NCBI GenBank assembly: GCA_022703505.1
Contig: JAKLDN010000010.1
Span: 1 to 64,000, forward strand
Source: Spirochaetota bacterium
GTDB taxonomy: Bacteria > Spirochaetota > Spirochaetia > Treponematales > UBA12059
Length of the DNA: 64,000 nucleotides
Direction of reading: 5' to 3'
Shown: piece by piece, positions 1 to 64,000 of the stretch
Layout of the letters: each line of letters begins with the position of its first letter
Numbering within the stretch: the stretch's first letter is position 1
Notes under the pieces: generated by a model
Databases searched by the model: none
Seen by the model: only the letters and a program-made list of their open reading frames with translations
Told to the model about the DNA's origin: nothing
Program-made: the position numbers and the translations under genes

Positions 1-7
1 TTTTTAT

Positions 8-120
<113 letters not shown>

Positions 121-130
121 TTTTTTTATT
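121..130 (+). terminator. T-run terminator after 5S rRNA
   Basis: Seven consecutive T follow the closing helix of the 5S rRNA, so the terminal stem of the rRNA itself can serve as the hairpin of an intrinsic terminator. Confidence 0.7.
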
Positions 131-263
131 TCAGTGGTCTGTGGACGGTTAACAGTTGTCGGAAGTTACTCCCGGCCGCCGGCGCCGTCTACGCCCCGGC
201 GTGGGCTGCGGCCGTGCGCTGCAACCACGCCGTTCACCGTCCACCGACCACTGTCCACCGTTC
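131..263. repeat. Inverted-repeat unit of the GTGGACGG family
   Basis: The space between the 5S terminator and the next gene is bounded by related sequences in opposite orientation. Positions 131-162 carry CAGTGG...GTGGACGGTTAACAG, and 231-263 carry CGTTCACCGTCCACCGACCA followed by CTGTCCACCG. The same motif recurs between genes at 37617-37650, 39411-39442 and 57388-57416. I see no gene inside. The arrangement resembles a small non-coding mobile or repetitive unit. Confidence 0.6.
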
Positions 264-277
264 CGGGAGCCGCGATC

Positions 278-955
278 ATGATTGAGACCTTAACGCCGGG
301 ATCCGGCGTACAACGATCCCTTGTACGTGCGGCGACCCTTCTAGCTGGCGTCTACGTTGCCGCCCAGATGCTTGCGGACATCGCCAGCCTCAAGATCGCC
401 GTGGTGGGCGGATTGGCCGTGGACGCCGGCACGTTCATCTATCCTATAACCTTCACGGTCCGGGACATGATCCACAAGCGCCTCGGGAAGTCCGCGGCCC
501 GAACCGTCATCGTCCTGGCCGCCGGGATCAACCTGGCCATGGCCGGATTTTTATGGCTGGTCAGCGTCCTGCCCGCGGACGCGGCCTGGTCCGCCTGGGA
601 AGGGGCGAACGTCACCGTGAACGACGCCTTCGCACGGGTCCTGGCCCCGGCCTGGACGATCGTCCTGGCCAGTATAGCCGCGGAGGTTGTCAGCGAACTG
701 ATCGATACCGAGGTCTACCACCTGTGGACATCCCGGGTCACCTCGCGCTTCCAGTGGACCCGGGTCCTGGTGTCCAACGCGGCCAGCGTGCCCGTGGACA
801 GCCTGATCTTTTCCTGGCTTGCCTTCGGCTGGGGCTTCGGAATGCCCGCGCCACAAGTTTGGCAGATCTTCTGGTTCAACGTGGCCGTAAAGGGTGCGGT
901 GACCCTGGCTTCCCTGCCGGGCATCTACCTGGTGCGCGAACGGGGTGTCCAATAA
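278..955 (+). CDS. yhhQ: Queuosine precursor transporter, YhhQ/VUT family
   Basis: A 225-residue membrane protein of the VUT family (DUF165), whose E. coli member YhhQ imports queuosine precursors for tRNA modification. About six hydrophobic helices are visible. Family-typical stretches include a PITFTVRDMIHKRLGK segment near residue 55, an SELIDTEVYHLW segment near 140 and a SNAASVPVDSLIF segment near 165. Length matches the family. I chose the ATG at 278 because the protein start then matches the family and a weak GGGAG lies upstream; a longer reading frame opens at 134 but runs through repeat sequence. The last five codons and the stop lie inside the palindrome at 939-981, so the C-terminus is partly made of repeat sequence. 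Confidence 0.9.
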   Translation: MIETLTPGSGVQRSLVRAATLLAGVYVAAQMLADIASLKIAVVGGLAVDAGTFIYPITFTVRDMIHKRLGKSAARTVIVLAAGINLAMAGFLWLVSVLPADAAWSAWEGANVTVNDAFARVLAPAWTIVLASIAAEVVSELIDTEVYHLWTSRVTSRFQWTRVLVSNAASVPVDSLIFSWLAFGWGFGMPAPQVWQIFWFNVAVKGAVTLASLPGIYLVRERGVQ

Positions 956-981
956 GTCGGTTACTTATTGGACACCCCGTT
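939..981. repeat. Perfect 19-bp palindrome, copy A
   Basis: AACGGGGTGTCCAATAAGT (939-957) is followed by the 5-base loop CGGTT and its exact reverse complement (963-981). The inner 37 bases (942-978) recur as an exact reverse complement at 2600-2636. The left arm contains the end and stop codon of the upstream transporter gene. Confidence 0.9.
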
Positions 982-1049
982 CGGCAACGAAGCCCTCGGG
1001 CTTCGTCGACATTTCGCAGAATGCCGGGAGGCGGGGACGGAGGGCAACC

Positions 1050-1079
1050 TTGACGCCTCGCCCCGCCGAAGCGTACAAT
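1050..1079 (+). promoter_or_regulatory. Sigma-70 type promoter for the oxoamine synthase gene
   Basis: TTGACG at 1050-1055 and TACAAT at 1074-1079 are separated by 18 bases; each hexamer matches five of six consensus positions. Transcription would begin near 1086, leaving a leader of about 213 bases before the start codon at 1299. Confidence 0.6.
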
Positions 1080-1085
1080 TCTTAC

Positions 1086-1298
1086 CTAATTTGACCGCAA
1101 CCGGGACTACCGCCTTCGGCGGACAGTCCGGCCGGACCCGCGCGGGATACCCAGCGTCGGGAACCCGGCTCCAGACGGACGGCGGTTCCGAAGCTCCGGA
1201 ACCCCGTCCACAACCCGGCATCGCCCGCCGCGCTACGCGGATCACGGCGAGCCAGTCACCGCGCGCGGAAGCGTACTGCGAGGCGGGAAGGAGCGATC
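1086..1298 (+). other. Long GC-rich, hairpin-rich leader
   Basis: No gene is visible in this stretch. It can form at least two stable hairpins: 1104-1129 (GGACT/AGTCC enclosing CCGCC-TTC-GGCGG) and 1184-1203 (GGTTCCG pairing with CGGAACC). I do not recognise a known riboswitch or T-box motif. It may simply be a structured untranslated region. Confidence 0.35.
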
Positions 1299-2477
1299 TT
1301 GGACATTCTCAAGAAATGCCGCGAGTTCGACGAGCACAAGAAGGTGATGGCCCTCGGCCTGTACCCGTTCTTCCAGCCCCTCCAGGGCACGGAGGGGACC
1401 GAGGTGACCATGTCCGGCCGCAAGGTCATCATGCTCGGCTCGAACAACTACCTGGGGCTCACCTTCCATCCGAAGGTCAAGGCCGCGGCCCAGAAGGCCA
1501 TCGACACCTTCGGCACCAGCTGCACCGGCAGCCGGCTGATCAACGGCACCCTCTGTATCCACGAGGAGCTGGAAAAGCGCCTGGCCGCCTACATGAAGCG
1601 CGAGGCCGCCCTGGTCTTCTCCACGGGGATGCAGACCAACCTGGGCACCATCTCCTGCCTGATCGGCCGCAACGACATCGTCATCACCGACAAGGACGAC
1701 CATGCCTCCATCGTGGACGCCTGCCGCCTGGGCTACGGGGAGATCAAGCGCTTCGTCCACGGCGACCTGGACCAGCTTGAGCGCATCCTCCAGAAGATTC
1801 CCGAGGAGAACGGAGTCCTGGTCGTGGTGGACGGGGTCTTCTCCATGGGCGGCGACATCGTGGACCTGCCCCGGCTGGGACCCCTCTGCAAGAAATACGG
1901 CGCCCGCCTATACGTGGACGACGCCCACTCCATCGGAGTCCTGGGCGGGGGCAGGGGAACCGCGGCCCACTTCAACCAGTACGGCGACGTGGACCTGACC
2001 ATGGGAACCTTCTCCAAGAGCTTCGCGTCCCTGGGCGGCTTCGTCGTGGGCGACGCGGACATCATCGACTACGTGAAGCACATGGCCCGGTCCTTCATCT
2101 TCTCCGCCTCCCTGCCCGCCCCCAACGTGATGGCCGCCATGGCGGCCCTGGACATCATGGAGAACGAGCCGGAGCACGTGGAGCACCTCTGGGAGAACGC
2201 CCGGTACATGATGAAGAGCTACCGGGAGCTGGGCTTCAACATCGGCGCTACCCAGACCCCGATCATCCCCCTGATCATCGGGGACGACATGAAGTGCTTC
2301 GCCTTCTGGAAGGAAGCCTACGAGGGCGGGGTGTACGCCAACCCGGTCATCGCCCCCGCGGTGCCCCAGGGCATGGCTCTTCTTCGCACCAGCTACATGG
2401 CCACCCATACCCGGGACCAGCTGGACCGAGCCCTCGGCATTTTCGAGAAGGCCGGCAAGAAGGTCGGGGTCATCTAG
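1299..2477 (+). CDS. Alpha-oxoamine synthase (serine palmitoyltransferase/AONS/KBL-like)
   Basis: A 392-residue pyridoxal-phosphate enzyme of the alpha-oxoamine synthase family, which joins an amino acid to an acyl-CoA with loss of CO2. Visible motifs are DDHASI (His135, stacks on the cofactor), YVDDAHSIG (Asp207/His210 region) and MGTFSKSFASLGGF with the Schiff-base Lys240. The TFSKSFASLGG wording resembles bacterial serine palmitoyltransferases more than glycine acetyltransferase, but substrate cannot be settled by eye. Length fits the family. The start is a TTG, chosen because AAGGAG lies six bases before it. The gene stands alone, with its own promoter and long leader, between inverted copies of one palindrome. 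No second sphingolipid gene is nearby. Confidence 0.88.
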   Translation: MDILKKCREFDEHKKVMALGLYPFFQPLQGTEGTEVTMSGRKVIMLGSNNYLGLTFHPKVKAAAQKAIDTFGTSCTGSRLINGTLCIHEELEKRLAAYMKREAALVFSTGMQTNLGTISCLIGRNDIVITDKDDHASIVDACRLGYGEIKRFVHGDLDQLERILQKIPEENGVLVVVDGVFSMGGDIVDLPRLGPLCKKYGARLYVDDAHSIGVLGGGRGTAAHFNQYGDVDLTMGTFSKSFASLGGFVVGDADIIDYVKHMARSFIFSASLPAPNVMAAMAALDIMENEPEHVEHLWENARYMMKSYRELGFNIGATQTPIIPLIIGDDMKCFAFWKEAYEGGVYANPVIAPAVPQGMALLRTSYMATHTRDQLDRALGIFEKAGKKVGVI

Positions 2478-2511
2478 CGAAGTCCCAGGATCCCCGGGAC
2501 TTCCCGGCGGG

Positions 2512-2546
2512 GCTGTCCAAAAAGCTCAGATAGCTTTTTGGACAGC
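2512..2546. repeat. 15-bp palindrome GCTGTCCAAAAAGCT
   Basis: GCTGTCCAAAAAGCT (2512-2526), loop CAGAT, then its exact reverse complement (2532-2546). It is the first of three hairpins in series after the oxoamine synthase gene and resembles the hairpin at 21164-21199 in its GCTGTC-(C/G)AAAAA start. Confidence 0.85.
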
Positions 2547-2560
2547 TGGTATTAGTGTAG

Positions 2561-2596
2561 CAGTTTCTAACGTTCTTAAGAGAACGTTAGAAACTG
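2561..2596. repeat. 16-bp palindrome CAGTTTCTAACGTTCT
   Basis: CAGTTTCTAACGTTCT (2561-2576), loop TAAG, then its exact reverse complement (2581-2596). It is AT-richer than its surroundings and is the middle member of the three-hairpin series. Confidence 0.85.
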
Positions 2597-2599
2597 CAA

Positions 2600-2636
2600 G
2601 GGGTGTCCAATAAGTAACCGACTTATTGGACACCCC
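2600..2636. repeat. 16-bp palindrome, copy B
   Basis: GGGGTGTCCAATAAGT (2600-2615), loop AACCG, then its reverse complement (2621-2636). The whole 37-base element, loop included, is the exact reverse complement of 942-978, so the two copies flank the oxoamine synthase gene head to head. Confidence 0.9.
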
Positions 2637-2694
2637 GGACTTGACCGTACGGGTATTGTACGGCTGGATCCGCCCTAGTTGTGCCCGAATCCAG

Positions 2695-2727
2695 GAAGCG
2701 CCGCCCGATCGGGCGGCGCTTCGTTTT
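2695..2727 (+). terminator. Strong intrinsic terminator
   Basis: GAAGCGCCGCCCGA pairs perfectly with TCGGGCGGCGCTTC (14-bp stem, 2695-2722), followed by GTTTTA. It would end transcripts arriving from the left before the histidine kinase gene. The rest of 2637-2843 holds no gene. A TATACT at 2808-2813 is a possible -10 box for the kinase gene, with a poor -35. Confidence 0.8.
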
Positions 2728-2849
2728 ATCCTGTTCCGGGTCAACACCTGCCGCCGTAGACTTCGGCCTGCATCCGGCGTTTCCGGTTGCGCCCGGGCGG
2801 AATGAGGTATACTTTATAGACAGAGCGGAGATATTCGAGGGGAATGCCG

Positions 2850-4136
2850 ATGGATCCACGTACGATCGCCCTGCTGATGCTCATCAGCGGGGTGGAATGC
2901 AGCCTGCTGTTCTTCGCGTCGGGGATCTTTCGAAAAAGAACCGATGGAGGAGCCGGGCGGCCCTCCCTTTTCTGGGGAGCCGGCACGACGGTTCACGTCC
3001 TGGGGGTCCTGGGGCTCATGACCCAGGGGATCGTCGGTCCCTGGTTCAGCGTGGTCTTCGCCAATTCCGCGATCATCCTGGGCCAGTTGCTCATCCTGGT
3101 CGGTATACGCCGCCTGACGGCAATAAACCCGGCCCTCCCCCGATACGCGTCGGCCTGGCTGCTCTATTCCGCGGCGGCGGTCGTCTTCACGTTCGTCCTG
3201 CCTTCCACCACCGTGCGGATCATCCTGTTCTCCGCGGCCATCTCGGCGTTCTATATCGAGGCCGCGATCCTGGTCCTGATTTCCAAGTCCTGGAAACGGG
3301 AGCCCCTGACCGTCTACCTTACCGGAACCTTTCTGGCCATGGCGGGTTTTTTCGCCGCCCGAGCCCTGGTCACGGTGTTCGTCTCGCCGGCATCGATCTT
3401 TTCCCCCTCCGCCATGAACCTGGCTACCTACATCGTGTCCCACGTCGGTTTGATTGGCTGGAGCTTGGGGCTCATCCTCCTCCAGCAGCGACGGACCGAG
3501 GCGGACCTGGAGCGGGCGCTCCGGGAGAAGGAGGTGCTTTTCCGGGAACTCCAGCACCGCATCAAGAACAGCATCTCCGTGATCGCGAGCCTGGTGAGCC
3601 TGGAAGCTTCCCGAGTGGAGGATCCCGGGGCGTCGGCGGTTTTGGAGGGGCTGGAAGGACGCATCTCCGCCATAGCCTCCCTGTACGAGCACCTCTTCCA
3701 ATCCGGCCAAACCGACCACGTCGACCTCGACCTGTACCTGAAGGCCGTGGTCGAGACGCTCTTTTCCGGCCAGGCCGCGCGGGAGCGCGGAGTGCGGCTG
3801 AACCTGGAAGCTCAGGAGCTGCGCATCGACGTGCGAAGGGCGATCCCCCTGGGCATCATCGCCAACGAGCTGGCCTCGGACTGCCTCAAGCACGCCTTCC
3901 CGGAGGGTCGGTCGGGCACGGTCCGGGTATCCCTCCGCGCGGAGGGACCCTCGGCGGTCCTGGAGGTCCGGGACGACGGGAAAGGACTTCCGGAGGGATT
4001 CACCATCGGGTCCTCGGAAGGCCTCGGACTGGTCCTGGTGGATATGCTGGCCAAGCAGGTGGGCGGGTCCTTCACGGCGGCGTCCGAGGGCGGTTCGGTC
4101 TTCACGGTGAAGTTCCCGAAAGAATGGAAGAGCTGA
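2850..4136 (+). CDS. Membrane histidine kinase, HisKA_2 type
   Basis: A sensor kinase of about 428 residues. The N-terminal half (residues 1-215) is a set of about seven hydrophobic helices without a recognisable ligand domain. The catalytic half has the HisKA_2 phospho-acceptor motif ELQHRIKNS (His236), an N box around GIIANELASDCLKHAF and glycine-rich ATP-lid segments VRDDGKGLP and EGLGLVLVDML. The start at 2850 leaves seven bases after GGGG at 2839-2842; an in-frame ATG at 2844 would leave one. No response regulator gene is adjacent, so the partner is unknown. The next gene, a phosphotransferase, follows after 31 bases on the same strand. Confidence 0.88.
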   Translation: MDPRTIALLMLISGVECSLLFFASGIFRKRTDGGAGRPSLFWGAGTTVHVLGVLGLMTQGIVGPWFSVVFANSAIILGQLLILVGIRRLTAINPALPRYASAWLLYSAAAVVFTFVLPSTTVRIILFSAAISAFYIEAAILVLISKSWKREPLTVYLTGTFLAMAGFFAARALVTVFVSPASIFSPSAMNLATYIVSHVGLIGWSLGLILLQQRRTEADLERALREKEVLFRELQHRIKNSISVIASLVSLEASRVEDPGASAVLEGLEGRISAIASLYEHLFQSGQTDHVDLDLYLKAVVETLFSGQAARERGVRLNLEAQELRIDVRRAIPLGIIANELASDCLKHAFPEGRSGTVRVSLRAEGPSAVLEVRDDGKGLPEGFTIGSSEGLGLVLVDMLAKQVGGSFTAASEGGSVFTVKFPKEWKS

Positions 4137-4167
4137 CCTTCCTGCGTCCGGCCTCCGGGAGGAACCG

Positions 4168-5247
4168 GTGAAGACAGAAGGCAATCCCATTCGCGCGGTC
4201 ATGGACCTCTTCGACGACCGCATCCGCCGCGAGGCGGCGGACCGGTTCGGAATGGACGGGGACTCCCTGGAGGAGCTGGAGGGCTCGGCCTACGTGTTCG
4301 CCGGCGAGCGTCGGGACGGCAAGGGCCGTGTTCGGGGGATCCTCAAGATCACCCCGGGGCTTCGGGATCCGGGGCCGATCATGGGGGCCAGCAGGGCGGA
4401 GCTCGAGGCCGAGGTGGACTACGTGCGGTATCTCGCCGCCAACCGGGTGCCCGCGGCTCGGAGCCTACCCTCCCTCACGGGGGCGGACGTCGAGGAGATC
4501 CCCATAGACGGGGACCGCTCGTTCCTCGCGTACTGCTTCGAGTTCGCCGAGGGAAGCATGTTTCCCGACGACGATCTCACCGTCTTCCCGCCCGGGGTAC
4601 TGCGCGAGTGGGGCCGACTGCTCGGAATGACCCATCGGCTGGCTCCGGGTTTCCGTCCCCGGCCGGGGGCCCGGAGGCCCGACTGGCGGGGGGACGATCA
4701 CCTCCGTTCCCGGCTCTTCGTTCCGGCGTCCCAGGAGGCCGTACATCGGCGCTTCGACGAGACCGTCTTGCTGCTGGAATCCCTTCCCGCGGAGCCTCGG
4801 GAGTACGGCATCGTGCACGGGGATTTCCACCACGGCAACTTCCTGGCGGAGGGGGAACGGCTCACCCTCATCGATTTCGACGCGTGCCGATTCACATGGT
4901 TCTCAATGGACCTGGCCACGGCCCTCTTCAACTGTCTGCCCATGCCCCGGTCCCGGACCGCCCTACGCCGCGATTGTGCCATGGACTGGCTGTCCCGGAT
5001 CCTCGAGGGCTACCGGGAGGAGCGGACGGATTCGCCGTCCCTGCTGGCGGATCTCCCGCTTTTCCTGTACGTGAACGAGCTCCTCGCCTACTCGTACCGG
5101 TACAAGCACTGGGAACCCGAAGAGCTCGAAGACCGGGCGGATTACCTATCGTCCATCCGGGAGCGAATCGAGGACCGGGCGCCGGTCGTCGAGTTCAGGC
5201 CCGGCGACCTCGAGTCCCTGGCCGAACCCAGGCGTTCCATGAGGTAG
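4168..5247 (+). CDS. APH-fold phosphotransferase
   Basis: A 359-residue protein of the aminoglycoside/choline/homoserine kinase superfamily (PF01636), which phosphorylates small molecules with ATP. The Brenner catalytic motif is clear as VHGDFHHGNF near residue 215, followed by the metal-binding LIDFDACRF near 235. An N-terminal lobe with a SAYVFAGER nucleotide-loop segment precedes it. Start is GTG at 4168, five bases after GGGAGGA. The substrate cannot be read from sequence, and resistance should not be assumed. Its last 106 bases overlap the 3' end of the convergent DUF4129 gene. Confidence 0.85.
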   Translation: MKTEGNPIRAVMDLFDDRIRREAADRFGMDGDSLEELEGSAYVFAGERRDGKGRVRGILKITPGLRDPGPIMGASRAELEAEVDYVRYLAANRVPAARSLPSLTGADVEEIPIDGDRSFLAYCFEFAEGSMFPDDDLTVFPPGVLREWGRLLGMTHRLAPGFRPRPGARRPDWRGDDHLRSRLFVPASQEAVHRRFDETVLLLESLPAEPREYGIVHGDFHHGNFLAEGERLTLIDFDACRFTWFSMDLATALFNCLPMPRSRTALRRDCAMDWLSRILEGYREERTDSPSLLADLPLFLYVNELLAYSYRYKHWEPEELEDRADYLSSIRERIEDRAPVVEFRPGDLESLAEPRRSMR

Positions 5248-6527
5248 CCGCGGACCCTCGTTCCCCGGCGCGCCGCGGCCAGCCGACGATCCGCATCCGG
5301 ATCCCGGGGCTTCCCGCCGTAAACCTCCCTCTCCATGCGGTCCACGACGAATTCCGCCTCGGCGGCGTTTCGGGGGAACACCGCGGCCAGGCGCCGGGCG
5401 TACTCCCGGGGGGTCTCAGCCCGGTTCCGCGCCAGCCCGACCAGACGCCCGACGGATACGAGGCGGGCGTAGGCCTTCAAGGCCGGGCTCGAGGTTCGGC
5501 GGGACCGGAGGGTACCGAGGCGAGCCAGGGCCCGCCGCAGGGCCGCCGGGATTCCCGAAAGCCAGCGGGCCAGGAAGGACAGGTCCGGGGGACGGTTTCT
5601 CCGCTCCGCGGGGGAGGCGAGGCGCCGGACTAGGTGGACCAGGACCGCGACGACGAGGGCCGCGGCCGATAGGGCGGCGATCCCCCCCAGGACGGCGACG
5701 AAGATGCCGGTGAGGGTCCCCCCCTCGGGATCCCCGGCCTCCCCGGGAAGAATCCCCGATCCCCCCTCGGAAAGGCGGGGCGCCGCGGTCTCGAGCCTGT
5801 AGATCCGCCCCAGTAGTCGGCCTATGAGCCGAAGTACGGCCGGAGCGGCCTCCGCGAGGGCTTCACCCGCACGGGCGGCGGGCTCCGTCAACAGGGGCAT
5901 CAGGAGGGCGATCCCGGCCGCGGCGCCCAGGAACAGGGCGGATACGGCCAGCAGGGAGGCCAGGGCCGAACGCCGGGAGAAGGCCCCGGGATCGTCCCCC
6001 TCCCTCCGGGCCAGTCCGAGGCCGAGGATGGAGAAGGCAAGGAAGGGCAAGGCTGCGGCGGCGGGACGGCCGAGTTCCCCGCCGACCAGGGCGGCGATCG
6101 AGAGTACGACCAGGAAGACCCCGATCCCCTCGTCGAAGCGGGCGACATGGAAGGCGTGATCCGACTTCCGCCGTTCCAGCCACGAGCCCCGGATCCAGTG
6201 GAGCCCCAGGCAGGACAGGGCGGCCGCCGGACGGACCCAGCCCGTCCCGGCCGCAAGGGCCGAGGAGAGCTCGGGAAGGGACGGATACTCCGCGAAAACG
6301 GAGAATCCCAAGAAGGCCGCGGAGAAGGCGGCCAGCCGGGCCAGGGCGTGGAACAGGACGGGTCCGCCCAGGGATCCCAGGATCCGCCCCGTACCGTAGG
6401 CCAGGAAGAGGATCGCGGCCGATGACGCGGGGGGCGTGGGAAGCCCCGCGGCCAGACAGGCGGCGGAGACCAGGAAGTGGACCTTCAAGCCCTCCGTCAG
6501 GGCCAGGAAGGGTTCGGCGGCCCTCAT
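5142..6527 (-). CDS. Polytopic membrane protein with C-terminal DUF4129 domain
   Basis: A 461-residue protein with many hydrophobic helices in residues 1-320 and a cytoplasmic C-terminal DUF4129 segment (SPALKAYARLVSVGRLVGL, then ETPREYARRL and FVVDRMEREVYGG). Such domains usually accompany MoxR-DUF58 operons, and that is the case here: its ATG overlaps the stop of the DUF58 gene by 4 bases (ATGA), implying translational coupling. The usual transglutaminase-like domain is absent. About 35 C-terminal residues after the DUF4129 segment are low-complexity and are read antisense to the phosphotransferase gene, so they may be a run-on extension. Confidence 0.75.
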   Translation of the reverse strand: MRAAEPFLALTEGLKVHFLVSAACLAAGLPTPPASSAAILFLAYGTGRILGSLGGPVLFHALARLAAFSAAFLGFSVFAEYPSLPELSSALAAGTGWVRPAAALSCLGLHWIRGSWLERRKSDHAFHVARFDEGIGVFLVVLSIAALVGGELGRPAAAALPFLAFSILGLGLARREGDDPGAFSRRSALASLLAVSALFLGAAAGIALLMPLLTEPAARAGEALAEAAPAVLRLIGRLLGRIYRLETAAPRLSEGGSGILPGEAGDPEGGTLTGIFVAVLGGIAALSAAALVVAVLVHLVRRLASPAERRNRPPDLSFLARWLSGIPAALRRALARLGTLRSRRTSSPALKAYARLVSVGRLVGLARNRAETPREYARRLAAVFPRNAAEAEFVVDRMEREVYGGKPRDPDADRRLAAARRGTRVRGYLMERLGSARDSRSPGLNSTTGARSSIRSRMDDR

Positions 6528-7759
6528 GACTCATTGTCCTCGGGAGGCAAGAGGTCCGTAAACCTGAGGGATATCCCGGCCGGGGCCGCCCGATCCGCGG
6601 GCGGTGCCCGGTGATCCGCCGGGGTCGTGCTTTCCGGTTCTCCTCCGCCCGCCGGCTCGGCATACAAGAAAAGGACGGGATCCCGCCTTCCCGCGGTACC
6701 GGCCAAGGCGGCCCCGGCCCCTCCCCCGGGGGATCGGGCCAGGACGAGGAATCCCGTGTTTCCGGGCACCGTCCCGGCAAGGAGGGATCGGAAGTCCCGG
6801 CCCCTCTCGATCCCGCACCGGGCCAGGAGCTCCAGGACGGCTCCCAGGTGCTCCGGTCCCCGGCCAAGGTCCAGGGCGGCGGGGAAGTCCCTCACGGCCC
6901 GGTCCGTGGCCAGGGCGAAGGAGGCTCCCGACTCGGAAAGCAGGGAAGCCAGGGACCCCGCGATCTGTAGGGCCCGCTCGAAGCCCTCGCCGTCCCCGGC
7001 CCTCTCGAAGAGCTCGCCCTCCACCAGGAGGAAGACCTTGCGGTGGGAGGTGGGCTGGAAGATCTTCTCCTGGAGCGCGGCCAGCCGAGCGCTGGCCTTC
7101 CAGTGGATGTTCCGGGCGGGCCGGTTCCCCGAGTATTCCCGGGTGCCCTCGTACCAGGCGGGGTCCTCCACGATCCCCCGGGCGGCCCGTATCCCGAAAT
7201 ACTCCCGGAAGGGGAGATCCGGCAGGGCGAGGGGGAGGATCCGGGGAAAGACCACGAGTTCGTCCGGGAAAGGGAGCTCCCGTTCCCGGGTGAAGAGTCC
7301 CAGGGGGTCTCCGGCGCTCAGTCGGACCGGCCCGAGGCTGTGGATCCCACGCCGGGCCGCGGTGAAGGCCCAGGAACCTCGCCGGCGCTCGAAGGGCAGG
7401 AGGCTCGTCTCCGCCGTGAGGCACGAGGCCCGGGTCGCCTCGATCCCCGCGGGCTTGGGCAACTCGAGGCGAAGGCGCAGGGCCAGGGGGGAACGGTTGA
7501 CTATCTCGGCGCCGAGCTCCGAGGACTCCCCCGCGAAGAGCCTGCGGTTACCCAGTTCGAAGGAGGCGGAAAGGCGGGCGGAGCCGATCCGGGTCCAGGC
7601 CCTCAGGGCGAGCATCAGGATCAGGACGACCGCGGAGAGCCGCGCAAGGGGATAGGCCCGGCCCGCCGCGGCGACGGCGGTGAGCAGGGCCAGCAGGATC
7701 CCCATGCCCCCCGTGCCGAAGAGGCTTCCGAGGTACGGGGTGCGGCTTTCCTCGGCCAT
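6524..7759 (-). CDS. DUF58 domain protein of the MoxR operon
   Basis: A 411-residue protein. Two hydrophobic helices lie near residues 14-50, followed by a beta-rich region and the DUF58 signature EYSGNRPARNIHWKASARL near residue 215. DUF58 proteins partner with MoxR AAA+ ATPases and are thought to be clients or adaptors with a von Willebrand-like fold. The start lies seven bases after the moxR-like stop with no good ribosome site, which suggests re-initiation. Gene order moxR-DUF58-DUF4129 is conserved in many bacteria and linked to envelope or complex-assembly functions. Confidence 0.85.
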   Translation of the reverse strand: MAEESRTPYLGSLFGTGGMGILLALLTAVAAAGRAYPLARLSAVVLILMLALRAWTRIGSARLSASFELGNRRLFAGESSELGAEIVNRSPLALRLRLELPKPAGIEATRASCLTAETSLLPFERRRGSWAFTAARRGIHSLGPVRLSAGDPLGLFTRERELPFPDELVVFPRILPLALPDLPFREYFGIRAARGIVEDPAWYEGTREYSGNRPARNIHWKASARLAALQEKIFQPTSHRKVFLLVEGELFERAGDGEGFERALQIAGSLASLLSESGASFALATDRAVRDFPAALDLGRGPEHLGAVLELLARCGIERGRDFRSLLAGTVPGNTGFLVLARSPGGGAGAALAGTAGRRDPVLFLYAEPAGGGEPESTTPADHRAPPADRAAPAGISLRFTDLLPPEDNES

Positions 7760-7766
7760 GGCCCGA

Positions 7767-8708
<942 letters not shown>

Positions 8709-8790
8709 GGGTACATCATCCCGAGGATGGAAGCGGGCGTCAACGGATCGGGGACGGGGGGCCGAGGACGTGAGCGCCGCGGGAGTCCTC

Positions 8791-10023
8791 CTAGGTCACC
8801 GGCTCCTCGGCCCCGTCCGACCTTACCACGCGGAAGGCCCCGGTCGGGCAGAGGTCCACGCAGGTGGAACAGGCCCGGCAGAGCGTTGGATCATAGGCGG
8901 TCCTTCCTCCCGCGCCGGAGATAGCGCAGCAGTGGCCGATGTTCCAGCAGGCCCCGCAGGCGCTGCACTTCCCCTCGTCCAGGACGGCCCGACCCTCGTG
9001 TACGGTGAGCTCCCCGGCCGAGGCCAGGTTCCGCGACAGAAGGCCGCGGAGGTCCGCGAGCCGGACGAAGCCCATGTCCCGCATGTAGGCCGTGAACTGG
9101 TCCAGCATCCTCGGCAGCCAGTCGAAGCCCCGGAGCATGGTCTGGGTGCAGATCCACACGGCGTCCGCCCCCACCAGGAGGTGCTCCACCGAGCTGGCCA
9201 GGTCCGTCGCCCCGCCGGAGCTGATCAGGACGGCGTCGGGACCCGCGGCCTGGCGCATCTGGTAGGTCGTACGCAGGGCCAGGGGCCGGATCGCGGGCCC
9301 GGACATGCAGCCCAGGGTGATCTGGTCCTGCAGGCGGTAGATCCCCTTCAGTGGGTCGCGGATGTCGATGTCCGGGATTCCCAGGAGGTTGCCGTTGTGC
9401 CCGATCGCCGCGGCCCCCGCCCGCACGGCGGTTCGCCCGGCCAGGGGGGCCAGGTTCCCGTCCGCGGAGAACTTGGCGATGACCGGAACCCCCGCCGCCT
9501 CGCTCACGACCCGGACCACCTTGGGCATCTCCTCCATGTCGTTCCCCAGGCTGGCGCCGGTGTGCTTGGTGGTGGACGCTCCCGTGGAGGAGAGGTTGAA
9601 GGACATGTTTGGGCAGCAGAGGTTGAGCTCCACGATCCGAGCCCCGGCGTCCACGAAGCGTCGGGCCAGCCGGCCCCAGCCTTCGAGGTCCGTGCCGTCG
9701 TAGGTCATGGTCGGAATGACCACGAAGTCCGAGGAGGTCTTCCGGCAGGCCTCCTCGGTCAGGCGCAGGGACTCGTCCGCGGTGAGCCTCCGCTCGGCGG
9801 TGAAGATATGGTACCGGGATTTTTTTAGCCAGCGGTACCGGGGCGGAAAGTTGAGGTAGGGGAAGGGCTCTACGGCCAGCTTGATCGAGGCTCCCGCCCA
9901 GCCCGAATCCTCGGCGCGCCGGATCTGGTCCACCGTCGTGACCGTCGGACCGGAGCCGACGAGGAAGGGATTCTTGAACGCCACGCCGCCGATGGAGAAG
10001 GTCGTGTCCGGGCTTGATGTCAT
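8791..10023 (-). CDS. PreA-like dihydropyrimidine dehydrogenase / DHOD-fold ferredoxin protein
   Basis: A 410-residue protein with an FMN-binding dihydroorotate-dehydrogenase barrel (KNPFLVGSGP near residue 14, ELNLCCPNM near 155, VIAKFSAD near 190, GAAAIGHNGN near 210) and a C-terminal pair of iron-sulphur motifs. The second motif is canonical (CRACSTCVDLCP); the first is unusual (CSACGACWNIGHCC, no CP ending). This is the layout of PreA, which reduces pyrimidines together with PreT. No PreT gene is nearby, so another flavoprotein or ferredoxin must supply electrons. The start at 10023 has AGGAGG four bases upstream; the reading frame continues 24 codons further up without support. Confidence 0.8.
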   Translation of the reverse strand: MTSSPDTTFSIGGVAFKNPFLVGSGPTVTTVDQIRRAEDSGWAGASIKLAVEPFPYLNFPPRYRWLKKSRYHIFTAERRLTADESLRLTEEACRKTSSDFVVIPTMTYDGTDLEGWGRLARRFVDAGARIVELNLCCPNMSFNLSSTGASTTKHTGASLGNDMEEMPKVVRVVSEAAGVPVIAKFSADGNLAPLAGRTAVRAGAAAIGHNGNLLGIPDIDIRDPLKGIYRLQDQITLGCMSGPAIRPLALRTTYQMRQAAGPDAVLISSGGATDLASSVEHLLVGADAVWICTQTMLRGFDWLPRMLDQFTAYMRDMGFVRLADLRGLLSRNLASAGELTVHEGRAVLDEGKCSACGACWNIGHCCAISGAGGRTAYDPTLCRACSTCVDLCPTGAFRVVRSDGAEEPVT

Positions 10024-10264
10024 GGGGCCTCCTGGATGCGGTTCAAGCTGAACGGACGCAGTTCCGGGTTCCGGCGCTGCACCGCCTTCATGCATCGCTC
10101 AATCGGGTCGGAATTGCAAGAGGGGAGGCCGCGCATCCCCGTGCGGAACCGGAGCGCCCGGGGCCGGGTCCGCAGGAATAGCAAGAAGTATCAAGGTTCC
10201 GGGCGGATTTTCCGGAGTAGACTTTCGCGGACCTGAACTGCCTGCGTCCGGCGGGGGGAATGCT

Positions 10265-11434
10265 ATGGAACCAGAAAATCCTTGGACGAAGATCCGACTC
10301 CCGGCGTTCCCGGGGATCTGCGCGATCATCCTCGTATCCTGTGTGATCGACGGAGTCGGGACCGGGTATGCGAGCCCGGCCGCGCAAGGCCCGGAGGCAT
10401 CTGCGCCCGGGACTCCGACGGCGGTCGCGCCCGTGATCCCTTCGACAACCCCCTCGGAGCCGCCGCCCGCCTCGGCCCGGCTCCAGCTCCGGGAAGCCTC
10501 GGACCTGACGCCCGGCTACGGGCCCGTGACGGCCCAGGCCTGGAGGCGGGACGGGGCGACCCTGCTGACAGCCGACTTCGACCGCATCCAGCGCTGGGAT
10601 GCCCCGGGTGCCCGCAATCTCGGGGCGATCGCCGGGACCGGCGGCCTCATCATCGATTTTTCCCTCTTCGAGCCGGCCTCCGGAAAGGCCCGCCTCGCCG
10701 TCGCCGCACGGGACGGGACGACGACCGTCCGGGATCCCGACGACGGCTCCCCGCTTGCCTCCGTATCCGTGGACGCGGACTGCGCGGCCTGGTCCCCCGA
10801 CGGATCCGCCCTCGCGGTCTGCCTGACCGACGGGCGGGTCCTCGTCCTCGCCTGGCCGGGGCTGAAGACCTCCGCGGAGCTTCCGGCCGTCCCCGGCCGG
10901 GCTCCCCTACGTGCGGCCTGGTTCCCCTCGGGACGGGAACTCGTCCTCGGGGGCGCCTCGGGGGGCCTGGCGCGGTGGAGACCCGGGGAGCCGGCCGCCC
11001 GCCCCCTCGGCCCACGGCCCTCGGCCGGGTCGGCCGAGGCGGACGCGGCCGGTACCGACGCCGGGAAGCCCGCGGTCCTCGCCCTGGCGGTCTCCCCGGA
11101 CGGATCCCGGGTCGCGGCCGCGGGCTCGGACGGAACCGTGACGGTGCTGGACCTCGTGTCCGGGGCGGCGGTCCTCCGCTTCCAAGCCCACCGGGGCGCG
11201 GCGCTCTCCGTGGCCTGGTCGCCGGACGGCACCCGGCTGGCCACGGGGGGACAGGACCGGCAGGTCCGGGTCTGGGCCGCTGCGGACGGTTCGCCCTACG
11301 CGATGCAGCACCACAACTCCCTGCCGGTCCGGAGCGTCGCCTGGAGGCCCGGAGGGAGCTTCCTGTCCTCCGGGGCCGGCTCGATGGACCTGAAAGCCCA
11401 CACCGGCGCCACGATCCTGTGGGAGGTTCCCTGA
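10265..11434 (+). CDS. WD40-repeat lipoprotein
   Basis: A 389-residue exported protein. The N-terminus has a hydrophobic stretch ending in a lipobox-like LVSC (Cys26), followed by a Pro/Ala-rich linker to about residue 75 and a beta-propeller of six or seven WD40-like repeats. The clearest are AVSPDGSRVAAAGSDGTVTV, VAWSPDGTRLATGGQDRQVR and VAWRPGGSFLSSG near the C-terminus. Such propellers bind proteins; the partner is unknown. It stands alone, with radC converging from the right. The ATG has a G-rich stretch about five bases upstream. Confidence 0.75.
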   Translation: MEPENPWTKIRLPAFPGICAIILVSCVIDGVGTGYASPAAQGPEASAPGTPTAVAPVIPSTTPSEPPPASARLQLREASDLTPGYGPVTAQAWRRDGATLLTADFDRIQRWDAPGARNLGAIAGTGGLIIDFSLFEPASGKARLAVAARDGTTTVRDPDDGSPLASVSVDADCAAWSPDGSALAVCLTDGRVLVLAWPGLKTSAELPAVPGRAPLRAAWFPSGRELVLGGASGGLARWRPGEPAARPLGPRPSAGSAEADAAGTDAGKPAVLALAVSPDGSRVAAAGSDGTVTVLDLVSGAAVLRFQAHRGAALSVAWSPDGTRLATGGQDRQVRVWAAADGSPYAMQHHNSLPVRSVAWRPGGSFLSSGAGSMDLKAHTGATILWEVP

Positions 11435-11525
11435 GGAGGGGGAGGAGGATGGGGGCCTCCCTGATCCGGATGCTGGGGGAGTCTACGGGCACCGGGTACG
11501 GGTTTCCGGATCGGGGTGTCGGCGC

Positions 11526-12227
11526 TTATCCCCCCTCCTCCGGCGGCTCCAGAAGCCCGTGCTCCACGAAGCTCCAGTAACCGTCGGGGCAGAAGATGAC
11601 GTGGTCCAGGAGGGGGATGCCTAGGGTGGCCCCGGCGTCCCGGAGGCGCTCGGTGATCTCCCGGTCCTCCGGGGAGGGGTCCAGGCGGCCCGAGGGGTGG
11701 TTGTGGGCGGCTATGATCGCGCAGGCCCGGTCCGAGATGGCTTCGGCGAAGACTTCCCGGGGGTGGACGACGGTCCGGTTCACCAGGCCCACGGAGACGA
11801 CCCGGGCGGCCAGGACCTCGTGGGCTCCGTTCAGGGTCAAAACGGCGAAGCGTTCCTTGGTCCGATCCGCCCAGTGGGACACCAGGGGAAAGACGTCCCG
11901 GGGCCCGGAGATCCGCCGCTCCCGGAAGCCGTAGAGTCGCCTTCCCAGCTCCAGGGCCGCGGTCACACGGCAGGCCTGGGCGGGGCCCACCCCGGGAAGG
12001 CGGGCCAGATCCTCCGCGGCGGGAGTCCTGCGCTCCCCGTCGATCCGGGCCAGGATCTCCCGGGCCAGGGTCCGGACGTCCCGGCCCCGGGACCCGGTGC
12101 CCAGGATGACCGCCAGGAGGTCCGCGTCGGATATGTGCCCGGGGCTGGACTGGAGCAGGCGCTCCCGGATGTCGGGCTTGACTCCGTAGGCCTCGGGCCG
12201 AACCTCGTAGCTGGAGCTTTCCGCCAT
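11526..12227 (-). CDS. radC: RadC family JAB-domain protein
   Basis: A 233-residue RadC homologue. The N-terminal part has a helix-hairpin-helix (LARLPGVGPAQACRV near residue 75), followed by the JAB/MPN domain with the metal motif HNHPSGRLDPSPED (two His and an Asp). Length fits. The start at 12227 has AAGGAGG four bases upstream; 18 further in-frame codons upstream lack support. The family is historically named DNA repair protein, but its role is unsettled. Confidence 0.92.
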   Translation of the reverse strand: MAESSSYEVRPEAYGVKPDIRERLLQSSPGHISDADLLAVILGTGSRGRDVRTLAREILARIDGERRTPAAEDLARLPGVGPAQACRVTAALELGRRLYGFRERRISGPRDVFPLVSHWADRTKERFAVLTLNGAHEVLAARVVSVGLVNRTVVHPREVFAEAISDRACAIIAAHNHPSGRLDPSPEDREITERLRDAGATLGIPLLDHVIFCPDGYWSFVEHGLLEPPEEGG

Positions 12228-12323
12228 GCCGCCTCCTTGGGGCCCCCGTCCGGCAGCGGCCCGGGCGGGGGCTGATCCCAAGACGCGCGGGTTCGGGGTT
12301 TTTGATTGCGGAAGCGCGGGTTA

Positions 12324-13970
12324 TTATGCGGCCGGGGCGTCCGGCGACGGTTCGCCGGTCTTGAGGAGGATCTCGAAGCGGGAGCCCGGGTCCCTGCGGT
12401 AGGTCAGGGTGCCCTCGTACTGTTTTACCAGGCTCTCCACGAGGATGAGGCCGATATGGTTCTCGATGGAGGATCGGTCGACGGACGGGTAGTCGAAGCC
12501 GGGACCGTTGTCGGAGTACGTCATCCGCAGTCCTTCCCGGTCGGCCCGGACCGAACATTCGATCCGCAGTCCTCCCTCCCCGGGACCGGCATGCTTGATG
12601 GAATTCGTGACCAGTTCCCCGAGCATGAGTCCGAGGGCGGAACACGTCTTCGTGGTGACGGCCAGGGGTTCCGAATGGAACGCTGCGGTGACGGGGCGAT
12701 CAGAGGGCGTGACCTCCACGAGCCGGGACAGGAGATCCTCCAGGTAGTCCCCGGCGTCCAGCCGCTCGCCCTCCCCGGGTTTGTAGGAGAGTTTTTCGTA
12801 GAGGAGCCGGTAGCCTTCCAGGCGGGCTTCCAGGGCTTCCATTTTGGGCGTGGATTCTTCCATGCGGGTCATTCGCACCAGGGAGACGACCTGGGCCAGG
12901 TGGTTCTTCACCCGGTGGTTGGTTTCCCGGATGATCGCCTCCTTCTCGGCCAGTTGACGCCGGACCTCCTCGACCGTATCCCCCAGTTCCCGGTTCAGGA
13001 TGCGGACGTTGGACTCGGAGAGGGTAAGGGCCCGCCAGTTCCCGAGCATCCTCCGGTAGAGTACCAGCATGACCGCGGTGGCGATCGCCAGGATCGCGAA
13101 CCTCAGGGAGGTTTCCCTGCGCCAAGGGCCCAGCGCGGACGCGACGGGCTGTGCGACGGAAATCTCCAGGGGAAGATCGGGCAGGGCGCGCAGGACGATG
13201 AATTTCTCCACGTTGTCGATGGCCACGACTTTCCGATCGAAACCCTCCCGCCGGTCCCGCCAGACGCGTTCGGCCGCCAGGTTCCTTCCGACTTCCTTCG
13301 CGTCGAAGGGAGCCCGGGCCAGGATGATCCCGTCCTGCCGGACCAGGGTGATCGAGCCGTCCGGCTTTGGGCGGGCGCTCTCGTACAGTTCGTTGAGCGT
13401 GGGCAGTTCGATAGCGGCGAACAGGATCGCCATTCCCGCGTTGCCCCGGGTCAGGGGGTAGGAGACCGGGATGCCCCAGATGCCGGTTACCCGGCTCAGG
13501 ACGGGGCCCGCGATGTAGAATCCCCGGGTCGCCTCGTCCTTTTGGGCCCGGACGTACTCGCGGTCTCCCACCTGGGCCAGGGCCTTGGAAGTGTCCGGGG
13601 AGGGGATATAGAAAAGCCCGTCGTCCCGGGAGACCAGACGGAGATCTATCCGGATCCGACCTTCCCTGCGCAGACTGTCCACCAGGCGGATGAAGCGGGG
13701 ATCCGTCCTCGGGTCCGCCTCCGGGTTGTCCTGCAGCCATGCGTCCAGCAGCTTGAGGTACACCCGGACTTCCCCGAAGAGCCCGCCGGTCTGCTCCAGG
13801 ACGACCTCGGTCATCCGGGTCAGGCTGTCCTCGGCGTTCAGGACCGCGGCGCGGTGCTCGGAAAGACTTCCCGCCACGGCGACGCCCCACAGGAGGGACG
13901 CGCTGGCCGCGAGTATCCCGAGGAGGAGCGGGTAGCCCTTGACCCCGGGCTCGACCGAACGAAGGCGCAC
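12324..13970 (-). CDS. Periplasmic-sensing histidine kinase, HisKA_2 type
   Basis: A sensor kinase of about 548 residues. A hydrophobic helix (residues 10-30) precedes an extracytoplasmic domain of about 260 residues with the look of a double Cache sensor (ISVAQPVASAL marks its end). A second membrane helix near 300 and a short coiled coil (ILNRELGDTVEEVRRQLAEK) follow. The HisKA_2 motif is ETNHRVKNHL (His near 351), the N box is LGELVTNSIKHA and the G box is YSDNGPGFD. I prefer the GTG at 13970 because GGAGGG lies six bases upstream; an ATG 20 codons earlier has no such support. It is the second HisKA_2 kinase in the window and also has no adjacent regulator. It is divergent from the marR-like gene. 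Confidence 0.88.
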   Translation of the reverse strand: MRLRSVEPGVKGYPLLLGILAASASLLWGVAVAGSLSEHRAAVLNAEDSLTRMTEVVLEQTGGLFGEVRVYLKLLDAWLQDNPEADPRTDPRFIRLVDSLRREGRIRIDLRLVSRDDGLFYIPSPDTSKALAQVGDREYVRAQKDEATRGFYIAGPVLSRVTGIWGIPVSYPLTRGNAGMAILFAAIELPTLNELYESARPKPDGSITLVRQDGIILARAPFDAKEVGRNLAAERVWRDRREGFDRKVVAIDNVEKFIVLRALPDLPLEISVAQPVASALGPWRRETSLRFAILAIATAVMLVLYRRMLGNWRALTLSESNVRILNRELGDTVEEVRRQLAEKEAIIRETNHRVKNHLAQVVSLVRMTRMEESTPKMEALEARLEGYRLLYEKLSYKPGEGERLDAGDYLEDLLSRLVEVTPSDRPVTAAFHSEPLAVTTKTCSALGLMLGELVTNSIKHAGPGEGGLRIECSVRADREGLRMTYSDNGPGFDYPSVDRSSIENHIGLILVESLVKQYEGTLTYRRDPGSRFEILLKTGEPSPDAPAA

Positions 13971-14191
13971 TATAAACCCTCCACCAAGGCGGTACGGCCG
14001 TCGGGCGCGACTTTCGGAGACACTCCGCAAGGAATTTGAATGGGTTATTGAGATTCATCGTACACGATCCCGGTTGCGTGTCAAGGTGGAATCGCGCCGC
14101 TGTCGCAGACTGCGATTGACGGCGAATTTTCCGGGCATCCGGCGGCGCCGGGGCGGGCGCCGATCCGCCTTGACAATAGGACGGAACCCCC

Positions 14192-14222
14192 TTGACATTA
14201 TTATTAACCAGGATAATAATAA
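14192..14222 (+). promoter_or_regulatory. Promoter with overlapping MarR-type operator
   Basis: TTGACA (14192-14197), 17 bases, AATAAT (14215-14220) forms a strong sigma-70 promoter. TTATTATTA (14198-14206) and TAATAATAA (14214-14222) form a perfect 9-bp inverted repeat across the spacer and -10 box. The inner 15 bases ATTAACCAGGATAAT (14203-14217) recur with one change at 14676-14690. The start codon comes six bases after the -10 box, so the transcript is probably leaderless. Repression by the encoded MarR protein is inferred. Confidence 0.75.
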
Positions 14223-14226
14223 GCCC

Positions 14227-14661
14227 ATGCAGGGAACCAGGATCCTGGACTACATCTACGCCGCGCACAGGTATCTTGCGGAGCTGGAGAGCGTGCCGAG
14301 GGAATACGGGTCCGGGGAGAAGCTCTTCGCCTCGGAGATCCATACCGTCGCCGCGGTGTTCCACAGTCCCGGGTGCAACCTGACGTCCCTCGCGGCGGCC
14401 CTGGACGTGTCGCCCGCGGCGGCCTCGAAGTTCGTCGCGAAGCTCATCCGCCGCGGATACATCGTCAAGTACAAGGCCCCGGACAACAAGCGGGACGTCC
14501 TGTTCGAGGCCACGGAAAAGGGCAGGGCGGCCGCGAAGGGGCACGAGCGGTTCGAGAAGCGTACCTTCGCGAATCTTATCCGGGCGGAGGAAACCCTGGA
14601 TCCCCGGGAGCGGGAAGCCGTCCGCGGGTACTTCGAGAAGCTCTTCGCCCTGGTCAAGTGA
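14227..14661 (+). CDS. MarR-family transcriptional regulator
   Basis: A 144-residue winged-helix regulator. The helix-turn-helix lies at about residues 53-80 (NLTSLAAALDVSPAAASKFV), and the wing contains YKAPDNKRDVLFEATEKG. Length is normal for MarR. The start ATG at 14227 has no ribosome site and lies six bases after the -10 box. It is the first gene of an operon with a DUF2141 protein, a NapH-like ferredoxin and a membrane protein, each overlapping the previous gene by four bases. Autoregulation through the palindrome in its promoter is likely. The inducer is unknown. Confidence 0.88.
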   Translation: MQGTRILDYIYAAHRYLAELESVPREYGSGEKLFASEIHTVAAVFHSPGCNLTSLAAALDVSPAAASKFVAKLIRRGYIVKYKAPDNKRDVLFEATEKGRAAAKGHERFEKRTFANLIRAEETLDPREREAVRGYFEKLFALVK

Positions 14662-15200
14662 CTTGGTGGATTAAAATTAACCAGGTTAATAAAAAAGAGA
14701 CCGCCATCCTGGACAAGCGTGCGATCGCTCGCAGGGCGGCAAGGAAGGGGACTACGCTGCTTTCCTTCCTCCTGATCCTGTTTCCGCTCTCCGCTCAATC
14801 CGGGCCGCCGGCGATCTCTCCGGCCGCGGCGGGACCCGCGGTGATCCGCGTCACCGTCCTATGCCGCGAGCCGGGCGTACTAAGGGTCGATCTCGTCGAC
14901 GAATCGACCTTCGGGGATCCCGGGCGGCCCCTTGCGAGAAGGGAGGTCCCCGTCGGGGCGGGGGGGCTCGCGGAGCCGGTGACGGTGTCCTTCGAGGGCC
15001 TCGCGCCGGGACGGTACGCGGTGCGCGCCTTCCTCGACATCGACGGAAACGGGCGCCTGAACGGGGGAGTCCTCGGACCGGCCGAACCCTGGGCCCTATC
15101 GTGGGCGGCGGGTCCGAGGCGCGGAATTCCCCGCTTCCAGGACATCGCCTTTTCGGCGGCTGGAGAAGTATTCGAGATTCATATGGAGGTGAAACGATGA
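14658..15200 (+). CDS. Exported DUF2141 protein
   Basis: A secreted protein of about 180 residues. A basic N-region and hydrophobic core (TLLSFLLILFPLSAQS) form a signal peptide. The mature part matches DUF2141: GRYAVRAFLDIDGNGRLN with an EF-like acidic loop, followed by PRFQDIAFSAAG. No ATG precedes the signal peptide. The only standard start is GTG at 14658, which overlaps the marR stop as GTGA, so translation is probably coupled. This gives an unusually long N-region of about 30 residues and places the second operator copy inside codons 7-11. A non-standard start further in cannot be excluded. Confidence 0.7.
   Translation: MTWWIKINQVNKKETAILDKRAIARRAARKGTTLLSFLLILFPLSAQSGPPAISPAAAGPAVIRVTVLCREPGVLRVDLVDESTFGDPGRPLARREVPVGAGGLAEPVTVSFEGLAPGRYAVRAFLDIDGNGRLNGGVLGPAEPWALSWAAGPRRGIPRFQDIAFSAAGEVFEIHMEVKR
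14676..14690 (+). promoter_or_regulatory. Second copy of the MarR-type operator
   Basis: ATTAACCAGGTTAAT is a perfect 7-bp inverted repeat around one central base. It differs by one base from 14203-14217 upstream of the marR-like gene. It lies just inside the DUF2141 gene, so it could be an auxiliary operator (for looping or roadblock) or control an internal start. Confidence 0.65.
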
Positions 15201-15994
15201 AGGCTGTCTCGGGGGGACGACCCGGACGCAGGGGCTTTCGGAAGGCCCTGTTGCTCGGCTCGGCCCTGCTCTTTCCCGTGACCATGCTCTATTTTTCCCC
15301 GGGCATGGTGTTCCGGGGCGCGCGGCTGGGCATCCTGTCCGGCAGTTACCTGACTTTCGCGGCGCTTTTTCTGGGCGCCCTGGTCGCCGGACGGGCATGG
15401 TGCGGGTTCCTCTGCCCGGGAGGCGGCTTGTGCGAGACGGCCCGGGCGGTGAACGACGATCCCTTCCGCCGGGGGGGCTTGAAGGCCGTGAAGTACGTCG
15501 TATGGATCCTGTGGCTTGCCGGGATCGCCCTGGTGGCGGTCTTCGTGGGACACGGATTCCATGCAGTCGATCCCCTGCTGGGTACGGATCGAGGGGTGTC
15601 GATCCACTCCCTCGAACTCTGGCCGTTCTACTACCTCGTGATCGGGATCATCCTCGCCCTGTCCCTCTCCCTCGGGAGGAGGGGCTTTTGCCATACCCTC
15701 TGCTGGATGGCGCCGTTCATGGTGCTGGGCCGGGGTCTGCGGAACGCGATGAGGACCCCCGCCCTGCAGCTCGCCGCGGATCCCGAAGGATGCCCGGGAT
15801 GCGGCGCCTGCCGGAAGGTCTGCCCCATGAGCCTCCCCGTCCCCGAACTCGTGCGGACGGGCTCCCTCGAACACCGCGACTGCATCCTGTGCGGAGAGTG
15901 CGTCCGTGCCTGTACGAAGGGATGCATCCGGCTGGAATTCGGCCGGCCCTCCGCGGTAGGCGTTAGATCCGGGATGAATCGAGGCGAACGATGA
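15197..15994 (+). CDS. NapH/MauN-like membrane polyferredoxin
   Basis: A 265-residue membrane electron-transfer protein with four or five hydrophobic helices. The cytoplasmic Cys motifs WCGFLCPGGGLCE (near residue 68) and FCHTLCWMAP (near 170) are of NapH type. Two C-terminal [4Fe-4S] ferredoxin motifs follow, CPGCGACRKVCPM and CILCGECVRACTKGC. Such proteins pass electrons between quinols and periplasmic or cytoplasmic partners. The ATG at 15197 has GGAGGT seven bases upstream and overlaps the preceding stop (ATGA). It is the third gene of the MarR-controlled operon; the terminal reductase is not encoded here. Confidence 0.87.
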   Translation: MKAVSGGRPGRRGFRKALLLGSALLFPVTMLYFSPGMVFRGARLGILSGSYLTFAALFLGALVAGRAWCGFLCPGGGLCETARAVNDDPFRRGGLKAVKYVVWILWLAGIALVAVFVGHGFHAVDPLLGTDRGVSIHSLELWPFYYLVIGIILALSLSLGRRGFCHTLCWMAPFMVLGRGLRNAMRTPALQLAADPEGCPGCGACRKVCPMSLPVPELVRTGSLEHRDCILCGECVRACTKGCIRLEFGRPSAVGVRSGMNRGER

Positions 15995-16725
15995 ATGTCG
16001 GGAGCCGGGACGCCCGGGCGAAGCGTCTTGCGCGGATCGTGCCGACATACTGCTTCATGTACTTCCTCGGGCCTGTCCTGTGGCATGCATGGATGTCGTT
16101 CAGGCTGGGCTTCCTCGCTCTCGAGGAATCGTGCCGATGCCTGCTTTCGCCCTGGGCGATCGCCATCGCCGTCCTCCTCTTTACCCTCAACGCGGCGAGC
16201 CTGGCGAAGGGGGTGGAAAGGAACGGAGAGGGGGAGGGAGAGAGGGCGGCTGCGGGAAGGGTGGCCGTCCACTTCGCCTCCCTCGTAGCCTTCGCGACGA
16301 TCGGCACCGCCGCCTCGATGTGCGCGCTCCGCGGCGCCGATGCCGGAGGGCTTCCGCCGCTGCTCAAGCCGGTCGTCGGCTCGCTCAACGGAGCCTCGAT
16401 GTGCTTCGTGTTCTACGCGTCCTCCTCCGCGAACTTGATCGCGCGTATCTCCCCGCCGGGAAGAGGATCGAGCGAGGGCAGGCGCAGGATCCTCTCGATG
16501 TCGCGGGCGTGCAACGCCCTGCTTTTCGCGATCGGGCTTCCTCTTTTCCTGGCAACCAGCCTGTCCGCCGCCCGCCTTGGCGGCGGCATCCCGGCGGACC
16601 GCGGGATGAACCGACTCCTCGCTTCCCTGGTGGTGCCCGCGACGATGGGCAGCGCATTGTTCATCCGCGCCGACAGGAGATTGGCCGCAGCGCCGGGAGG
16701 CGACGGGAAGGAGATCGCGCGATGA
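15991..16725 (+). CDS. Hypothetical polytopic membrane protein
   Basis: A 244-residue protein with about six hydrophobic helices and Arg-rich connecting loops. I do not recognise a family. A charged Glu/Gly/Arg stretch near residues 72-85 separates helices two and three. The start overlaps the ferredoxin gene's stop (ATGA), and it is the last gene of the MarR-controlled operon. A role as membrane partner of the NapH-like protein is inference from position only. Confidence 0.7.
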   Translation: MNVGSRDARAKRLARIVPTYCFMYFLGPVLWHAWMSFRLGFLALEESCRCLLSPWAIAIAVLLFTLNAASLAKGVERNGEGEGERAAAGRVAVHFASLVAFATIGTAASMCALRGADAGGLPPLLKPVVGSLNGASMCFVFYASSSANLIARISPPGRGSSEGRRRILSMSRACNALLFAIGLPLFLATSLSAARLGGGIPADRGMNRLLASLVVPATMGSALFIRADRRLAAAPGGDGKEIAR

Positions 16726-16877
16726 GGGTCGAAGCCTCGATCCGGATTCCGTCCTGGAGCTCAAAGGTTTCCGCCGTATGGGTGTCGCTTCCGCGGACCA
16801 GGTCCTGGTCGGATTGCTGGATCCGATGTACCGGGGCTCCCCGTTTCCGCGCGGAACGGCAGCCGCCTTCCTGAACC

Positions 16878-16907
16878 CTGGCAAAGATCCGCCCGTACGC
16901 TTAGACT
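16878..16907 (+). promoter_or_regulatory. Possible promoter of the GGDEF sensor gene
   Basis: CTGGCA (16878-16883), 18 bases, TAGACT (16902-16907); both hexamers match only four of six consensus positions. The -10 box ends six bases before the ATG, as for the marR-like, yigZ and DUF434 genes, which suggests a leaderless transcript. Confidence 0.35.
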
Positions 16908-16913
16908 ATACGC

Positions 16914-19900
16914 ATGTTCACTCGGAGTGTCCGGAACCCGAAGCCGGCCGGCCTGGTCGCGTGCCTGGTCTGGTTGATCGCGGCCGCCGGTTCCTTCGGG
17001 GTGGAGACCCCCTTCCGGTTCACCTCCATCGGGGCCCGGGAGGGGCTTCCGAACTCCTCGGTGGCCGCGATCGTGCAGGATTCCCGGGGCTTCCTGTGGT
17101 TCGGGACCCAGAACGGCCTGGTCCGCTGGGACGGCTACACCTTCAAGCTCTTCGAGAACGCCCCCTTCGTCTCCGACACCCTGGTGCACAACCAGATCCA
17201 GACCCTCCTCCTCTCGGGAGACACCCTCTGGATCGGAACCTACGGGGGCTTGAACCGCTTCGACCTCCGGACCGAGTCCTTCACCGCCTACCGGAGCGAT
17301 CCCAAGGATCCGGGATCCCTGAGCGCGGACCTGGTGATCTCCCTGTGCGAGGATTCCGCGGGGAGGCTCTGGGTCGGGACCTCCCGGGGACTGGACCGGC
17401 TGACCGAGAAGGGGACCTTCGTCCATTACCGGTCCATCCCCGGGGATCCCCGGAGCCTGGGAGCCGACCTCATCCGGTCGGTGTTCGAGGACAGCCGGGG
17501 TACGCTTTGGGTCGGCACCTCCGGGGGAGGCCTGGCCCGGTACCAGCCGGTGAGCGACGATTTCGACGTGGTGCGCGCCGGGCCGGGATCCTCCCTCCCG
17601 AGCGACTACGTGATGTCCATCTCCGAGTCGCCCTCCGGGGAACTCTGGTTCGCCTTCTGGTACGGCGGCATCGCCCGGCTCGCCGATCCCGAGTCCCTGC
17701 GCTTCGAACACGTGCGGCTTGCGGATGACCGGACCTATTTCGTGGACGCCCGGCGCGGGGATGTCGTGCTGGCGGGGTCCTGGGGCGGGGGGCTCTTCGC
17801 CTACCATCCCGCCACGGGCGCCCTGGAGCGGTACCGGGCGGCGGACGGTCCCGGCTCGATCGCCGGCGACGTAGTGTACAGCTCCCTGCTGGACGAGGAC
17901 GGGGCGTTCTGGATCGGCACGAACGGCAACGGGGTGTCCCGGACCGAGCGCTCGGACCTGCGGTACGAGGCCTACCAGCACGGCGACGATCCGGGATCCC
18001 TCGCGGCGGGTAAGGCCTCCGCCATCCTGGAGGATTCCAGGGGTCGGCTCTGGGTGGGCATCTACAGCGGGGGCCTCGACCGGCGGGACCCCGGGAAGAC
18101 CTCCTTCGCCCACTACCGCCGGGATCCCCGGAATCCCAGGTCCCTGCCCGACGACATCGTGAACGCCCTGTTCGAGGATTCCCGGGGCGAGATCTGGGTC
18201 GCCACCAACGGGGGGCTCTGCAGGTACGTCGAACGGACCGACGACTTCCAGGTGTACCGGAACGACCCGAAGGACCCCGATTCCTTCGCGGACCTGGTGG
18301 CCTACTCCCTTGCGGAGGCGCCGAACGGCGACCTCTGGGTGGGAACCTACACGAAGGGGCTCGACCGCTACGAGCGTGCCACGGGCCGGTTCATCCACTA
18401 CCCTCCCGACGAGACGGATCCCTCGAAACCCGGCGCAGCCCTGGTCTACGCCCTGGCGCAGGGCCGGGACGGAACCCTATGGCTGGGGGTGGGCAACGGG
18501 TTGGAGCGCTATTCCGGGGGGGTCTTCACCCGCTACCGCTACGATCCGGCCAAGCCCGACGGGCTGGCCGCCCTGAGCGTGCGCAGCCTCCTGGTGGATT
18601 CCCGGGGAGCCCTCTGGCTGGGCACCGTGGGGGGCGGCCTGCAGAGGCTGGTGGACCCGGAGGCCGGCACCTTCCTCCGGTACGGCAGGGCCCAGGGACT
18701 TCCGGACAACTCCGTTCGGTCCATCCTGGAGGCCGACGACGGATCGATCTGGGTGGGCACCCCCTTCGGCCTGGCCATCGTGGACCCGGACCGGGGCGCC
18801 ATCCGGGGCTTCTCGGTCTTCAATGACCTCAAGGACCGGGACTTCCACGTGGGGGCCTGGAAATCCCGGGACGGTTCCCTCTACTTCGGCGGCCAGGGGG
18901 CGGTGTACCGGATCCATCCTTCCTCGGAGACCTCGGCACGGAAACCGCCGCGCCTTCTGGTTTCCGAGCTCCGCATCGGGGGCAGCCCTTCCCGGGACCT
19001 CACGGCCCCGTCCTACCTGGACTCCGTCGAGCTTCCCTACGACGGCAACTCCTTCACCATCTCCTTCGCGGCGTCGGACTTCCGGGATCCCCGGCGCAAC
19101 CGGTTCTCGTACTATCTGGAGGGATTCGACAAGGCCTGGAGTCCCGTGTCGCCGGCGCGTTCGGCGACCTACACGAACCTGCGGGGGGGCACCTACGTCT
19201 TCCGGGTCAAGGCCTCGGACAACGAGGGGGTCTGGAACGAGGAGGCCCTGGCCCTGCGGGTGCGGGTCCTCTCCCCGCCCTGGCTGAGCCCGCCGGCCTA
19301 TGCCCTCTACCTCGGGCTCCTGGCGGGATTGTGGTACCTGACGGCCTCCACCCTCCGCGGCCGGGAGTTGAGGGCTCGGATCCGGGAGCTCACGGAGCTC
19401 AAGGGACGGCTCGAGGAGGCGAACGACCGCCTTTCCGACCTCTCCCTGCAGGATCCCCTGACCCTCGTGGCGAACCGCCGGCGCCTGGACGCGGAGCTCC
19501 AGAGGTCCCACGCCTCCGCGGTGCGGGACAGGCGGCCTCTCTCGCTTCTGATGGTCGACCTGGACCACTTCAAGGATTTCAACGACCGCTACGGACACCT
19601 TGCCGGGGACGAGGCGTTGAAGTCGGTGGCGGAACTCCTGCGGAAAGAGGTAAGTCGGGCTTCCGACTTCGTGGCCCGCTACGGCGGGGAGGAGTTCTCC
19701 GTCCTCCTGCCCAACACCGCCGAGGAGGGAGCCTCCCGGGTCGCGGAGAGGATACGGTCCCAGGTGGAGGCCCTGGGAATCCCCAACGAGGCCCTGGGAT
19801 CCGCGGCGGTGGTCACCCTGAGCGTGGGGATCTCGTGCGTCGTGCCCGGCCCGGAATCGACGCCCGAGGCGATCGTGGCGGCCGCCGACGCGGCCCTGTA

Positions 19901-19940
19901 CCGGGCCAAGGCGGCCGGCCGGAACCGGGTATCCTTCTGA
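16914..19940 (+). CDS. Propeller/Y_Y_Y sensor diguanylate cyclase
   Basis: A 1008-residue membrane sensor that should make cyclic di-GMP. A signal-like helix (residues 12-30) is followed by about 14 two-component-regulator propeller blades, each with DSRG-LWVGT-type wording, to residue 660. The Y_Y_Y domain spans about 690-780 (ISFAASDFRDP, YYLEGFDKAW), then one membrane helix, a short coiled coil and a GGDEF domain. The active site is RYGGEEF (GGEEF at about 922), and an inhibitory I-site RASD lies five residues before it, so product feedback is likely. This layout is that of hybrid sensors that read periplasmic ligands, with GGDEF replacing the kinase. No ribosome site precedes the ATG. Confidence 0.92.
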   Translation: MFTRSVRNPKPAGLVACLVWLIAAAGSFGVETPFRFTSIGAREGLPNSSVAAIVQDSRGFLWFGTQNGLVRWDGYTFKLFENAPFVSDTLVHNQIQTLLLSGDTLWIGTYGGLNRFDLRTESFTAYRSDPKDPGSLSADLVISLCEDSAGRLWVGTSRGLDRLTEKGTFVHYRSIPGDPRSLGADLIRSVFEDSRGTLWVGTSGGGLARYQPVSDDFDVVRAGPGSSLPSDYVMSISESPSGELWFAFWYGGIARLADPESLRFEHVRLADDRTYFVDARRGDVVLAGSWGGGLFAYHPATGALERYRAADGPGSIAGDVVYSSLLDEDGAFWIGTNGNGVSRTERSDLRYEAYQHGDDPGSLAAGKASAILEDSRGRLWVGIYSGGLDRRDPGKTSFAHYRRDPRNPRSLPDDIVNALFEDSRGEIWVATNGGLCRYVERTDDFQVYRNDPKDPDSFADLVAYSLAEAPNGDLWVGTYTKGLDRYERATGRFIHYPPDETDPSKPGAALVYALAQGRDGTLWLGVGNGLERYSGGVFTRYRYDPAKPDGLAALSVRSLLVDSRGALWLGTVGGGLQRLVDPEAGTFLRYGRAQGLPDNSVRSILEADDGSIWVGTPFGLAIVDPDRGAIRGFSVFNDLKDRDFHVGAWKSRDGSLYFGGQGAVYRIHPSSETSARKPPRLLVSELRIGGSPSRDLTAPSYLDSVELPYDGNSFTISFAASDFRDPRRNRFSYYLEGFDKAWSPVSPARSATYTNLRGGTYVFRVKASDNEGVWNEEALALRVRVLSPPWLSPPAYALYLGLLAGLWYLTASTLRGRELRARIRELTELKGRLEEANDRLSDLSLQDPLTLVANRRRLDAELQRSHASAVRDRRPLSLLMVDLDHFKDFNDRYGHLAGDEALKSVAELLRKEVSRASDFVARYGGEEFSVLLPNTAEEGASRVAERIRSQVEALGIPNEALGSAAVVTLSVGISCVVPGPESTPEAIVAAADAALYRAKAAGRNRVSF

Positions 19941-19978
19941 TCTCCGGCCCCGGCCCGGACCGCGTCCGAGTAGGATGG

Positions 19979-20003
19979 AATAACGAGAAATGTTCTTGTT
20001 ATT
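19979..20003 (+). promoter_or_regulatory. 25-bp palindrome upstream of rubrerythrin
   Basis: AATAACGAGAA (19979-19989), ATG, TTCTTGTTATT (19993-20003); 10 of 11 arm positions are complementary. It is an AT-rich island in GC-rich surroundings, 80 bases before the rubrerythrin start, and looks like an operator. A second small repeat, CGCGAA-N4-TTCGCG, lies at 20053-20068. The regulator is unknown; the sequence does not match a PerR box. Confidence 0.55.
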
Positions 20004-20082
20004 GCCCCTATTCCGCTTGCATGTTCCGCGGAGGTGGATTAAAATTCCAACGCGCGAACACTTTCGCGAAAAAGAGGGAGAC

Positions 20083-20658
20083 ATGAAGAGCGTCAAGGGA
20101 ACCGAGACCGAAAAGAACCTTCTCACGGCCTTCGCCGGGGAGTCGCAGGCTCGCAACCGCTATACCTACTACGCGTCCAAGGCCCGGGAGGAAGGGTTCG
20201 TCCAGATCTCCCAGATCTTCGAGGAGACGGCGAACCAGGAGAAGGAGCACGCCAAGCGGCTCTACAAGTTCCTCGAGGGCGGAGAGGCCATGGTCTCCGC
20301 GTCCTTCCCGGCCGGAACGATCGCCGGGACCTCGGTGAACCTGATGCACGCCGCGGAAGGCGAGAACTACGAGTGGAAGAAGATGTACCCCGGCTTCGCC
20401 AAGATCGCCCGCAAGGAGGGCTTCGATGCGATCGCCACGGTCTTCGAGGCCATCGCGGTGGCGGAGAAGCAGCACGCCAAGCGCTACGAGAAGCTCAAGG
20501 CCAACGTGGACGCCGCCCAGGTCTTCAAGAAGGAGAAGTCCGTGACCTGGCGCTGCATCAACTGCGGCTACATCCTGGACGCCGTGGAGGCCCCCAAGGC
20601 CTGCCCGGCCTGCGCCCACCCCCAGGCGTACTTCGAGGTCCTGGCCAAGAATTACTGA
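20083..20658 (+). CDS. rbr: Rubrerythrin
   Basis: A 191-residue non-haem iron protein that reduces hydrogen peroxide in anaerobes. The ferritin-like di-iron domain carries the expected Glu/His ligands (AGESQARNRYTYYA near residue 17, EETANQEKEHAKR near 47, EGENYEWKKMYPGF near 90, EAIAVAEKQHAKRYE near 127). The C-terminal rubredoxin domain binds iron through WRCINCGY and CPACAHP. Length is normal. The start at 20083 follows GAGGGAG; a longer frame opens at 19990 but runs across the upstream palindrome. The desulfoferrodoxin gene follows after 38 bases. Confidence 0.96.
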   Translation: MKSVKGTETEKNLLTAFAGESQARNRYTYYASKAREEGFVQISQIFEETANQEKEHAKRLYKFLEGGEAMVSASFPAGTIAGTSVNLMHAAEGENYEWKKMYPGFAKIARKEGFDAIATVFEAIAVAEKQHAKRYEKLKANVDAAQVFKKEKSVTWRCINCGYILDAVEAPKACPACAHPQAYFEVLAKNY

Positions 20659-20696
20659 TTCCCGGAATCGACGCTTGACGTCAAAAGGAGGCTGAT

Positions 20697-21071
20697 ATGG
20701 CCAAACCGATGGAAGTCTACAAGTGCATGAAGTGCGGCAACATCGTGGAAGTCCTCCACGGCGGGGACGGGGACCTGGTCTGCTGCGGCGAGCCGATGAA
20801 GCTGCTCAAGGAGAACACCAGCGACGGCGCCAAGGAAAAGCACGTCCCCGTGGTCGAGAAGACCGCGGAGGGCTACAAGGTGAAGGTCGGATCCGTGGCG
20901 CACCCGATGCTCCCGGAGCACTACATCGAGTGGATCGAGCTGGTGGCGGACGGGATCTCCTACCGGGCCTTCCTGAAGCCCGGCTCGGCGCCGGAAGCAT
21001 TCTTCCCCGTCAAGGCGAAGTCGGTGTATGCTCGGGAGTACTGCAATCTGCACGGGCTGTGGAAGGCCTAG
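20697..21071 (+). CDS. dfx: Desulfoferrodoxin (superoxide reductase)
   Basis: A 124-residue superoxide reductase of the two-centre class. The N-terminal desulforedoxin-like domain has CMKCG and VCCGEPM ligands for centre I. The catalytic centre II ligands follow: [21 protein letters not shown] and CNLHGLW, providing four His and one Cys. It reduces superoxide to peroxide, which rubrerythrin next door can remove. AGGAGG precedes the ATG. The final base of its stop codon is the first base of a palindrome. Confidence 0.96.
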
Positions 21072-21109
21072 CAGGTTGTTGAAACACTCGAAGCATTTCA
21101 ACAACCTGC
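21071..21109. repeat. 14-bp palindrome GCAGGTTGTTGAAA
   Basis: GCAGGTTGTTGAAA (21071-21084), an 11-base loop, then the reverse complement (21096-21109). It begins at the stop codon of the desulfoferrodoxin gene and is the first of three hairpins before the rubredoxin gene. It has no T-run, so it is not a standard terminator. Confidence 0.85.
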
Positions 21110-21112
21110 CAT

Positions 21113-21151
21113 GCGATAGCTCGGGAGCCGGGCGGTTCCCTGCGCTATCGC
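21113..21151. repeat. 8-bp interrupted palindrome GCGATAGC
   Basis: GCGATAGC (21113-21120) pairs with GCTATCGC (21144-21151). An inner GGGA/TCCC helix extends the stem after a bulge. It is the middle member of the three-hairpin series. Confidence 0.65.
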
Positions 21152-21163
21152 GAGATTTAGGAA

Positions 21164-21199
21164 GCTGTCGAAAAAGGCGCCTTCGCCTTTTTCGACAGC
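21164..21199. repeat. 16-bp palindrome GCTGTCGAAAAAGGCG
   Basis: GCTGTCGAAAAAGGCG (21164-21179), loop CCTT, then its reverse complement (21184-21199). It shares the GCTGTC-N-AAAAAG pattern with the hairpin at 2512-2546. It ends 24 bases before the rubredoxin start codon. Confidence 0.85.
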
Positions 21200-21222
21200 C
21201 GTAGAGTCGAGGAGGAACCGGA

Positions 21223-21381
21223 ATGCAGAAGTACGTGTGCGACGTGTGCGGCTACATCTACGATCCCGCGGTCGGCGATCCCGACGGCAACGTGAAACCG
21301 GGGACCCCCTTCGAGAAGCTCCCGGCGGACTGGGTCTGCCCCATGTGCGGGGCCGACAAGGGAAGCTTCAGCCCGGCGTAA
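21223..21381 (+). CDS. Rubredoxin
   Basis: A 52-residue electron carrier with one iron held by four Cys: [12 protein letters not shown] at the start and [10 protein letters not shown] near the end. Length and spacing are canonical. GAGGAGG lies eight bases before the ATG. It is the likely electron donor of rubrerythrin and desulfoferrodoxin, which lie upstream on the same strand, but three palindromes separate it from them. Confidence 0.96.
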
Positions 21382-21440
21382 GCCCGCCCCCCGGGCCGAC
21401 CGCGGCCGGACGAAACCGTCCCGGCGGCCGAGCCGGGTCG

Positions 21441-21469
21441 TTGATGCCTTCGCCTCTTGCGGCTAGAAT
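21441..21469 (+). promoter_or_regulatory. Promoter overlapping the rubredoxin terminator
   Basis: TTGATG (21441-21446), 17 bases, TAGAAT (21464-21469); the -10 box matches five of six positions. A transcript starting near 21476 would lack most of the left arm of the terminator hairpin at 21467-21508, so it would escape termination and express the downstream small gene. Confidence 0.5.
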
Positions 21470-21508
21470 AGGCCGTCCCGGAACGCCGGGGCGGCTTATT
21501 CGTTTTTT
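21467..21508 (+). terminator. Intrinsic terminator after rubredoxin
   Basis: AATAGGCCGTCCCG pairs with CGGGGCGGCTTATT (14-bp stem with two G-T pairs), followed closely by CGTTTTTT. It ends three bases before the AGGAGG of the next gene, so upstream read-through is stopped right at that gene's ribosome site. Confidence 0.75.
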
Positions 21509-21521
21509 CAGGAGGACCTTG

Positions 21522-21812
21522 GTGATCTCCCGTGAGGACTTCATATTCGCCATCGGGTTCGACGGCGCCGAGGCGGTGGTGGACGGCCGGGCCAAGCGCG
21601 AGTTCGGCAAGCTCTCCATTCGGGAACTGACGGAGGCGGGCCAGTGGCGCGCGGCCTTCGCGGCGGCCCTCTGGTCCGGCAAGGACGAGGATATCCAGGA
21701 GTTCCGCTCCCTCTACAACCGCGCTTCCGGCTCGGACTACAAGACCGTGGACGAACTCAAGCGCCTGTTCGGGGTGCAGAAGGAAGAGATCGCGAAGGCG
21801 TTGGTGTTATAG
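21522..21812 (+). CDS. Small conserved-looking hypothetical protein
   Basis: A 96-residue soluble protein of unknown function, rich in Glu, Ala, Arg and Lys. It starts MISREDFIFAIGFDGAEAVV and ends in a helical segment TVDELKRLFGVQKEEIAKAL. No signal peptide, membrane helix or metal motif is visible. The GTG at 21522 is six bases after a perfect AGGAGG; a TTG one codon earlier is also possible. Good coding character and a dedicated promoter and ribosome site support it as a real gene. It is followed directly by an inverted-repeat unit. Confidence 0.75.
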   Translation: MISREDFIFAIGFDGAEAVVDGRAKREFGKLSIRELTEAGQWRAAFAAALWSGKDEDIQEFRSLYNRASGSDYKTVDELKRLFGVQKEEIAKALVL

Positions 21813-21814
21813 CG

Positions 21815-21882
21815 GGTGAATGGGTGAATCGTGAATAAGTGAATATGGGGGATGCCACTGCCCGCCGTTCCTATTCACCCAT

Positions 21883-21887
<5 letters not shown>
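21815..21887. repeat. Inverted-repeat unit of the GGTGAAT family
   Basis: GGTGAATGGGTGAAT (21815-21829) and its exact reverse complement (21873-21887) flank about 43 bases. Further GTGAAT copies inside make the motif partly tandem. It lies between convergent genes and may act as a two-way terminator. The stop codon of the rlmI-like gene (21883-21885) lies within the right arm. Confidence 0.8.
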
Positions 21888-23118
<1,231 letters not shown>

Positions 23119-23162
23119 GGGGAAAATCTAGCCCGGGCGGGGGGTGTCGGGCTAGGGCTCCC

Positions 23163-23191
23163 TTGATCAATTGCGAAGGGTTCTATATATT
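23163..23191 (+). promoter_or_regulatory. Promoter upstream of the GIN-domain lipoprotein
   Basis: TTGATC (23163-23168), 17 bases, TATATT (23186-23191); the -10 box matches five of six positions. Transcription would start near 23198, leaving a leader of about 170 bases in which I see no gene. An inverted repeat CTAGCCCG/CGGGCTAG lies at 23128-23155 between the two divergent genes. Confidence 0.5.
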
Positions 23192-23368
23192 TCTACCGAT
23201 AAGCAAGCGGCTCACCCGATCCATGGGATGGGAGGGCCGCGGGATCCGGCCTGTTCGGCTTTCGCGGAGTTTCCGGGAAGCCGCCGTATCCGTCGCCGCG
23301 GCCCCACGGGGGTGGCACCTCGCATCGGAAGACCGGATCCGACACGCTCGCTCGTACGAGGAGTGACC

Positions 23369-24109
23369 ATGAAACGCCCCGTCCTTTGCGCGGCCGCCGT
23401 CCTGGCGGTTCTCCTTCCCCTGTCATCCTGCGGAACCCGCGTCTCCGCCTCCCCCCTCGGCCTCGCCGGAAACGGCGACGTGGTCGCCCGGGAGCTCCGG
23501 GTTTCCGGATTCGACGCCGTGGCTTTCGGCGGAGCCGGTATCCTCCGGTTTCACCGCGCGCCCGCCCATCGGGTGGTCGTGACCCTGGATTCCAACCTAC
23601 TGGAGAGCTTCCAGGCGGAGCTTCGCGGTTCCACGTTGGAGCTGGGCTTCAAGCCGGGATTCCAGATCAACCGCTACTCCAAGCTCGAGATCGATCTCTA
23701 CCTCCCGGACTTGAAGGGGATCACCCTGTCCGGTTCCGCGGAGGCGGCCCTCCTGGATTCCTTCCGGGGTTCGACCTTCCAGGCGAATCTGAGCGGCTCC
23801 GGCCGCCTGATCGGGGAAGTTCGGATGGACAGGATCCGGGTGACGATGTCCGGATCGGGCAACGTGGAGCTCGGCGGGGAGGCGGACCGGCTGGAGGCGG
23901 ACATCTCCGGCTCCGGGGTGATCAAGGCCGCCCGCCTCGAGGTCCGCTCGGCCCGGGCTAGCCTGACCGGGCTCGGTTTCCTGGATGTCCGGGTCCGGGA
24001 CGACCTGGACATCCGCCTGAGCGGGGCGGGCCGGGTGCGGTACTTCGGCGATCCCAAGGTCCGGAGCAGCGTCACGGGCGCCGGGACCGTGGAACGGGCG
24101 GGCGCCTGA
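23369..24109 (+). CDS. GIN-domain (DUF2807) lipoprotein
   Basis: A 246-residue lipoprotein. A signal peptide ends in the lipobox LSSC (Cys21). The rest is a right-handed beta-helix-like GIN domain with its typical repeated SGSG motifs (LSGSAEAAL, LSGSGRLIG, MSGSGNVEL, ISGSGVIKA, LSGAGRVRY) spaced about 20-25 residues apart. The domain is common in envelope proteins, possibly adhesive or scaffold; no enzyme activity is expected. GAGGAG lies five bases before the ATG. Confidence 0.88.
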   Translation: MKRPVLCAAAVLAVLLPLSSCGTRVSASPLGLAGNGDVVARELRVSGFDAVAFGGAGILRFHRAPAHRVVVTLDSNLLESFQAELRGSTLELGFKPGFQINRYSKLEIDLYLPDLKGITLSGSAEAALLDSFRGSTFQANLSGSGRLIGEVRMDRIRVTMSGSGNVELGGEADRLEADISGSGVIKAARLEVRSARASLTGLGFLDVRVRDDLDIRLSGAGRVRYFGDPKVRSSVTGAGTVERAGA

Positions 24110-24249
24110 TAGTCCGCCGAGGCCCCGATCCGTCCCGAAACGGGAAGATTCATCCGGGGCGCGTCGGCATTTTTCCCCGTTCGGCTGTATACTAAGGGCT
24201 GCCGGCCTTCCGCCGGCGGCCCTTTCATTTCCGGATTATGGAGGATGCT

Positions 24250-26103
24250 ATGGCGCAGTCGAAGTCGGGTCGATGGATTCTTTCCGGCATCGTTAGCCTG
24301 GCCCTCGGGGCCGCCGCCCTGACGACCCTGGCTTCCTGCTCCGCGGCTCCCGCCCAGCGGCCGGAAACCGTCGCGGCCGCGCCGGAGCCCGAGACCAAGC
24401 CCTCCGACGATTACTCTCCCAAACCTCCCGTGCCGCCTCCGGCCCCGGGGCCCTCGGGAGACAAAGGATCCGCGGCCGCGGCCGCCTCGGAATCCTTGAA
24501 GATGGAGGAATTCTCCAAGGACCGAGCAGCGGGGGCACCCGCCTCGCCGTCCGCGCCGGGCCGCCCCTCCGCCCCTCCCTCCGCCTCGGGCCTCAAGGCG
24601 GGCTTCTCGGACGACAACGCCCAGTTCAACTACTTCCTGGGCTTCCTGGAGGAGTTCGGCCACGTCCCGAACCACGCCTTGGAGATCGGGGAGCGCATCA
24701 CCCTAAGGATCCAGGACTCCGCGGGCAAGGCCGTGCCGAACGCCCGGGTCGCGGTCCGCGCGGGGACCCGGGTCCTGGACCAGGGGCTCTCGTACGCGGA
24801 CGGCACCTTCCGGCTCTATCCCCTTATCTACGAGACCACCGCCGCCAGCCTCTCGGTCCGGGTGGAGTCCCAATCCGGCTCCGCGAGCCTGGACGTGACC
24901 CGGGACGGGCCCCGCCGGGTCGTGGTCAAGCTGGACCGGCCGCGGGTCCTGCCCGCCCCCCTGCCCCTGGACGTCCTCTTCGTCCTGGACACCACGGGTT
25001 CCATGGGGGAGGAGATCGAGCGCCTTCGGGACACCATCGAGATCGTCCACGCCAACATCCGCGCCATGACCCCCAAGCCGGCGGTCCGGTTCGGCATGGT
25101 CCTCTACAAGGACCGGGGGGACGAGTACGTCACCCAGGTCGTGCCCTTCACCGCGGACCTCCCGGCCTTCCAGGCGGCCCTGGCGGAGGTCTACGCCTCG
25201 GGCGGCGGGGACACCCCCGAAGACCTCCAGGCGGCCCTGGAGGACTCCCTCAAGAAGATGGACTGGAACAAGGACGGGGTGCGGACCGCCTTCGTCATCA
25301 CGGACGCGGAGCCCCACCTGGACTACGGCCAGAGCTACACCTACGCCCACGCCGCCAAGGACGCCCGGGCACGGGGCATCCGCTTCCATACGATCGGGAC
25401 CGGAGGCCTGGCCGTGGAGGGCGAATACGTCCTGCGCCAGCTGGCCCAGTTCACCGAGGGCAAGTACATCTTCCTGACCTACGGGGAGACCGGGGAGTCC
25501 GAGGGCGGCGCCCCGGGCTCGGTGAGCCACCACACGGGATCCAACTTCCAGACCGACAAGCTGGAGGCCATCGTCATCCGCTTCGTGAAGGAGGACCTGG
25601 CCAACCTCTCGGACGTGCCCCTGTCCATGGACGAGGACTACTTCGAGGCGACCAAGATCCCCGAGGAGGAGCGGGACGCCACCCTGGACAAGCTCTTCGA
25701 GGAGGCCCTGAGGAACCTCACGGACTACTCGACCTTCAAGGTGGAGAAGGACACCCCCGCCGCGGTCCTGCCCCTGGTTCCGAATACCCCGGACCTGGCC
25801 TCCAACGCCGAGTACTTCGGGGAGAGGCTCCTTTTGACCGCGGTCAAGTCCAAGGCGTTCAAGCTGGTGGAGCGGAAGTCCCTGCAGTCGGTCCTGGAGG
25901 AGCTGGAGCTCCAGCTCTCGGGGCTGGCGGACGAGAAAGCCGCCGCCCGGGCGGGCGAACTCTTGGGGGCGGACATCCTGGTGACCGGCTCGGTCTTCCG
26001 CCGGGACGGGAAGTTCGAGATCTTCCTGCGCCTGGTCCGGGTCTCCACCGCCGAGGTCCTGTCCGTGGCCCGGGCCCGGGTGGACGCGAAACTGGGGCTG
26101 TGA
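24250..26103 (+). CDS. VWA-domain lipoprotein with C-terminal CsgG/FlgO-like domain
   Basis: A lipoprotein of about 617 residues. The signal peptide ends with LASC. A Pro/Ala-rich low-complexity linker runs to about residue 110, followed by a carboxypeptidase-regulatory-like beta domain (IQDSAGKAVPNARVAVRAG). The von Willebrand A domain has a complete MIDAS start, DTTGS (about 246-250), and later GGGDTPED and ITDAEPH. The last 110 residues (ERLLLTAVKSKAFKLVERKSLQ... AGELLGADILVTGSV) resemble CsgG/FlgO-type outer-membrane lipoproteins. The start at 24250 has GGAGG five bases upstream; an ATG four codons earlier has none. Fusion of a MIDAS domain to a CsgG-like domain is uncommon. Confidence 0.82.
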   Translation: MAQSKSGRWILSGIVSLALGAAALTTLASCSAAPAQRPETVAAAPEPETKPSDDYSPKPPVPPPAPGPSGDKGSAAAAASESLKMEEFSKDRAAGAPASPSAPGRPSAPPSASGLKAGFSDDNAQFNYFLGFLEEFGHVPNHALEIGERITLRIQDSAGKAVPNARVAVRAGTRVLDQGLSYADGTFRLYPLIYETTAASLSVRVESQSGSASLDVTRDGPRRVVVKLDRPRVLPAPLPLDVLFVLDTTGSMGEEIERLRDTIEIVHANIRAMTPKPAVRFGMVLYKDRGDEYVTQVVPFTADLPAFQAALAEVYASGGGDTPEDLQAALEDSLKKMDWNKDGVRTAFVITDAEPHLDYGQSYTYAHAAKDARARGIRFHTIGTGGLAVEGEYVLRQLAQFTEGKYIFLTYGETGESEGGAPGSVSHHTGSNFQTDKLEAIVIRFVKEDLANLSDVPLSMDEDYFEATKIPEEERDATLDKLFEEALRNLTDYSTFKVEKDTPAAVLPLVPNTPDLASNAEYFGERLLLTAVKSKAFKLVERKSLQSVLEELELQLSGLADEKAAARAGELLGADILVTGSVFRRDGKFEIFLRLVRVSTAEVLSVARARVDAKLGL

Positions 26104-26116
26104 CGGAACGGTTTCC

Positions 26117-26345
26117 GGATTCAACCACGGAGGTCACGGAGAGCACGGAGGAAGCCGGGCTTGGAACCATAGATCCGACAGGATGGAAAGGATGAAGAAA
26201 GGATGAACAGGATGGAAGCTTGGGATCGGATATTCCCTATGGTGTATCCTGTCCATCCAGGATTTGATCCTGTTCATCCTGTCCGCTCCTTGGATGTGTA
26301 GTCTTTCTTCACCGTGTCCTCCGTGTGCTCCGTGGTGAATTCCTG
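26117..26345. repeat. Nested inverted repeats of the CCACGGAGG and GGATGAACAGGATGG families
   Basis: This 324-base gap holds no gene. Its outer arms are related inverted sequences, CAACCACGGAGGTCACGG (from 26122) and, reversed, CACCACGGAGCACACGGAGG (26315-26338 region). The inner arms are AGGATGAACAGGATGG (26200-26215) and CATCCTGTTCATCCTG-type sequence (26250-26282). Each family is also partly tandem within its arm. Such intergenic sequences occur in many unrelated environmental bacteria and are of unknown function. Confidence 0.75.
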
Positions 26346-26427
26346 AAAAATGCTGATACTATCGACAGATGGATAAGGGGAGAACCCGAATGCAAGTGGT
26401 TTCGTCGGCTCCGGCGGTAGTTCCGGC

Positions 26428-27846
26428 ATGAGCGCGCAGAAGAAGAAGCCGACCGTCTTCCGTTGTTCCTCCTGCGGCCACGAGGAGGCCAAGTGGCTGG
26501 GCCGCTGTCCCTCCTGCGGGGAGTGGAACACCCTGCGGGAGGCGGCGGCTTCCGCCTCGTCCGTCCGCGCCGCGGGAGCCGCGGGCACCGCCGAGAGGTG
26601 GTCCCTGCCCCTGGCCGCGGTGGACCCCGCGGAGGGATCCCGCTTCCCTTCCGGCATGGCCGAGGTGGACCGGGTCCTGGGCGGAGGGGTCATGAAGGGC
26701 TCCTCGGTCCTGGTGGGCGGGGAACCGGGGATCGGCAAGAGTACCCTCCTTTTACAGGTGGCCGCCAAAGCGGGGGTGTCCGGCCGGGTCCTCTACGTCT
26801 CCGGGGAGGAGAGCGCGCCCCAGATCCGGCTGCGGGCGGACCGACTGGGCCTGGCCCGGGAGGGTCTGGAGATCCTCTGCTCCGGGGACCTGGAGCTGGT
26901 CCTGGACGCCCTGGAAAAGCTCAAGCCCCGGGCGGTGGTGATCGACTCCCTGCAGACCCTGAGGTCCGCGGAGGCCGGGAGCGTGCCGGGCACGGTGAAC
27001 CAGGTGAAGTACTGCGCCCTGGCCCTGTCCGAGTGGGCCAAGGAGGCGGGCTCGGCGGTCTTCCTGGTGGCCCACGTCACCAAGGAGGGGGCCATCGCGG
27101 GCCCCAAGGCCGCGGAGCACATGGTGGACGCGGTCCTCTACTTCGAGCAGACCGACGGGGAGCTCCGCTTCCTCCGGGCCACGAAGAACCGCTTCGGGTC
27201 CACGGACGAGGTGGGCCTGTTCACGATGACCGAGACGGGCCTGGCGGAGGTGGCGGATCCCTCCCGGCTCTTCCTGACCCGCCGGGAGGGGGGCCTGCCC
27301 CCGGGCGCCGCCGTGGCGCCCCTCTGGGAGGGGAGCCGCTGCCTCCTGGTGGAGATCCAGGCCCTGACGGTCCCCGCCAAGGCCTCCCTGACCCGGGTCT
27401 ACTCGGACCGGGTGGACGCGGGGAGGGTGGCCCGGATCGCCGCGGTCCTGGAGCGCCACGGGGGCCTGCGGTTCTCGGACCAGGACATCTACGTGAACGT
27501 GGCCGGGGGCATGCGCATCGCCGAGACAGGGGCGGACCTGGCCGTGGCGGCGGCCCTCTACTCCGCCCGGTCGGGCCTGTCCCTGCCGGACCGGTGCGCC
27601 GTGGCCGGGGAGCTCTCCCTGGCCGGGGAGGTCCGGCCCCTGCGGCGGATGCGGGCCCGGGTGCGGGCCTGCGGGGCCCTGGGGTATGCCGAGGTCCTGG
27701 GTCCCGTCCCCGAGGACGGGGAGAGGGAGCCCGGGTGGACCGGGGCCGCCACGATCAAGGAGGCGATCCGCAGGCTCTTCGGGCCGGGGGCCAGAGGGGC
27801 GTCCGGCGGAAAGCCCGGGCCGGAGGGGAGGGGGGAATCCGTATGA
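26428..27846 (+). CDS. radA: DNA repair protein RadA
   Basis: A 472-residue recombination factor that helps RecA-mediated branch migration. The N-terminal zinc finger is CSSCGHEEAKWLGRCPSCG (residues 12-30). The RecA-like ATPase has Walker A GEPGIGKST (near 93), and the RadA-specific KNRFGSTDE follows near 253. The C-terminal third is the Lon-protease-like domain (YVNVAGGMRI, LAVAAALYSAR). Length fits. No clear ribosome site is visible before the ATG. The malQ-like gene overlaps its stop by four bases. Confidence 0.95.
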   Translation: MSAQKKKPTVFRCSSCGHEEAKWLGRCPSCGEWNTLREAAASASSVRAAGAAGTAERWSLPLAAVDPAEGSRFPSGMAEVDRVLGGGVMKGSSVLVGGEPGIGKSTLLLQVAAKAGVSGRVLYVSGEESAPQIRLRADRLGLAREGLEILCSGDLELVLDALEKLKPRAVVIDSLQTLRSAEAGSVPGTVNQVKYCALALSEWAKEAGSAVFLVAHVTKEGAIAGPKAAEHMVDAVLYFEQTDGELRFLRATKNRFGSTDEVGLFTMTETGLAEVADPSRLFLTRREGGLPPGAAVAPLWEGSRCLLVEIQALTVPAKASLTRVYSDRVDAGRVARIAAVLERHGGLRFSDQDIYVNVAGGMRIAETGADLAVAAALYSARSGLSLPDRCAVAGELSLAGEVRPLRRMRARVRACGALGYAEVLGPVPEDGEREPGWTGAATIKEAIRRLFGPGARGASGGKPGPEGRGESV

Positions 27847-29846
27847 AACTGTCCATCGAGACCCGGAAGTCCGGAGTCGTGGTGCCCCTGGGGGCCCTTC
27901 GGACCGCCCGTTCCGGCGGAGTGGGGGAGTATCCGGACCTGCCGGTCCTGGGCGAGCTCTGCGAGCGCTGCGGGCTGTCCTTCGTCCAGCTCCTGCCGGT
28001 GAACGACACGGGCTTCCAGAGCTCGCCGTACTCGGCCCTGTCCGCCTTCGCCCTCCATCCCCTTTACCTTCGTCTGGCGGACCTGCCCGAGGCCGCGGCC
28101 TTCCGGGCGGAGGCGGAGTCCCTGGCCTCCCGCTTCGGAGGGAGGAAGAGGTTCCCGTATCCCGAGATCCTGTCCGCCAAGCTCGCACTCCTGCGCCGGA
28201 TCTTCGACACCGCCCTCCCGGCGATCCGGAAGGACCCCGCCCTGGCCGCCTGGATCGGGGCCAACCCCTGGGTCCGGGACTACGCCGTCTTCCTGGGGCT
28301 CAAGGAGGAGCACGGCGGGAAGTCCTGGAAGGACTGGCCCGCACGCCGGGATCCCGGGGCCGGGGACATCGAGGCCCTCTGGGAAGAGCCGGGCCGCCGG
28401 GACGGCCACCTCTTCCACGCATGGGTCCAGCTGCGCTGCGAGGAGCAGTTCCTCGCGGCCTCCCGGGCCCTGGAGAAGCGGGGCGTGGCCTTGAAGGGGG
28501 ACCTCCCCATCCTGATGAACGACGACTCCGCGGACGTCTGGGCCCACAGGTCCTGGTTCCGCACGGACCGGATCGCCGGTGCGCCCCCGGACATGTTCTC
28601 CGAACTGGGGCAGAACTGGGGCTTCCCGATCTACGACTGGGGCGCCCTGGCCCGGGAAGGCTATTCCTTCTGGACCGGGCGCCTCGCGCAGGCGGCCAAG
28701 TTCTACGGGGCCTACCGCATCGACCACGTCCTGGGCTTCTTCCGGATCTGGGCCCTCCCGGAGCGGGAGGAGTCCGGCTACCTGGGAGCCTTCGAACCCG
28801 GAGCCGCGGTCTCCCGCGCCGAGCTCGCGGCCGCGGGATTCTCCGACGGCCGGATCCGCTGGATCTCGGAGCCCCACATCCGGGAGGCGGCCCTGTCGGA
28901 GGCCGCGAGCCGGGGCGCCGCGGCGGCCGTCGCGGCCGAGGGGATCGCGGCCCGGGCGGCGGAGGCCCTCCTGGACCGCATCGGCTCGGAGCCCCTTTTC
29001 CTGTTCAAGCGATCCGTCCGGGGGGAGAAGGACATCCGGGCGGCGGGGCTTCCGGAGGCCCTCCGGGACTTCCTCCAGGCCGCGTGGAGGGACCGGGTCC
29101 TCATTCCCCTGGGCCCGGACTCCTTCGCCTTCGCCTGGCGTCACCCTTCCGCCTCCGCGTGGCCCAGCCTCTCGGATTCCGAGCGGTCCGCCCTGGAGGG
29201 TCTGCTCCGGGCCAAGGCCGCCGAATCGGAGAGGGAGTGGGAGGAGCACGGCCGCCGACTCCTGTCGGTCCTCAAGGACGCCGCGGACATGCTGCCCTGC
29301 GCGGAGGACCTGGGGGCGGTGCCCCCTCTCGTGCCCAAGGTGCTAGCGGAACTCGGGATCCTGGGCCTGCGGATCCCCCGCTGGACCCGCCGCTGGGACG
29401 AGCCCGGCCAGCCCTACGTCGAGCCCGGGGACTTCCCGAGGCTGACGGTCTCGGCCCCGTCCGTGCACGACACCTCGACCCTGAGGGATTGGTGGGAACA
29501 CGAGGCCGGGCCCGCGGACCGTACGGCCGCCTACGGGGCGGCTCCGCCGGAATCCTGGTTGCCCGAGGTCGGGGCCCGGGTCCTGGCGCGGTTCGCCGCG
29601 GGGGCTTCGGTCCTCCTGGTGGTCCAGCTCCAGGACCTCCTGGACCTCTCCCCGGCCTACGCCTCCGGGGACTCCCGGGCCGACCGGATCAACGTCCCGG
29701 GCACCGTCGCGGATTCGAATTGGACCTGGAGGATGCCGGTCACTCTGGAGGATCTTGCCGCCGACCCCCAGTGGGCCGGGAGGGTGGGGCGCTCGGTCGA
29801 CCGGTCCGCGGCGAGGCGGGCGGCCTCTCCGGCCGCGGGGCCCTAG
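27843..29846 (+). CDS. malQ: 4-alpha-glucanotransferase (GH77)
   Basis: A 667-residue amylomaltase that transfers maltosyl or longer glucan units in maltodextrin and glycogen metabolism. GH77 landmarks are SPYSALSAFALHPLY (near residue 60), GDLPILMNDDSADVW (near 220), YRIDHVLGFFRIWALP with the catalytic Asp (near 300), the acid/base region CAEDLG (near 485) and APSVHDTSTLRDWW (near 540). The start at 27843 overlaps the radA stop (ATGA), so the pair is co-transcribed although functionally unrelated. The 3' 107 bases overlap the convergent methyltransferase gene. Confidence 0.93.
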   Translation: MKLSIETRKSGVVVPLGALRTARSGGVGEYPDLPVLGELCERCGLSFVQLLPVNDTGFQSSPYSALSAFALHPLYLRLADLPEAAAFRAEAESLASRFGGRKRFPYPEILSAKLALLRRIFDTALPAIRKDPALAAWIGANPWVRDYAVFLGLKEEHGGKSWKDWPARRDPGAGDIEALWEEPGRRDGHLFHAWVQLRCEEQFLAASRALEKRGVALKGDLPILMNDDSADVWAHRSWFRTDRIAGAPPDMFSELGQNWGFPIYDWGALAREGYSFWTGRLAQAAKFYGAYRIDHVLGFFRIWALPEREESGYLGAFEPGAAVSRAELAAAGFSDGRIRWISEPHIREAALSEAASRGAAAAVAAEGIAARAAEALLDRIGSEPLFLFKRSVRGEKDIRAAGLPEALRDFLQAAWRDRVLIPLGPDSFAFAWRHPSASAWPSLSDSERSALEGLLRAKAAESEREWEEHGRRLLSVLKDAADMLPCAEDLGAVPPLVPKVLAELGILGLRIPRWTRRWDEPGQPYVEPGDFPRLTVSAPSVHDTSTLRDWWEHEAGPADRTAAYGAAPPESWLPEVGARVLARFAAGASVLLVVQLQDLLDLSPAYASGDSRADRINVPGTVADSNWTWRMPVTLEDLAADPQWAGRVGRSVDRSAARRAASPAAGP

Positions 29847-30726
29847 GAACCGCGGGTTCCGGAGCGGAAGGGCCGGACGGCCGTCCCGGGCCGGTCCCGG
29901 CCTGCCCGGCGGGAGCCCCGGCGGCCAGCTCGTAGAGCAGGACGGCCGCGGACTGGGCCACGTTGAGGCTCTCGAGGTCCCCCGTGCCGGGTATCCGGAC
30001 CAGGGCGGAGCAGGCCGCCCGGGAGGCGGGGGAGATCCCCGTCTCCTCGTTGCCCAGGACCAGGGCGACGGCCCGGCCGGTCGGCAGGGCGGACAGGGCC
30101 TCCCGGACGGTCCGGGAACCCCTATGGTCGGCCCCCAGGATGGCCAGGGACGGACCGGCCCGGCGCGCGAGCTCCCCGGCGTCCGATGCCCCGTACAGGT
30201 TGACCCATTCCATCCCGCCCTCGGCCACCCGGAAGGCGCTGGTGGTGACCAGGGCGGCCGCGGAGGGTCCGGCCAGGACTACGTTGCGGACGCCGAAGAA
30301 GGCGGCGGAGCGGACGATGGCCCCCAGGTTGTGGTCGTTCCCCAGCCTGTCCAGGACCAGGATCCGCTCCCCCCGGGCGGCCCAGCCCGCGGCGGTCGCG
30401 GCGTCCAGGTCCGGCACCTCGGGGGCCTCTATCATGGCCACGGCCCCCTGGTGGTGGACCGTCCCGGCCAGGCGCTCGAGCTCCTCGGGGCTCACCATGC
30501 GGTACAGCGTCTTGCGCTCGGCGAAGCGGCGCAGGACGGTGCGGAACTCCGGCAGGAGGGACTCGGCGAGGAAAAAGCGGCGGACGCGGTCGGGATTCCG
30601 GTCCAGGAGGGCCCGGACGGCGGACAGTCCGCAGACGGCAAGTTCCCGGGTGAGCTTGTTTTTCACGAATCCATGGTACTTCGGGCACGGCCCCCGGGGC
30701 AAGCGCGTCCCGGATCGGCTTGTCAT
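29740..30726 (-). CDS. SpoU/TrmH-family RNA 2'-O-methyltransferase
   Basis: A protein of about 328 residues that methylates ribose in rRNA or tRNA. A substrate-binding domain (LAVCGLSAVRALL onward) is followed by the SPOUT knot domain with its three motifs: LDRLGNDHNLGAIVRSAAFF, LVLGNEETGI and LESLNVAQSAAVLLYE. The last 60 or so residues are a Pro/Arg-rich tail read antisense to the end of malQ and may be dispensable. I chose ATG 30726 because GAGGGGG lies upstream; GTG 30666 is closer to the domain start but lacks a ribosome site. Whether it acts like RlmB or another member cannot be told. Confidence 0.82.
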   Translation of the reverse strand: MTSRSGTRLPRGPCPKYHGFVKNKLTRELAVCGLSAVRALLDRNPDRVRRFFLAESLLPEFRTVLRRFAERKTLYRMVSPEELERLAGTVHHQGAVAMIEAPEVPDLDAATAAGWAARGERILVLDRLGNDHNLGAIVRSAAFFGVRNVVLAGPSAAALVTTSAFRVAEGGMEWVNLYGASDAGELARRAGPSLAILGADHRGSRTVREALSALPTGRAVALVLGNEETGISPASRAACSALVRIPGTGDLESLNVAQSAAVLLYELAAGAPAGQAGTGPGRPSGPSAPEPAVPRAPRPERPPASPRTGRPSAPPSRPTGGRRQDPPE

Positions 30727-30749
30727 CGGCGGCCCCCTCGGCGTAGTAT
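30720..30749 (+). promoter_or_regulatory. Promoter of the bactofilin gene
   Basis: TTGTCA (30720-30725), 18 bases, TAGTAT (30744-30749). The -10 box ends eight bases before the bactofilin ATG and no ribosome site is visible, so the transcript has almost no leader. It overlaps the start of the divergent methyltransferase gene. Confidence 0.5.
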
Positions 30750-30757
30750 GGACGGGT

Positions 30758-31132
30758 ATGACAGACGTACAGGTTTCCGCCGTCAACGAGGAGACGATCG
30801 ACACGATCCTGGCCGGGGACGTGGAGTTCTCGGGGACGATGGTCTTCAAGAAGCCCCTGATGATTAAGGGCAGGGTGAGCGGCACGATCCGCTCCGAGAG
30901 CGACCTCTACATCGACACGGGGGCCGTGGTGGAGGCGGAGATTTCCGCCAACCAGGTGTCCGTGCGCGGCACCGTCAAGGGCAACGTGGTGGCCAAGGAC
31001 CGGGTGGACCTCTACGCCTCCTGCTCCCTGGACGGGGACATCCGGGCCCCGGAGGTGACCATGGAGACGGGCTGCCGGTTCAACGGGATCTGCACCATGA
31101 CCGGGAAGAAGGCGGATGCGCCGGCTTCCTGA
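30758..31132 (+). CDS. Bactofilin
   Basis: A 124-residue cytoskeletal protein (DUF583) that polymerises into filaments placing cell-wall enzymes. The beta-helical core shows the regular pattern GDVEFSGTMVFKKPLMIKG, GRVSGTIRSESDLYID, GAVVEAEISANQVSVRG, GTVKGNVVAKDRVDLYA. Short polar tails flank it. Length is typical. It overlaps the following TPR gene by 17 bases. Confidence 0.93.
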   Translation: MTDVQVSAVNEETIDTILAGDVEFSGTMVFKKPLMIKGRVSGTIRSESDLYIDTGAVVEAEISANQVSVRGTVKGNVVAKDRVDLYASCSLDGDIRAPEVTMETGCRFNGICTMTGKKADAPAS

Positions 31133-31763
31133 TCCCCGGATCGCCTTCCTGGCCCTGATCCTGGCCCTGGCGACCGGACCGGCTTCGGATCTCGGCGCCC
31201 AAACACCCCGTCCGGATGCCTTGAAGCTCTACCGGGAGGGCCGGTACGAGGAGTCCCGGGTCCAGTGCCTCCAGGAAATCTCCCAGGATCCCGCCAACAT
31301 CGAGGCCTACGTGGTCCTGGGTTGGAGCCTGGTGGCCCTGGGGCGCCACGCGGACGCGGAGGTCTACGCCCGCAAGGCCTACGACGAGGTGCGCAAGGAT
31401 CCCCGGGTCATGGAGACCCTGGGCGAGGCCGCCTACTTCCTGGGCAAGAACGACCAGGCCCTGCGCTGGTTCCAGTCCTACATCACGGCCCTTCCCGAGG
31501 GCTCCCGCGTCGCCTCGAGCTACCAGTACATGGGGGAGATCTACATCCGCACCTCCCGCTGGGGCCACGCGGACATCGCCCTGCGCACGGCCCTCCAGTT
31601 CGAGCCGTCCAACGCCCGGTGGTGGGCCCGACTGGGCTACGCCCGGGAGATGGGTGGGGACCTGCGCTATTCCCTGGAAGCCTACGACGCGGCCCTGAAG
31701 ATCAACCCCGGCCTGACGGACGCCCAGCTCGGCCGGGACCGCGTGTCCAAGCGCCTCCGCTGA
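31116..31763 (+). CDS. Exported TPR-repeat protein
   Basis: A 215-residue periplasmic protein. A signal peptide (IAFLALILALATGPASDLGAQ) is followed by about four tetratricopeptide repeats (ALKLYREGRYEESRVQCLQE, AYVVLGWSLVALGRHADAE, METLGEAAYFLGKNDQALRW, WWARLGYAREMGGDLRYS). Such proteins bind other proteins. It overlaps bactofilin by 17 bases and mtaB follows after one base, so the three are one operon. A role with bactofilin in envelope shape is inference from position. Confidence 0.85.
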   Translation: MRRLPDPRIAFLALILALATGPASDLGAQTPRPDALKLYREGRYEESRVQCLQEISQDPANIEAYVVLGWSLVALGRHADAEVYARKAYDEVRKDPRVMETLGEAAYFLGKNDQALRWFQSYITALPEGSRVASSYQYMGEIYIRTSRWGHADIALRTALQFEPSNARWWARLGYAREMGGDLRYSLEAYDAALKINPGLTDAQLGRDRVSKRLR

Positions 31764-31764
31764 C

Positions 31765-33180
31765 GTGCCCTTCCGCGCCGCCTTCCGCACCTTCGGGTGC
31801 AAGCTCAACCAGCTCGAGACCGAGGCCCTCGCGGGAGCCTTCCGGGAATCCGGGACCGTCCTGGTCCCGTTCTCGGAGAGCGCGGACGTCTACGTCGTGA
31901 ACACCTGCACCGTGACGGGCAAGGCGGAGCAGAAGGCCCGACGGGAGATCCGGAAGGCCCTGCGGTCGAATCCCCGCGCCGTGGTCCTGGTCACGGGCTG
32001 CTGGGCCGAGGTGGGGACCGAGGAGGTCGCCGCCCTGGGCCCCCGGACCGTGGTGATCCCCGGGAGCCGGAAGGACGACGCGGCCCTCCTGGCCTCGGAC
32101 CTGGCGGAGGCCTGGGAGAAGGGGATGGACCTGGCGGAGGCCGCGGAGCGGGGCCGGGACGCCCGGGCCGGCCGAGCCCACGACCCCTTCGCCTTCCGAC
32201 CCGAGACCTTCCTGCTCCACTCCCGGGCCTCCCTCAAGATCCAGGACGGCTGTGACAATCGCTGTGCCTACTGCCGGGTCTGCCTGGCCCGGGGCCCCTC
32301 CCGGAGCCTCGAGCCCGGCGGAGTCGTGGAGCGCGCCCGGGCCCTGGCGGTGCGGGGCGCCCGGGAAATCGTCCTGACCGGGGTGAACCTCTCCCAGTAC
32401 CGGGCCGGGGGCCTGTCCATGGCGGGCCTCCTTACCCTCCTGGTCCGGGAAACCGAGGGGGTCTCCTACAGACTGTCCTCCTGGGAGCCCGACAAGGTGG
32501 ACGAGGAGTTCCTGACGGCCTTCGCCCTGCCCCGGGTGCGGAACCACCTGCACCTGGCCGTCCAATCCGGCTGTGACGCCGTCCTGGCCCGGATGGGCCG
32601 GGGCTACCGCTCCGAGACCGTGCGCCGGGCGGTCCGGGACCTCCGGGCCGCCAAAGCCGACCCCTTCCTGGGGGCGGACCTGATCGCCGGCTTTCCGGGG
32701 GAGACGGAAGCCGAGTTTCAAGCCACCTTCGATCTGTCCGCGGAGCTCACCTTCGCCTGGATCCACGCCTTCCCCTTCTCGCCCCGGCCCGGCACCAAGG
32801 CCTTCGGGATGCGGCCCCGGGTGCCCGAGCGGACCGCGGGAGCGCGGGTGGAGGCCCTCCTGGACCTGGGACGCCGGAGACGGGCGGCCTACGCGGCCCG
32901 GGCTGTCGGGCGCCTCACCCGGGCGGTCCTGGAGGACCCCGCGGAGGAGGACGGCGCGGAAGCGTCCGGGGTCGAATCCGAGTACGAACCCGGACCGGAC
33001 CCCGCCCGGGAGGCCGCGGTCGCGGCGATCTCGGACGAGTACCTACGGCTGGAGGTGACGGGGATCCCGGAGTCCCTGCGTCGCCGGGGGTCCGAGGTCT
33101 CCTGCCGGATCGTGGAGGCCCTGCCCGGCGCCGGGGACCTGGGAATCCCGGACGCCCGGGCCGAATTCGTCGGTCCCTGA
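31765..33180 (+). CDS. mtaB: tRNA t6A37 methylthiotransferase MtaB
   Basis: A 471-residue radical-SAM enzyme that converts t6A to ms2t6A at position 37 of tRNAs reading ANN codons. The N-terminal UPF0004 domain has RTFGCKLNQLET, VNTCTVTGKAE and VTGCWAE, giving three Cys for one cluster. The radical-SAM motif is DGCDNRCAYCRVC (CxxxCxxC). HLHLAVQSGCDAVL, GADLIAGFPGETEAEF and FPFSPRPGTKA are family signatures. A TRAM-like C-terminal region follows. The start is GTG, one base after the upstream stop. Confidence 0.92.
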   Translation: MPFRAAFRTFGCKLNQLETEALAGAFRESGTVLVPFSESADVYVVNTCTVTGKAEQKARREIRKALRSNPRAVVLVTGCWAEVGTEEVAALGPRTVVIPGSRKDDAALLASDLAEAWEKGMDLAEAAERGRDARAGRAHDPFAFRPETFLLHSRASLKIQDGCDNRCAYCRVCLARGPSRSLEPGGVVERARALAVRGAREIVLTGVNLSQYRAGGLSMAGLLTLLVRETEGVSYRLSSWEPDKVDEEFLTAFALPRVRNHLHLAVQSGCDAVLARMGRGYRSETVRRAVRDLRAAKADPFLGADLIAGFPGETEAEFQATFDLSAELTFAWIHAFPFSPRPGTKAFGMRPRVPERTAGARVEALLDLGRRRRAAYAARAVGRLTRAVLEDPAEEDGAEASGVESEYEPGPDPAREAAVAAISDEYLRLEVTGIPESLRRRGSEVSCRIVEALPGAGDLGIPDARAEFVGP

Positions 33181-33255
33181 GCCCGGGATCCTGGAAAAAA
33201 CTCCATTCTGATATATACTCTCCTGTACCCTCGTCCAACGTTTCCGGAGGCCCGC

Positions 33256-34017
33256 ATGCGCCGAATGCTTCCAGTCCTGATCCTCGCCCCCCTCCTCCTC
33301 CTGGGCGGCTGCGACGCCTTCTTCACGAACGTGTTCGAAGGCCTCTACACCCTGGAGGTCCCGAGCGCGGCCGAACTCGGTACCCTGCCGGTATCCGACC
33401 TGGAGCGCCTGGCGGAGGATGACCAGTTCTTCGAGGAGTTGGCCGGGGATCCCGCGAAGGAAGATGCGGTTCTGGAAAACCTCGACAACTATTTCGGACC
33501 CGAGGGGGACGGGACCGTGGACACTCCCGAGGAACAGCGAGCCGCGGCCCTGTACGCGGAGGTGTTGCTGCGGACGTCGGGGGCGGACCGGGTCGTCGCG
33601 GGTCTGGCGGGGTACCTGGCCTCCGCGGACGGGTTCGACCAGCTCGAGACGAATCCCGGTCCGGAACTTGCGGAGCTTTTCGGAGAATCCCTCCGGACCC
33701 TCGCCGAGATCGAGGCCATGGTCGCGGCCTTGGACGCGGCCTGGGACGCCTACGCGGCGATCGGCGCGGGCCTGGCAACATCCCCCCTGGACGAGTCCCT
33801 GAACGCCGGCGACATCGCCTTCGGCGCCGCCTTAGCCGCGGCCCTGAAGGGGGTTACGGTGACGAGCGGCCAAACCGATGCCGAGTATATTTACGCTTCA
33901 ATTCAAGGAACCGCGGGCGGGATGAGCGCTGATTTCAGCACAACTGTACTGTCGGACACCGAGATGGATTACCTATTCCTGGCCGCGGGATTCGACCCCG
34001 CGGACCTGGGCCTCTAG
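33256..34017 (+). CDS. Lipoprotein with post-lipobox CxxFFT motif, copy 1
   Basis: A 253-residue lipoprotein with lipobox LGGC (Cys20) followed at once by DAFFTNVF. The mature part is acidic and helical with no recognised domain. The lipoprotein at 35320 has the same post-lipobox motif (QDFFTSSF), and each is followed by an UPF0164 barrel gene, so they are paralogous partners. GGAGG lies five bases before the ATG. A TATACT at 33214-33219 may be the -10 box. The last 35 codons are clearly less GC-rich than the rest. Confidence 0.8.
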   Translation: MRRMLPVLILAPLLLLGGCDAFFTNVFEGLYTLEVPSAAELGTLPVSDLERLAEDDQFFEELAGDPAKEDAVLENLDNYFGPEGDGTVDTPEEQRAAALYAEVLLRTSGADRVVAGLAGYLASADGFDQLETNPGPELAELFGESLRTLAEIEAMVAALDAAWDAYAAIGAGLATSPLDESLNAGDIAFGAALAAALKGVTVTSGQTDAEYIYASIQGTAGGMSADFSTTVLSDTEMDYLFLAAGFDPADLGL

Positions 34018-34030
34018 AGGAGCGGCGTAC

Positions 34031-35176
34031 ATGAAGCGCATCGGAATCGTACTTGCAGCCGCCGTCCTCCTCCTGGCGCCCCTGACGGCCCAGGACATCC
34101 CCCTCTCGGGCTTCTCTCCCAAGGACGCCCGGGCCCTGGGCATGGGCGGGGCCTTCACCGCAGTCTCCGAAGGCTTTGCGAGCCTCTACGGCAACCCCGC
34201 GGGCTTCGCCGCCTCCGAGGGCGAGCTGACCATCCTGGCCCCGATGTCCTGGCTGTACCTCCGCCCCACCTCGGACAACCTCGCCCTGCTCCGGAGCGCC
34301 GTCGCCGACGATGGCGCCGCGGTGGACGCCCTGGAAACCCTCCTGACCGACAACGGCCTGGGGGGCGGGGCGAGCCTGGGGATCGGCTACGTCGGGAAGG
34401 GCCTGGGGATCGGGGCCTTCGTGACCGCGGACGCCTACGCCGCCGGGGACACCCTTGCCGGCGCCGTCCTGGACGTGGACCTCCAGTTCAACGCGGTCCT
34501 GGGCCTGGCCCGGACCGTCAAGGTCTTCGGCCTGGGCCTGACCCTGGGCGGGAACCTCCGGCCCTTCTACCGCGCCGTGGGGGACATCCCCCTTTCCGAG
34601 GTCGTGGGGGCGATGATGGGCACCGCGGACCCCGGCGACGTCTTCCTATCCAAGGAGCTGATCTCCGGCTTCGGCCTGGCCGCGGACCTGGGTGCTTCCC
34701 TCGAGCTGGGGGCGTTCAAGCTGGGACTGGCCGTGCGGGACATCGCGCCGGCCTTCCAGGCTTACAGGAACACCGTCCGGGACCTGGCGGACTCCGGTTT
34801 CGTGACTTCCTCGGGAACGCCGGCGGGCTCCTTCGCCCTGACCCCGAACGTGGTCCTGGGCGCGAGCTGGCACCCCGATCTGGGGGCCTTCTCCCGGATC
34901 CTGAACCCCCGCGTCCTGCTGGAGATCCAGGATCCCCTGGCCGCGATCCGGGACCGGGCGTCCTTCTGGAACCTGGTGCACGCGGGAGTCGAGGTCAAGA
35001 CCCTGGGCTTCCTGGCCCTCCGGGCCGGGGTCAACAAGGGCTGGCTGTCCGCCGGGCTCGGCCTGGACCTCTTCTTCCTGGAGATCGACGCGGCGGCGTT
35101 CACCGAGGAGCTGGGCTGGCGACCGGGCCAGAACGGGCGGAGCGGCGTGGCTCTCCAGGCGGCCATCCGGCTGTAA
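34031..35176 (+). CDS. UPF0164/FadL-like outer-membrane protein, copy 1
   Basis: A 381-residue predicted outer-membrane barrel. A signal peptide (residues 1-21) precedes the family motif ALGMGGAFTAVSEG and YGNPAGFAASEGE. Later features shared with the copy at 36017 are GYVGKGLGIGAF and a C-terminal GLGLDLFFLEIDAAAF. The Treponema pallidum UPF0164 proteins are regarded as FadL-like importers of fatty acids or other hydrophobic nutrients; substrate here is unknown. It lies 13 bases after its lipoprotein partner. Confidence 0.85.
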   Translation: MKRIGIVLAAAVLLLAPLTAQDIPLSGFSPKDARALGMGGAFTAVSEGFASLYGNPAGFAASEGELTILAPMSWLYLRPTSDNLALLRSAVADDGAAVDALETLLTDNGLGGGASLGIGYVGKGLGIGAFVTADAYAAGDTLAGAVLDVDLQFNAVLGLARTVKVFGLGLTLGGNLRPFYRAVGDIPLSEVVGAMMGTADPGDVFLSKELISGFGLAADLGASLELGAFKLGLAVRDIAPAFQAYRNTVRDLADSGFVTSSGTPAGSFALTPNVVLGASWHPDLGAFSRILNPRVLLEIQDPLAAIRDRASFWNLVHAGVEVKTLGFLALRAGVNKGWLSAGLGLDLFFLEIDAAAFTEELGWRPGQNGRSGVALQAAIRL

Positions 35177-35319
35177 CAGGCCGGGCCGCTCTGGCGGGAC
35201 GCGACCGCGGAATGCTAGAGTCTCAGGAATCGGCCCCTCGCGGCCGATACTCGTAGGAGGCCCGGCCGGGCCCGAACCCGGCGGGAGGGACCCGGCGCTC
35301 CGGGCGCGGGAGGTTGTGC

Positions 35320-36003
35320 ATGAAGCGGACGAGGTACATCGCGATTGTTGCGGCCGTCCTGGCCGCCCTGACCCTGGCCTCCTGCCAGGACTTCTTCACG
35401 TCCTCCTTCGCCTCCTGGGCCCAGCGGGATCCCTCGGTGCCCTCCGGCCTGACAGCGGACCAGGCGATGAGCATCGCGGACCAGGCCGTGGCGAACCGCG
35501 ACACCGCCCTGGCTCAAGCACTGTTACCGCAGATGGCGGGTTTGATCGCCACAGGAACGCCGCCGGCCGCCTTGGTCGCCTCCGCCGTGGATACGGCTGT
35601 GTTGGCTTCGGGAATAGACGATGCGTTCGGAACCATCCTGACGGACATCGGAATTGAAGCGCTGACGGACGATCCGACCGTGTATGCCGCACAAATAGAT
35701 ACGATCATCTCCAGTATCGCGGTCGATGTCGATTCTCAGGCGATCTTCACGGCTCTTGCGGCCGCCGACCCGAATGTAATGGCCGCTGCAGGAGCCACAG
35801 CTTCCGATTATGCGACAGCAGCGGTAGCTCTAGTACTTGCGGAGGCCGCCGCTAATTCAATAGATTTTTTCTCGGACTCTCCGGATATTACTACCTTTAC
35901 TTGCTACAGCACGGTTGAGATGCTTATGGACAATGCGAGTGCTACATGGCCTAATGATTCAATTGTTGATGTTCTGGCAGATTTTATTTCCTATGTACCT
36001 TAA
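35320..36003 (+). CDS. Lipoprotein with post-lipobox CxxFFT motif, copy 2
   Basis: A 227-residue lipoprotein with lipobox LASC followed by QDFFTSSF, matching the lipoprotein at 33256. The mature part is Ala/Asp-rich and helical and otherwise diverged from copy 1. The ATG at 35320 is six bases after GGGAGG; a TTG two codons earlier is less likely. The last third, from about 35800, has markedly more A and T and different codon use. The barrel gene follows after 13 bases. Confidence 0.78.
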   Translation: MKRTRYIAIVAAVLAALTLASCQDFFTSSFASWAQRDPSVPSGLTADQAMSIADQAVANRDTALAQALLPQMAGLIATGTPPAALVASAVDTAVLASGIDDAFGTILTDIGIEALTDDPTVYAAQIDTIISSIAVDVDSQAIFTALAAADPNVMAAAGATASDYATAAVALVLAEAAANSIDFFSDSPDITTFTCYSTVEMLMDNASATWPNDSIVDVLADFISYVP

Positions 36004-36016
36004 GCAGGGGAAGGCA

Positions 36017-37174
36017 GTGAATATAAAGTCTCGTTCTTTATCCATGTCAACTTTTGCTTTGACTTACCTTCTGCTCATCCTCTCCCTCCCCCTCTCCGCC
36101 CAAACCGCCGCACCCGGTGTACCCGTTTCTCCCCGCAGGGCCGCGATCGGGGGCCTCCACGCCGCGGACCTCGCCGGATTCGATTCGATCTTCACGAATC
36201 CCGCGGGATTAGCGTCCGCGGAGGGCGAGTGGATGTACTCCCGGATCGCCTTGAACGCCGCGGGGCCCATCTTCGACATCGCCAACATGGCCCTGGGCGG
36301 CACGGACATCCTGTCCAACCTGACCAGCCTTCTGGACCCGGCGGGACGGCTGTATACTTCCATGGACCTGGCCACGCCCGTCGCCCTGGGCTACGTCGGC
36401 AAGGGCTTGGGGATCGGTATCTTCAACCGGACCTACGTGATCGTCAACGCCCCCTCGGTGACGACTTCCTTCCTGACTTTTGGCGAGGAACTCCTCCTGA
36501 CCGGCGGCTACGCCAAGCGCTTCGATCTGGGGGAAGGAAACCTCCTGGACCTGGGCATCGTGGTCAAGGGCTTCCTCCGGAACGAGTTCGCCTGGTCCGG
36601 GGCGCTCACGGACGTCTCCACCGCCTTCAACGACATCTTCGGGGGCATCCCCTTCAACATCGTGACGGGGATGGGCGTGGACCTGGGAGCCACGTGGACT
36701 TTCGGAGATTACGCCCTGGCCCTGACTGCCCGGGATGCTTTCACGCCCTACATCGCATCGTCCTACACCAGCTACAACGGGTTCAAGGCCAATCCCACGG
36801 CCAACAAGATCGAGACGGTCACCGACCTCATGCCCATCGACCTGTCCCTGGGCTTCCGCTGGAACCCCCGGTGGCTCTTCCTGGCCCGGACGGGAAGCGA
36901 GCTTACCCTGCTGGCGGATTACCGCAACATCTGGGGGCTCTTCCGGATCCTGGACCGCAACCCGATCCTGGAGCTCAGCCTGGGCACGGAGATCGTCATG
37001 CTGGAGATCCTGAGCCTCCGGGCCGGAATACGGGACACCCTGCCCTCCGCGGGCTTCGGCCTGGACCTCCAGGTCTTCGACCTCAGCCTGGCCATGTACG
37101 GCAAGGAGCTGGGCCTGGAGCCCGGCCAGCGCCCCGTCTTCAACCTGGACTTCGCGATCGATTTCCGGTACTGA
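36017..37174 (+). CDS. UPF0164/FadL-like outer-membrane protein, copy 2
   Basis: A 385-residue predicted outer-membrane barrel paralogous to the one at 34031. Shared motifs are NPAGLASAEGE near residue 60, GYVGKGLGIGIF near 130 and GFGLDLQVFDLSLAMYGKEL near the end. A signal peptide (FALTYLLLILSLPLSAQ) lies at residues 11-28. The usual GMGGAF motif is replaced by AIGGLHAADL. The start is GTG at 36017, five bases after AGGGGA. Together the four genes form two lipoprotein-barrel pairs. Confidence 0.83.
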   Translation: MNIKSRSLSMSTFALTYLLLILSLPLSAQTAAPGVPVSPRRAAIGGLHAADLAGFDSIFTNPAGLASAEGEWMYSRIALNAAGPIFDIANMALGGTDILSNLTSLLDPAGRLYTSMDLATPVALGYVGKGLGIGIFNRTYVIVNAPSVTTSFLTFGEELLLTGGYAKRFDLGEGNLLDLGIVVKGFLRNEFAWSGALTDVSTAFNDIFGGIPFNIVTGMGVDLGATWTFGDYALALTARDAFTPYIASSYTSYNGFKANPTANKIETVTDLMPIDLSLGFRWNPRWLFLARTGSELTLLADYRNIWGLFRILDRNPILELSLGTEIVMLEILSLRAGIRDTLPSAGFGLDLQVFDLSLAMYGKELGLEPGQRPVFNLDFAIDFRY

Positions 37175-37237
37175 AGCCTTACGGGCATTTTCCCAACGGA
37201 CTCCTGGTTCCTGAGTCCCGACTCCTCCCCTGCCGCG

Positions 37238-37265
37238 TTGACACTCCCCGGTTCCTTCCGATAGT
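37238..37265 (+). promoter_or_regulatory. Promoter of tRNA-Lys
   Basis: Perfect TTGACA (37238-37243), 16 bases, GATAGT (37260-37265). The start would be near 37273, eight bases before the mature tRNA. Confidence 0.55.
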
Positions 37266-37280
37266 CTAAAAGCCCGTTTC

Positions 37281-37353
37281 GGGCCGCTAGCTCAGTAGGT
37301 AGAGCAACGCCCTTTTAAGGCGTGGGTCACTGGTTCGAATCCAGTGCGGCTCA
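37281..37353 (+). tRNA. tRNA-Lys (anticodon UUU)
   Basis: A full 73-base cloverleaf: acceptor GGGCCGC pairs with GCGGCTC, the D arm has TAGCTCAGTAGGTAGAGCA, the anticodon arm ACGCC-CTTTTAA-GGCGT shows anticodon TTT, and the T arm ACTGG-TTCGAAT-CCAGT is canonical. The 3' CCA is not encoded. A terminator follows nine bases later. Confidence 0.97.
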
Positions 37354-37361
37354 GAAAATCC

Positions 37362-37393
37362 GCGCTCCGGTGCTGCCGGGGCGCTATTTTTTT
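37362..37393 (+). terminator. Intrinsic terminator of tRNA-Lys
   Basis: GCGCTCCGG (37362-37370) pairs with CCGGGGCGC (37376-37384; one G-T pair), followed by TATTTTTTT. Confidence 0.85.
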
Positions 37394-37394
37394 C

Positions 37395-37614
37395 CCGCAC
37401 TGGATTCGAAGGGTGCGTGCGCCGAGCTTCGCGCGAATCGATGAGCGCGAAACGAGGGAAAGGCGCTATGAGGGCGTCCGCCAGTGCGCGCCCCGGCCCG
37501 GAGAACCGAGACAAGGATGCCGGGGTCGCGCAAGCGACCACTAAGATCCATTCGCATCGGCAAACGACGCGAAGCGGCGTATGTCGAGGTTCGCAGGGCG
37601 AATCCAGTGCGGCT
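37395..37614. repeat. Inverted and direct copies of the tRNA-Lys 3' end
   Basis: CCGCACTGGATTCGAA at 37395-37410 is the reverse complement of tRNA bases 37334-37349. CGAATCCAGTGCGGCT at 37599-37614 is a direct 16-base copy of 37336-37351. The roughly 190 bases between them hold no convincing gene. Duplicated tRNA 3' ends usually mark integration sites of mobile elements; what remains here would be a heavily deleted remnant. The gap up to the next gene at 37715 holds only this and a GTGGACGG-family repeat. Confidence 0.65.
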
Positions 37615-37616
37615 TA

Positions 37617-37650
37617 TTCAGTGGACGGAGAACGGTGGACGGTGAACTGG
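37617..37650 (-). repeat. GTGGACGG-family dispersed repeat
   Basis: CAGTGGACGG, GAACGGTGGACGG and GTGAAC follow each other, the same motif as at 131-263, 39411-39442 and 57388-57416, here in the orientation of 131-162. Confidence 0.6.
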
Positions 37651-37714
37651 GGAAGCACGGGTTTTTAGGTTGGCCGGAATACCCGGGGCGGGTGTCATGT
37701 ATTCTCGTTACAGC

Positions 37715-38713
37715 TCACGGCCTGCTCAACAGCCTGATTTCCCTCGCAAGTTCGTAGTTGCCATCCGGTATTCCGGGATCCCGGAACGCCGAAATCTTGA
37801 CCATATTCTCGTAGAGGTCGAAGAGTAGGTAGGTGCTGGGCGCGCCTGCATCCGCGTCGCCCCTTCCGTGACCGGCGTCGATCTGCGGAACCCCGTCTAC
37901 AAGAGCTGCGCTGAAGTTGTGTGTATGTCCGCAGACGTATGCGGTCACGCTGTACTCTTGAAGCAGGGCGATGAAGCTCCGGACCTCAACAGGATGGGCG
38001 TCCAGACTGGTACCGTCGTGACGGAGGCGTCCGGTGGCTTCATCCGCCATAGGCCAGAGGGGTTCGTGACCGAAGACCAGGATGAAGGCGGGAGCGCGGA
38101 GGTTCGCGGACTCCAGGTCGGTCCGCAGCCATTCGAGCAAGCTCGGAGAAATGGTGCCCGCAAAAGGATCCGAGGGCGGTGGATCCAGGCCGATATCGGT
38201 GAATCCGTCATAATACTGGTTGAGGAATACGAGGTGGGCACCGCCGAAATCGAAGGAATAACAGGTCTCCTCCGACCCCGGAGGTCCACCGAGGAAATTT
38301 TCCACGGAATACTGCGTTTCGACCGGGAAAGCCCTCAGATAGTCCATATCCTCCGGAGTCTCCGCTTCATGGTTTCCGATCATAGGGAACCAGGGAAACG
38401 AGGAGCCGAGTTTTTCCTGGATGGCGCCATATACCTGATCCGGAGGGTCGATGTCGCCGGGGCTCACCAGGAATTCTCCGGCGCCTTTCGCAGTCAGGGA
38501 ATCCAGGAGGCCGCGGAATTCGGTCAGCCCGACGAAGGATCTCATGTCCGCGGCTACGGAGAATCGGACCGGCGTTCCTGCGGGATCCTCCACGATTGCC
38601 GTAATTTCACTTATGGACGGAGCGAACATGTCCCCGGCCGGGCAGGATGTTAACACAAGGGCCAGAGGCGTGATGATCGAGAGCCAGCGAGCGAAGGCGG
38701 GATTTCGGGTCAC
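37715..38713 (-). CDS. Calcineurin-like metallophosphoesterase lipoprotein
   Basis: A 332-residue lipoprotein (lipobox LTSC, Cys24). The metallophosphoesterase motifs are visible as SPGDID (near 82), MIGNHE (near 112), VFGHEPLW (near 212) and VCGHTHNF (near 260). The first motif, normally DxHxG, reads AADMRSF and lacks the His, so one metal site may be altered. Long acidic loops are present. It probably acts on phosphate esters at the cell surface or periplasm; substrate unknown. No clear operon partner. Confidence 0.85.
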   Translation of the reverse strand: MTRNPAFARWLSIITPLALVLTSCPAGDMFAPSISEITAIVEDPAGTPVRFSVAADMRSFVGLTEFRGLLDSLTAKGAGEFLVSPGDIDPPDQVYGAIQEKLGSSFPWFPMIGNHEAETPEDMDYLRAFPVETQYSVENFLGGPPGSEETCYSFDFGGAHLVFLNQYYDGFTDIGLDPPPSDPFAGTISPSLLEWLRTDLESANLRAPAFILVFGHEPLWPMADEATGRLRHDGTSLDAHPVEVRSFIALLQEYSVTAYVCGHTHNFSAALVDGVPQIDAGHGRGDADAGAPSTYLLFDLYENMVKISAFRDPGIPDGNYELAREIRLLSRP

Positions 38714-38771
38714 TAGGGCCTCCTTTTCCGGATGTTATACGGCACGGGATTCCCGGCCGTGATCTCAACCC

Positions 38772-39272
38772 CTACCTCACCTTTCCCACGAAGCTCTTCA
38801 CCGCAGTCTTTTCCAGGGAGTCATCGGTCTCCTTGGTGGCCATGGACACGGCGTCCACGGGCTTGGCTCCGTTCTTCTCCAGGAGGCCGTTCAGGTCCTT
38901 GAAGAGGTTGTCCAGGAACCAGCGGTTGGCGGTCACGAAGAGGTAGACCCGCTTGCCCGCGATCGGCGGCTTGGTCTTGAGCCAGTCCCGGATGGGGGAC
39001 TTCGAGTTGAAGGCTTGGACGATGCCGTGCAGGACCAGGACTTCATAGCGGGAGAGATCCTTGGACTCGAGGTCCACGGCCGCCGCCTCGTCGAAGGGGA
39101 TGCCGGAGGAGGTGAAGGCTTCCCGGAAATGCGCGATGTAGGGCTTGGTCTGGTCGTTCACCTCGTCGTAGACGAAGAGGACCCGGGGCGTCGGGGCTTG
39201 GGCGGAAAGGGGGGCTATGGTCATGGCCATAACCGCGATTACGGTTAGACGGGCGCGGCGGCAGAGTTTCAT
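38772..39272 (-). CDS. Exported flavodoxin-like protein
   Basis: A 166-residue protein with a signal peptide (VIAVMAMTIAPLSAQA) and a flavodoxin-like alpha/beta fold: VLFVYDEVNDQTKPYIAHF at the first strand-loop-helix, YEVLVLHGIV near 77 and RVYLFVTANRW near 108. The usual phosphate-loop Ser/Thr pattern is weak, so FMN binding is uncertain. Its start codon follows directly after the right arm of a 12-bp palindrome that holds a ribosome site. Function unknown. Confidence 0.65.
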   Translation of the reverse strand: MKLCRRARLTVIAVMAMTIAPLSAQAPTPRVLFVYDEVNDQTKPYIAHFREAFTSSGIPFDEAAAVDLESKDLSRYEVLVLHGIVQAFNSKSPIRDWLKTKPPIAGKRVYLFVTANRWFLDNLFKDLNGLLEKNGAKPVDAVSMATKETDDSLEKTAVKSFVGKVR

Positions 39273-39318
39273 GAAAGGCTCCTCTGCGAGAAGTATACCC
39301 CGCGGAGGAGCCTTTCAA
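39273..39318 (-). promoter_or_regulatory. 12-bp palindrome around a -10 box
   Basis: GAAAGGCTCCTC (39273-39284) and GAGGAGCCTTTC (39305-39316) are exact inverted repeats 20 bases apart. Read on the minus strand, TTGAAA (39318-39313) and TATACT (39297-39292) form a promoter with a short 15-base spacer, and the downstream arm supplies GAGGAG just before the ATG. It could be a repressor operator. If transcription starts further upstream, the hairpin would instead hide the ribosome site. Confidence 0.5.
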
Positions 39319-39410
39319 AATATGATCGCGGATCAGGAGACTTTTTCGGAGTCGGCCGCCTGTTGGCGGAAGTCCGCAGGGCTTACGCGCCGCCGCATGC
39401 TTCAGTCGCT

Positions 39411-39442
39411 CCCGTCCACCGTCCACTGTCCACCGTCTACTT
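39411..39442 (+). repeat. GTGGACGG-family dispersed repeat
   Basis: CCCGTCCACCGTCCACTGTC followed by CACCGTCTAC, in the orientation of 231-263. It contains the stop codon of the dienelactone hydrolase gene (39437-39439). The rest of the gap to the left (39319-39410) shows nothing else I recognise. Confidence 0.6.
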
Positions 39443-40225
39443 CACTCCCAACTCGTCCTGCAGGAAGGCGATGGTCTGCCTCCAGGCCTGGCGGGCGGGA
39501 CCGGGGACGTCCACGTTCTCGTCCTTCACGAAAGCGTGACCTACTCCCGTGTAGACCGACTCGGCGTACCGGGCCTTGCGGGCGGCCAGGGCGTCCTTGA
39601 AGCCCTGGCGCTGGGCGGGAGGGATGCCCGCGTCGGTATCCCCGAAGATCCCGAGCACGGCGCCCTTGCGCCCGAGCTCGCCCAGGGCGGACTCCTGCTG
39701 GATGAGGCCGGTGCCGTAGAGGGTCACCACCGCGCCGAGGCCCGCCTGCCGGGTCCCCAGGAGCATGGCCTGGGCTCCGCCGAAGCAGAATCCCAATGTA
39801 CCCATGCGGGATCCGTCCACCCGGGGATGGCGGGTCAGCCACTCGTAGGCGGCGTCCAGGTCCGCGGCGATCTGCGTCGGGGGCGTGCCGTTCCGCAGGG
39901 CTCCCGCCTCCGCGGCGGTCTGGGCCAGCTTGCCCCGGTAGGCGTCCACGGCCAGTACGGCGAACCCTTCCTTGGCCAGGCGGTCCGCCATGGCGGCGAT
40001 GTCCCCGGACAGGCCCCACCACTCGTGGACCATGATGACCCCGGGATGCTTCCCGAAGCCGGGGGGGAGGGCCAGGTAGGCGCCCAGTTTGGTGCCGTCC
40101 GCGGCGGTGAAGGACGCGTTGGTCTGCACAGGCTTCTTGGCCTGGGCGGCCAGGGGGGATACGGCCAGGAGCAGCAGAGCTATGGTGAGGATGGATACCG
40201 CCGTGATTCGGGAGGGGGATTTCAT
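39437..40225 (-). CDS. Exported dienelactone hydrolase family protein
   Basis: A 262-residue alpha/beta hydrolase with a signal peptide (residues 10-28). Family motifs are VIMVHEWWGLSG (near 63), the nucleophile elbow LGFCFGGAQAM with Cys (near 146), the acid loop GIFGDTDAGIPP (near 195) and the catalytic His in TGVGHAF (near 233). The Cys-Asp-His triad is that of dienelactone hydrolases, but exported members are often general carboxyl-ester hydrolases. GGAGG lies five bases before the ATG. Confidence 0.88.
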   Translation of the reverse strand: MKSPSRITAVSILTIALLLLAVSPLAAQAKKPVQTNASFTAADGTKLGAYLALPPGFGKHPGVIMVHEWWGLSGDIAAMADRLAKEGFAVLAVDAYRGKLAQTAAEAGALRNGTPPTQIAADLDAAYEWLTRHPRVDGSRMGTLGFCFGGAQAMLLGTRQAGLGAVVTLYGTGLIQQESALGELGRKGAVLGIFGDTDAGIPPAQRQGFKDALAARKARYAESVYTGVGHAFVKDENVDVPGPARQAWRQTIAFLQDELGVK

Positions 40226-40297
40226 GAAAACCTCCGGTCGATAGGAATGGGACCCGGCTCTCGGCCGGGATTCATCGTCTAAAGGTAAGGATAATAG

Positions 40298-40327
40298 ATT
40301 ATAAAAGCAATAAGAAATATTTGTCCT
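40298..40327 (-). promoter_or_regulatory. Promoter of the dienelactone hydrolase gene
   Basis: On the minus strand, AGGACA (40327-40322), 18 bases, perfect TATAAT (40303-40298) in an AT-rich patch. Transcription would start near 40291. The 65-base leader holds a small hairpin, CCCGGC/GCCGGG (near 40251-40269). Confidence 0.55.
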
Positions 40328-40365
40328 GGAGGTTCCGGATCTGCCGATCCGCCCCGTGAGCCGCG

Positions 40366-41751
40366 CTAGCGCCCGGGCCCGAGTTTCTCGTTCAGGACCT
40401 TTAGCCGCGAGCGCAGGCGGCGCTCTCCGATGCCCAGGGCCCGGGCGGCCTCGCTCCGGTTTCCACCCGCGGCTTCCAGGGCCTTGGCGATCAGGTCCAG
40501 CTCGAAACGGCCGACGACTTCGTCATAGGTTCCGGAAGCGGCTCCTTCCGGTTCCGTCGCGCCCGACGACGATTCCAGCTGGATGTCCTGGGTGCTCAGG
40601 ATCTCCCGACGCGTCATGAGCACGGCCCGTTCGACGGCGTTCTCGAGTTCCCGCACGTTGCCGGGGAAGGGGTGCCGCATGAGCGCCGACAGGGCTTCCC
40701 GGCTGATGCCCCGGACGGGCCGCCCGTATTCCTTGGAGAATTTCTCGATAAACCAACGGGTCAGGGCGGCGATGTCCTCCCGGCGTTCCCGAAGGGGGGG
40801 TATCGCGATCGGGATCACATTCAGTCTCCAGTAGAGGTCGGCCCGGAACGTTCCCAGCTCCATCATACCCTTGAGATTCCGGTTGGTGGCGGCGATGATG
40901 CGGACATCCAGGGTCCGGGTCGCATTCTCCCCGACCCGCTGGATTTGCCCGAACTGGAGGGCCCGGAGGAGCTTCACCTGGATGCCCAGGGGGATGTCCC
41001 CTACCTCGTCGATGAAGAGGCTTCCGCCGTCGCCCTCGGCGAACCGACCTTCCCGGGACTGGTCCGCCCCCGTGAAGGCGCCCTTCACGTGTCCGAAGAG
41101 CTCGCTTTCCATCAGGGTCTCCGGCAGGGCGGCGATATTGACCGTCACGAAGGGCTTGTCCCGCCGATCGCTGGAATCGTGGATCAGTCGGGCGACCAGC
41201 TCCTTTCCGGTTCCGCTCTCCCCGGTGATCAGCACTGTCGCCGAGCTTTCCCGGGCCCGGTACACCGCGCTCAGGACCTCCCGCATCCGGGTGTCGGCGT
41301 GGATGAAGGGGACCTCGCTCGACTCCGGGCTCAGGAAGGGATCCAACTCGTCGTTCTCGTGTTCGATGGTCGATTTCTCGTACTCCCGGATGAACAGGTG
41401 CTCCAGGCTTTCCGAGGTCACCGGCTTCACGAGGTAATCCGAGCCGCCGGCCTTGAGGATGCTGACCGCGTCTTGGGTATCCTCGAAGGCGGTCATGATG
41501 ACCACCGAGACGGTCGGGTCGGAGCTCTTGACCTTCCGGAGCACGTCCAGGCCGTTCCCGTCGGGCAGGCGGAAGTCGGACAGGACGAGGTCGATCGAGC
41601 GGGAGTCGAGGACTTCGAGGGCACCTCTCACCGTCTCCGCGGTGTGAAGTTCGATGCGGGGATAATCGATCCGGCCGGTGATGGCCTTGATCCGCTCCAG
41701 CAGGGTGAAGTCGTCGTCCACCGCAAGGACGCGGAACCGGGTGTCTACCAT
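40366..41751 (-). CDS. NtrC-type sigma-54 response regulator
   Basis: A 461-residue activator of RpoN-dependent transcription. The receiver domain has acidic pocket VDDD (11-14), phospho-acceptor Asp59 (LVLSDFRLPD) and Lys109 (DYLVKP). The AAA+ domain has Walker A GESGTGKE (177-184), the sigma-54 contact loop GAFTGA (224-229), Walker B SLFIDEVGDIP and the arginine region FRADLYWRLNV. The C-terminal Fis-type helix-turn-helix is NRSEAARALGIGERRLRSRL. No kinase gene is adjacent. It is divergent from the operon at 42089-57324, which has a sigma-54 promoter, and twin dyads lie 43 bases from its own start, so self-control is possible. Confidence 0.95.
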   Translation of the reverse strand: MVDTRFRVLAVDDDFTLLERIKAITGRIDYPRIELHTAETVRGALEVLDSRSIDLVLSDFRLPDGNGLDVLRKVKSSDPTVSVVIMTAFEDTQDAVSILKAGGSDYLVKPVTSESLEHLFIREYEKSTIEHENDELDPFLSPESSEVPFIHADTRMREVLSAVYRARESSATVLITGESGTGKELVARLIHDSSDRRDKPFVTVNIAALPETLMESELFGHVKGAFTGADQSREGRFAEGDGGSLFIDEVGDIPLGIQVKLLRALQFGQIQRVGENATRTLDVRIIAATNRNLKGMMELGTFRADLYWRLNVIPIAIPPLRERREDIAALTRWFIEKFSKEYGRPVRGISREALSALMRHPFPGNVRELENAVERAVLMTRREILSTQDIQLESSSGATEPEGAASGTYDEVVGRFELDLIAKALEAAGGNRSEAARALGIGERRLRSRLKVLNEKLGPGR

Positions 41752-41793
41752 GCGTATAAGTATCGGCTCGTCCGCCCCGCAAAGCCAGGGTGC

Positions 41794-41832
41794 TTCGACG
41801 TTCAGGTCGAAAACTTCGACGGAATCGTCGAA
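41794..41832. promoter_or_regulatory. Twin dyad: probable enhancer sites of the NtrC-type activator
   Basis: Two dyads of identical plan, TTCGAC-N6-GTCGAA, lie at 41794-41811 and 41815-41832. Their centres are 21 bp apart, two helical turns, so dimers would bind on one face of the DNA. They are about 117 bp upstream of the GG of the sigma-54 promoter, a normal enhancer distance. Confidence 0.8.
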
Positions 41833-41947
41833 GCCCGGCCCGTCCCTAGAAGACCTCCGGGGCGGCCGGGTATCGGGCTATCCGGGTCTTTTCATGTATT
41901 TCATTTTATAGAAAAACTTTAAAGCCCGGTGGACGGATTTTGCTCTT

Positions 41948-41965
41948 TTGGCATGAAACCTGCTT
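41948..41965 (+). promoter_or_regulatory. Sigma-54 promoter of the giant surface-protein operon
   Basis: TTGGCATGAAACCTGCTT has the GG (41950-41951) and GC (41962-41963) separated by exactly ten bases, as required for -24/-12 promoters (consensus TGGCAC-N5-TTGCW). Transcription would begin near 41975, giving a leader of about 115 bases before the ATG at 42089. I see no gene in the leader. Confidence 0.75.
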
Positions 41966-42088
41966 TAAGTCATCTGAACAGGATGCGATACCCGGCCGAA
42001 ACAGCCTCCCGCCGCATGCCCGGGGCGGCGGTATTTGTAACGGCTATATAGGAAAGCGTCCGATAATGATTCCGGGTAGAGGTGCACA

Positions 42089-45000
42089 ATGAGGTTGAAT
42101 ACAGGCCGGTTTCCCATCGGACTTCATATCTTCACGATTCTTCTATTCCTGTTCGGGGGCTGTCGGAATCCCTTCTCCCCGGGCCTGGGGGAGAAGATCG
42201 ATATCACCCCTCCGTCGATCAGTCTCACAAGCCATCTGCCGGGAGGCTTCCTTCAGGGCGAGGTATCCTTCTCCGGCCTTGCCTCGGACGACCAGAAGAT
42301 CGCGGCGGTTCGCATATCATTCAACGGGGGGACCTCCTGGAGCGACGTGACCTCCTACGACACCGCGTCCAAGGTATGGCGTCATGACCTGGATACCACG
42401 TCGTACCCCAACGGATCCTTCAGGATCCGGCTTCGCGTGCTCGACGAGGCGGGGAAGCGCACGGACACGGAGGATCTGGTCTTCACCATCGACAACCTCC
42501 CGCCCCAGATAGAGATCCAGGTGCCCGCCATCAATCCCGCGACGTACGATCCTCTCCTGCCGCCGGAAATCGCCATGAACGGGGTCGTCATCGGTATCGT
42601 GACGGACCTCCAGGGTGTCGCCGTCGGGTACCCGCAGATCAAGTTCTGGAAAACCACCGATTCCGAGCCGGACTGGGATGACGTCATCGGCCTATCCGAG
42701 GTCAAGAAAACGACCGATTTCCGGTACCGACTCTCCGACGAGCATCCCGGCGAGGTCGGGACCTTCAACATGAGGCTCCGGGCCGTGGACGTGAGCGGCG
42801 GTGAGACCGTCGTCCCGCCCCTCGCCCAGGATCCCTATACAGTGAAAGTCATCAGCGGGGACGTACCTCCCGTGATCAACCTGGCCTTCACCTCCGGGGA
42901 CATCAACGTCGTCGCCGGGGGTACCTACGCCGGGGATGATTACGCCTTCCGCGTAACCGCGAATCACCCCAACGGAATCACCTCTGTGACCCTTGAGAGA
43001 ACCCGGGAGGGTGGCCCGACCGTTCCCGTATCCTGGGCGGCCGACGATCTGGGATCCCCGACCCGCACCCTGGACAGCCCGGTCCTTGCCGTGGCGCCTG
43101 ACGGCTCCGACGACGGGACCTACGAGTTCAGGATCGAGGCGGTCAGCTCCACCGGAAGCGTCGCAAATTACTACAAGACCGTCATCGTGGACGCCACACC
43201 TCCCAGCGTGGAGATCACGAACCTTTCGCCCACGGTGGTGGACGATACCGATCCCGGCAACCCGGTGGAATACATTAACGGAGTGATCCAGATCAACGCC
43301 CTGGCGACGGACGCCAACGCCGTGCTGGGCAGCAAGTGGTGGATGCTCCCCTCCGTCGATCCCGCCCCGGCGGACTACGACAGTCCCGGGGGAACCGCGT
43401 TCGCCACCTCGACCCCGTCCCTAACCCTGGATTCCACGTCCCTGCTGGATGGCACCGAGTACAAATTCTATATAATCTCCCGGGATCGGGCCCGGAACGA
43501 CACCCGCATCAGCCGGGTCTTGACGGTCAGCCAAGGGACGGACATTCCGACGGCGGTTGTAACGGACATCGACACCTCCGTCACCACGGCGGCCGGAGCC
43601 GGCGCGGGGGGAGTGAACCTCCTGGACACCAACGCCCGAATCCGAGGCATCCTGTCGGACGACGACCGGATCGACGTTTCCTCCGTGACTCTCAGCCTGA
43701 ACGGTGCCCCCGTGGGGACCCTCGACTCCCTGGGGCTCCCGGGGCGCAGCGTCTCCTTCTCCCACAACGTGGATTCCCTGGGGCAGGGGGTCCACTCCTT
43801 CGAGCTCGAGTTCGGCGACGACGCCTCCGTCAAGAGCGGGAAGCCCTCGGCCTCGGCCTCGATCGGTCCCGTGTACTTCGTGATCGACACCTCTCCGCCC
43901 TCGATCTCCGTCGTTTCGCCCGGGGTTGGAACCTTCCAGAGGGCGTCCTTCACCCTCTCGGGAACCGCGGCGGACGCGAACGGCCTGGCCACGGTGACGC
44001 CGGGAGGATCGGACGAGTACATCGAGGTAGCCTTCCCGGAGGCTCCGGGGACTTGGGTCCAGGTGCCGGTCGATTCCGGAACCCACGCGTGGTCCGTGAC
44101 CGTAGGGGGCGGGCCGTCGACTCTCTTCGGCGGTTCCTACGAAGGTCCCCGATCAGTCTCCATCCGCGCCCGGGACCGGTTCGGGAAGCTCTCCACGGCT
44201 TCATTCTCCTTCACGGTAGACACCGTAGCCCCGACCGCGGCCGTCTCCCTGCCCGCGGCGGACGCGTGGCTCTCGGGAGCCTCGGATTCCGTCCAGGGGA
44301 CCGCCTCGGACGCGACGAGTTCCGTATCCCAGGTCCGGTACTGGGTCGGCGACGAGGGAGCCTCACCGCCGGCGGATACTGCGGACTGGACCCTAGCCTC
44401 GGGAACGACCAGCTGGAACGGCTCTCTCAACCTTTCGGCCCTGGGGGAGGGGAGGACATCGGTCCATGCCCGGTCCCGGGACGCGGCCGGCAACTGGAGC
44501 GTATCCTCGGTCCGGACCTTCGGGATCGACCAGGCCGCCCCTGCCATCACGGAAACGGCCGTAGGCGCGGCTAGCGCGGGACGGAACGCGGCCTTCTCCC
44601 TGGGCGGCAACCTTTCGGACTCCAACGCCCTCGCGAACCTGACCGTTACCCAAACCAAGGGCGCGGATCCCGCCGTGGAGCTGTACAGCGGATCCGTGAC
44701 GGGAACCTCCCAAGCCTGGTCGATCTCCGACCTTCCCCGGAACCCCGCGATCCCCGCGAACCTGCTCCTGGAGGACGGGGTCTACACCTATGCCCTCACC
44801 GTTACAGATGCCGCGGGAAAGACCGCGGTCCTCGGGCGGACGATCACCGTGGACCTCACCGGACCCGACGTGGCCATCGTCGCCCCGACGCCTGGAGCCG
44901 CCGTCCAGGGCACCGCCCTATCCGCGAACGGCACCGCCGCGGATTTCGGCGGGGTGAGCCCCATAGCAGAAACCCGGTACGCGGTGACCGTGCCTCCGGC

Positions 45001-48000
45001 CCTTCCGCCCGCGGATTACGCGGCATGGACCGCCGCTTCGGGCGCGGCGTCCTGGACAGCGGCTCTGAGCTTCCTGCCCTCCGAGGAAGGTCCCCGGGTG
45101 CTCCACGTCGTGGCCCGGGATACCGCGGGCAACTGGAGCCCCGCCCCGGCCACGGCGGCCTTCAACCTGGATCAGGCGCCGCCGGAGGTTCAAGCCTTCG
45201 GTTTCGGTGTGGGAACCGTCAACACCGTCGGTGGCACCGGGTACGCCAAGGGGGATTTCTCCTTCTCCTTCACGGCCTACGACAGCAATGCCCTGGCCAA
45301 CGTCCGGGTAACACGGAACGGGACCCAGATCTTCGACGGAAACTACTCGACTACAAGCCAGCCCGTCACCGTTAACCAAACGGTGGGCGGCCCCGGACTC
45401 GCCGACGGCATCTACGAGTACATCCTCACGGTGACGGACATCGTCGGCAAGACCGCGACCCTGACCCGCAGCGTCGTCGTGGATACCGCGGGGCCCCTGG
45501 CGGAGATCGCCAGTCTAACCCCGGTGCTGTCGATGAGCGGCACCGATTACGTGAACGGGACCATCCGCTTCACCGCCTCCGCCTCGGACGGGAACGGCCT
45601 GACCGGGGTCAAGTGGTGGCTTCTGCCGGTCGCGGCTTCGGCCCCGGCGGATTACGACGCCGCCGGTGGCACCGCCTTCGGGGCGGCTCCGTACACGGCC
45701 ACGGTGGATACGACGAGCCTGTCCGATTCGACGGCCCATGTCCTGTACGTCATCGCCCGGGACCGGGCCCTCAACGACACCCAGACGACCCGGACCGTCA
45801 CGGTGGAGCAATCCACGGATATCCCCGCGGTGAGCTTGACCCATCCCGGGGCGGGCGCCTTCGTGGGCGCCGGCTACACGGTGCGGGGGACCGTGACGGA
45901 CGACGACGGCGTGGCAGCGGCCACGGTCCAGGTGAGCTACCACGACGGAAGCTCCTGGAGCGCCTGGGGTTCCGCGACGGTTACGGGGACCGGGCGGGAG
46001 CTGTCCTTCACCTATGTCCTGCCGGTCGGAATCGGGGCGGACGGCCCCAAGCAGGTACGGGCCCGGGCCGATGACGACGCGGCCGCCAAGCTGGGGGGCG
46101 ATCCCTCGGCTTCGGGAACCTCTTCGGACGTATCCTTCACCCTCGACACCCTTCCTCCCTCGGTTTCCATCCTGGTACCCGCGGCCGCCTCGGCCCGCAG
46201 GACCACCTTCACGGTCTCCGGAGAGGTGGTGGAACGCAACCTGGATACCCTGCGCCTGAGCCTCGACGGCGGGCCGCAGGTCGACGCGCCGGTCGTAGGA
46301 GTCGGTGAGACCAAGACCTGGTCCTATGACCTGCCCGGCGCGGATTTCGACGCCCTCGCCGAAGGCCCCCACACGATCTCCGTGGAAGCGGTGGACCGGG
46401 TGGGCCGGAGCCACACGGTGCAGCGGGTGTTCTACAAGGACACCTCGGGACCGGCGATATCCTTCACCTCCATCGTGGAGGGCGGGAACACCATCGTAAC
46501 CGAGACCTCCCCGGTACTGAGGGGCGCCTTCTCGGACGAGTACTCCGACATCGCCGGAACTTTCGAGTACCGGCTCGATTCCTCCCTGGATACGGACCCC
46601 TGGACCACCCTGGCGGTCACGGGTACGGGCAAAACCGTCGCATGGGCCGTGTCCGTGGACGCCTTGTCGGACGGAAGCCATACCGTCGACGTCCGGATCC
46701 TGGACGCGGTCGGAAACCTCCGTACCAAGGAGGATGTGGCCTTCCGCCTGGACCGGGCCCTTCCCGTCATCAACATCTCGGCGCCGGTTTCCGGGGGTAT
46801 CTACGGAGCCGTCGCGGCGGGTCCCGTGTTCACCCTTTCCGGGACCGCACAGGACGCCAACCTCGTCTCGGTCCGGGCCAAGCTGGGCTCCGGGCCGGAG
46901 ACGGACATCACCGGGGTCGTCGCGGGCGGCACCAGCACCTGGAACTATCCCGTGGCCAAGGCGGATTTCGACGCCCTGCCCGACGGAGGCGGCACCGTGA
47001 CCGTGACGGCCGTGGACGCCGCGGGGCGGACGTCCCAGACGGCGTGGACCTTCACGAAGGACACGACGGAGCCGGACGCGGCCTTCAACACCCTGGACCT
47101 CGGCGGCACGACGGTCCTGCAGGACAGCCAACCCCGGGTCCTGGGAAGCTTCTCCGACGCGTACGGCGTCGCCTCCATGGAAAGCCGGGTGGAGCGCTAC
47201 GATTATGCCGGCACCCTGTGGATCCTGGTGCAGGATTGGACCTCCCTGGGAGCTCCGGGCGGCCAAACCGTCGCCGCCTGGTCCAAGGACCTGGGAACCG
47301 CGGGCCTCAACCTGGCCGACGGGCGGTACCGGATCGCGGTCCGGGCCTCCGACCGGGCGGTCCCGGACGCGAACGTCCGGACGACCGCGGCCGTTGAATT
47401 CCGGATCGACCGGAACAACCCGTCCCTGACCCTGAATCCCGGCGGACTCTTCCAGAGGACCGATTTCCCCATAAGCGGCACGGCTTCGGACCTGAACACC
47501 ATCGCCTCGGTGCGGGCCAAGGTCGGGGACGGGGACTTCTCCTCCGGGACGGTGACGTCAGCGTCCACCTCCAACGGATTCGCGACCTGGACGGTCACGG
47601 TACCGACAGGGGGTCTCACTCCGGGATCCTATACGGTGTACGTGGAGGCGGAGGACGGGGCCGGCAGGAAAAGCCAGCTGACCCGGGAGTTCAGTTTCGA
47701 CGGAACGCCCCCGGTCGTCTCCATCAGCGAGCCCCCGAACGGCAGCCGTGTAAACGGCCTGGTGACCGTGCGGGGCACGACTTCGGATGACAATGCCGTG
47801 GCCCTGGTCCAATACAGGATCGGGAACGGTGCGACCACCTGGCAGACCGCGGGATTGGGAGGGGGGCTCTATAGCTGGAGCTACACCTTCTCGAACATCA
47901 ACACCTACGCGAACACCTCGGACGTCACGGAGGTCGATCCCCTGACCGGCCTTCCCGCCTCGGGCACGAACGTCTGGGCCCTGCCTTTCCAGGTCCGGGT

Positions 48001-51000
48001 CACGGACGTGGCGGGCAATACCACGGAAGAACTATCCTACCGGCTCCTGGTGGACCCCGACATGGACGCCCCCGTGGTGACCATCATAAGTCCCATGAAC
48101 GACCAGATCGTCGGCGGCGAGGTTCGGGTTTCCGGCTACGCTTCCGACGACGACTGGGTGCGGAGCGTCGAGCTTCGGGTCGACCCCACCGGAACGGGGA
48201 CTTCCTTCGGGGCCTGGGAGCCCGCGACCATGGTGAACCAGGGCACCCAGGTGAACTGGTTCAAGAACATCAACACCTCCGGGGAGCTCAACCCCGCGGC
48301 CGGAACGATCCGGGACGTCCGGATCCAGGTCCGTGCCTACGATTCCAAGGACTACGGGGTGACCCCGGGGATCACGGGGGACACGGTCGAGCTGAACGTC
48401 AAGTTCGACAGCGGAGTGCCGGTTATCCAGAACGTCCGGGTATTCCGAAACGGTTCCGAGGTCGAGTACGCGGCGGGTGTCCGTGCGGCGGGGATCTTCT
48501 CGGTCCGGGCGAGCGTCCGGGACGAGGGAGGCATCGCCAGCATCAAGTGGCGCCGGGAAGGCCAGACGGTCTTCACGAACATCCTGGCCGATCCCGCGTA
48601 CACGACCCCTCCGACGGAACGGACCGCCGGATTTTTCGAAGTCGGGCGGAAGTACCTGATCACCTCGGCGGGCACGACGGACTTCACGGCGATCGGAGCA
48701 AGCAGCAACACCCCTGGGATCTCCTTCCTGGCTACGGGTATGGGCGCCGGGACCGGCACCGCCTACGAAGCGATCGGACCCTTGGCGGATCCCACCAACC
48801 AGTACTTCCAGTACGAGGTGGAGATCGAGATCGACTCCACGACGGTCAACGCGGGGCAGTACGCGGGCACCACGGGGTTCTTCTCCCTTGACCTGCAGGC
48901 CACGGACAACGCGACCCCCACGCCGTACCTGACCCAGGCCAGCCTGAACATCCAGATCGACAACTACTTCCCCTTCGGGGAGTACAGCTCGTCCGCGAGA
49001 GCCTCCACGGCGAATTACTACATCCAGGGCCGGGCCTGGGATTCCGGGACCGGATCGGGAAGCATCCAGGGCATCGACCGTGTGGTGGTCTACTTCTACA
49101 AGAACGGGGTATACATCGCCCCCGACGGAGGGGCTTTCAACGGTACCACCCGTACCCTCAAGGACATGACCGCGGGCGGAACCCTCCAGACGGTTGTATT
49201 CCCTGCGGACGCCGCTTCAGGGATCGTCATCGACGGCAACGAGGTGACCTCGGATCTTGACGGCAGCGGGTACATTGAAGGTTTCACCGACGACGGGATC
49301 TACAAGAATTGGTACGCCATTTACGACACCACTCAATTGGGCGACGGTCCTATGGACGTGCACTACGTAGTCGTAGACCGGGCCGGGAACTCGACCCGGT
49401 ATGTCCAAGCAGTCTACATCCGGAACAACGCGCCCCGGATCACCGGCGTCGTCATCGGCACCGATGTGGACGGAAACGGGACGGTCGGGGACATCGCCTC
49501 CGGGGAGAGTCGCCGGATCGCGGCGGCCTACGGGACGACGAACTTCACGGTCCGCAACGAACGTCTGGCCTTCGAGGCCGAGACGGCGGGCGGGAATCTT
49601 CCGAACCGCTACTCCATCGGCTACGTGACCGGCACTGCGTCCGTCGGGGCCGCGGCGCTGGTTCCCGGGAGCGTCTATACGATCGAGACCGCCGGAACCA
49701 CAAACTGGACCCTCCTGGGCGCCCCGGACAACCTGGCGGGCACGACCTTCGTGGCCGGCGGCTCGGGTGCCGGGACCGGCACCGCGACGGGCTACACGAT
49801 CGTCCAGAAGAACACCGCACCGTACACCTCGGCTACCCTGACCCTGGACGATTTCACGGGCATGCCCGACACGGCAGCGGCCAACGAGGCGCGCTTCGTG
49901 GTGAAGGTCTACGACACGACCGTTGCCGCGGGAACGGAGGCGGACCAGCTGGCCGACGCCGTGGTGATCGGCCTCAGTATCGACAATGTGGACGACCTCG
50001 CGCCCGGCATAACGGCTGCACCCTTCGGCCGCGAATACACGTCCCCGGCCAGCTTCTCCGACGCGGACAAGGCGCTGAAGGACGTGGACGCCTACACGGA
50101 AAACCTCGTCACCTCAGGCAGCGGGGTCTCCCTCGTGAAACACGGGTACGCTCAGTACGCCCTGCATTCCGGGGACGGGGACGCGGATGTCAGCGGCAAG
50201 GTCGTATTCCTCGGAAAGGCGGCGGACAACCAGAGGATCGCCCGGATCACGGTCCAGATCCCCGGATATAACGGGGGGGCCGCCTTCGACATCGCCCTCT
50301 GGGACGGATCGGCCCTGTCCGCGGCCGCGGCGGGTCGGACCTTGGCCGACGTGGCCGCGGGGACCTCGGACTGGGGCTTCGAGGCGGAGGCCGGCAGCCA
50401 AGCCGTGACCGAGACATACGGCCACGTGCTCAACTGGAAGTTCGCCTGGAACTCCGCGGCCCTCTCCACCGTGACCGCCCCGGACGTCATCGTGACCTTT
50501 ACGGCCTACGACGCGGGACCCTCGGGGGGCAACAGCTCCTCCGGGGATTTGACCGTGGACGTGGTGCCGTACATCACGAAGATCTCCAATCCGACGGGGC
50601 AGGGCGGTCTGTCGGATACGGTGATCCGCAGCTCCCGGGGCCGGTACAGCATCGAGTACCACGCTACGAACCATTTCCGCGCCAGCGGTTTCAACTTGTC
50701 CGGGGCGGTCGCCCATGTCAGCTCCGCGGCCATCGACATCCAGCCCGGGACGACGAATCTCACCGTTGCCGCGACGACGGCGACGACCGTCGATATACGG
50801 AAGAACTTCTCTCTCTCGGGCTACTTGACGGTCTTCGTGAACGGTATACCCAGCATCAACAATCTGAACGATACCGGCCAGGCCTACCACTCCGAAGCCG
50901 CCGTGGGAGATCCGCGTTCGACCTTGTGGACCGATGATCGGTATCTGACGGTTTGGAATCTGACCCAGGTTCTCCCTGCGGTCACCAACCAGACCTTCTA

Positions 51001-52198
51001 CTACCCGTCCATGGTCATGAACGGAAACCAGCCGCTTTTCAGCTACGCCAACGACAACGACGGGTATACCTATAGGACCACGGGGGTCGCGGCCTCATCC
51101 CAGCGGGGAGGCATCTGGTTCGAGCGCCACACGGCCTTGGCCCGGTCGGCGGGGGGAATCTACTGGATCCTCTCGGTCCAGGACGCCGTCGGCACCGGGG
51201 GCATCGGGTACCTCTACCTCAACCGGGACCGGAACGTGAACGCCCTCCTGGGCGACACCCAGAACAACAACCACTTCGAAATCATAGGTCTGGATTACAC
51301 GAGCCGGCAGATGAACCGGATACGGTATCCCAAGCTCATTGTCGAGGGACCGGACAACGCGACGAACATCTACATCTCGTACTACGACGCCCATCCCTCC
51401 CGCCGTGAACTTTCCTTCGTCTCCTTCCAGGCGTCCACGGCGACGGCCTCGAATCTCACTCAGCCCGCGAACGACGCGGCCCGGGCCGCCCAGGTCCAAG
51501 TCATCCCGAACACGGCGAACGCCAGCAGCGAGTACTTCGACATGGTCCGGATCGGGGCGGCGGAGGTCGCGGTGGCCTACTTCGACGAGACCGCCGGAGT
51601 CCTGAAGCTCCAGTATTCGGGAGACGCCTGGAACGCGAACAACCAGAGCGGAGCCGGGACCTGGACGGAGTTGACCGTGGACGACAGCGTCCTGACGGGA
51701 TCCCATGTGTCCATGACCGTCGGCCAGAGGAGCGGTACGACCTACCTCTACCTGGCGTACCACGACGCCGCGGAGACGGCCCTGAAATTCGCGCAGATCG
51801 ATTGGACCACGAAGGCCGTCACGAAGTCGGTGATCGACAACCGGTTCTCCGTGGGTACTCGGACCAACGTCTTCGTGATCGATGAGCTGCCCTACGTATC
51901 CTTCTATTCCGATTCGTACAGCGGCACCCGGAATTCCATCCGGCTGGCCTACCCCGTGGCCGCCAACGGCCGTACAGCGGCGGAGAACATCCTGCAGCCC
52001 GGGGCCGACGTCAACGAGGAGTACACGGGCGACTGGGAAGTAGCCGCGGTACCGGCCGTCACGGTCCCCAAAGGAGGGATCGAGCAGTTCAATCGAACCC
52101 AGTTGAACCAGTACACCAACGGAGCGTCCGTCCTGCCCGTCGTCGGCTGGCTTGCGGATCGGATCGAGTACGCCGAGCTCCAGCCGACTGCGCCGTGA
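42089..52198 (+). CDS. Giant Ig-repeat surface lipoprotein
   Basis: A 3369-residue protein, the largest here. The signal peptide ends in lipobox FGGC (Cys25). From about residue 35 to 2150 it is a chain of roughly 90-residue bacterial Ig-like domains, many with a repeated pattern such as VRGTVTDDDGV, DNLPPQIEI and DAAGNWSVSSVRTF. Two related inserts near 2185-2230 and 2524-2570 (GTTDFTAIGA, GTTNWTLLGA, then GAGTGTA) look like motifs of phage tail proteins. Residues from about 2900 contain propeller-like repeats (YISYYDAHP, YLAYHDAAET, YVSFYSDSYS). It is probably anchored in the outer membrane and adhesive. It is first in the sigma-54 operon. Confidence 0.85.
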   Translation: MRLNTGRFPIGLHIFTILLFLFGGCRNPFSPGLGEKIDITPPSISLTSHLPGGFLQGEVSFSGLASDDQKIAAVRISFNGGTSWSDVTSYDTASKVWRHDLDTTSYPNGSFRIRLRVLDEAGKRTDTEDLVFTIDNLPPQIEIQVPAINPATYDPLLPPEIAMNGVVIGIVTDLQGVAVGYPQIKFWKTTDSEPDWDDVIGLSEVKKTTDFRYRLSDEHPGEVGTFNMRLRAVDVSGGETVVPPLAQDPYTVKVISGDVPPVINLAFTSGDINVVAGGTYAGDDYAFRVTANHPNGITSVTLERTREGGPTVPVSWAADDLGSPTRTLDSPVLAVAPDGSDDGTYEFRIEAVSSTGSVANYYKTVIVDATPPSVEITNLSPTVVDDTDPGNPVEYINGVIQINALATDANAVLGSKWWMLPSVDPAPADYDSPGGTAFATSTPSLTLDSTSLLDGTEYKFYIISRDRARNDTRISRVLTVSQGTDIPTAVVTDIDTSVTTAAGAGAGGVNLLDTNARIRGILSDDDRIDVSSVTLSLNGAPVGTLDSLGLPGRSVSFSHNVDSLGQGVHSFELEFGDDASVKSGKPSASASIGPVYFVIDTSPPSISVVSPGVGTFQRASFTLSGTAADANGLATVTPGGSDEYIEVAFPEAPGTWVQVPVDSGTHAWSVTVGGGPSTLFGGSYEGPRSVSIRARDRFGKLSTASFSFTVDTVAPTAAVSLPAADAWLSGASDSVQGTASDATSSVSQVRYWVGDEGASPPADTADWTLASGTTSWNGSLNLSALGEGRTSVHARSRDAAGNWSVSSVRTFGIDQAAPAITETAVGAASAGRNAAFSLGGNLSDSNALANLTVTQTKGADPAVELYSGSVTGTSQAWSISDLPRNPAIPANLLLEDGVYTYALTVTDAAGKTAVLGRTITVDLTGPDVAIVAPTPGAAVQGTALSANGTAADFGGVSPIAETRYAVTVPPALPPADYAAWTAASGAASWTAALSFLPSEEGPRVLHVVARDTAGNWSPAPATAAFNLDQAPPEVQAFGFGVGTVNTVGGTGYAKGDFSFSFTAYDSNALANVRVTRNGTQIFDGNYSTTSQPVTVNQTVGGPGLADGIYEYILTVTDIVGKTATLTRSVVVDTAGPLAEIASLTPVLSMSGTDYVNGTIRFTASASDGNGLTGVKWWLLPVAASAPADYDAAGGTAFGAAPYTATVDTTSLSDSTAHVLYVIARDRALNDTQTTRTVTVEQSTDIPAVSLTHPGAGAFVGAGYTVRGTVTDDDGVAAATVQVSYHDGSSWSAWGSATVTGTGRELSFTYVLPVGIGADGPKQVRARADDDAAAKLGGDPSASGTSSDVSFTLDTLPPSVSILVPAAASARRTTFTVSGEVVERNLDTLRLSLDGGPQVDAPVVGVGETKTWSYDLPGADFDALAEGPHTISVEAVDRVGRSHTVQRVFYKDTSGPAISFTSIVEGGNTIVTETSPVLRGAFSDEYSDIAGTFEYRLDSSLDTDPWTTLAVTGTGKTVAWAVSVDALSDGSHTVDVRILDAVGNLRTKEDVAFRLDRALPVINISAPVSGGIYGAVAAGPVFTLSGTAQDANLVSVRAKLGSGPETDITGVVAGGTSTWNYPVAKADFDALPDGGGTVTVTAVDAAGRTSQTAWTFTKDTTEPDAAFNTLDLGGTTVLQDSQPRVLGSFSDAYGVASMESRVERYDYAGTLWILVQDWTSLGAPGGQTVAAWSKDLGTAGLNLADGRYRIAVRASDRAVPDANVRTTAAVEFRIDRNNPSLTLNPGGLFQRTDFPISGTASDLNTIASVRAKVGDGDFSSGTVTSASTSNGFATWTVTVPTGGLTPGSYTVYVEAEDGAGRKSQLTREFSFDGTPPVVSISEPPNGSRVNGLVTVRGTTSDDNAVALVQYRIGNGATTWQTAGLGGGLYSWSYTFSNINTYANTSDVTEVDPLTGLPASGTNVWALPFQVRVTDVAGNTTEELSYRLLVDPDMDAPVVTIISPMNDQIVGGEVRVSGYASDDDWVRSVELRVDPTGTGTSFGAWEPATMVNQGTQVNWFKNINTSGELNPAAGTIRDVRIQVRAYDSKDYGVTPGITGDTVELNVKFDSGVPVIQNVRVFRNGSEVEYAAGVRAAGIFSVRASVRDEGGIASIKWRREGQTVFTNILADPAYTTPPTERTAGFFEVGRKYLITSAGTTDFTAIGASSNTPGISFLATGMGAGTGTAYEAIGPLADPTNQYFQYEVEIEIDSTTVNAGQYAGTTGFFSLDLQATDNATPTPYLTQASLNIQIDNYFPFGEYSSSARASTANYYIQGRAWDSGTGSGSIQGIDRVVVYFYKNGVYIAPDGGAFNGTTRTLKDMTAGGTLQTVVFPADAASGIVIDGNEVTSDLDGSGYIEGFTDDGIYKNWYAIYDTTQLGDGPMDVHYVVVDRAGNSTRYVQAVYIRNNAPRITGVVIGTDVDGNGTVGDIASGESRRIAAAYGTTNFTVRNERLAFEAETAGGNLPNRYSIGYVTGTASVGAAALVPGSVYTIETAGTTNWTLLGAPDNLAGTTFVAGGSGAGTGTATGYTIVQKNTAPYTSATLTLDDFTGMPDTAAANEARFVVKVYDTTVAAGTEADQLADAVVIGLSIDNVDDLAPGITAAPFGREYTSPASFSDADKALKDVDAYTENLVTSGSGVSLVKHGYAQYALHSGDGDADVSGKVVFLGKAADNQRIARITVQIPGYNGGAAFDIALWDGSALSAAAAGRTLADVAAGTSDWGFEAEAGSQAVTETYGHVLNWKFAWNSAALSTVTAPDVIVTFTAYDAGPSGGNSSSGDLTVDVVPYITKISNPTGQGGLSDTVIRSSRGRYSIEYHATNHFRASGFNLSGAVAHVSSAAIDIQPGTTNLTVAATTATTVDIRKNFSLSGYLTVFVNGIPSINNLNDTGQAYHSEAAVGDPRSTLWTDDRYLTVWNLTQVLPAVTNQTFYYPSMVMNGNQPLFSYANDNDGYTYRTTGVAASSQRGGIWFERHTALARSAGGIYWILSVQDAVGTGGIGYLYLNRDRNVNALLGDTQNNNHFEIIGLDYTSRQMNRIRYPKLIVEGPDNATNIYISYYDAHPSRRELSFVSFQASTATASNLTQPANDAARAAQVQVIPNTANASSEYFDMVRIGAAEVAVAYFDETAGVLKLQYSGDAWNANNQSGAGTWTELTVDDSVLTGSHVSMTVGQRSGTTYLYLAYHDAAETALKFAQIDWTTKAVTKSVIDNRFSVGTRTNVFVIDELPYVSFYSDSYSGTRNSIRLAYPVAANGRTAAENILQPGADVNEEYTGDWEVAAVPAVTVPKGGIEQFNRTQLNQYTNGASVLPVVGWLADRIEYAELQPTAP

Positions 52199-52211
52199 CG
52201 GGAGGACGAAG

Positions 52212-53267
52212 GTGAAACCATCCGTGCGGCGCACTGACAAGCGGGCCGGAAATCACCGGCCGGGAATCCCGGGTCCCGGGCGCTTCAAGATCATCGCCGC
52301 GGCGGCCGCCCTTGCGGCGGTATTGGCCGCGGGCTACCTCCTGCTCCGGCCCCGGCCGGTCTTCCTGGTGGAGGAGGGTTTCGTTCCCGCCTGGGAGAAG
52401 CTCCTCGAGGAGGGCCCGGGTGCGCCCGGGTGGCGGATCGTGAAGTACGATCCCCGGGATGGGCTGCCCTCGACCCGAGGTCTTCGAGGATATAGAATCT
52501 CCACGGACAGGGAAGGTCGGCCGCCGGCCGGCCGGTCCGCAGCGGCCGGGTCGGCGGAGTCCGTCCCCATCCCGGTGCCGCGCCGGGACCTGTCCCGGAA
52601 CCCGGCGTTGCCGGACGGAGCCCTGCCCCTGGCGGTGGACCCGTGGATGGTCTTCCGCCGACACGCCGACCCGCCTCCGTCGCGGGCCCTCCTGGAAAAA
52701 GGCGGATCCGGCGCGGTCGTCCTTCTTCCGGGGGGGGAGCCCGAGGCCCTCTGGGCCTGGGCCGGCCAGGAACTGCAAAATGTCCCCGGATCCTTTCCTT
52801 CGGACCCCGGGCTCTGGCTGGATCGCACGGACCGAATGGCCCGGGACAGGCGCTTCCAGCCCGGGGCCCTCACCGCGCGCTGGGAGGATGTCCTTTCCCG
52901 GCTCCTGGAACCGGGCGCCTCCTGGTTGTACGCGCCCCTGAGCCGGGTGCTGACTCTGCCTGGGGACCGGACGAGCCTCCTGGAGGCCGATCCCTTCCCG
53001 CCCCGGGAAGGCTGGAACGATTTCGGCCTGCAAACCCGCATCCTCTGGGCCGTGCCCCTGGGTAGAGGGACAGCCCGGGGGTTCATGGCTTCCGCGGCCC
53101 GCTGGCTTGGGGATCCGGCCATCCAAACCCGCCTCGGGGCGATCCTGGACTGGGCTCCCGCCCATCGGGACGCCCGGGCGGCAAGTCCCCTGGCGCGGAC
53201 CTCCCAGGAGGCCTGGCTAAAAAGCACCTACGTGTGGGAGGCTCCCGAATATGCGCACATCGACTGA
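52212..53267 (+). CDS. Membrane-anchored protein of unknown function in the giant-protein operon
   Basis: A 351-residue protein with a basic N-terminus, one membrane helix (IIAAAAALAAVLAAGYLLL, about residues 28-46) and an extracytoplasmic remainder. I do not recognise a family. The order of segments (FVPAWEKLLEEG at the start, WMVFRRHADPPP in the middle, RWLGDPAIQTRLGAIL and AWLKSTYVW at the end) recalls periplasmic solute-binding proteins, but this is only an impression. The GTG at 52212 has GGAGG six bases upstream. It starts 13 bases after the giant gene and overlaps the next gene by 17 bases, so it belongs to the same operon. Confidence 0.7.
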   Translation: MKPSVRRTDKRAGNHRPGIPGPGRFKIIAAAAALAAVLAAGYLLLRPRPVFLVEEGFVPAWEKLLEEGPGAPGWRIVKYDPRDGLPSTRGLRGYRISTDREGRPPAGRSAAAGSAESVPIPVPRRDLSRNPALPDGALPLAVDPWMVFRRHADPPPSRALLEKGGSGAVVLLPGGEPEALWAWAGQELQNVPGSFPSDPGLWLDRTDRMARDRRFQPGALTARWEDVLSRLLEPGASWLYAPLSRVLTLPGDRTSLLEADPFPPREGWNDFGLQTRILWAVPLGRGTARGFMASAARWLGDPAIQTRLGAILDWAPAHRDARAASPLARTSQEAWLKSTYVWEAPEYAHID

Positions 53268-56200
53268 CTTCCGCCCGGCGCTTCCGGCTCGCTTTGCGAC
53301 GCGCTGGATGCTCGCGGCGTTGATCCTCGCTTCCTCCGTTCCCGCATGGGCGAACGGCACCCCCGAAGAGACCTGGCAGGAGGCGACGGGCACGGAGGTA
53401 TGGCTCCGGGAGTTCGACCTGTCCGGCGCCAAGCCCGGCACCCACAACGTCGTCATCCGGGCCCGGGACTCGGCGGGAAACGAGGCCCTCGTGGGACCGT
53501 ACAACATCCGGATCGACCCCTCCGTGGGCTTGCCGACGGTCCGCATCATCTACCCCGAGAAGGGCACCGTCCTGCGCAGGGACGTTCACATCGTGGGCGT
53601 GGCGGGAGGACGCATCGGAATCCAGGCCGTGGAGATCAAGCTCGACGGGGGCGAATACTCCCCCGCGAGTGGCTCCGAGTACTGGAGCGCCTCCGTGGAC
53701 GCGGCGTCCCTGCCGGACGGGCGTCATACCTTGACGGCTCGGGCCGTGGATCCCCGAGGTACCTCGGGACCGGAGACCTCGGTGTCCTTCATCCTGGACC
53801 GGGCGCCTCCCTCAGTCCGGATCCGGTCCCACGAGTCCGGAGCCCTGATCCGCGGGGCCGTCCAATTCGAAGGGACCGCGGATGACGCGAACGGCATCGC
53901 CCGGCTCTCCTTGAGCGTCGACGGCGGGAAGACGTACCAGGACCTCGGTTTCCGGGGCGCCCGGGGGGAGACGGAGGTAGGGTTCTCCTTTCCCGTCCAG
54001 AGCGGAAAGCTTCCGGACGGAGCCGCGATCTACTACCTCCGGGCGGAGGACGGAACCGGAGCCGTATCGGTCAACCCCGTCCTGTTCTTCGTGGACAACA
54101 AATCCCCGGAGTTGGAGATCCTGTGGCCGGAAAAAGGCGCGACCGTCGCGGGCACCTTCCGGATCACCGGCACGATGAAGGACGCGGTGGGGGTTCAAAG
54201 CCTCTCCTGCGAAGTCGGAAAGTCCGTGCTGGAAATCGAGATGCGTCCCGGCGACCCCTACTGGACGGCGGACATCCCGGTGCCCCCGGGCACCGGACGT
54301 TCCGTGGACCTGCGGATCGTCGCGATCGACCGGAGCGGCAACCGGACCTCGGTCTCCCGCAGTTTCGTGAACGATCTAGGGTCCTCGATACCCAGCGTGA
54401 AGATATCCCATCCCGGCGAGGCGGGACTCGCGACGTTCCCGGCGGACGGGGCGATCTTCGGGTACGTTCTGGGGGGAGCCGGTGTGGACGCCGTAAAGGT
54501 CGAGGGAGGAAAGACCTACCCCGCCCGGCCGGGCTTCCGCATCCCCTCCTCGGACATCGGGCCGGGCCGCAGCGAACTCCGCCTCCAGGCATCGGGACCC
54601 GAGGCAGCCCCGGGCGAGGTGTTGAAGGTCCGGGTCGCCCGTCCCGCCCTGCCTTCGGGAACCCTGCCGCCCTCGGCGCCGCCGCCGTCGAATATTACGG
54701 TGACCTCCCCGGCGCCGTATTCCTACCAGCGGGGGGACTTCAGCATCGCCGGTACCGCCGAGGCACCGGCCGGTTCCCGCCTGGAATATAGGACGGCTCC
54801 TACGGAGTCATGGCAGGAAATAAGCCTGGGCGGGGACGGTAGGTTCTCCTCCCGGGTCGCCCCGGCTGCGCTGCCCGAGGGACCGATGCATCTGGAACTT
54901 CGGACGGTGACCGACGGAACCGCGGCCGAGCCGGTCTACCATCCGGTCAACCGGCACACCACCGCGCCGGAGATCCGGATCCACTCCCCCCGGTCCGGGG
55001 AGAAGGTGAACGGCAGCGTGACCGTCTCCGGGGACGTCGTCACGGCCGCCCCGATCGCGGATCTTTCGTATACCCTGGACGGAAAGACCTTCCGGGCCCT
55101 CCAGGGCATCCCCGCCTCCTACGGAGCCGCCTTCTCCGTGATCGTGGACTTCACGGTCCTGCAGAAGTCCGGGGGAAGCGTCGGCGTCCGGGCGGTGGAC
55201 GCGGCGGGAAACTCCGCGGATATCGGGATACCCGTGACCGTGGACGCGTCGGGGGACCTGCCCTCGGTCCAGCTGAACCTTCCCGTGGACGGAGCCGTGG
55301 CGACCGGGGATTTCGACATATCCGGCATGGCCTTCGACGACGACGGGGTGGCGGCCGTCCATTGGCGGATCGGGGAAGGGGCCTTCTCCCGCCTGGACGT
55401 GAAGCAGAGTTTCCGGATCGGGGTTCCCCTCTCGTCCGTCCGGGACGGAGAGCGGAGAATCGAGGTCTACGCGGAGGACGTCTACGGCCGGGTCGGGCCG
55501 CCCGCGTCGGCGGTCGTCCGGATCAGCACCGGCGCGCCGACCGTCCAGGTAGTGTCCCCGAGCATCGAGGCGTACAACCGGGGCACCGTGATCCTGCGGG
55601 GGACCGCCCGGGATCCGAACGGCATTTTCGGGGTTCGGGTCTCCATGGACAACGGCGCCACCTTCCAGAACGCCGAGGGGACCGAGTCCTGGAGCCTGTC
55701 CCTCAACACCGGAGCGTACAAGGACGGGGTGTATTCCGTCCTCGTGGTGGCGGCGGATTCCTTCGGTGTGGAGTCGAGGATCTCCTCCCTCCTCAACATC
55801 GACAACACGCCGCCCCTGATTTCCCTCGGGGAGCCCGCGGACGGCCGGGTTACGGAACCCAAGCTTCGAGTTTCGGGTCAGACCAGCGACAACTCGGGTG
55901 TCGAGTCCTTGGCCTTTGAGATTTCCCCCGTGTCGGGGTCTGGAGCCCAGCGCGGCCTACGGATCGAGGCCGAGCCGCGGTTGGTGATCCTGGAAACCCT
56001 GGACGTCTCCTCCCTCCCGGGGGGGAAATACAATCTCCGGATGATCGCCTCCGACGCGGCGGGCAACACGTCCGTCCTGGTACGGGGCATCGAACTCGTA
56101 AAGGAAGCGGGGGCCCACCGGGTCGTCCTTCTGGATCCCCTTCCGGGGGTGGCGCATACCGGCCCGTTGACGGTTTCCGGCCGCGTGACCGGTCCCAGCC

Positions 56201-57324
56201 TCCCGGCCTCTGTCGGCATATTCACGGGCCAGACGCGGGCCGCGGATGCGGAGGTCGACCGGTTCGGTTATTTCCGGCACACTCTGGAGGGCATCCCCGA
56301 GGAGGGCCGCCTGGTCCTCTGGGCGGGCTTCGACACTTCCGCGGGGGAGAAGGTCCGGAGCGCGGACCATGCCGTCATCCTGGAACCCTACGGCCCCGTC
56401 CTGACGATCTTGAGCCACGGCGCCGGGGACGCGGTGACCGGCCGTCCCTGGCTGAGCGGCACGGCGGGAATCCGGCTTTCTCCCGGGGAGGCCGAAGCGG
56501 CGGGTAAAAAGGCCGCGCGCTACTACGAGGTCTCGAACGTGGCGATTAGCCTGGATAACGGCCGGTCCTTCCAGCCGGCTCAGGGGACCTCGGAATGGAA
56601 ATTCCGGCTGGAAACCGCCGAACTCCCCCGGGGGCCCCTGCCCGTGCTGGTCCGGGCCGAGTACGCGGACGGACGTGCCGTGGTCCGCAGGATCCTGCTG
56701 ACCGTGGATACCGTTCCCCCCGTGGTGACCCTCGTGGCTCCCCAGGAAGGAAGCCTCCACGCGGAATCCCTCCTGATGTTCGGCACCGCTTCGGACGATT
56801 ACGGCCTGGAGACATTGGAGGTCAACCTTCGCGCGGGGGACAAGGCCGGGTATGCGCTCCCCCAGTTCATCCAGGGATTGTACCTGGACACTCATGCCCT
56901 GGGCGCGACCTACGGGGACGTGGGCCTGGGGGTCAGCTTCTTCGACAACAACGTCAAGCTTCAGCTGCAGGCGGGCATGGCGCCCCCGGGCCGCTTCACC
57001 GGTACGGTGTTCGGGGCCAAACTCCTGGCCAACGTGCTCTACCTGCCCTTCGATTACTTCCTGGGTCCGGACTGGTCCTTCTTCTCCATGTCCCTGGCCC
57101 TGGGTGCCAACTTCTCCTACTTCACCATGGACGCCGGCAGCGATCCCCTGGTCATGTCCTCGGTCCTGGTGCAGTGGGAGTTCGCGCGGTTCCAGTTTCC
57201 CGAGTGGAAGGCTTTCCGGACCTTCTCCCTGTACGCGGAACCGAACCTCTGGTTCGCCGCCTCGGACGTGGAGGCCGGAGCCATCTTCAAGCTGGCCTTC
57301 GGATTCCGGATCGGCATCTTTTAA
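53251..57324 (+). CDS. Ig-repeat protein with C-terminal beta-barrel-like domain
   Basis: A 1357-residue exported protein. A signal peptide (WMLAALILASSVPAWA) is followed by about ten Ig-like domains of the same style as the giant lipoprotein (DRAPPSVRIRSHESGALIRG, VSGDVVTAAPIADLSYTLDG, ISGMAFDDDGVAAVHWRIG). From about residue 1205 the sequence changes to alternating aromatic strands (FIQGLYLDTHALGATYGDVG, FSMSLALGANFSYFTMDAG) and ends in ...KLAFGFRIGIF, the terminal aromatic expected of outer-membrane barrels. It is last in the sigma-54 operon and is followed by a terminator. It may present or anchor the giant lipoprotein; that is inference. Confidence 0.82.
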   Translation: MRTSTDFRPALPARFATRWMLAALILASSVPAWANGTPEETWQEATGTEVWLREFDLSGAKPGTHNVVIRARDSAGNEALVGPYNIRIDPSVGLPTVRIIYPEKGTVLRRDVHIVGVAGGRIGIQAVEIKLDGGEYSPASGSEYWSASVDAASLPDGRHTLTARAVDPRGTSGPETSVSFILDRAPPSVRIRSHESGALIRGAVQFEGTADDANGIARLSLSVDGGKTYQDLGFRGARGETEVGFSFPVQSGKLPDGAAIYYLRAEDGTGAVSVNPVLFFVDNKSPELEILWPEKGATVAGTFRITGTMKDAVGVQSLSCEVGKSVLEIEMRPGDPYWTADIPVPPGTGRSVDLRIVAIDRSGNRTSVSRSFVNDLGSSIPSVKISHPGEAGLATFPADGAIFGYVLGGAGVDAVKVEGGKTYPARPGFRIPSSDIGPGRSELRLQASGPEAAPGEVLKVRVARPALPSGTLPPSAPPPSNITVTSPAPYSYQRGDFSIAGTAEAPAGSRLEYRTAPTESWQEISLGGDGRFSSRVAPAALPEGPMHLELRTVTDGTAAEPVYHPVNRHTTAPEIRIHSPRSGEKVNGSVTVSGDVVTAAPIADLSYTLDGKTFRALQGIPASYGAAFSVIVDFTVLQKSGGSVGVRAVDAAGNSADIGIPVTVDASGDLPSVQLNLPVDGAVATGDFDISGMAFDDDGVAAVHWRIGEGAFSRLDVKQSFRIGVPLSSVRDGERRIEVYAEDVYGRVGPPASAVVRISTGAPTVQVVSPSIEAYNRGTVILRGTARDPNGIFGVRVSMDNGATFQNAEGTESWSLSLNTGAYKDGVYSVLVVAADSFGVESRISSLLNIDNTPPLISLGEPADGRVTEPKLRVSGQTSDNSGVESLAFEISPVSGSGAQRGLRIEAEPRLVILETLDVSSLPGGKYNLRMIASDAAGNTSVLVRGIELVKEAGAHRVVLLDPLPGVAHTGPLTVSGRVTGPSLPASVGIFTGQTRAADAEVDRFGYFRHTLEGIPEEGRLVLWAGFDTSAGEKVRSADHAVILEPYGPVLTILSHGAGDAVTGRPWLSGTAGIRLSPGEAEAAGKKAARYYEVSNVAISLDNGRSFQPAQGTSEWKFRLETAELPRGPLPVLVRAEYADGRAVVRRILLTVDTVPPVVTLVAPQEGSLHAESLLMFGTASDDYGLETLEVNLRAGDKAGYALPQFIQGLYLDTHALGATYGDVGLGVSFFDNNVKLQLQAGMAPPGRFTGTVFGAKLLANVLYLPFDYFLGPDWSFFSMSLALGANFSYFTMDAGSDPLVMSSVLVQWEFARFQFPEWKAFRTFSLYAEPNLWFAASDVEAGAIFKLAFGFRIGIF

Positions 57325-57339
57325 GGTCCCTCGAACAGC

Positions 57340-57368
57340 GGCCCGCCCCTCCCCGGGGCGGGCCTTTT
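57340..57368 (+). terminator. Terminator of the giant surface-protein operon
   Basis: GGCCCGCCCC pairs perfectly with GGGGCGGGCC around a 5-base loop, followed by TTTT. It lies 15 bases after the last stop codon of the sigma-54 operon. Confidence 0.85.
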
Positions 57369-57387
57369 CATATCCGGGTCTCTCTAC

Positions 57388-57421
57388 CTCCGTTTACCGT
57401 TCACCGACCACAGGTTACACT
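57388..57421 (+). promoter_or_regulatory. GTGGACGG-family repeat that supplies a promoter
   Basis: The repeat reads TTTACCGTTCACCGACCACA here. TTTACC (57393-57398), 17 bases, TACACT (57416-57421) form a plausible promoter, each hexamer matching four of six positions. The -10 box ends six bases before the DUF434 gene's ATG. Confidence 0.45.
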
Positions 57422-57427
57422 CGCTCC

Positions 57428-58138
57428 ATGCTCCTCACCCCGTCCTTCCTGTCGGCGGCCCGGGACTACCGCCTGCTCCTGGACCGGGGCTACCCCACGG
57501 CGGCCAGCCTCAAGCTGGTGGGGGACCGCTGGGCCCTGGACAAGGCGGCCCGGACGGTCCTCTTTAGGGGAATCCTGCCGGAATCCCTGTCCGCGGCCAT
57601 CGCGGTCCGGCTCGTCCGAGTCCTGCCTCCCGGCGCCCGGCTGGCCGTGGACGGGTACAACGTCCTCTTTACCCTGTCCAACTACCGCCGGGGTCACCCC
57701 CTCTTCCTGGGGACCGACGGCCTGGTGCGGGACGCGGGGGGAGCCCACGGGCGGATCCAGGACCAAGGCCTTTTCCTGGAATGCGCCCGGGCCGCGACGG
57801 AGAGGCTCGCGGACCTGGGGGTCGCGTACGCCGAAGTGTACCTGGACGCCCCGGTCTCCGGGAGCGGGTCCCACGCGGCGGTCCTCCGGGACCTCCTGGC
57901 CCGGGCGGGCGTGACGGGGCGGGTGGAGCTGGCCGCTTCCGCGGACGGGCCGGTCCGGGACTTCGAGGGAGGCGCCGCCGGCTATGCCGCCGGCCAAGCC
58001 GAAGGCTTTGTCGCCACCTCGGACTCCGCGGTGGCTGTCGCGGCCCGGTCCCCGGTCTTCGACCTGGCCCGGGACATCCTGGAGGCCCGGTACAGGGCGG
58101 TCTTCCCGGATCTCGGGGTGGTGGTACGAAGCTCGTGA
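57428..58138 (+). CDS. DUF434 domain protein
   Basis: A 236-residue soluble protein. The N-terminal DUF434 domain is recognisable (AARDYRLLLDRGYPTAASLK, LVGDRWALDKAARTVLFRG). The remainder (LAVDGYNVLFTLSNYRRGHP, AYAEVYLDAPVSGSG, GFVATSDSAVA) looks like a nuclease-type fold with conserved Asp residues, reminiscent of DUF5616/NYN-like proteins. Biochemical role unknown. No ribosome site precedes the ATG; a -10 box ends six bases before it. Confidence 0.8.
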   Translation: MLLTPSFLSAARDYRLLLDRGYPTAASLKLVGDRWALDKAARTVLFRGILPESLSAAIAVRLVRVLPPGARLAVDGYNVLFTLSNYRRGHPLFLGTDGLVRDAGGAHGRIQDQGLFLECARAATERLADLGVAYAEVYLDAPVSGSGSHAAVLRDLLARAGVTGRVELAASADGPVRDFEGGAAGYAAGQAEGFVATSDSAVAVAARSPVFDLARDILEARYRAVFPDLGVVVRSS

Positions 58139-58184
58139 AACGAACCGCGGGGGATCGAAGGCCGCAGGGGAGAACCGTTCCGGC

Positions 58185-58214
58185 TTGACAGCCCCTTCTC
58201 CGGGGGCGGATACT
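58185..58214 (+). promoter_or_regulatory. Promoter of the M20 hydrolase gene
   Basis: Perfect TTGACA (58185-58190), 18 bases, GATACT (58209-58214). Transcription would start near 58221, with a leader of about 50 bases. Confidence 0.6.
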
Positions 58215-58270
58215 TTTTCATTCTATTGCCGCGCCGAAAACCCTGAAGGTCTCCGGCGGAAGGAGCCCCC

Positions 58271-59572
58271 ATGCAGTCCGAAGCCGGAACTCTCCACAAA
58301 ACCGTCCTGGAGGAGATCGAACGTGTCCGTCCGGATGCCGTGCGGATCAGCCGCTCCATCCACGGCCATCCGGAGCTGGGCCTCCAGGAGCGCTGGGCTT
58401 CGGCCTTCCTGGCCGAGGAGGCCCGGAAACGCGGCTTCGAGGTGGAGGCCCCCGTCGCGGGCCTTTCCACGGCCTTCGCGGCTCGATACACCTCCCCGAA
58501 GCCGGGACCCAAGGTGGGCTTTCTCTGCGAGTACGACGCCCTCCCCGGCTTGGGGCACGCCTGCGGCCACAACATCATCGCCGCCGCGTCCTGCGCCGCC
58601 GCCTTCGCCCTCAAGACCCTGGCGGAGAAACTGGGCGGCTCGGTCTTCCTCTTCGGGACCCCCGACGAGGAGGCGATGAGCGAGGAGTCCAAGGGCGGCA
58701 AGGTGATCATGAGCCGGGCGGGCCTCTTCCGGGACCTGGACGCGGTGTTCATGACCCACCCCGCGGGAGGCTCCGACGCGGCTTGGCGTTACAACTTCCC
58801 CCTCAAGGACTTCACCATCCGGTTCAAGGGCAGGCCCGCCCACTACACCCAGCCGGAGAAGGGGATCAACGCCCTGGAGGCCCTCCTCCTGTGCATCGCC
58901 AACCTGAACGCCCTGAAACGGGCCTGGTCCCCCTCGGTCCTCCTGGCGTACACGATCATCGACGGCGGGGGTCCCAGCGCCATCATCGTGCCCGAGACCG
59001 CCAAGGCCCACTTCACCCTCAAGACCTTCGACAGCGCGTACATGGACAAGCTGTTCGGGGAGATCCGGTCCTGCGTGGAAGCCGTGTCGGGGATGACCGG
59101 GGCCTCCGGGGAGGTGACGGTCCTGGACGAGTACCGCTGCACGATCCCGAACCTGAACCTGGCGGCCGGCCTCTTCCGGCATCTCCGGGCCCTGGGCGCG
59201 GACGTGGAGAATCCCCTGGACTCCCGGAGGGACCTGGAGCGACAGCGCTACCCCGGGACTTCCACGGACTTCTCGGACGTCAGCTGGGAGGCTCCGGCCA
59301 TCCACGGGTACTGCGGCATCGGCGCGGGCCTGGTCCTGCACACCCCGGAGTTCGCCGCGGCGGCGGCCTCCGAAGCCGGGGACGAAGGCATGATCCGGGC
59401 GGCCTCGGCCATGGCCCTGACCGCGGCGGACATCCTTTCGGATCCCGACTACGCGGCCCGGGTCCGGGGGGAGTTCGAGGCCTACCGGCAGGCCGGGTTC
59501 CGGGGCGTGCCCGGGATACCCCCGGACTTCGTCCCCTTCCCCCGGGAGTTCGCCGAGCTGTTCGGAGCCTAG
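58271..59572 (+). CDS. M20 family metallo-amidohydrolase
   Basis: A 433-residue zinc amidohydrolase of the M20D/AbgA-like group, which cleaves N-acyl amino acids or small peptides in the cytoplasm. Signatures are IHGHPELGLQE near residue 32, FLCEYDALPGLGHACGHN (metal ligands, GHACGHN at 95-101), FGTPDEEA near 127 (catalytic and metal Glu) and VFMTHPAG near 158. The lid domain starts at IRFKGRPAHYTQPEKG, and a late His ligand lies near the C-terminus. AAGGAG precedes the ATG. It converges with yigZ. Confidence 0.93.
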   Translation: MQSEAGTLHKTVLEEIERVRPDAVRISRSIHGHPELGLQERWASAFLAEEARKRGFEVEAPVAGLSTAFAARYTSPKPGPKVGFLCEYDALPGLGHACGHNIIAAASCAAAFALKTLAEKLGGSVFLFGTPDEEAMSEESKGGKVIMSRAGLFRDLDAVFMTHPAGGSDAAWRYNFPLKDFTIRFKGRPAHYTQPEKGINALEALLLCIANLNALKRAWSPSVLLAYTIIDGGGPSAIIVPETAKAHFTLKTFDSAYMDKLFGEIRSCVEAVSGMTGASGEVTVLDEYRCTIPNLNLAAGLFRHLRALGADVENPLDSRRDLERQRYPGTSTDFSDVSWEAPAIHGYCGIGAGLVLHTPEFAAAAASEAGDEGMIRAASAMALTAADILSDPDYAARVRGEFEAYRQAGFRGVPGIPPDFVPFPREFAELFGA

Positions 59573-59588
59573 GAGCCTGTCGGGCCCC

Positions 59589-60215
59589 CTACAGGGGAAT
59601 CCGGGCGAGACGGGTGGATTCGAGGCGGACCTTGACGGCCCCGGAGCTCAGGGAGGTCAGGGCCGCCTCGAAGTCCCCCCGGGCCGACAGGGGCAGGTCC
59701 ACGGCCAGGCGCACGTCCTCCCCGAAGCTCCGCTCCGCGACGACCGCCCCGAGCTCTTCGGCGAGGACCTGGAAGCGGTCGAAAAGTCGGTAGGGCAGGT
59801 CCAGCTCGAATCGTCCCGTCTCCACCAGGGAAGCCCGACGCGCGAGCGCCAGGACGGCCCTTCCCGCCTCGGAATAGGCCTTCACGAGCCCCCCGGTGCC
59901 CAGGAGGGTCCCCCCGAAGTAGCGGGTCACGACGACCGCGGCGTCCCCCAGGCCGGAGCCCTTGAGGACCGCCAGGAGGGGCCGGCCCGCGGTCCCGGAA
60001 GGCTCGCCGTCGTCGGAGCAGTACTCCGTGACCGAGTTGCCCCCGCCCAGGATGTAGGCGGGGACGTGGTGGGAGGCGTCCGGGAACTCCGAGCGGATCC
60101 GGGCCAGGAAGGCCCGGGCCGCCTCGGCGGAATCGACGGGCTCCAGGCTCGCGATGAAGCGGGAGTTGACGACCCGGATCTCCGTCCGGGCGGGCCCGTA
60201 GGGGACGATGAGCAT
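59589..60215 (-). CDS. yigZ: YigZ/IMPACT family protein
   Basis: A 208-residue protein of the UPF0029/IMPACT family. The N-terminal domain has SRFIASLEPVDS, ASHHVPAYILG, YCSDDGEPSGTAGRPLL and VTRYFGGTLLGTGGLVKAY, all diagnostic. The C-terminal half is the DUF1949 ferredoxin-like domain. Function is linked to translation but unresolved. The start at 60215 is preceded only by a C-run and a TATACT six bases away, so it is probably translated from a leaderless mRNA. Confidence 0.93.
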   Translation of the reverse strand: MLIVPYGPARTEIRVVNSRFIASLEPVDSAEAARAFLARIRSEFPDASHHVPAYILGGGNSVTEYCSDDGEPSGTAGRPLLAVLKGSGLGDAAVVVTRYFGGTLLGTGGLVKAYSEAGRAVLALARRASLVETGRFELDLPYRLFDRFQVLAEELGAVVAERSFGEDVRLAVDLPLSARGDFEAALTSLSSGAVKVRLESTRLARIPL

Positions 60216-60221
60216 GGGGGG

Positions 60222-60230
60222 AGTATAGCA
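60222..60230 (-). promoter_or_regulatory. Extended -10 promoter of yigZ
   Basis: TGC-TATACT on the minus strand is an extended -10 element ending six bases before the yigZ ATG. No good -35 is present, as expected for this class. Confidence 0.5.
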
Positions 60231-60323
60231 GATTGTCGGACGCGACGCCGGGACGGGGTTTCGAGCCGCGAACGAGGCTCGGGCGGACTTGCGGATTCCC
60301 AGGCGGTGCCGGAGAATGTCCCC

Positions 60324-61460
60324 ATGGATACATCCTCGGCGTTGTCGATCCGGCCGGTGCGGTCCCGGCGGGATTTTCATGACTTTGTGAACCTGCCCCG
60401 GGGGCTCTACCGGGACGATCCCGCGTGGGTCCCCCCGATTTGGCTGGCCGAGCCGGGGGAGTACCGTCCCTCGGGCAACCCCGTGCTGGCCCGGTCGGAG
60501 CACGAGCTCTTCCTGGCCCGGCGGGGGGACCTCGCGGTCGGCCGGATCGTCGCCTACGTCGATCCCCGGTTCAACGGCTACTACCGTTCCCGGGTCGGCT
60601 TCTTCGGGGCCTTCGAGTGCCGGGACGACGTCGAGGCGGCCCGGGGGCTCTACGCGGCCGCGGAGGCGTGGATGGCGGACCGGGGCATGGAATCTTCCCG
60701 AGGGCCGATCCATCCCTCCGCGGAGTGCTGGGGCCTCGTGACCGGGGGCTTCGACCGGCCCCCGGTCTTCCTCTCCCCCCACAACCCGGCGTATTACACC
60801 GCCTTGGCGGAGGCGTCGGGCTACGAGGGAGTCAAGGACCTCCTGTCCTACGAGGCGGACTCCGGAGCGGGCTACCGGATCCCCGAGCGGTTCTCCCGGT
60901 TCGCGGCCCTCCACGCCGCCCGCTTCCCGGGCCTCTCGACCCGACGCATCGACCTCGGTTCCCTGGACCGGGACGCCCTGCACATCCTGCGCATCCTGAA
61001 CGAGGGGGTCGCGGAGAACTGGGGCTACGTACCCGTGGAGGCGGACGAGATGACCACGGTGGTTCGGAAGCTCCGCCCCTTCCTGGATCCCGACGCGGTC
61101 TGGTTCGTGGAGGACGGGGGCGTTCCGGTGGCCTGCTGCCTGGGCTTCCCGGACGTGAACGTCGCGATCCGGGCGATGCGCGGAAACCTCCTCCCCCTGG
61201 GCTTCCTGCGCCTCCTGTCCGTCCGGCGGCGGGTCCGGGACTACCGCCTCTGGGGCCTGGCCGTCCTCCCGGCCTGGCAGGGCCGGGGCCTGGACGTGCT
61301 TCTCTATATGCGGCTCTTCGAGGCCCTGGCCCCCAAGGGGGTGCGCCTGGAGGCCAACTACATCCTGGAGGACAACCTGCGGATCCGGAACGCCCTGGAG
61401 AAGCTGGGGATGCGGCCGGTCAAGACCTACCGGGTCTACGAGAAGGCCCTGGGCCGATGA
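60324..61460 (+). CDS. GNAT-like acyltransferase
   Basis: A 378-residue protein that looks like two GNAT-type halves. The N-terminal half has RGLYRDDPAWVPP and an acceptor-like region with HELFLARRGDLAVGRIVAY and RVGFFGAFEC. The C-terminal half has WGLAVLPAWQGRGLDVLLYM, the acetyl-CoA-binding motif A, and EANYILEDNLRIRNALEKLG. Substrate unknown. GGAG lies nine bases before the ATG. Its stop overlaps the start of the next gene (ATGA). The first 109 bases upstream separate it from divergent yigZ. Confidence 0.83.
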   Translation: MDTSSALSIRPVRSRRDFHDFVNLPRGLYRDDPAWVPPIWLAEPGEYRPSGNPVLARSEHELFLARRGDLAVGRIVAYVDPRFNGYYRSRVGFFGAFECRDDVEAARGLYAAAEAWMADRGMESSRGPIHPSAECWGLVTGGFDRPPVFLSPHNPAYYTALAEASGYEGVKDLLSYEADSGAGYRIPERFSRFAALHAARFPGLSTRRIDLGSLDRDALHILRILNEGVAENWGYVPVEADEMTTVVRKLRPFLDPDAVWFVEDGGVPVACCLGFPDVNVAIRAMRGNLLPLGFLRLLSVRRRVRDYRLWGLAVLPAWQGRGLDVLLYMRLFEALAPKGVRLEANYILEDNLRIRNALEKLGMRPVKTYRVYEKALGR

Positions 61461-64000
61461 AACGCCGAACCCGGGCGGCAGCCCTCATGCTCCTTTCGGT
61501 CCTGGCCTTCCCGGTCGCGGCGGATCTCCACTCCCCGAACCGACCCCTCCGGACGATCCGCACCGAGTGGTTCGACATCACCTTTCCCCCGGAGGCCCGC
61601 GTCCAGGCCGAGCGGCTGGCCTCCTTCGCGGACGACGCGTACCGGGAGGTGGCGGCCTTCCTGGGCACCGAGCCCCGCCTCCGGTACCCGGTGATCCTGA
61701 GCCCCGACGCGGACGGCCCGAACGGGTATTACACCGTTTGGCCCCGCCGCAGGATCGCGCTCTTCCTCCGGCCTTCGGACCCGAACGACGGCTTCGGGTA
61801 CCAGGCCGACGACCTTCGGGCCCTCTTCCGCCACGAACTGGCCCACGCGGTCTCCCTGACGATACGGCCGCCCGCCTGGGACCTGGCGGCGGCAGTCTTC
61901 GGAGACGCGGCGGGGATCTCGTACTACACGACCCCGGCCAGCCTGGCCGAGGGGGTTTCCATCGCCGCGGAGGGGATGGACGGCCGGGGACGGGCCGCGG
62001 ATCCCCTGACCGCGGACGAGCTCCGCCGGGACGCCCGGGAGGGGCGGTTCAAGACCTTCTGGGAAGCCGCGGGGGCCTGGGACCGCTACCCCTACGGCCG
62101 GGTTCCCTACTCCTACGGGGCTCTCTTCACCCGGTACCTCCTTGCGGAGTACGGTGAGGAGCTCTACCGGGAGCTCTGGCGCCGGATGGGCGAAGGCCTC
62201 ATCCTGCCGGGGCTGGGGGACTTCCTCTTCGTCCGGGGCGCCTTCCGGCGGGTGTACGGCCTTCCCCTGTCCGAGGCCTGGGCGGACTTCGAGGGGCGCA
62301 TGACCCCGTCGGAACCGGCGGCGGAGCCGGAGCGCCTGACCCCGCCGGGCTTGCTGACGGCCCTGGCGGCCGGGGGCGGGACGGTCTGGTGGTCCGACGG
62401 GGCGGCCCGGCGCATCCGGTCCCTGGACGCCCGGACCGGCCTTCCCGGCACCCCCCTGCCCGGGGACGGGACGATCTCCCGGATCTCCGTGTCCCCCGAC
62501 GGGCGGCGCCTCCTGGTCTCCCACTCGGTCGAGGAGGGCGGGGCGGCCCGGCTCGTCCTCCGCTCGGTCGATCCGGAGACCGGGGAGTCCCGGGTCCTGC
62601 CGCACCGGGGGCTCCGGGACGGGGCCTGGGCCGGGACGGACATCCTGGCCGTCCGGGCGGAGCTCGGGGCCGGCTCCCTGGTCCGGATCCGGGACGGCCG
62701 GGGGGAGGTCCTGGCGCCCGGCGGCCCGGGGCTTACCTGGGCTGCCCCCTGCGCCTCCCCGGAGGGCCGTTGGATCTACGCCCTGCGCCGGGAAGACGGG
62801 GAGGTTTCGGTCGTCCGCTTCCCCGCCTCCGCGGAACCCGACGCCGCCGGCCCGTCCGGGCTCGAGCTCCTGGCCCTGCCCGAGGGCTTTTCGGCCGTGC
62901 GGGACCTCTCGGTCGACGGGGACGGAACCCTCCGGTTCTCCTGGCACGACGGGGAAGCCTACCGGACCGCGGAGTATAGGGAGGGCGTCCTGCGGTATCC
63001 GGAGGCGGCCTACGCCGGGGGGACGCGCCGGGCGGCGGCCGCGGAGGGGCGAGTCTTCTTCCTGGGGGAGTACTCCGAGGGAGTGATCCTGTGCGCGGTT
63101 CCGGAAGGAACGGCCTGGGTGGAAACCACCGCTTCCTGGCTTCCCGACCCTGGTGCTGCGAAGATCGGGACGGCTCCGGACACTTCGCCTTCCCCGGAGT
63201 CCTGGCCTTATTCCGCCCTTCCCGGCCTGGCACCGAGCGTCCGGTATCCCACGTTCCGCCTCTCCTCGGAGGGGCTCTGGGGGGTCGGGGCCGGGGCCGC
63301 GGGGGGAGACGCGGCGGAAACCTTTTCCTGGCGGGCCGGCGCCCTCTGGATCCCGGACCTGGGGGCCGCGGACCTGGAGCTTTCCGTGGAAGTGACGGCC
63401 TTTCCCCCGGTCCTGGTCCTGTCCGCCTCGGACACCTTCGAGCCCGGCGGCTCCGGGGCGGTCCGGACTACCCGGGCGGGCCTTGCCCTGGACCGGAGCC
63501 GATCCATCTACGGAGGCTTCGAGGCGTCGACGGGCGCCGGCGCCGAGGTCTCATGGTTCACGTCCCTGGGACCCGGGGAGGACCCCTACGGCCCCCGGGA
63601 CGCCGCCCTGGCGGCCGGGACCGCCTCGGTGTCCTTCGGCCGATGGGGCTTCGAAATCAGGAAGCCCTCGGCCTCGCGGGGAGCCGGGATCGGGCTGACC
63701 CTGTTCGGAGCCCGGGTCCTGCCCCCGGGGGCACCGGAGACCCTGGCGGGAATCGAGGGCACCCTCCGATTCCGTGCCCTGCCCCTGGCTCTCTCCCTGG
63801 ACCTGTACGGTGCGGCCGCCCTCTCCCCCGGGCTCTCCTACGGCCCGGACGGCCGGATCTTCTCGGGCTTCGCGGGCGGGGCGTCGTACCCCGGGTACGA
63901 TGCCTGGAGCGGAGCCGGATCCGGTCCATGGTACGCCTACGGGGAGGCCGCGGCGTCGCCCTTGGTTCTGGAGATCCAGGGTCGATTGGGACCCGTCCAC
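61457..64000 (+). CDS. Gluzincin metalloprotease-propeller-barrel protein (3' end outside window)
   Basis: An open frame of 848 codons that runs off the right edge. A signal peptide (ALMLLSVLAFPVAA) leads into a peptidase-MA-like domain with the zinc motif HELAH (His126, Glu127, His130) and a candidate third ligand in SLAEG (Glu165). From about residue 295 comes a TolB-like propeller (ISVSPDGRRLLVSHS, ASPEGRWIYALRR). From about 590 the sequence turns into alternating glycine and aromatic strands (GLWGVGAGAAG, ALWIPDLGAADLELSV, GIGLTLFGARV) suggesting an outer-membrane barrel. The start overlaps the GNAT stop (ATGA). Protease activity at the cell surface is inferred. Confidence 0.82.
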   Translation, partial: MKRRTRAAALMLLSVLAFPVAADLHSPNRPLRTIRTEWFDITFPPEARVQAERLASFADDAYREVAAFLGTEPRLRYPVILSPDADGPNGYYTVWPRRRIALFLRPSDPNDGFGYQADDLRALFRHELAHAVSLTIRPPAWDLAAAVFGDAAGISYYTTPASLAEGVSIAAEGMDGRGRAADPLTADELRRDAREGRFKTFWEAAGAWDRYPYGRVPYSYGALFTRYLLAEYGEELYRELWRRMGEGLILPGLGDFLFVRGAFRRVYGLPLSEAWADFEGRMTPSEPAAEPERLTPPGLLTALAAGGGTVWWSDGAARRIRSLDARTGLPGTPLPGDGTISRISVSPDGRRLLVSHSVEEGGAARLVLRSVDPETGESRVLPHRGLRDGAWAGTDILAVRAELGAGSLVRIRDGRGEVLAPGGPGLTWAAPCASPEGRWIYALRREDGEVSVVRFPASAEPDAAGPSGLELLALPEGFSAVRDLSVDGDGTLRFSWHDGEAYRTAEYREGVLRYPEAAYAGGTRRAAAAEGRVFFLGEYSEGVILCAVPEGTAWVETTASWLPDPGAAKIGTAPDTSPSPESWPYSALPGLAPSVRYPTFRLSSEGLWGVGAGAAGGDAAETFSWRAGALWIPDLGAADLELSVEVTAFPPVLVLSASDTFEPGGSGAVRTTRAGLALDRSRSIYGGFEASTGAGAEVSWFTSLGPGEDPYGPRDAALAAGTASVSFGRWGFEIRKPSASRGAGIGLTLFGARVLPPGAPETLAGIEGTLRFRALPLALSLDLYGAAALSPGLSYGPDGRIFSGFAGGASYPGYDAWSGAGSGPWYAYGEAAASPLVLEIQGRLGPVH

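Follow-up and report, generated by a model that had tools for sequence, protein, structure and literature searches.

Analysis of the window (the whole 64,000-nucleotide stretch of DNA), which comes from an uncultured spirochaete, revealed a locus that probably forms an entire sigma-54 unit, in which an NtrC-type activator, twin dyads, a -24/-12 promoter and a single transcript would serve a surface attachment structure, a reading to which we assign a probability of about 0.75. Its regulatory side appears well supported by the sequence, with changes on gene linkage, on the receiver and on the promoter of one genus, g5. The features of the locus are as follows.

40366-41751, minus strand: NtrC-type sigma-54 activator, 461 aa (ORF list, domain search, ortholog tree)
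41794-41811: dyad 1, TTCGAC-GTTCAG-GTCGAA, exact match, conserved in relatives
41815-41832: dyad 2, TTCGAC-GGAATC-GTCGAA, exact match, centre 21 bp from that of dyad 1, conserved in relatives
41948-41964, plus strand: -24/-12 promoter TTGGCATGAAACCTGCT, GG at 41950-41951, GC at 41962-41963 (pattern search; conservation)
42029-42085, plus strand: highly conserved leader holding TATATA and CCGATAAT; three species share 53 of its 57 bases
42089-52198, plus strand: giant lipoprotein P0002, 3369 aa, with, in order, lipobox LFGGC, family signature GLGxx[VI]D and a Big_7/Big_13 Ig array
50939-52195, plus strand: C-terminal region of the lipoprotein, about 420 aa, common to several genera
52212-53267, plus strand: membrane-anchored protein, about 351 aa, GTG start, fold likeness to solute-binding proteins in a low-confidence model
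53251-57324, plus strand: Ig-barrel protein P0004, 1357 aa, signal-like N-terminus (by eye), Ig array, C-terminal outer-membrane-type barrel
56869-57324, plus strand: C-terminal domain of P0004 (residues about 1207-1357), modelled with 8 strands and ending in F
57340-57364, plus strand: intrinsic terminator, 10-bp GC stem, 5-nt loop, TTTT (sequence scan)

We infer that the activator would bind the twin dyads as a multimer and reach, by looping, the RNA polymerase-sigma54 poised at 41948-41964; after phosphorylation of its receiver by a kinase whose gene lies elsewhere, it would open the promoter for a single transcript that carries all three genes and ends at the terminator at 57340. The lipoprotein would then form a lipid-anchored Ig stalk with a C-terminal head and the barrel protein its outer-membrane partner, the two making up a long surface structure that would be produced on demand only, most likely for attachment.

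The activator gene was recognized as NtrC-type in the original prediction, and profile searches agreed, finding Sigma54_activat, AAA lid, Response_reg and HTH_8 domains; the AAA+ sigma-54 interaction domain, with an intact GAFTGA loop at residue 224, places the protein in the NtrC family. The receiver residues D12-14, D59, T87 and K109 are intact as read by eye, the recognition helix of the Fis-type HTH reads GERRLRSRL, and no histidine kinase was found by domain search among the 3 neighbouring genes scanned. Twenty activator orthologs fall into one group on one side of a branch with 100/99 support; this tree omits the partial G013 activator, and G013 is counted among the 21 ortholog-bearing genomes of the Fisher table below. 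GA/SFTGA is present in 19 of the 20, G025 having GAFTDA. A receiver with acidic pocket, phospho-Asp, Thr/Ser and Lys was seen by eye in this genus, G031, G025 and also G058, and a degenerate one in 15 of the 20 orthologs (by eye; the G005 ortholog is cut by a contig end). Control by phosphorylation would fit the receiver of this genus, but not that of most orthologs.

Also revised was the picture of a unit with its own adjacent activator. Activator and lipoprotein are adjacent in this genus, G010 and G015; elsewhere in the family the ortholog lies away from the lipoprotein, frequently downstream of a pair of ABC-transporter genes. Such a pair precedes the ortholog in G018 and G015 as identified by Pfam, and in several further relatives as judged by eye. 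The regulatory elements of the predicted complete unit are strongly supported, but the activator-lipoprotein linkage and the three-gene unit are lineage-specific.

Both dyads match TTCGAC-N6-GTCGAA exactly, as predicted, and they are the only exact dyads in the window, where the pattern occurs 9 times at up to 2 mismatches against 3.35 expected, a count reached by 0 of 100 shuffles. A scan of the 3.66-Mb genome, proposed as a check, found the exact dyad at three places, two of them the locus pair and one in the 3' part of carA, against 0 for the reversed-pattern control. The carA copy (C6:1309) is single and within the gene as annotated by Pfam, and the genome's other twin-dyad match (C14:208277) falls inside an open frame of 591 codons with no GLG-lipoprotein downstream; both were treated as chance. 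The activator frame is open upstream across the dyads (503 codons stop to stop), but the dyads are not coded in it because no ATG, GTG or TTG occurs before 41751. When this species and two others of the genus are compared, 22 of 24 half-site bases are identical, against 2 of 12 spacer bases (Fisher p 1.5e-5), and both relatives, where loss of the dyads would have counted against the prediction, retain the two dyads, the 21-bp spacing and the promoter. The dyads start 154 and 133 bp upstream of the promoter, and the corresponding starts lie 109-171 bp before it in G000, G001, G002, G004, G007, G011, G025 and G031; such conserved tandem sites about 100-200 bp upstream of a promoter are what is expected of a sigma-54 enhancer.

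The predicted GG-N10-GC promoter was likewise confirmed, at 41948-41964. Exact TTGGCAYGN5TGCW occurs 9 times in the genome versus once for the reversed control, with no excess over control when one mismatch is allowed. The other eight exact sites lack a dyad pair, the best single dyad among them scoring 11/12 and overlapping the L218 promoter. Between this and the two same-genus species 17 of 18 promoter bases are identical amid an otherwise diverged region, and other genera carry the same promoter ahead of the lipoprotein: in 1.52 Mb of related loci, part of them overlapping and with duplicates merged before counting, 10 distinct sigma-54 sites scored at least 12/13, 7 of them directly upstream of the lipoprotein. 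RpoN was found in all 39 genomes compared, with one RpoN in this genome, and the predicted transcription start lies near 41975. The leader at 42029-42085 is the best conserved longer stretch between genes and could contain a second promoter; no Rfam family scored above cutoff in 41700-42200 (best Scr1601, 14.6 bits versus 100), and a CCGATA-N-CGGG hairpin viewed by eye in leaders was not kept.

The twin dyad persists upstream of the lipoprotein beyond the genus. A search of 194 genomes of the order by DNA motif alone, with a gap of 3-7 bases between dyads, returned 28 distinct sites in 23 genomes; one-strand matches numbered 43, compared with 5 when the pattern was reversed. Twenty-five of the 28 were assigned to a context: 14, in 13 genomes, lie upstream of a GLG-lipoprotein, one is beside an activator ortholog that faces other secreted proteins (G058), one is at the syntenic position in G005, and 9 fall within open frames of 339-811 codons. 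Frame length alone cannot mark false matches, since the conserved same-genus dyad sites (n=3) also lie under open frames of 503-527 codons. In the 39 genomes, several of them fragmentary, a twin dyad stands at the lipoprotein in 12 of the 21 with an activator ortholog and in 0 of the 18 without, counts that are not independent events because the genomes are related; 8 of the 18 (G003, G024, G026, G027, G029, G032, G033, G035) were scored ortholog-free by best match only, and in G024 and G027, neither of which is in the tree, that match is 38% identical, in the paralog range. In other genomes of the family, twin dyads separated by 3-7 bases were found at the lipoprotein and not at the barrel gene, and the pair is kept even where the activator gene lies elsewhere.

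Nine ortholog-bearing genomes (G005, G008, G009, G010, G013, G015, G019, G025, G031) have no strict twin dyad at the lipoprotein. Of these, G009 and G031 have one dyad each at 11/12, the lipoprotein search gave no match in G025, and G008, G010 and G015, like the L212 genome, have a sigma-54 site at the lipoprotein without a good dyad. We rejected a covariation between recognition helix and dyad (GERRLR with TTCGAC; TERHLR with TTCGCC in G025, partly also in G031), as G058 has SERHLR with TCGAC half-sites.

The proteins of the operon suggest, by their domain anatomy, adhesion or surface display, which we infer for the locus as the original prediction did. The 3369- and 1357-residue frames stood, but the middle gene of the three close-packed ones most probably starts at GTG 52212, behind GGGAGG, rather than at the mechanical TTG 52152; the closing terminator is present, but just outside the interval first given. 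The C-terminal region of P0002 has five repeats with an h-x-Y-x-D type motif, propeller-like by eye, and the head region found no match in PDB or Pfam. With a lipobox and no RTX nonapeptide match, P0002 does not fit the type I secreted RTX adhesins; P0004 has one single nonapeptide match. Type Va autotransporters carry a C-terminal 12-stranded translocator barrel, and the modelled 8 strands of P0004 do not correspond to it. For the OmpL47-type beta-barrel domain model NF047446 (cutoff 40 bits) P0002 scores 29.4 and P0004 47.3, the best stretch being 123-181, in the Ig part and not the C-terminal barrel; the OmpL47 equivalog NF047441 (cutoff 250 bits) gives 47.8 and 27.8, both below. The middle protein found no sequence match in Pfam or PDB, and homologs of it were found in just 4 of 39 genomes, those of this genus and G034. 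Lipoprotein neighbours in three other genomes comprise two aminopeptidase-like proteins and one M23 protein, and in one more the neighbour has no match.

An envelope or uptake structure in place of an adhesin, with Ig arrays that span the periplasm for cargo binding or export, is conceivable but doubtful. It draws on the model of the middle protein (pLDDT 58.7, a weak model), for which all 17 Foldseek matches at E up to 0.001 are solute-binding proteins, and on the ABC-transporter pair that precedes the ortholog in the relatives named above. P0004, however, scores 58.3 bits against the Ca2+-stabilised adhesin repeat NF033510, above the NCBIfam cutoff of 50 (P0002, at 46.7, falls just under it), and the best PDB matches of its modelled Ig part include RTX-adhesin extender repeats and SiiE, a likeness that is weak because titin and complement C3 match too. 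In G025 and G058, moreover, the genes that the activator group faces code for secreted proteins and a protein of PapD_N type.

That the dyads are the operator of another regulator, the NtrC-type gene being merely a neighbour in this genus, is improbable, even though dyads and ortholog are unlinked in many family genomes and the three genomes G008, G010 and G015 pair an ortholog and a sigma-54 site with no good dyad. In six species of g5, where the twin dyads are kept and no sigma-54 site was found at the dyad-bearing loci, a second twin dyad stands directly against an extended -10 element, in a position typical of sigma-70 regulators. Against this, the motif-only search reached the G058 site, which adjoins an ortholog of this very activator (51% identity, grouping with that of G025) and has a 13/13 sigma-54 site; the G025 ortholog has three sigma-54 promoters next to it, each with a related dyad TTCGCC-N6-GGCGAA (exact in two cases, 11/12 in the third) that starts 109-133 bp upstream, and the two exact copies are the only ones in that genome; and the ortholog-free genomes yielded one 3-7 gap match, in a 702-codon open frame of G023. 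It is also unlikely that the operon is driven mainly from a sigma-70-type promoter in the leader, with a minor or conditional sigma-54 share. The conservation of the leader with its TATATA and GATAAT boxes favours such a promoter, as do a TATATT box followed by CCGATAAT upstream of the sigma-54 site in g9 species and a TGNTATATT-like box in g5, but a consensus scan of the leader found no sigma-70-type promoter, and the sigma-54 site is kept at 17 of 18 bases in otherwise diverged surroundings and recurs in other genera.

Within the sigma-54 reading, a broader and tentative proposal is that activator group and twin-dyad enhancer together make a conserved switch for surface structures. The enhancer would have remained as it was while the switch was rewired at three levels. 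In G025 and G058 the target may have shifted from the giant lipoprotein, kept in most, to small secreted proteins accompanied by a PapD_N-type protein; the receiver may have decayed in most of one family; and in g5 the -24/-12 promoter may have been replaced by the extended -10 promoter next to the second copy of the twin dyad. Were this whole proposal true, a GA/SFTGA-intact enhancer-binding protein would act at a sigma-70 promoter in g5.

To our knowledge few sigma-54 enhancers have been mapped in this phylum. Here a single in vitro experiment could address activator group, operator sequence and target gene family together, and the relatives offer a natural series of one enhancer, two promoter classes, and intact and degenerate receivers. 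The titles and abstract openings covered, with subscription journals mostly outside, held nothing on the lipoprotein family, the barrel family or the twin dyad. Giant Ig/RTX adhesins such as SiiE and the RTX extenders, which rank with the nearest solved structures for the modelled Ig part, share the long tandem Ig-like array, but P0002 differs in its lipobox and its lack of an RTX nonapeptide match. NtrC, ZraR and AtoC-type activators have the same order of receiver, AAA+ domain with GAFTGA and Fis-type HTH, and likewise use upstream sites, here 109-171 bp before a -24/-12 promoter; the NCBIfam models listed (25 of 113 matched) all score under cutoff, the best being AtoC at 397 versus 714 bits, and the present activator has its own recognition helix and dyad and a giant lipoprotein operon as target. 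The AtcRS and Rrp2 systems of Treponema denticola are likewise two-component regulators of spirochaetes, but AtcR binds through LytTR. In Leptospira, the sigma-54 regulon of EbpA/EbpB includes two predicted lipoprotein genes preceded by sigma-54 motifs, for which PMC12655853 reports EMSA support; as described there, it has neither a giant Ig lipoprotein nor a twin dyad. The Rrp2-RpoN-RpoS pathway of Borrelia burgdorferi, as outlined in PMC3037356 and PMC12655853, also joins a spirochaete NtrC-like regulator and RpoN to surface lipoproteins, but through RpoS, whereas the lipoprotein gene here has the sites directly in front of it. The locus would tie sigma-54 to the giant surface lipoproteins of Treponematales-like spirochaetes directly, with no RpoS step between, in agreement with the proposed role of sigma-54 in governing the bacterial exterior (PMC3162934).

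All elements of the sigma-54 (RpoN) operon set out in the original prediction, which proposed a dedicated activator and twin enhancer sites, were found where it had placed them (open reading frames, dyads, promoter and domains):

40366-41751, reverse strand: NtrC-type activator gene
41794-41811: dyad 1, TTCGAC-N6-GTCGAA
41815-41832: dyad 2, same pattern
41948-41964: sigma-54 promoter (-24/-12 site)
42089-52198: giant lipoprotein gene (P0002, GLG-lipoprotein family)
52212-53267: middle gene
53251-57324: Ig-barrel protein gene (P0004)
57340-57364: terminator, after the barrel gene

Gene packing is tight: the lipoprotein stop at 52198 is followed by GGGAGG and the GTG start of the middle gene at 52212, and the middle and barrel genes overlap by 17 bases (53251-53267). 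No other exact TTCGAC-N6-GTCGAA copy occurs in the window besides these two dyads, and the genome-wide scan suggested with the prediction recovered just three in 3.66 Mb, two of them these, with none for the reversed control. The promoter pattern TTGGCAYGN5TGCW had nine exact matches in the genome, including the operon promoter, and one for its reversed control; only this strict form is informative, because with one mismatch there was no excess over control (17 and 14 versus 17 and 18).

The whole arrangement is kept on a single contig in G001, a second species of the genus, and is spread over several contigs in a third, G002. Alignment of the three species showed identity at 22 of 24 half-site positions and 17 of 18 promoter positions, at 2 of 12 positions of the N6 spacers, and at 42 of 113 between dyad 2 and the promoter, with dyad spacing at 21 bp in all three. 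An open activator frame covers the dyads in each species; in G000 and G001 the start codon used is the first that it offers, which leaves the dyads outside the coding sequence, and in G002 an earlier start codon is present. The 57 bases before the lipoprotein start codon (42029-42085) are conserved at 53 positions. This leader contains both TATATA and CCGATAAT. By eye, it also has a short ORF that overlaps the start codon; CCGATA elements also occur in upstream regions of the genera g5 and g9.

A motif-only search for two CGAC-N6-GTCG dyads close together, with no linkage required, was applied to 39 relatives and then to 194 genomes of the order. The 194 genomes gave 43 one-strand matches, versus 5 for the reversed pattern, and 28 distinct sites spread over 23 genomes. 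Fourteen of the 28, in 13 genomes, lie upstream of a giant lipoprotein in which the lipobox cysteine is followed by GLGxx[VI]D (G000, G001, G002, G004, G006, G007, G011, G016, G018, G020, G021, G022 twice, and G175). The G005 site occupies the syntenic position: as in g5, an exonuclease-like gene precedes it (RNase_T by Pfam in g5, read by eye in G005), and the gene after it encodes a different secreted protein. One G058 site is flanked by an activator ortholog and by a small secreted protein whose sigma-54 site scores 13/13. Nine sites are in open frames of 339-811 codons, none before a GLG-lipoprotein in our scan, although a frame alone is no proof against a site, since the three same-genus sites are likewise within long frames. 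The G102 site fell in no class, and G058:C353 and G006:C103 were left out of the classification.

Twin dyads at the lipoprotein were found in 12 of 21 genomes with an activator ortholog versus 0 of 18 without (p 8e-5, descriptive only because the genomes are related and partly incomplete). The promoter was looked for in 1.52 Mb of related loci, which were selected because they surround these genes and which overlap in part. Ten distinct sites scored at least 12/13, and seven of them immediately precede the lipoprotein (G004, G008, G010, G011, G015, G031 and the L212 genome); G007 has an 11/13 site, with GGCACGGTTCTTGCCGATA common to G007 and G011. The distance from dyad start to promoter is 109-171 bp in G000, G001, G002, G004 (inner core only), G007, G011, G025 and G031; no good dyad was found in G008, G010, G015 or L212, though the promoter is present. 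In five genomes without the ortholog (G027, G028, G029, G034, G035), the lipoproteins examined were preceded by no twin dyad and by no strong sigma-54 site.

The 20 activator orthologs form one side of a branch with 100/99 support in a 46-row, midpoint-rooted tree that includes some long-branched paralogs. GA/SFTGA is kept in 19 of the 20, and the recognition helix reads ERR[LM]R[SY]R or ERHLRS, whereas the main paralog group has GRKTLYQK. Fifteen of the orthologs have a degenerate receiver; those of this genus, G031 and G025 keep it intact. In G015 the barrel gene comes first, then two ABC-transporter genes, the activator, the sigma-54 site and the lipoprotein; its sites and order recur in outline in G010, and in other genomes the ortholog has a location of its own. 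Two ABC genes also precede the ortholog in G018 (Pfam-confirmed) and, by eye, in G004, G008, G009, G011, G016, G019, G020 and G022. Across the activator loci of family f1 (L074-L084) this order is frequent, and activator and transporter may be functionally linked.

Six g5 species (G006, G016, G018, G020, G021, G022) form an exception. They retain the distal twin dyad and add a proximal one that adjoins extended -10 elements resembling TGNTATATT, always with the same spacing, and a search for a sigma-54 site in them found none. RpoN was found in all six genomes (a partial match in G022) and their activators retain the GA/SFTGA loop. The g5 activator may now act at a sigma-70 promoter, or repress one; alternatively, its sigma-54 target may be at another site.

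Other candidate targets are seen in G025, which had no match to the barrel protein or lipoprotein. Its ortholog adjoins three sigma-54 promoters with dyads TTCGCC-N6-GGCGAA at 109-133 bp, two exact and one 11/12; the exact pattern occurs twice in 4.7 Mb, both times beside the ortholog, and its reversed control not at all. One G025 protein has a marginal PapD_N match (24.8 versus 23 bits), and farther along in G058 is a protein 55% identical to it, with no Pfam match at 1e-5. Small secreted proteins with sigma-54 promoters adjoin the ortholog at both loci (L070 in G025, L331 in G058) and, together with this pair of related proteins, may represent a fimbria-like system in spirochaetes.

P0002 has a lipobox and Big_7 and Big_13 domains, and a search for RTX repeats found none. 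Its last 770 residues were matched in 17 of 39 genomes (E up to 1e-8), and an alignment of eight showed the C-terminal region to be common to several genera. Residues about 2527-2566 carry a G-x-Y-x-I...GTT-x-[FW]-T...GTG-x-A motif of a kind often seen in phage tail proteins. Relatives of P0004 were found in 31 of 39 genomes, a count to which Ig regions alone can contribute. P0004 itself scores above the NCBIfam cutoffs of two models, the Ca2+-stabilised adhesin repeat and the OmpL47-type domain. Its C-terminal domain was modelled with 8 strands (mean pLDDT 82.8 over 580 residues, pTM 0.48); among the matches of its Ig part, adhesin extender repeats stand alongside titin and complement C3, and these matches therefore say Ig-like and little more. 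The middle protein, a solute-binding fold in a low-confidence model, has homologs only in this genus and G034. The closed G034 genome has four (L118, L120, L122, L123); three adjoin a giant lipoprotein gene, and a barrel gene follows in one of the three cases. Of 78 barrel loci, many of which end at a contig edge, at least 25 also have a GLG-lipoprotein, the Treponema putidum locus L202 being one of them. We infer that the lipoprotein-barrel pair is an old module on which the sigma-54 enhancer was placed as lineage-specific control.

Elsewhere in this genome, two genes for sigma factors of the sigma-70 family, with Sigma70_r2, r3 and r4 domains by Pfam (L215, C3:44801; L218, C9:248691), each have an exact sigma-54 promoter immediately ahead, which recalls the Borrelia RpoN-RpoS cascade. 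Exact sites at L216 (C9:191241), L219 (C11:141583) and L220 (C13:139302) precede genes for HSP20, a solute-binding protein and a HAMP/PAS/HisKA kinase.

The predicted arrangement is real, and better supported than the original prediction could have known. The titles and opening abstract lines searched made no mention of the activator group, of its dyad or of the protein pair. One paper proposes sigma-54 control of the cell exterior (PMC3162934), and in Leptospira, lipoprotein genes are reported to have sigma-54 motifs ahead of them (PMC12655853). The unit is of a known kind, sigma-54 enhancer control, and within it the enhancer and the target family appear to be new, and their history unexpected.

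Follow-up and report, generated by a model that had tools for sequence, protein, structure and literature searches.

Complementary Ig half-domains at both ends of a probably periplasmic chain with a C-terminal eight-stranded outer-membrane barrel in Spirochaetota

The outer-membrane proteins OmpA and OprF combine an eight-stranded barrel, whose termini lie in the periplasm, with a large periplasmic part that includes a peptidoglycan-binding domain. In the inverse autotransporters of the intimin/invasin group (type Ve), an N-terminal 12-strand barrel exports the chain of Ig-like repeats that follows it; type Va autotransporters have a signal peptide, repeats in a mostly beta-helical passenger and a C-terminal 12-strand translocator of ~280 residues. 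BamA and LptD place periplasmic POTRA or beta-jellyroll domains ahead of barrels with 16 and 26 strands, respectively. Completion of a repeat from two distant chain segments, by which a ring is closed or completed, is known from the "velcro" closure of beta-propellers and from the split MG6 domain of complement C3 and alpha-2-macroglobulin. Among spirochetes, repeat proteins of the OmpL47 type are known from Leptospira.

Here we describe a gene that shares some features with each of these systems. It lies in a window of 64,000 nucleotides (the whole stretch of DNA that was analyzed) from a Spirochaetota bacterium and is an uninterrupted ORF at 53251-57324 on the + strand, which encodes 1357 aa plus stop from an ATG. 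The product begins with a Sec-type signal peptide (residues 1-34, 53251-53352), read by eye as ending in LAALILASSVPAWA with predicted cleavage after AWA and before NG. It continues with the latter half of one Ig domain (residues 40-79, 53368-53487; strands D/E to G), complete Ig-like domains (residues ~94-1155, 53530-56715), a half-Ig that corresponds to the first half (residues 1156-1197, 56716-56841; strands A to C) and an outer-membrane barrel (residues 1200-1357, 56848-57321), all on the + strand. The original prediction of an Ig-like chain fused to a C-terminal barrel was thus borne out, though it had overlooked that the Ig units at either end of the chain are only half-domains. In the chain, Pfam recognizes tandem bacterial Ig (Big) domains above its cut-offs, including Big_7 (E=1e-50; 170.7 bits vs. 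a cut-off of 24.1), Big_13, Big_3_3 and others, and the Ca_tandemer adhesin repeat is among the NCBIfam matches. An Ig model of 88 positions built from complete repeats of the family leaves residues ~373-480 and ~946-1092 unrecognized.

AlphaFold2, given the C-terminal 270 residues and 35 sequences, predicts eight antiparallel strands at a pLDDT of ~92 for the last ~158 residues (strands at residues 1207-1216, 1222-1230, 1235-1244, 1251-1266, 1278-1291, 1300-1315, 1324-1336 and 1345-1355). A Foldseek search with this model returned OprF as the top match (E=3.5e-4), followed by the eight-stranded NspA, OmpX, OmpA and PagL, and matches in a viral fold library were limited to generic outer-membrane barrels and Ig/FnIII proteins. 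The segment is therefore predicted as a barrel and not as a soluble fold. Its sequence matches nothing in Pfam, NCBIfam or the PDB sequences, and none of 27 barrels of the family matched Pfam, i.e., no likeness to a known non-barrel domain emerged from these databases. The sole PDB sequence that phmmer/hmmsearch paired with the barrel, a cytolysin at E=0.43, was dismissed as a chance match. It had been remarked that the barrel segment is short and that the protein ends in IF. The segment is indeed short at ~158 residues, but it is a complete eight-stranded barrel with nothing truncated. The ending is part of a C-terminal beta-signal, FGFRIGIF (57298-57321, + strand), with a conserved G-x-R-x-x-x-F pattern, and a terminal Phe is as expected for a BAM signal. 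We do not consider this ending a product of chance because relatives that end in the same way were found in 112 of 393 Spirochaetota genomes and Phe is the last residue in 163 of the 171 distinct full-length members that make up our family set. Searched on its own, the C-terminal domain always formed the end of a target-type gene or lay in a contig-edge fragment (29 of 29 barrel-bearing genomes). None of them had it as a gene of its own, and it occupied one place per genome (in two pieces in the fragmented G022), with a single occurrence in the source genome.

The orientation of the barrel can be read from its loops. Across the family, the connections between strands 1-2, 3-4, 5-6 and 7-8 are of variable length (SD 1.8, 6.4, 5.7 and 2.7), while turns 2-3, 4-5 and 6-7 are constant or nearly so (SD 0, 0 and 1.2). 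Such length variation is usual in surface loops but not in periplasmic turns. Both termini of a barrel with an even number of strands are on the same side, and since the variation is found on one side only, the N- and C-termini most likely face the periplasm. The Ig chain is joined ahead of strand 1 and is therefore probably periplasmic as well, facing inward. This order of a periplasmic part followed by a barrel is ordinary, as BamA and LptD illustrate. With OmpA and OprF, the protein shares the eight strands, the periplasmic termini and a large periplasmic part, but its barrel is C-terminal and without sequence match, and it has an Ig chain in place of an OmpA peptidoglycan-binding domain. 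By analogy, it may serve as an anchor of the OmpA type whose attached part points inward. The resemblance to OmpL47-type proteins is confined to weak domain-level NCBIfam matches (27.8 bits against the cut-off of 250 bits for the Lepto_OmpL47 equivalog), and these show neither a shared barrel nor split ends.

The two half-domains are a constant feature of the family. In 171 of 171 full-length members, the N-terminal unit, placed right after the signal peptide or after a spacer, covers positions 44-82 (median) of the Ig model and the unit ahead of the barrel covers positions 1-44 (median; 42-81 and 2-42, respectively, in the target). By alignment to this model, the two terminal Ig units of every member thus complement each other as halves of one domain. 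When the C-terminal half (C-half) is joined to the N-terminal half (N-half) in this order, the composite scores a median of 62 bits, compared to 30 and 25 bits for the halves alone and 28 bits in the wrong order; for the target, it aligns without gaps at 72 bits. The mean column entropy of the halves (1.72 and 1.87 bits; complete repeats, 1.74-2.42 bits) indicates that they are conserved to the same degree as complete repeats. A mis-called start that hides the first half of the N-terminal domain upstream was considered and rejected because merely 10 codons precede the ATG within its 1367-aa open frame and because relatives likewise begin with a hydrophobic signal and have the half-Ig directly after it. 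Even distant members with an added N-terminal stretch carry only the half-Ig; in one of them, L084, the sequence between signal peptide and half-Ig (3107-3800) reads as K/E-rich and coiled-coil-like. The same kind of insertion can be inferred from the offset in L171-L176, with lengths of ~100-230 residues across these and L084. We searched the open literature and found neither the family nor such a clasp (one Ig domain split over both chain ends) described, nor any experiment on a member; the arrangement thus appears to be without described precedent.

Structure prediction and covariation both speak for pairing of the halves. Folded without the N-half, the C-half of the target reaches a pLDDT of only 59-68 in AlphaFold2 with a C strand of 4 residues. 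In the naturally short member L077 (862 aa), the C-half reaches 81-88 with a C strand of 10 residues and the N-half 80-89, its strands E, F and G resembling those of an intact repeat, though this contrast is one between two different proteins. Judging from confidence and strand lengths, the halves appear to be in contact in the L077 model. Covariation along the B-E and C-F strand ladders (171 sequences, about 97 effective) was 0.60 between N-half and C-half, close to that within intact repeats (0.63) and above all 42 wrong half-pairs (0.17 +/- 0.16), with the ladders picked from peaks of complete repeats in 114 sequences where the values between the halves were visible too. The best partner of each half was the other half in 100 of 100 subsamples, and random position pairs within the same strands equaled the observed value in 0.3% of cases. 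Two earlier methods applied to the 114 sequences, based on top-scoring column pairs and on correlation with the average contact pattern, did not clearly separate intact repeats from wrong pairs; both were replaced by the strand-ladder statistics, used on these 114 and then on 171 sequences. We rate the support from covariation as moderate because the signal disappears once sequences are weighted at 50% identity and is weakened when data-driven contact lists are used. Taken with the gain in pLDDT, it supports the prediction that the halves pair with each other, and the covariation fits pairing within one molecule and between molecules alike.

Relatives of the target are present in 112 of 393 Spirochaetota genomes (108 with E<1e-40), in 43 of 59 related genomes and in 192 of 394 genomes of the order. 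The nearest is 89% identical, and the named relatives come from records of Spirochaetota and Treponema metagenome-assembled genomes. Mature lengths span 862-2396 aa, with a median of 1954. L077 (from genome G348), at the lower end, aligns end to end with longer ones, and their alignment suggests mid-chain insertion of repeats as the main source of length differences. Most genomes have a single copy, while some have two adjacent ones, e.g., the tandem full-length genes in the Treponema metagenome loci L031 (5751-14200) and L033 (6599-15091). Similar neighboring pairs were seen in G431, G511, G646 and G666, the last of which is apparently the L033 contig. Of the 108 genomes with strong matches, 106 encode the flagellar protein FliF (all but G010 and G347) vs. 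341 of 393 overall, and family f13 lacks both FliF and the target gene. We rejected this co-occurrence as proof of a flagellar role because phylogeny confounds it, many flagellated genomes are without the gene and two bearers are without FliF; such a role is only hinted at. G032, with 1.1 Mb a genome of T. pallidum size and the smallest seen in the order, has FliF but not the family.

Two likely partners are encoded just upstream on the same strand. One is a giant lipoprotein of 3369 aa (42089-52198, + strand; lipobox LLFLFGGC by eye) with Big_7/Big_13 repeats, which are the only other strong relatives of the target's Ig repeats in this genome. Ig-rich counterparts are found beside or near the target gene in L028, L035, L043, L081, L082 and L088 (upstream) and in L077 and L085 (downstream), and the C-terminal 520 residues of the lipoprotein were detected in 16 of the 59 related genomes, each of which has the target as well. 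A joint function of both proteins is plausible. The last ~500 residues of the lipoprotein contain propeller-type-looking repeats (IYISYYD, VAYFDE, LYLAYHD, YVSFYSD) without Pfam match. Elsewhere, it has two copies (48608-48818 and 49631-49841, + strand) of an insert motif, Y-x-I-x-x-AGTT-x-(F/W)-T-x-(I/L)-GA ... GAGTGTA, which we take to resemble an insert of phage tail-fiber-type proteins; a pattern scan of the close relatives L027 and L029 found the second copy only. The other likely partner (52152-53267, + strand) is 371 aa long and has an N-terminal membrane segment. Its gene overlaps the target by 17 bases, and homologs immediately precede the target in L027, L028, L029, L031, L032, L033 and L081. 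Downstream follows a DUF434/DUF5616 gene (57428-58138, + strand) that, among the loci examined, adjoins the target in close relatives only.

That the protein is exported, inserts an eight-stranded barrel into the outer membrane and has complementary half-domains at both ends is either evident from the sequence or strongly predicted. On balance, we favor as the probable arrangement that this C-terminal barrel carries a periplasmic Ig chain that the split domain makes into a loop. After cleavage of the signal peptide, the two half-domains would meet, and B-E and C-F strand contacts would join them as one whole Ig domain at the barrel mouth. A chain with some 7 to more than 20 domains would thereby become a closed loop that lies beneath the outer membrane. 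We hold it to be reasonably probable that this clasp closes the bead string at the barrel's periplasmic face while the middle repeats set a loop size that varies several-fold among species and clasp and barrel stay fixed, which would make an adjustable ring or spacer anchored in the outer membrane. The loop would then most likely serve as a structural spacer or tether from the outer membrane to the peptidoglycan, the flagella or the co-encoded giant Ig lipoprotein. Both the pairing within one molecule and the spacing or tethering role are what we infer from these data. In principle, though not by homology, the clasp would resemble the velcro closure and MG6. These complete propeller blades or an insert-interrupted domain, whereas here the first and last repeats of an Ig chain are halved. 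MG-ring proteins among the Foldseek matches of the full model reflect Ig-like beads in general.

The main rival to the loop is pairing between neighboring molecules, in which each copy would lend its N-half to complete the C-half of its neighbor, giving outer-membrane-anchored dimers or chains, comparable to donor-strand complementation. The split domain, the folding results and the covariation fit such homotypic exchange nearly as well. However, the domain appears to be completed within one chain by AlphaFold2, a flexible chain could bring both ends to the base of the same barrel and no observation requires a domain swap, and we regard this alternative as rather unlikely. It would be more surprising still if the halves did not pair with each other at all and each either completed a partner, e.g., the giant Ig lipoprotein that is co-encoded in several lineages, or was a mere remnant. 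Remnants would not be expected to be conserved like intact repeats, the two halves complement each other as one domain and the C-terminal part of the lipoprotein was undetected in most target-bearing genomes. We therefore consider this very improbable.

A different fate of the chain would follow if the barrel exported it, making the protein a surface adhesin akin to an autotransporter or a reversed intimin. The signal peptide, the adhesin-typical Ig repeats (Ca_tandemer) and the C-terminal barrel fit this idea, and the original prediction had likened the domain order to that of autotransporters. This likeness does not hold up: with both termini on the periplasmic side, the eight-stranded barrel is too narrow and has no pore for a passenger. 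Pfam models of autotransporters and inverse autotransporters found no match, the type Va translocator has 12 strands and a mostly beta-helical passenger instead of Ig domains, and in type Ve proteins the barrel is N-terminal and its chain exported. The topology thus argues against a surface location of the Ig chain, and we see little chance that the protein is such an adhesin.

The natural annotation of these proteins as adhesins or autotransporters is corrected by these results, with a chain that probably faces inward. The proteins form an unnamed, widely conserved and usually single-copy family in a phylum about whose outer-membrane proteins little is known. Should the clasp be real, it would be a new principle of ring closure for Ig chains, and how spirochetes space their outer membrane, cell wall and internal flagella would become a testable question.
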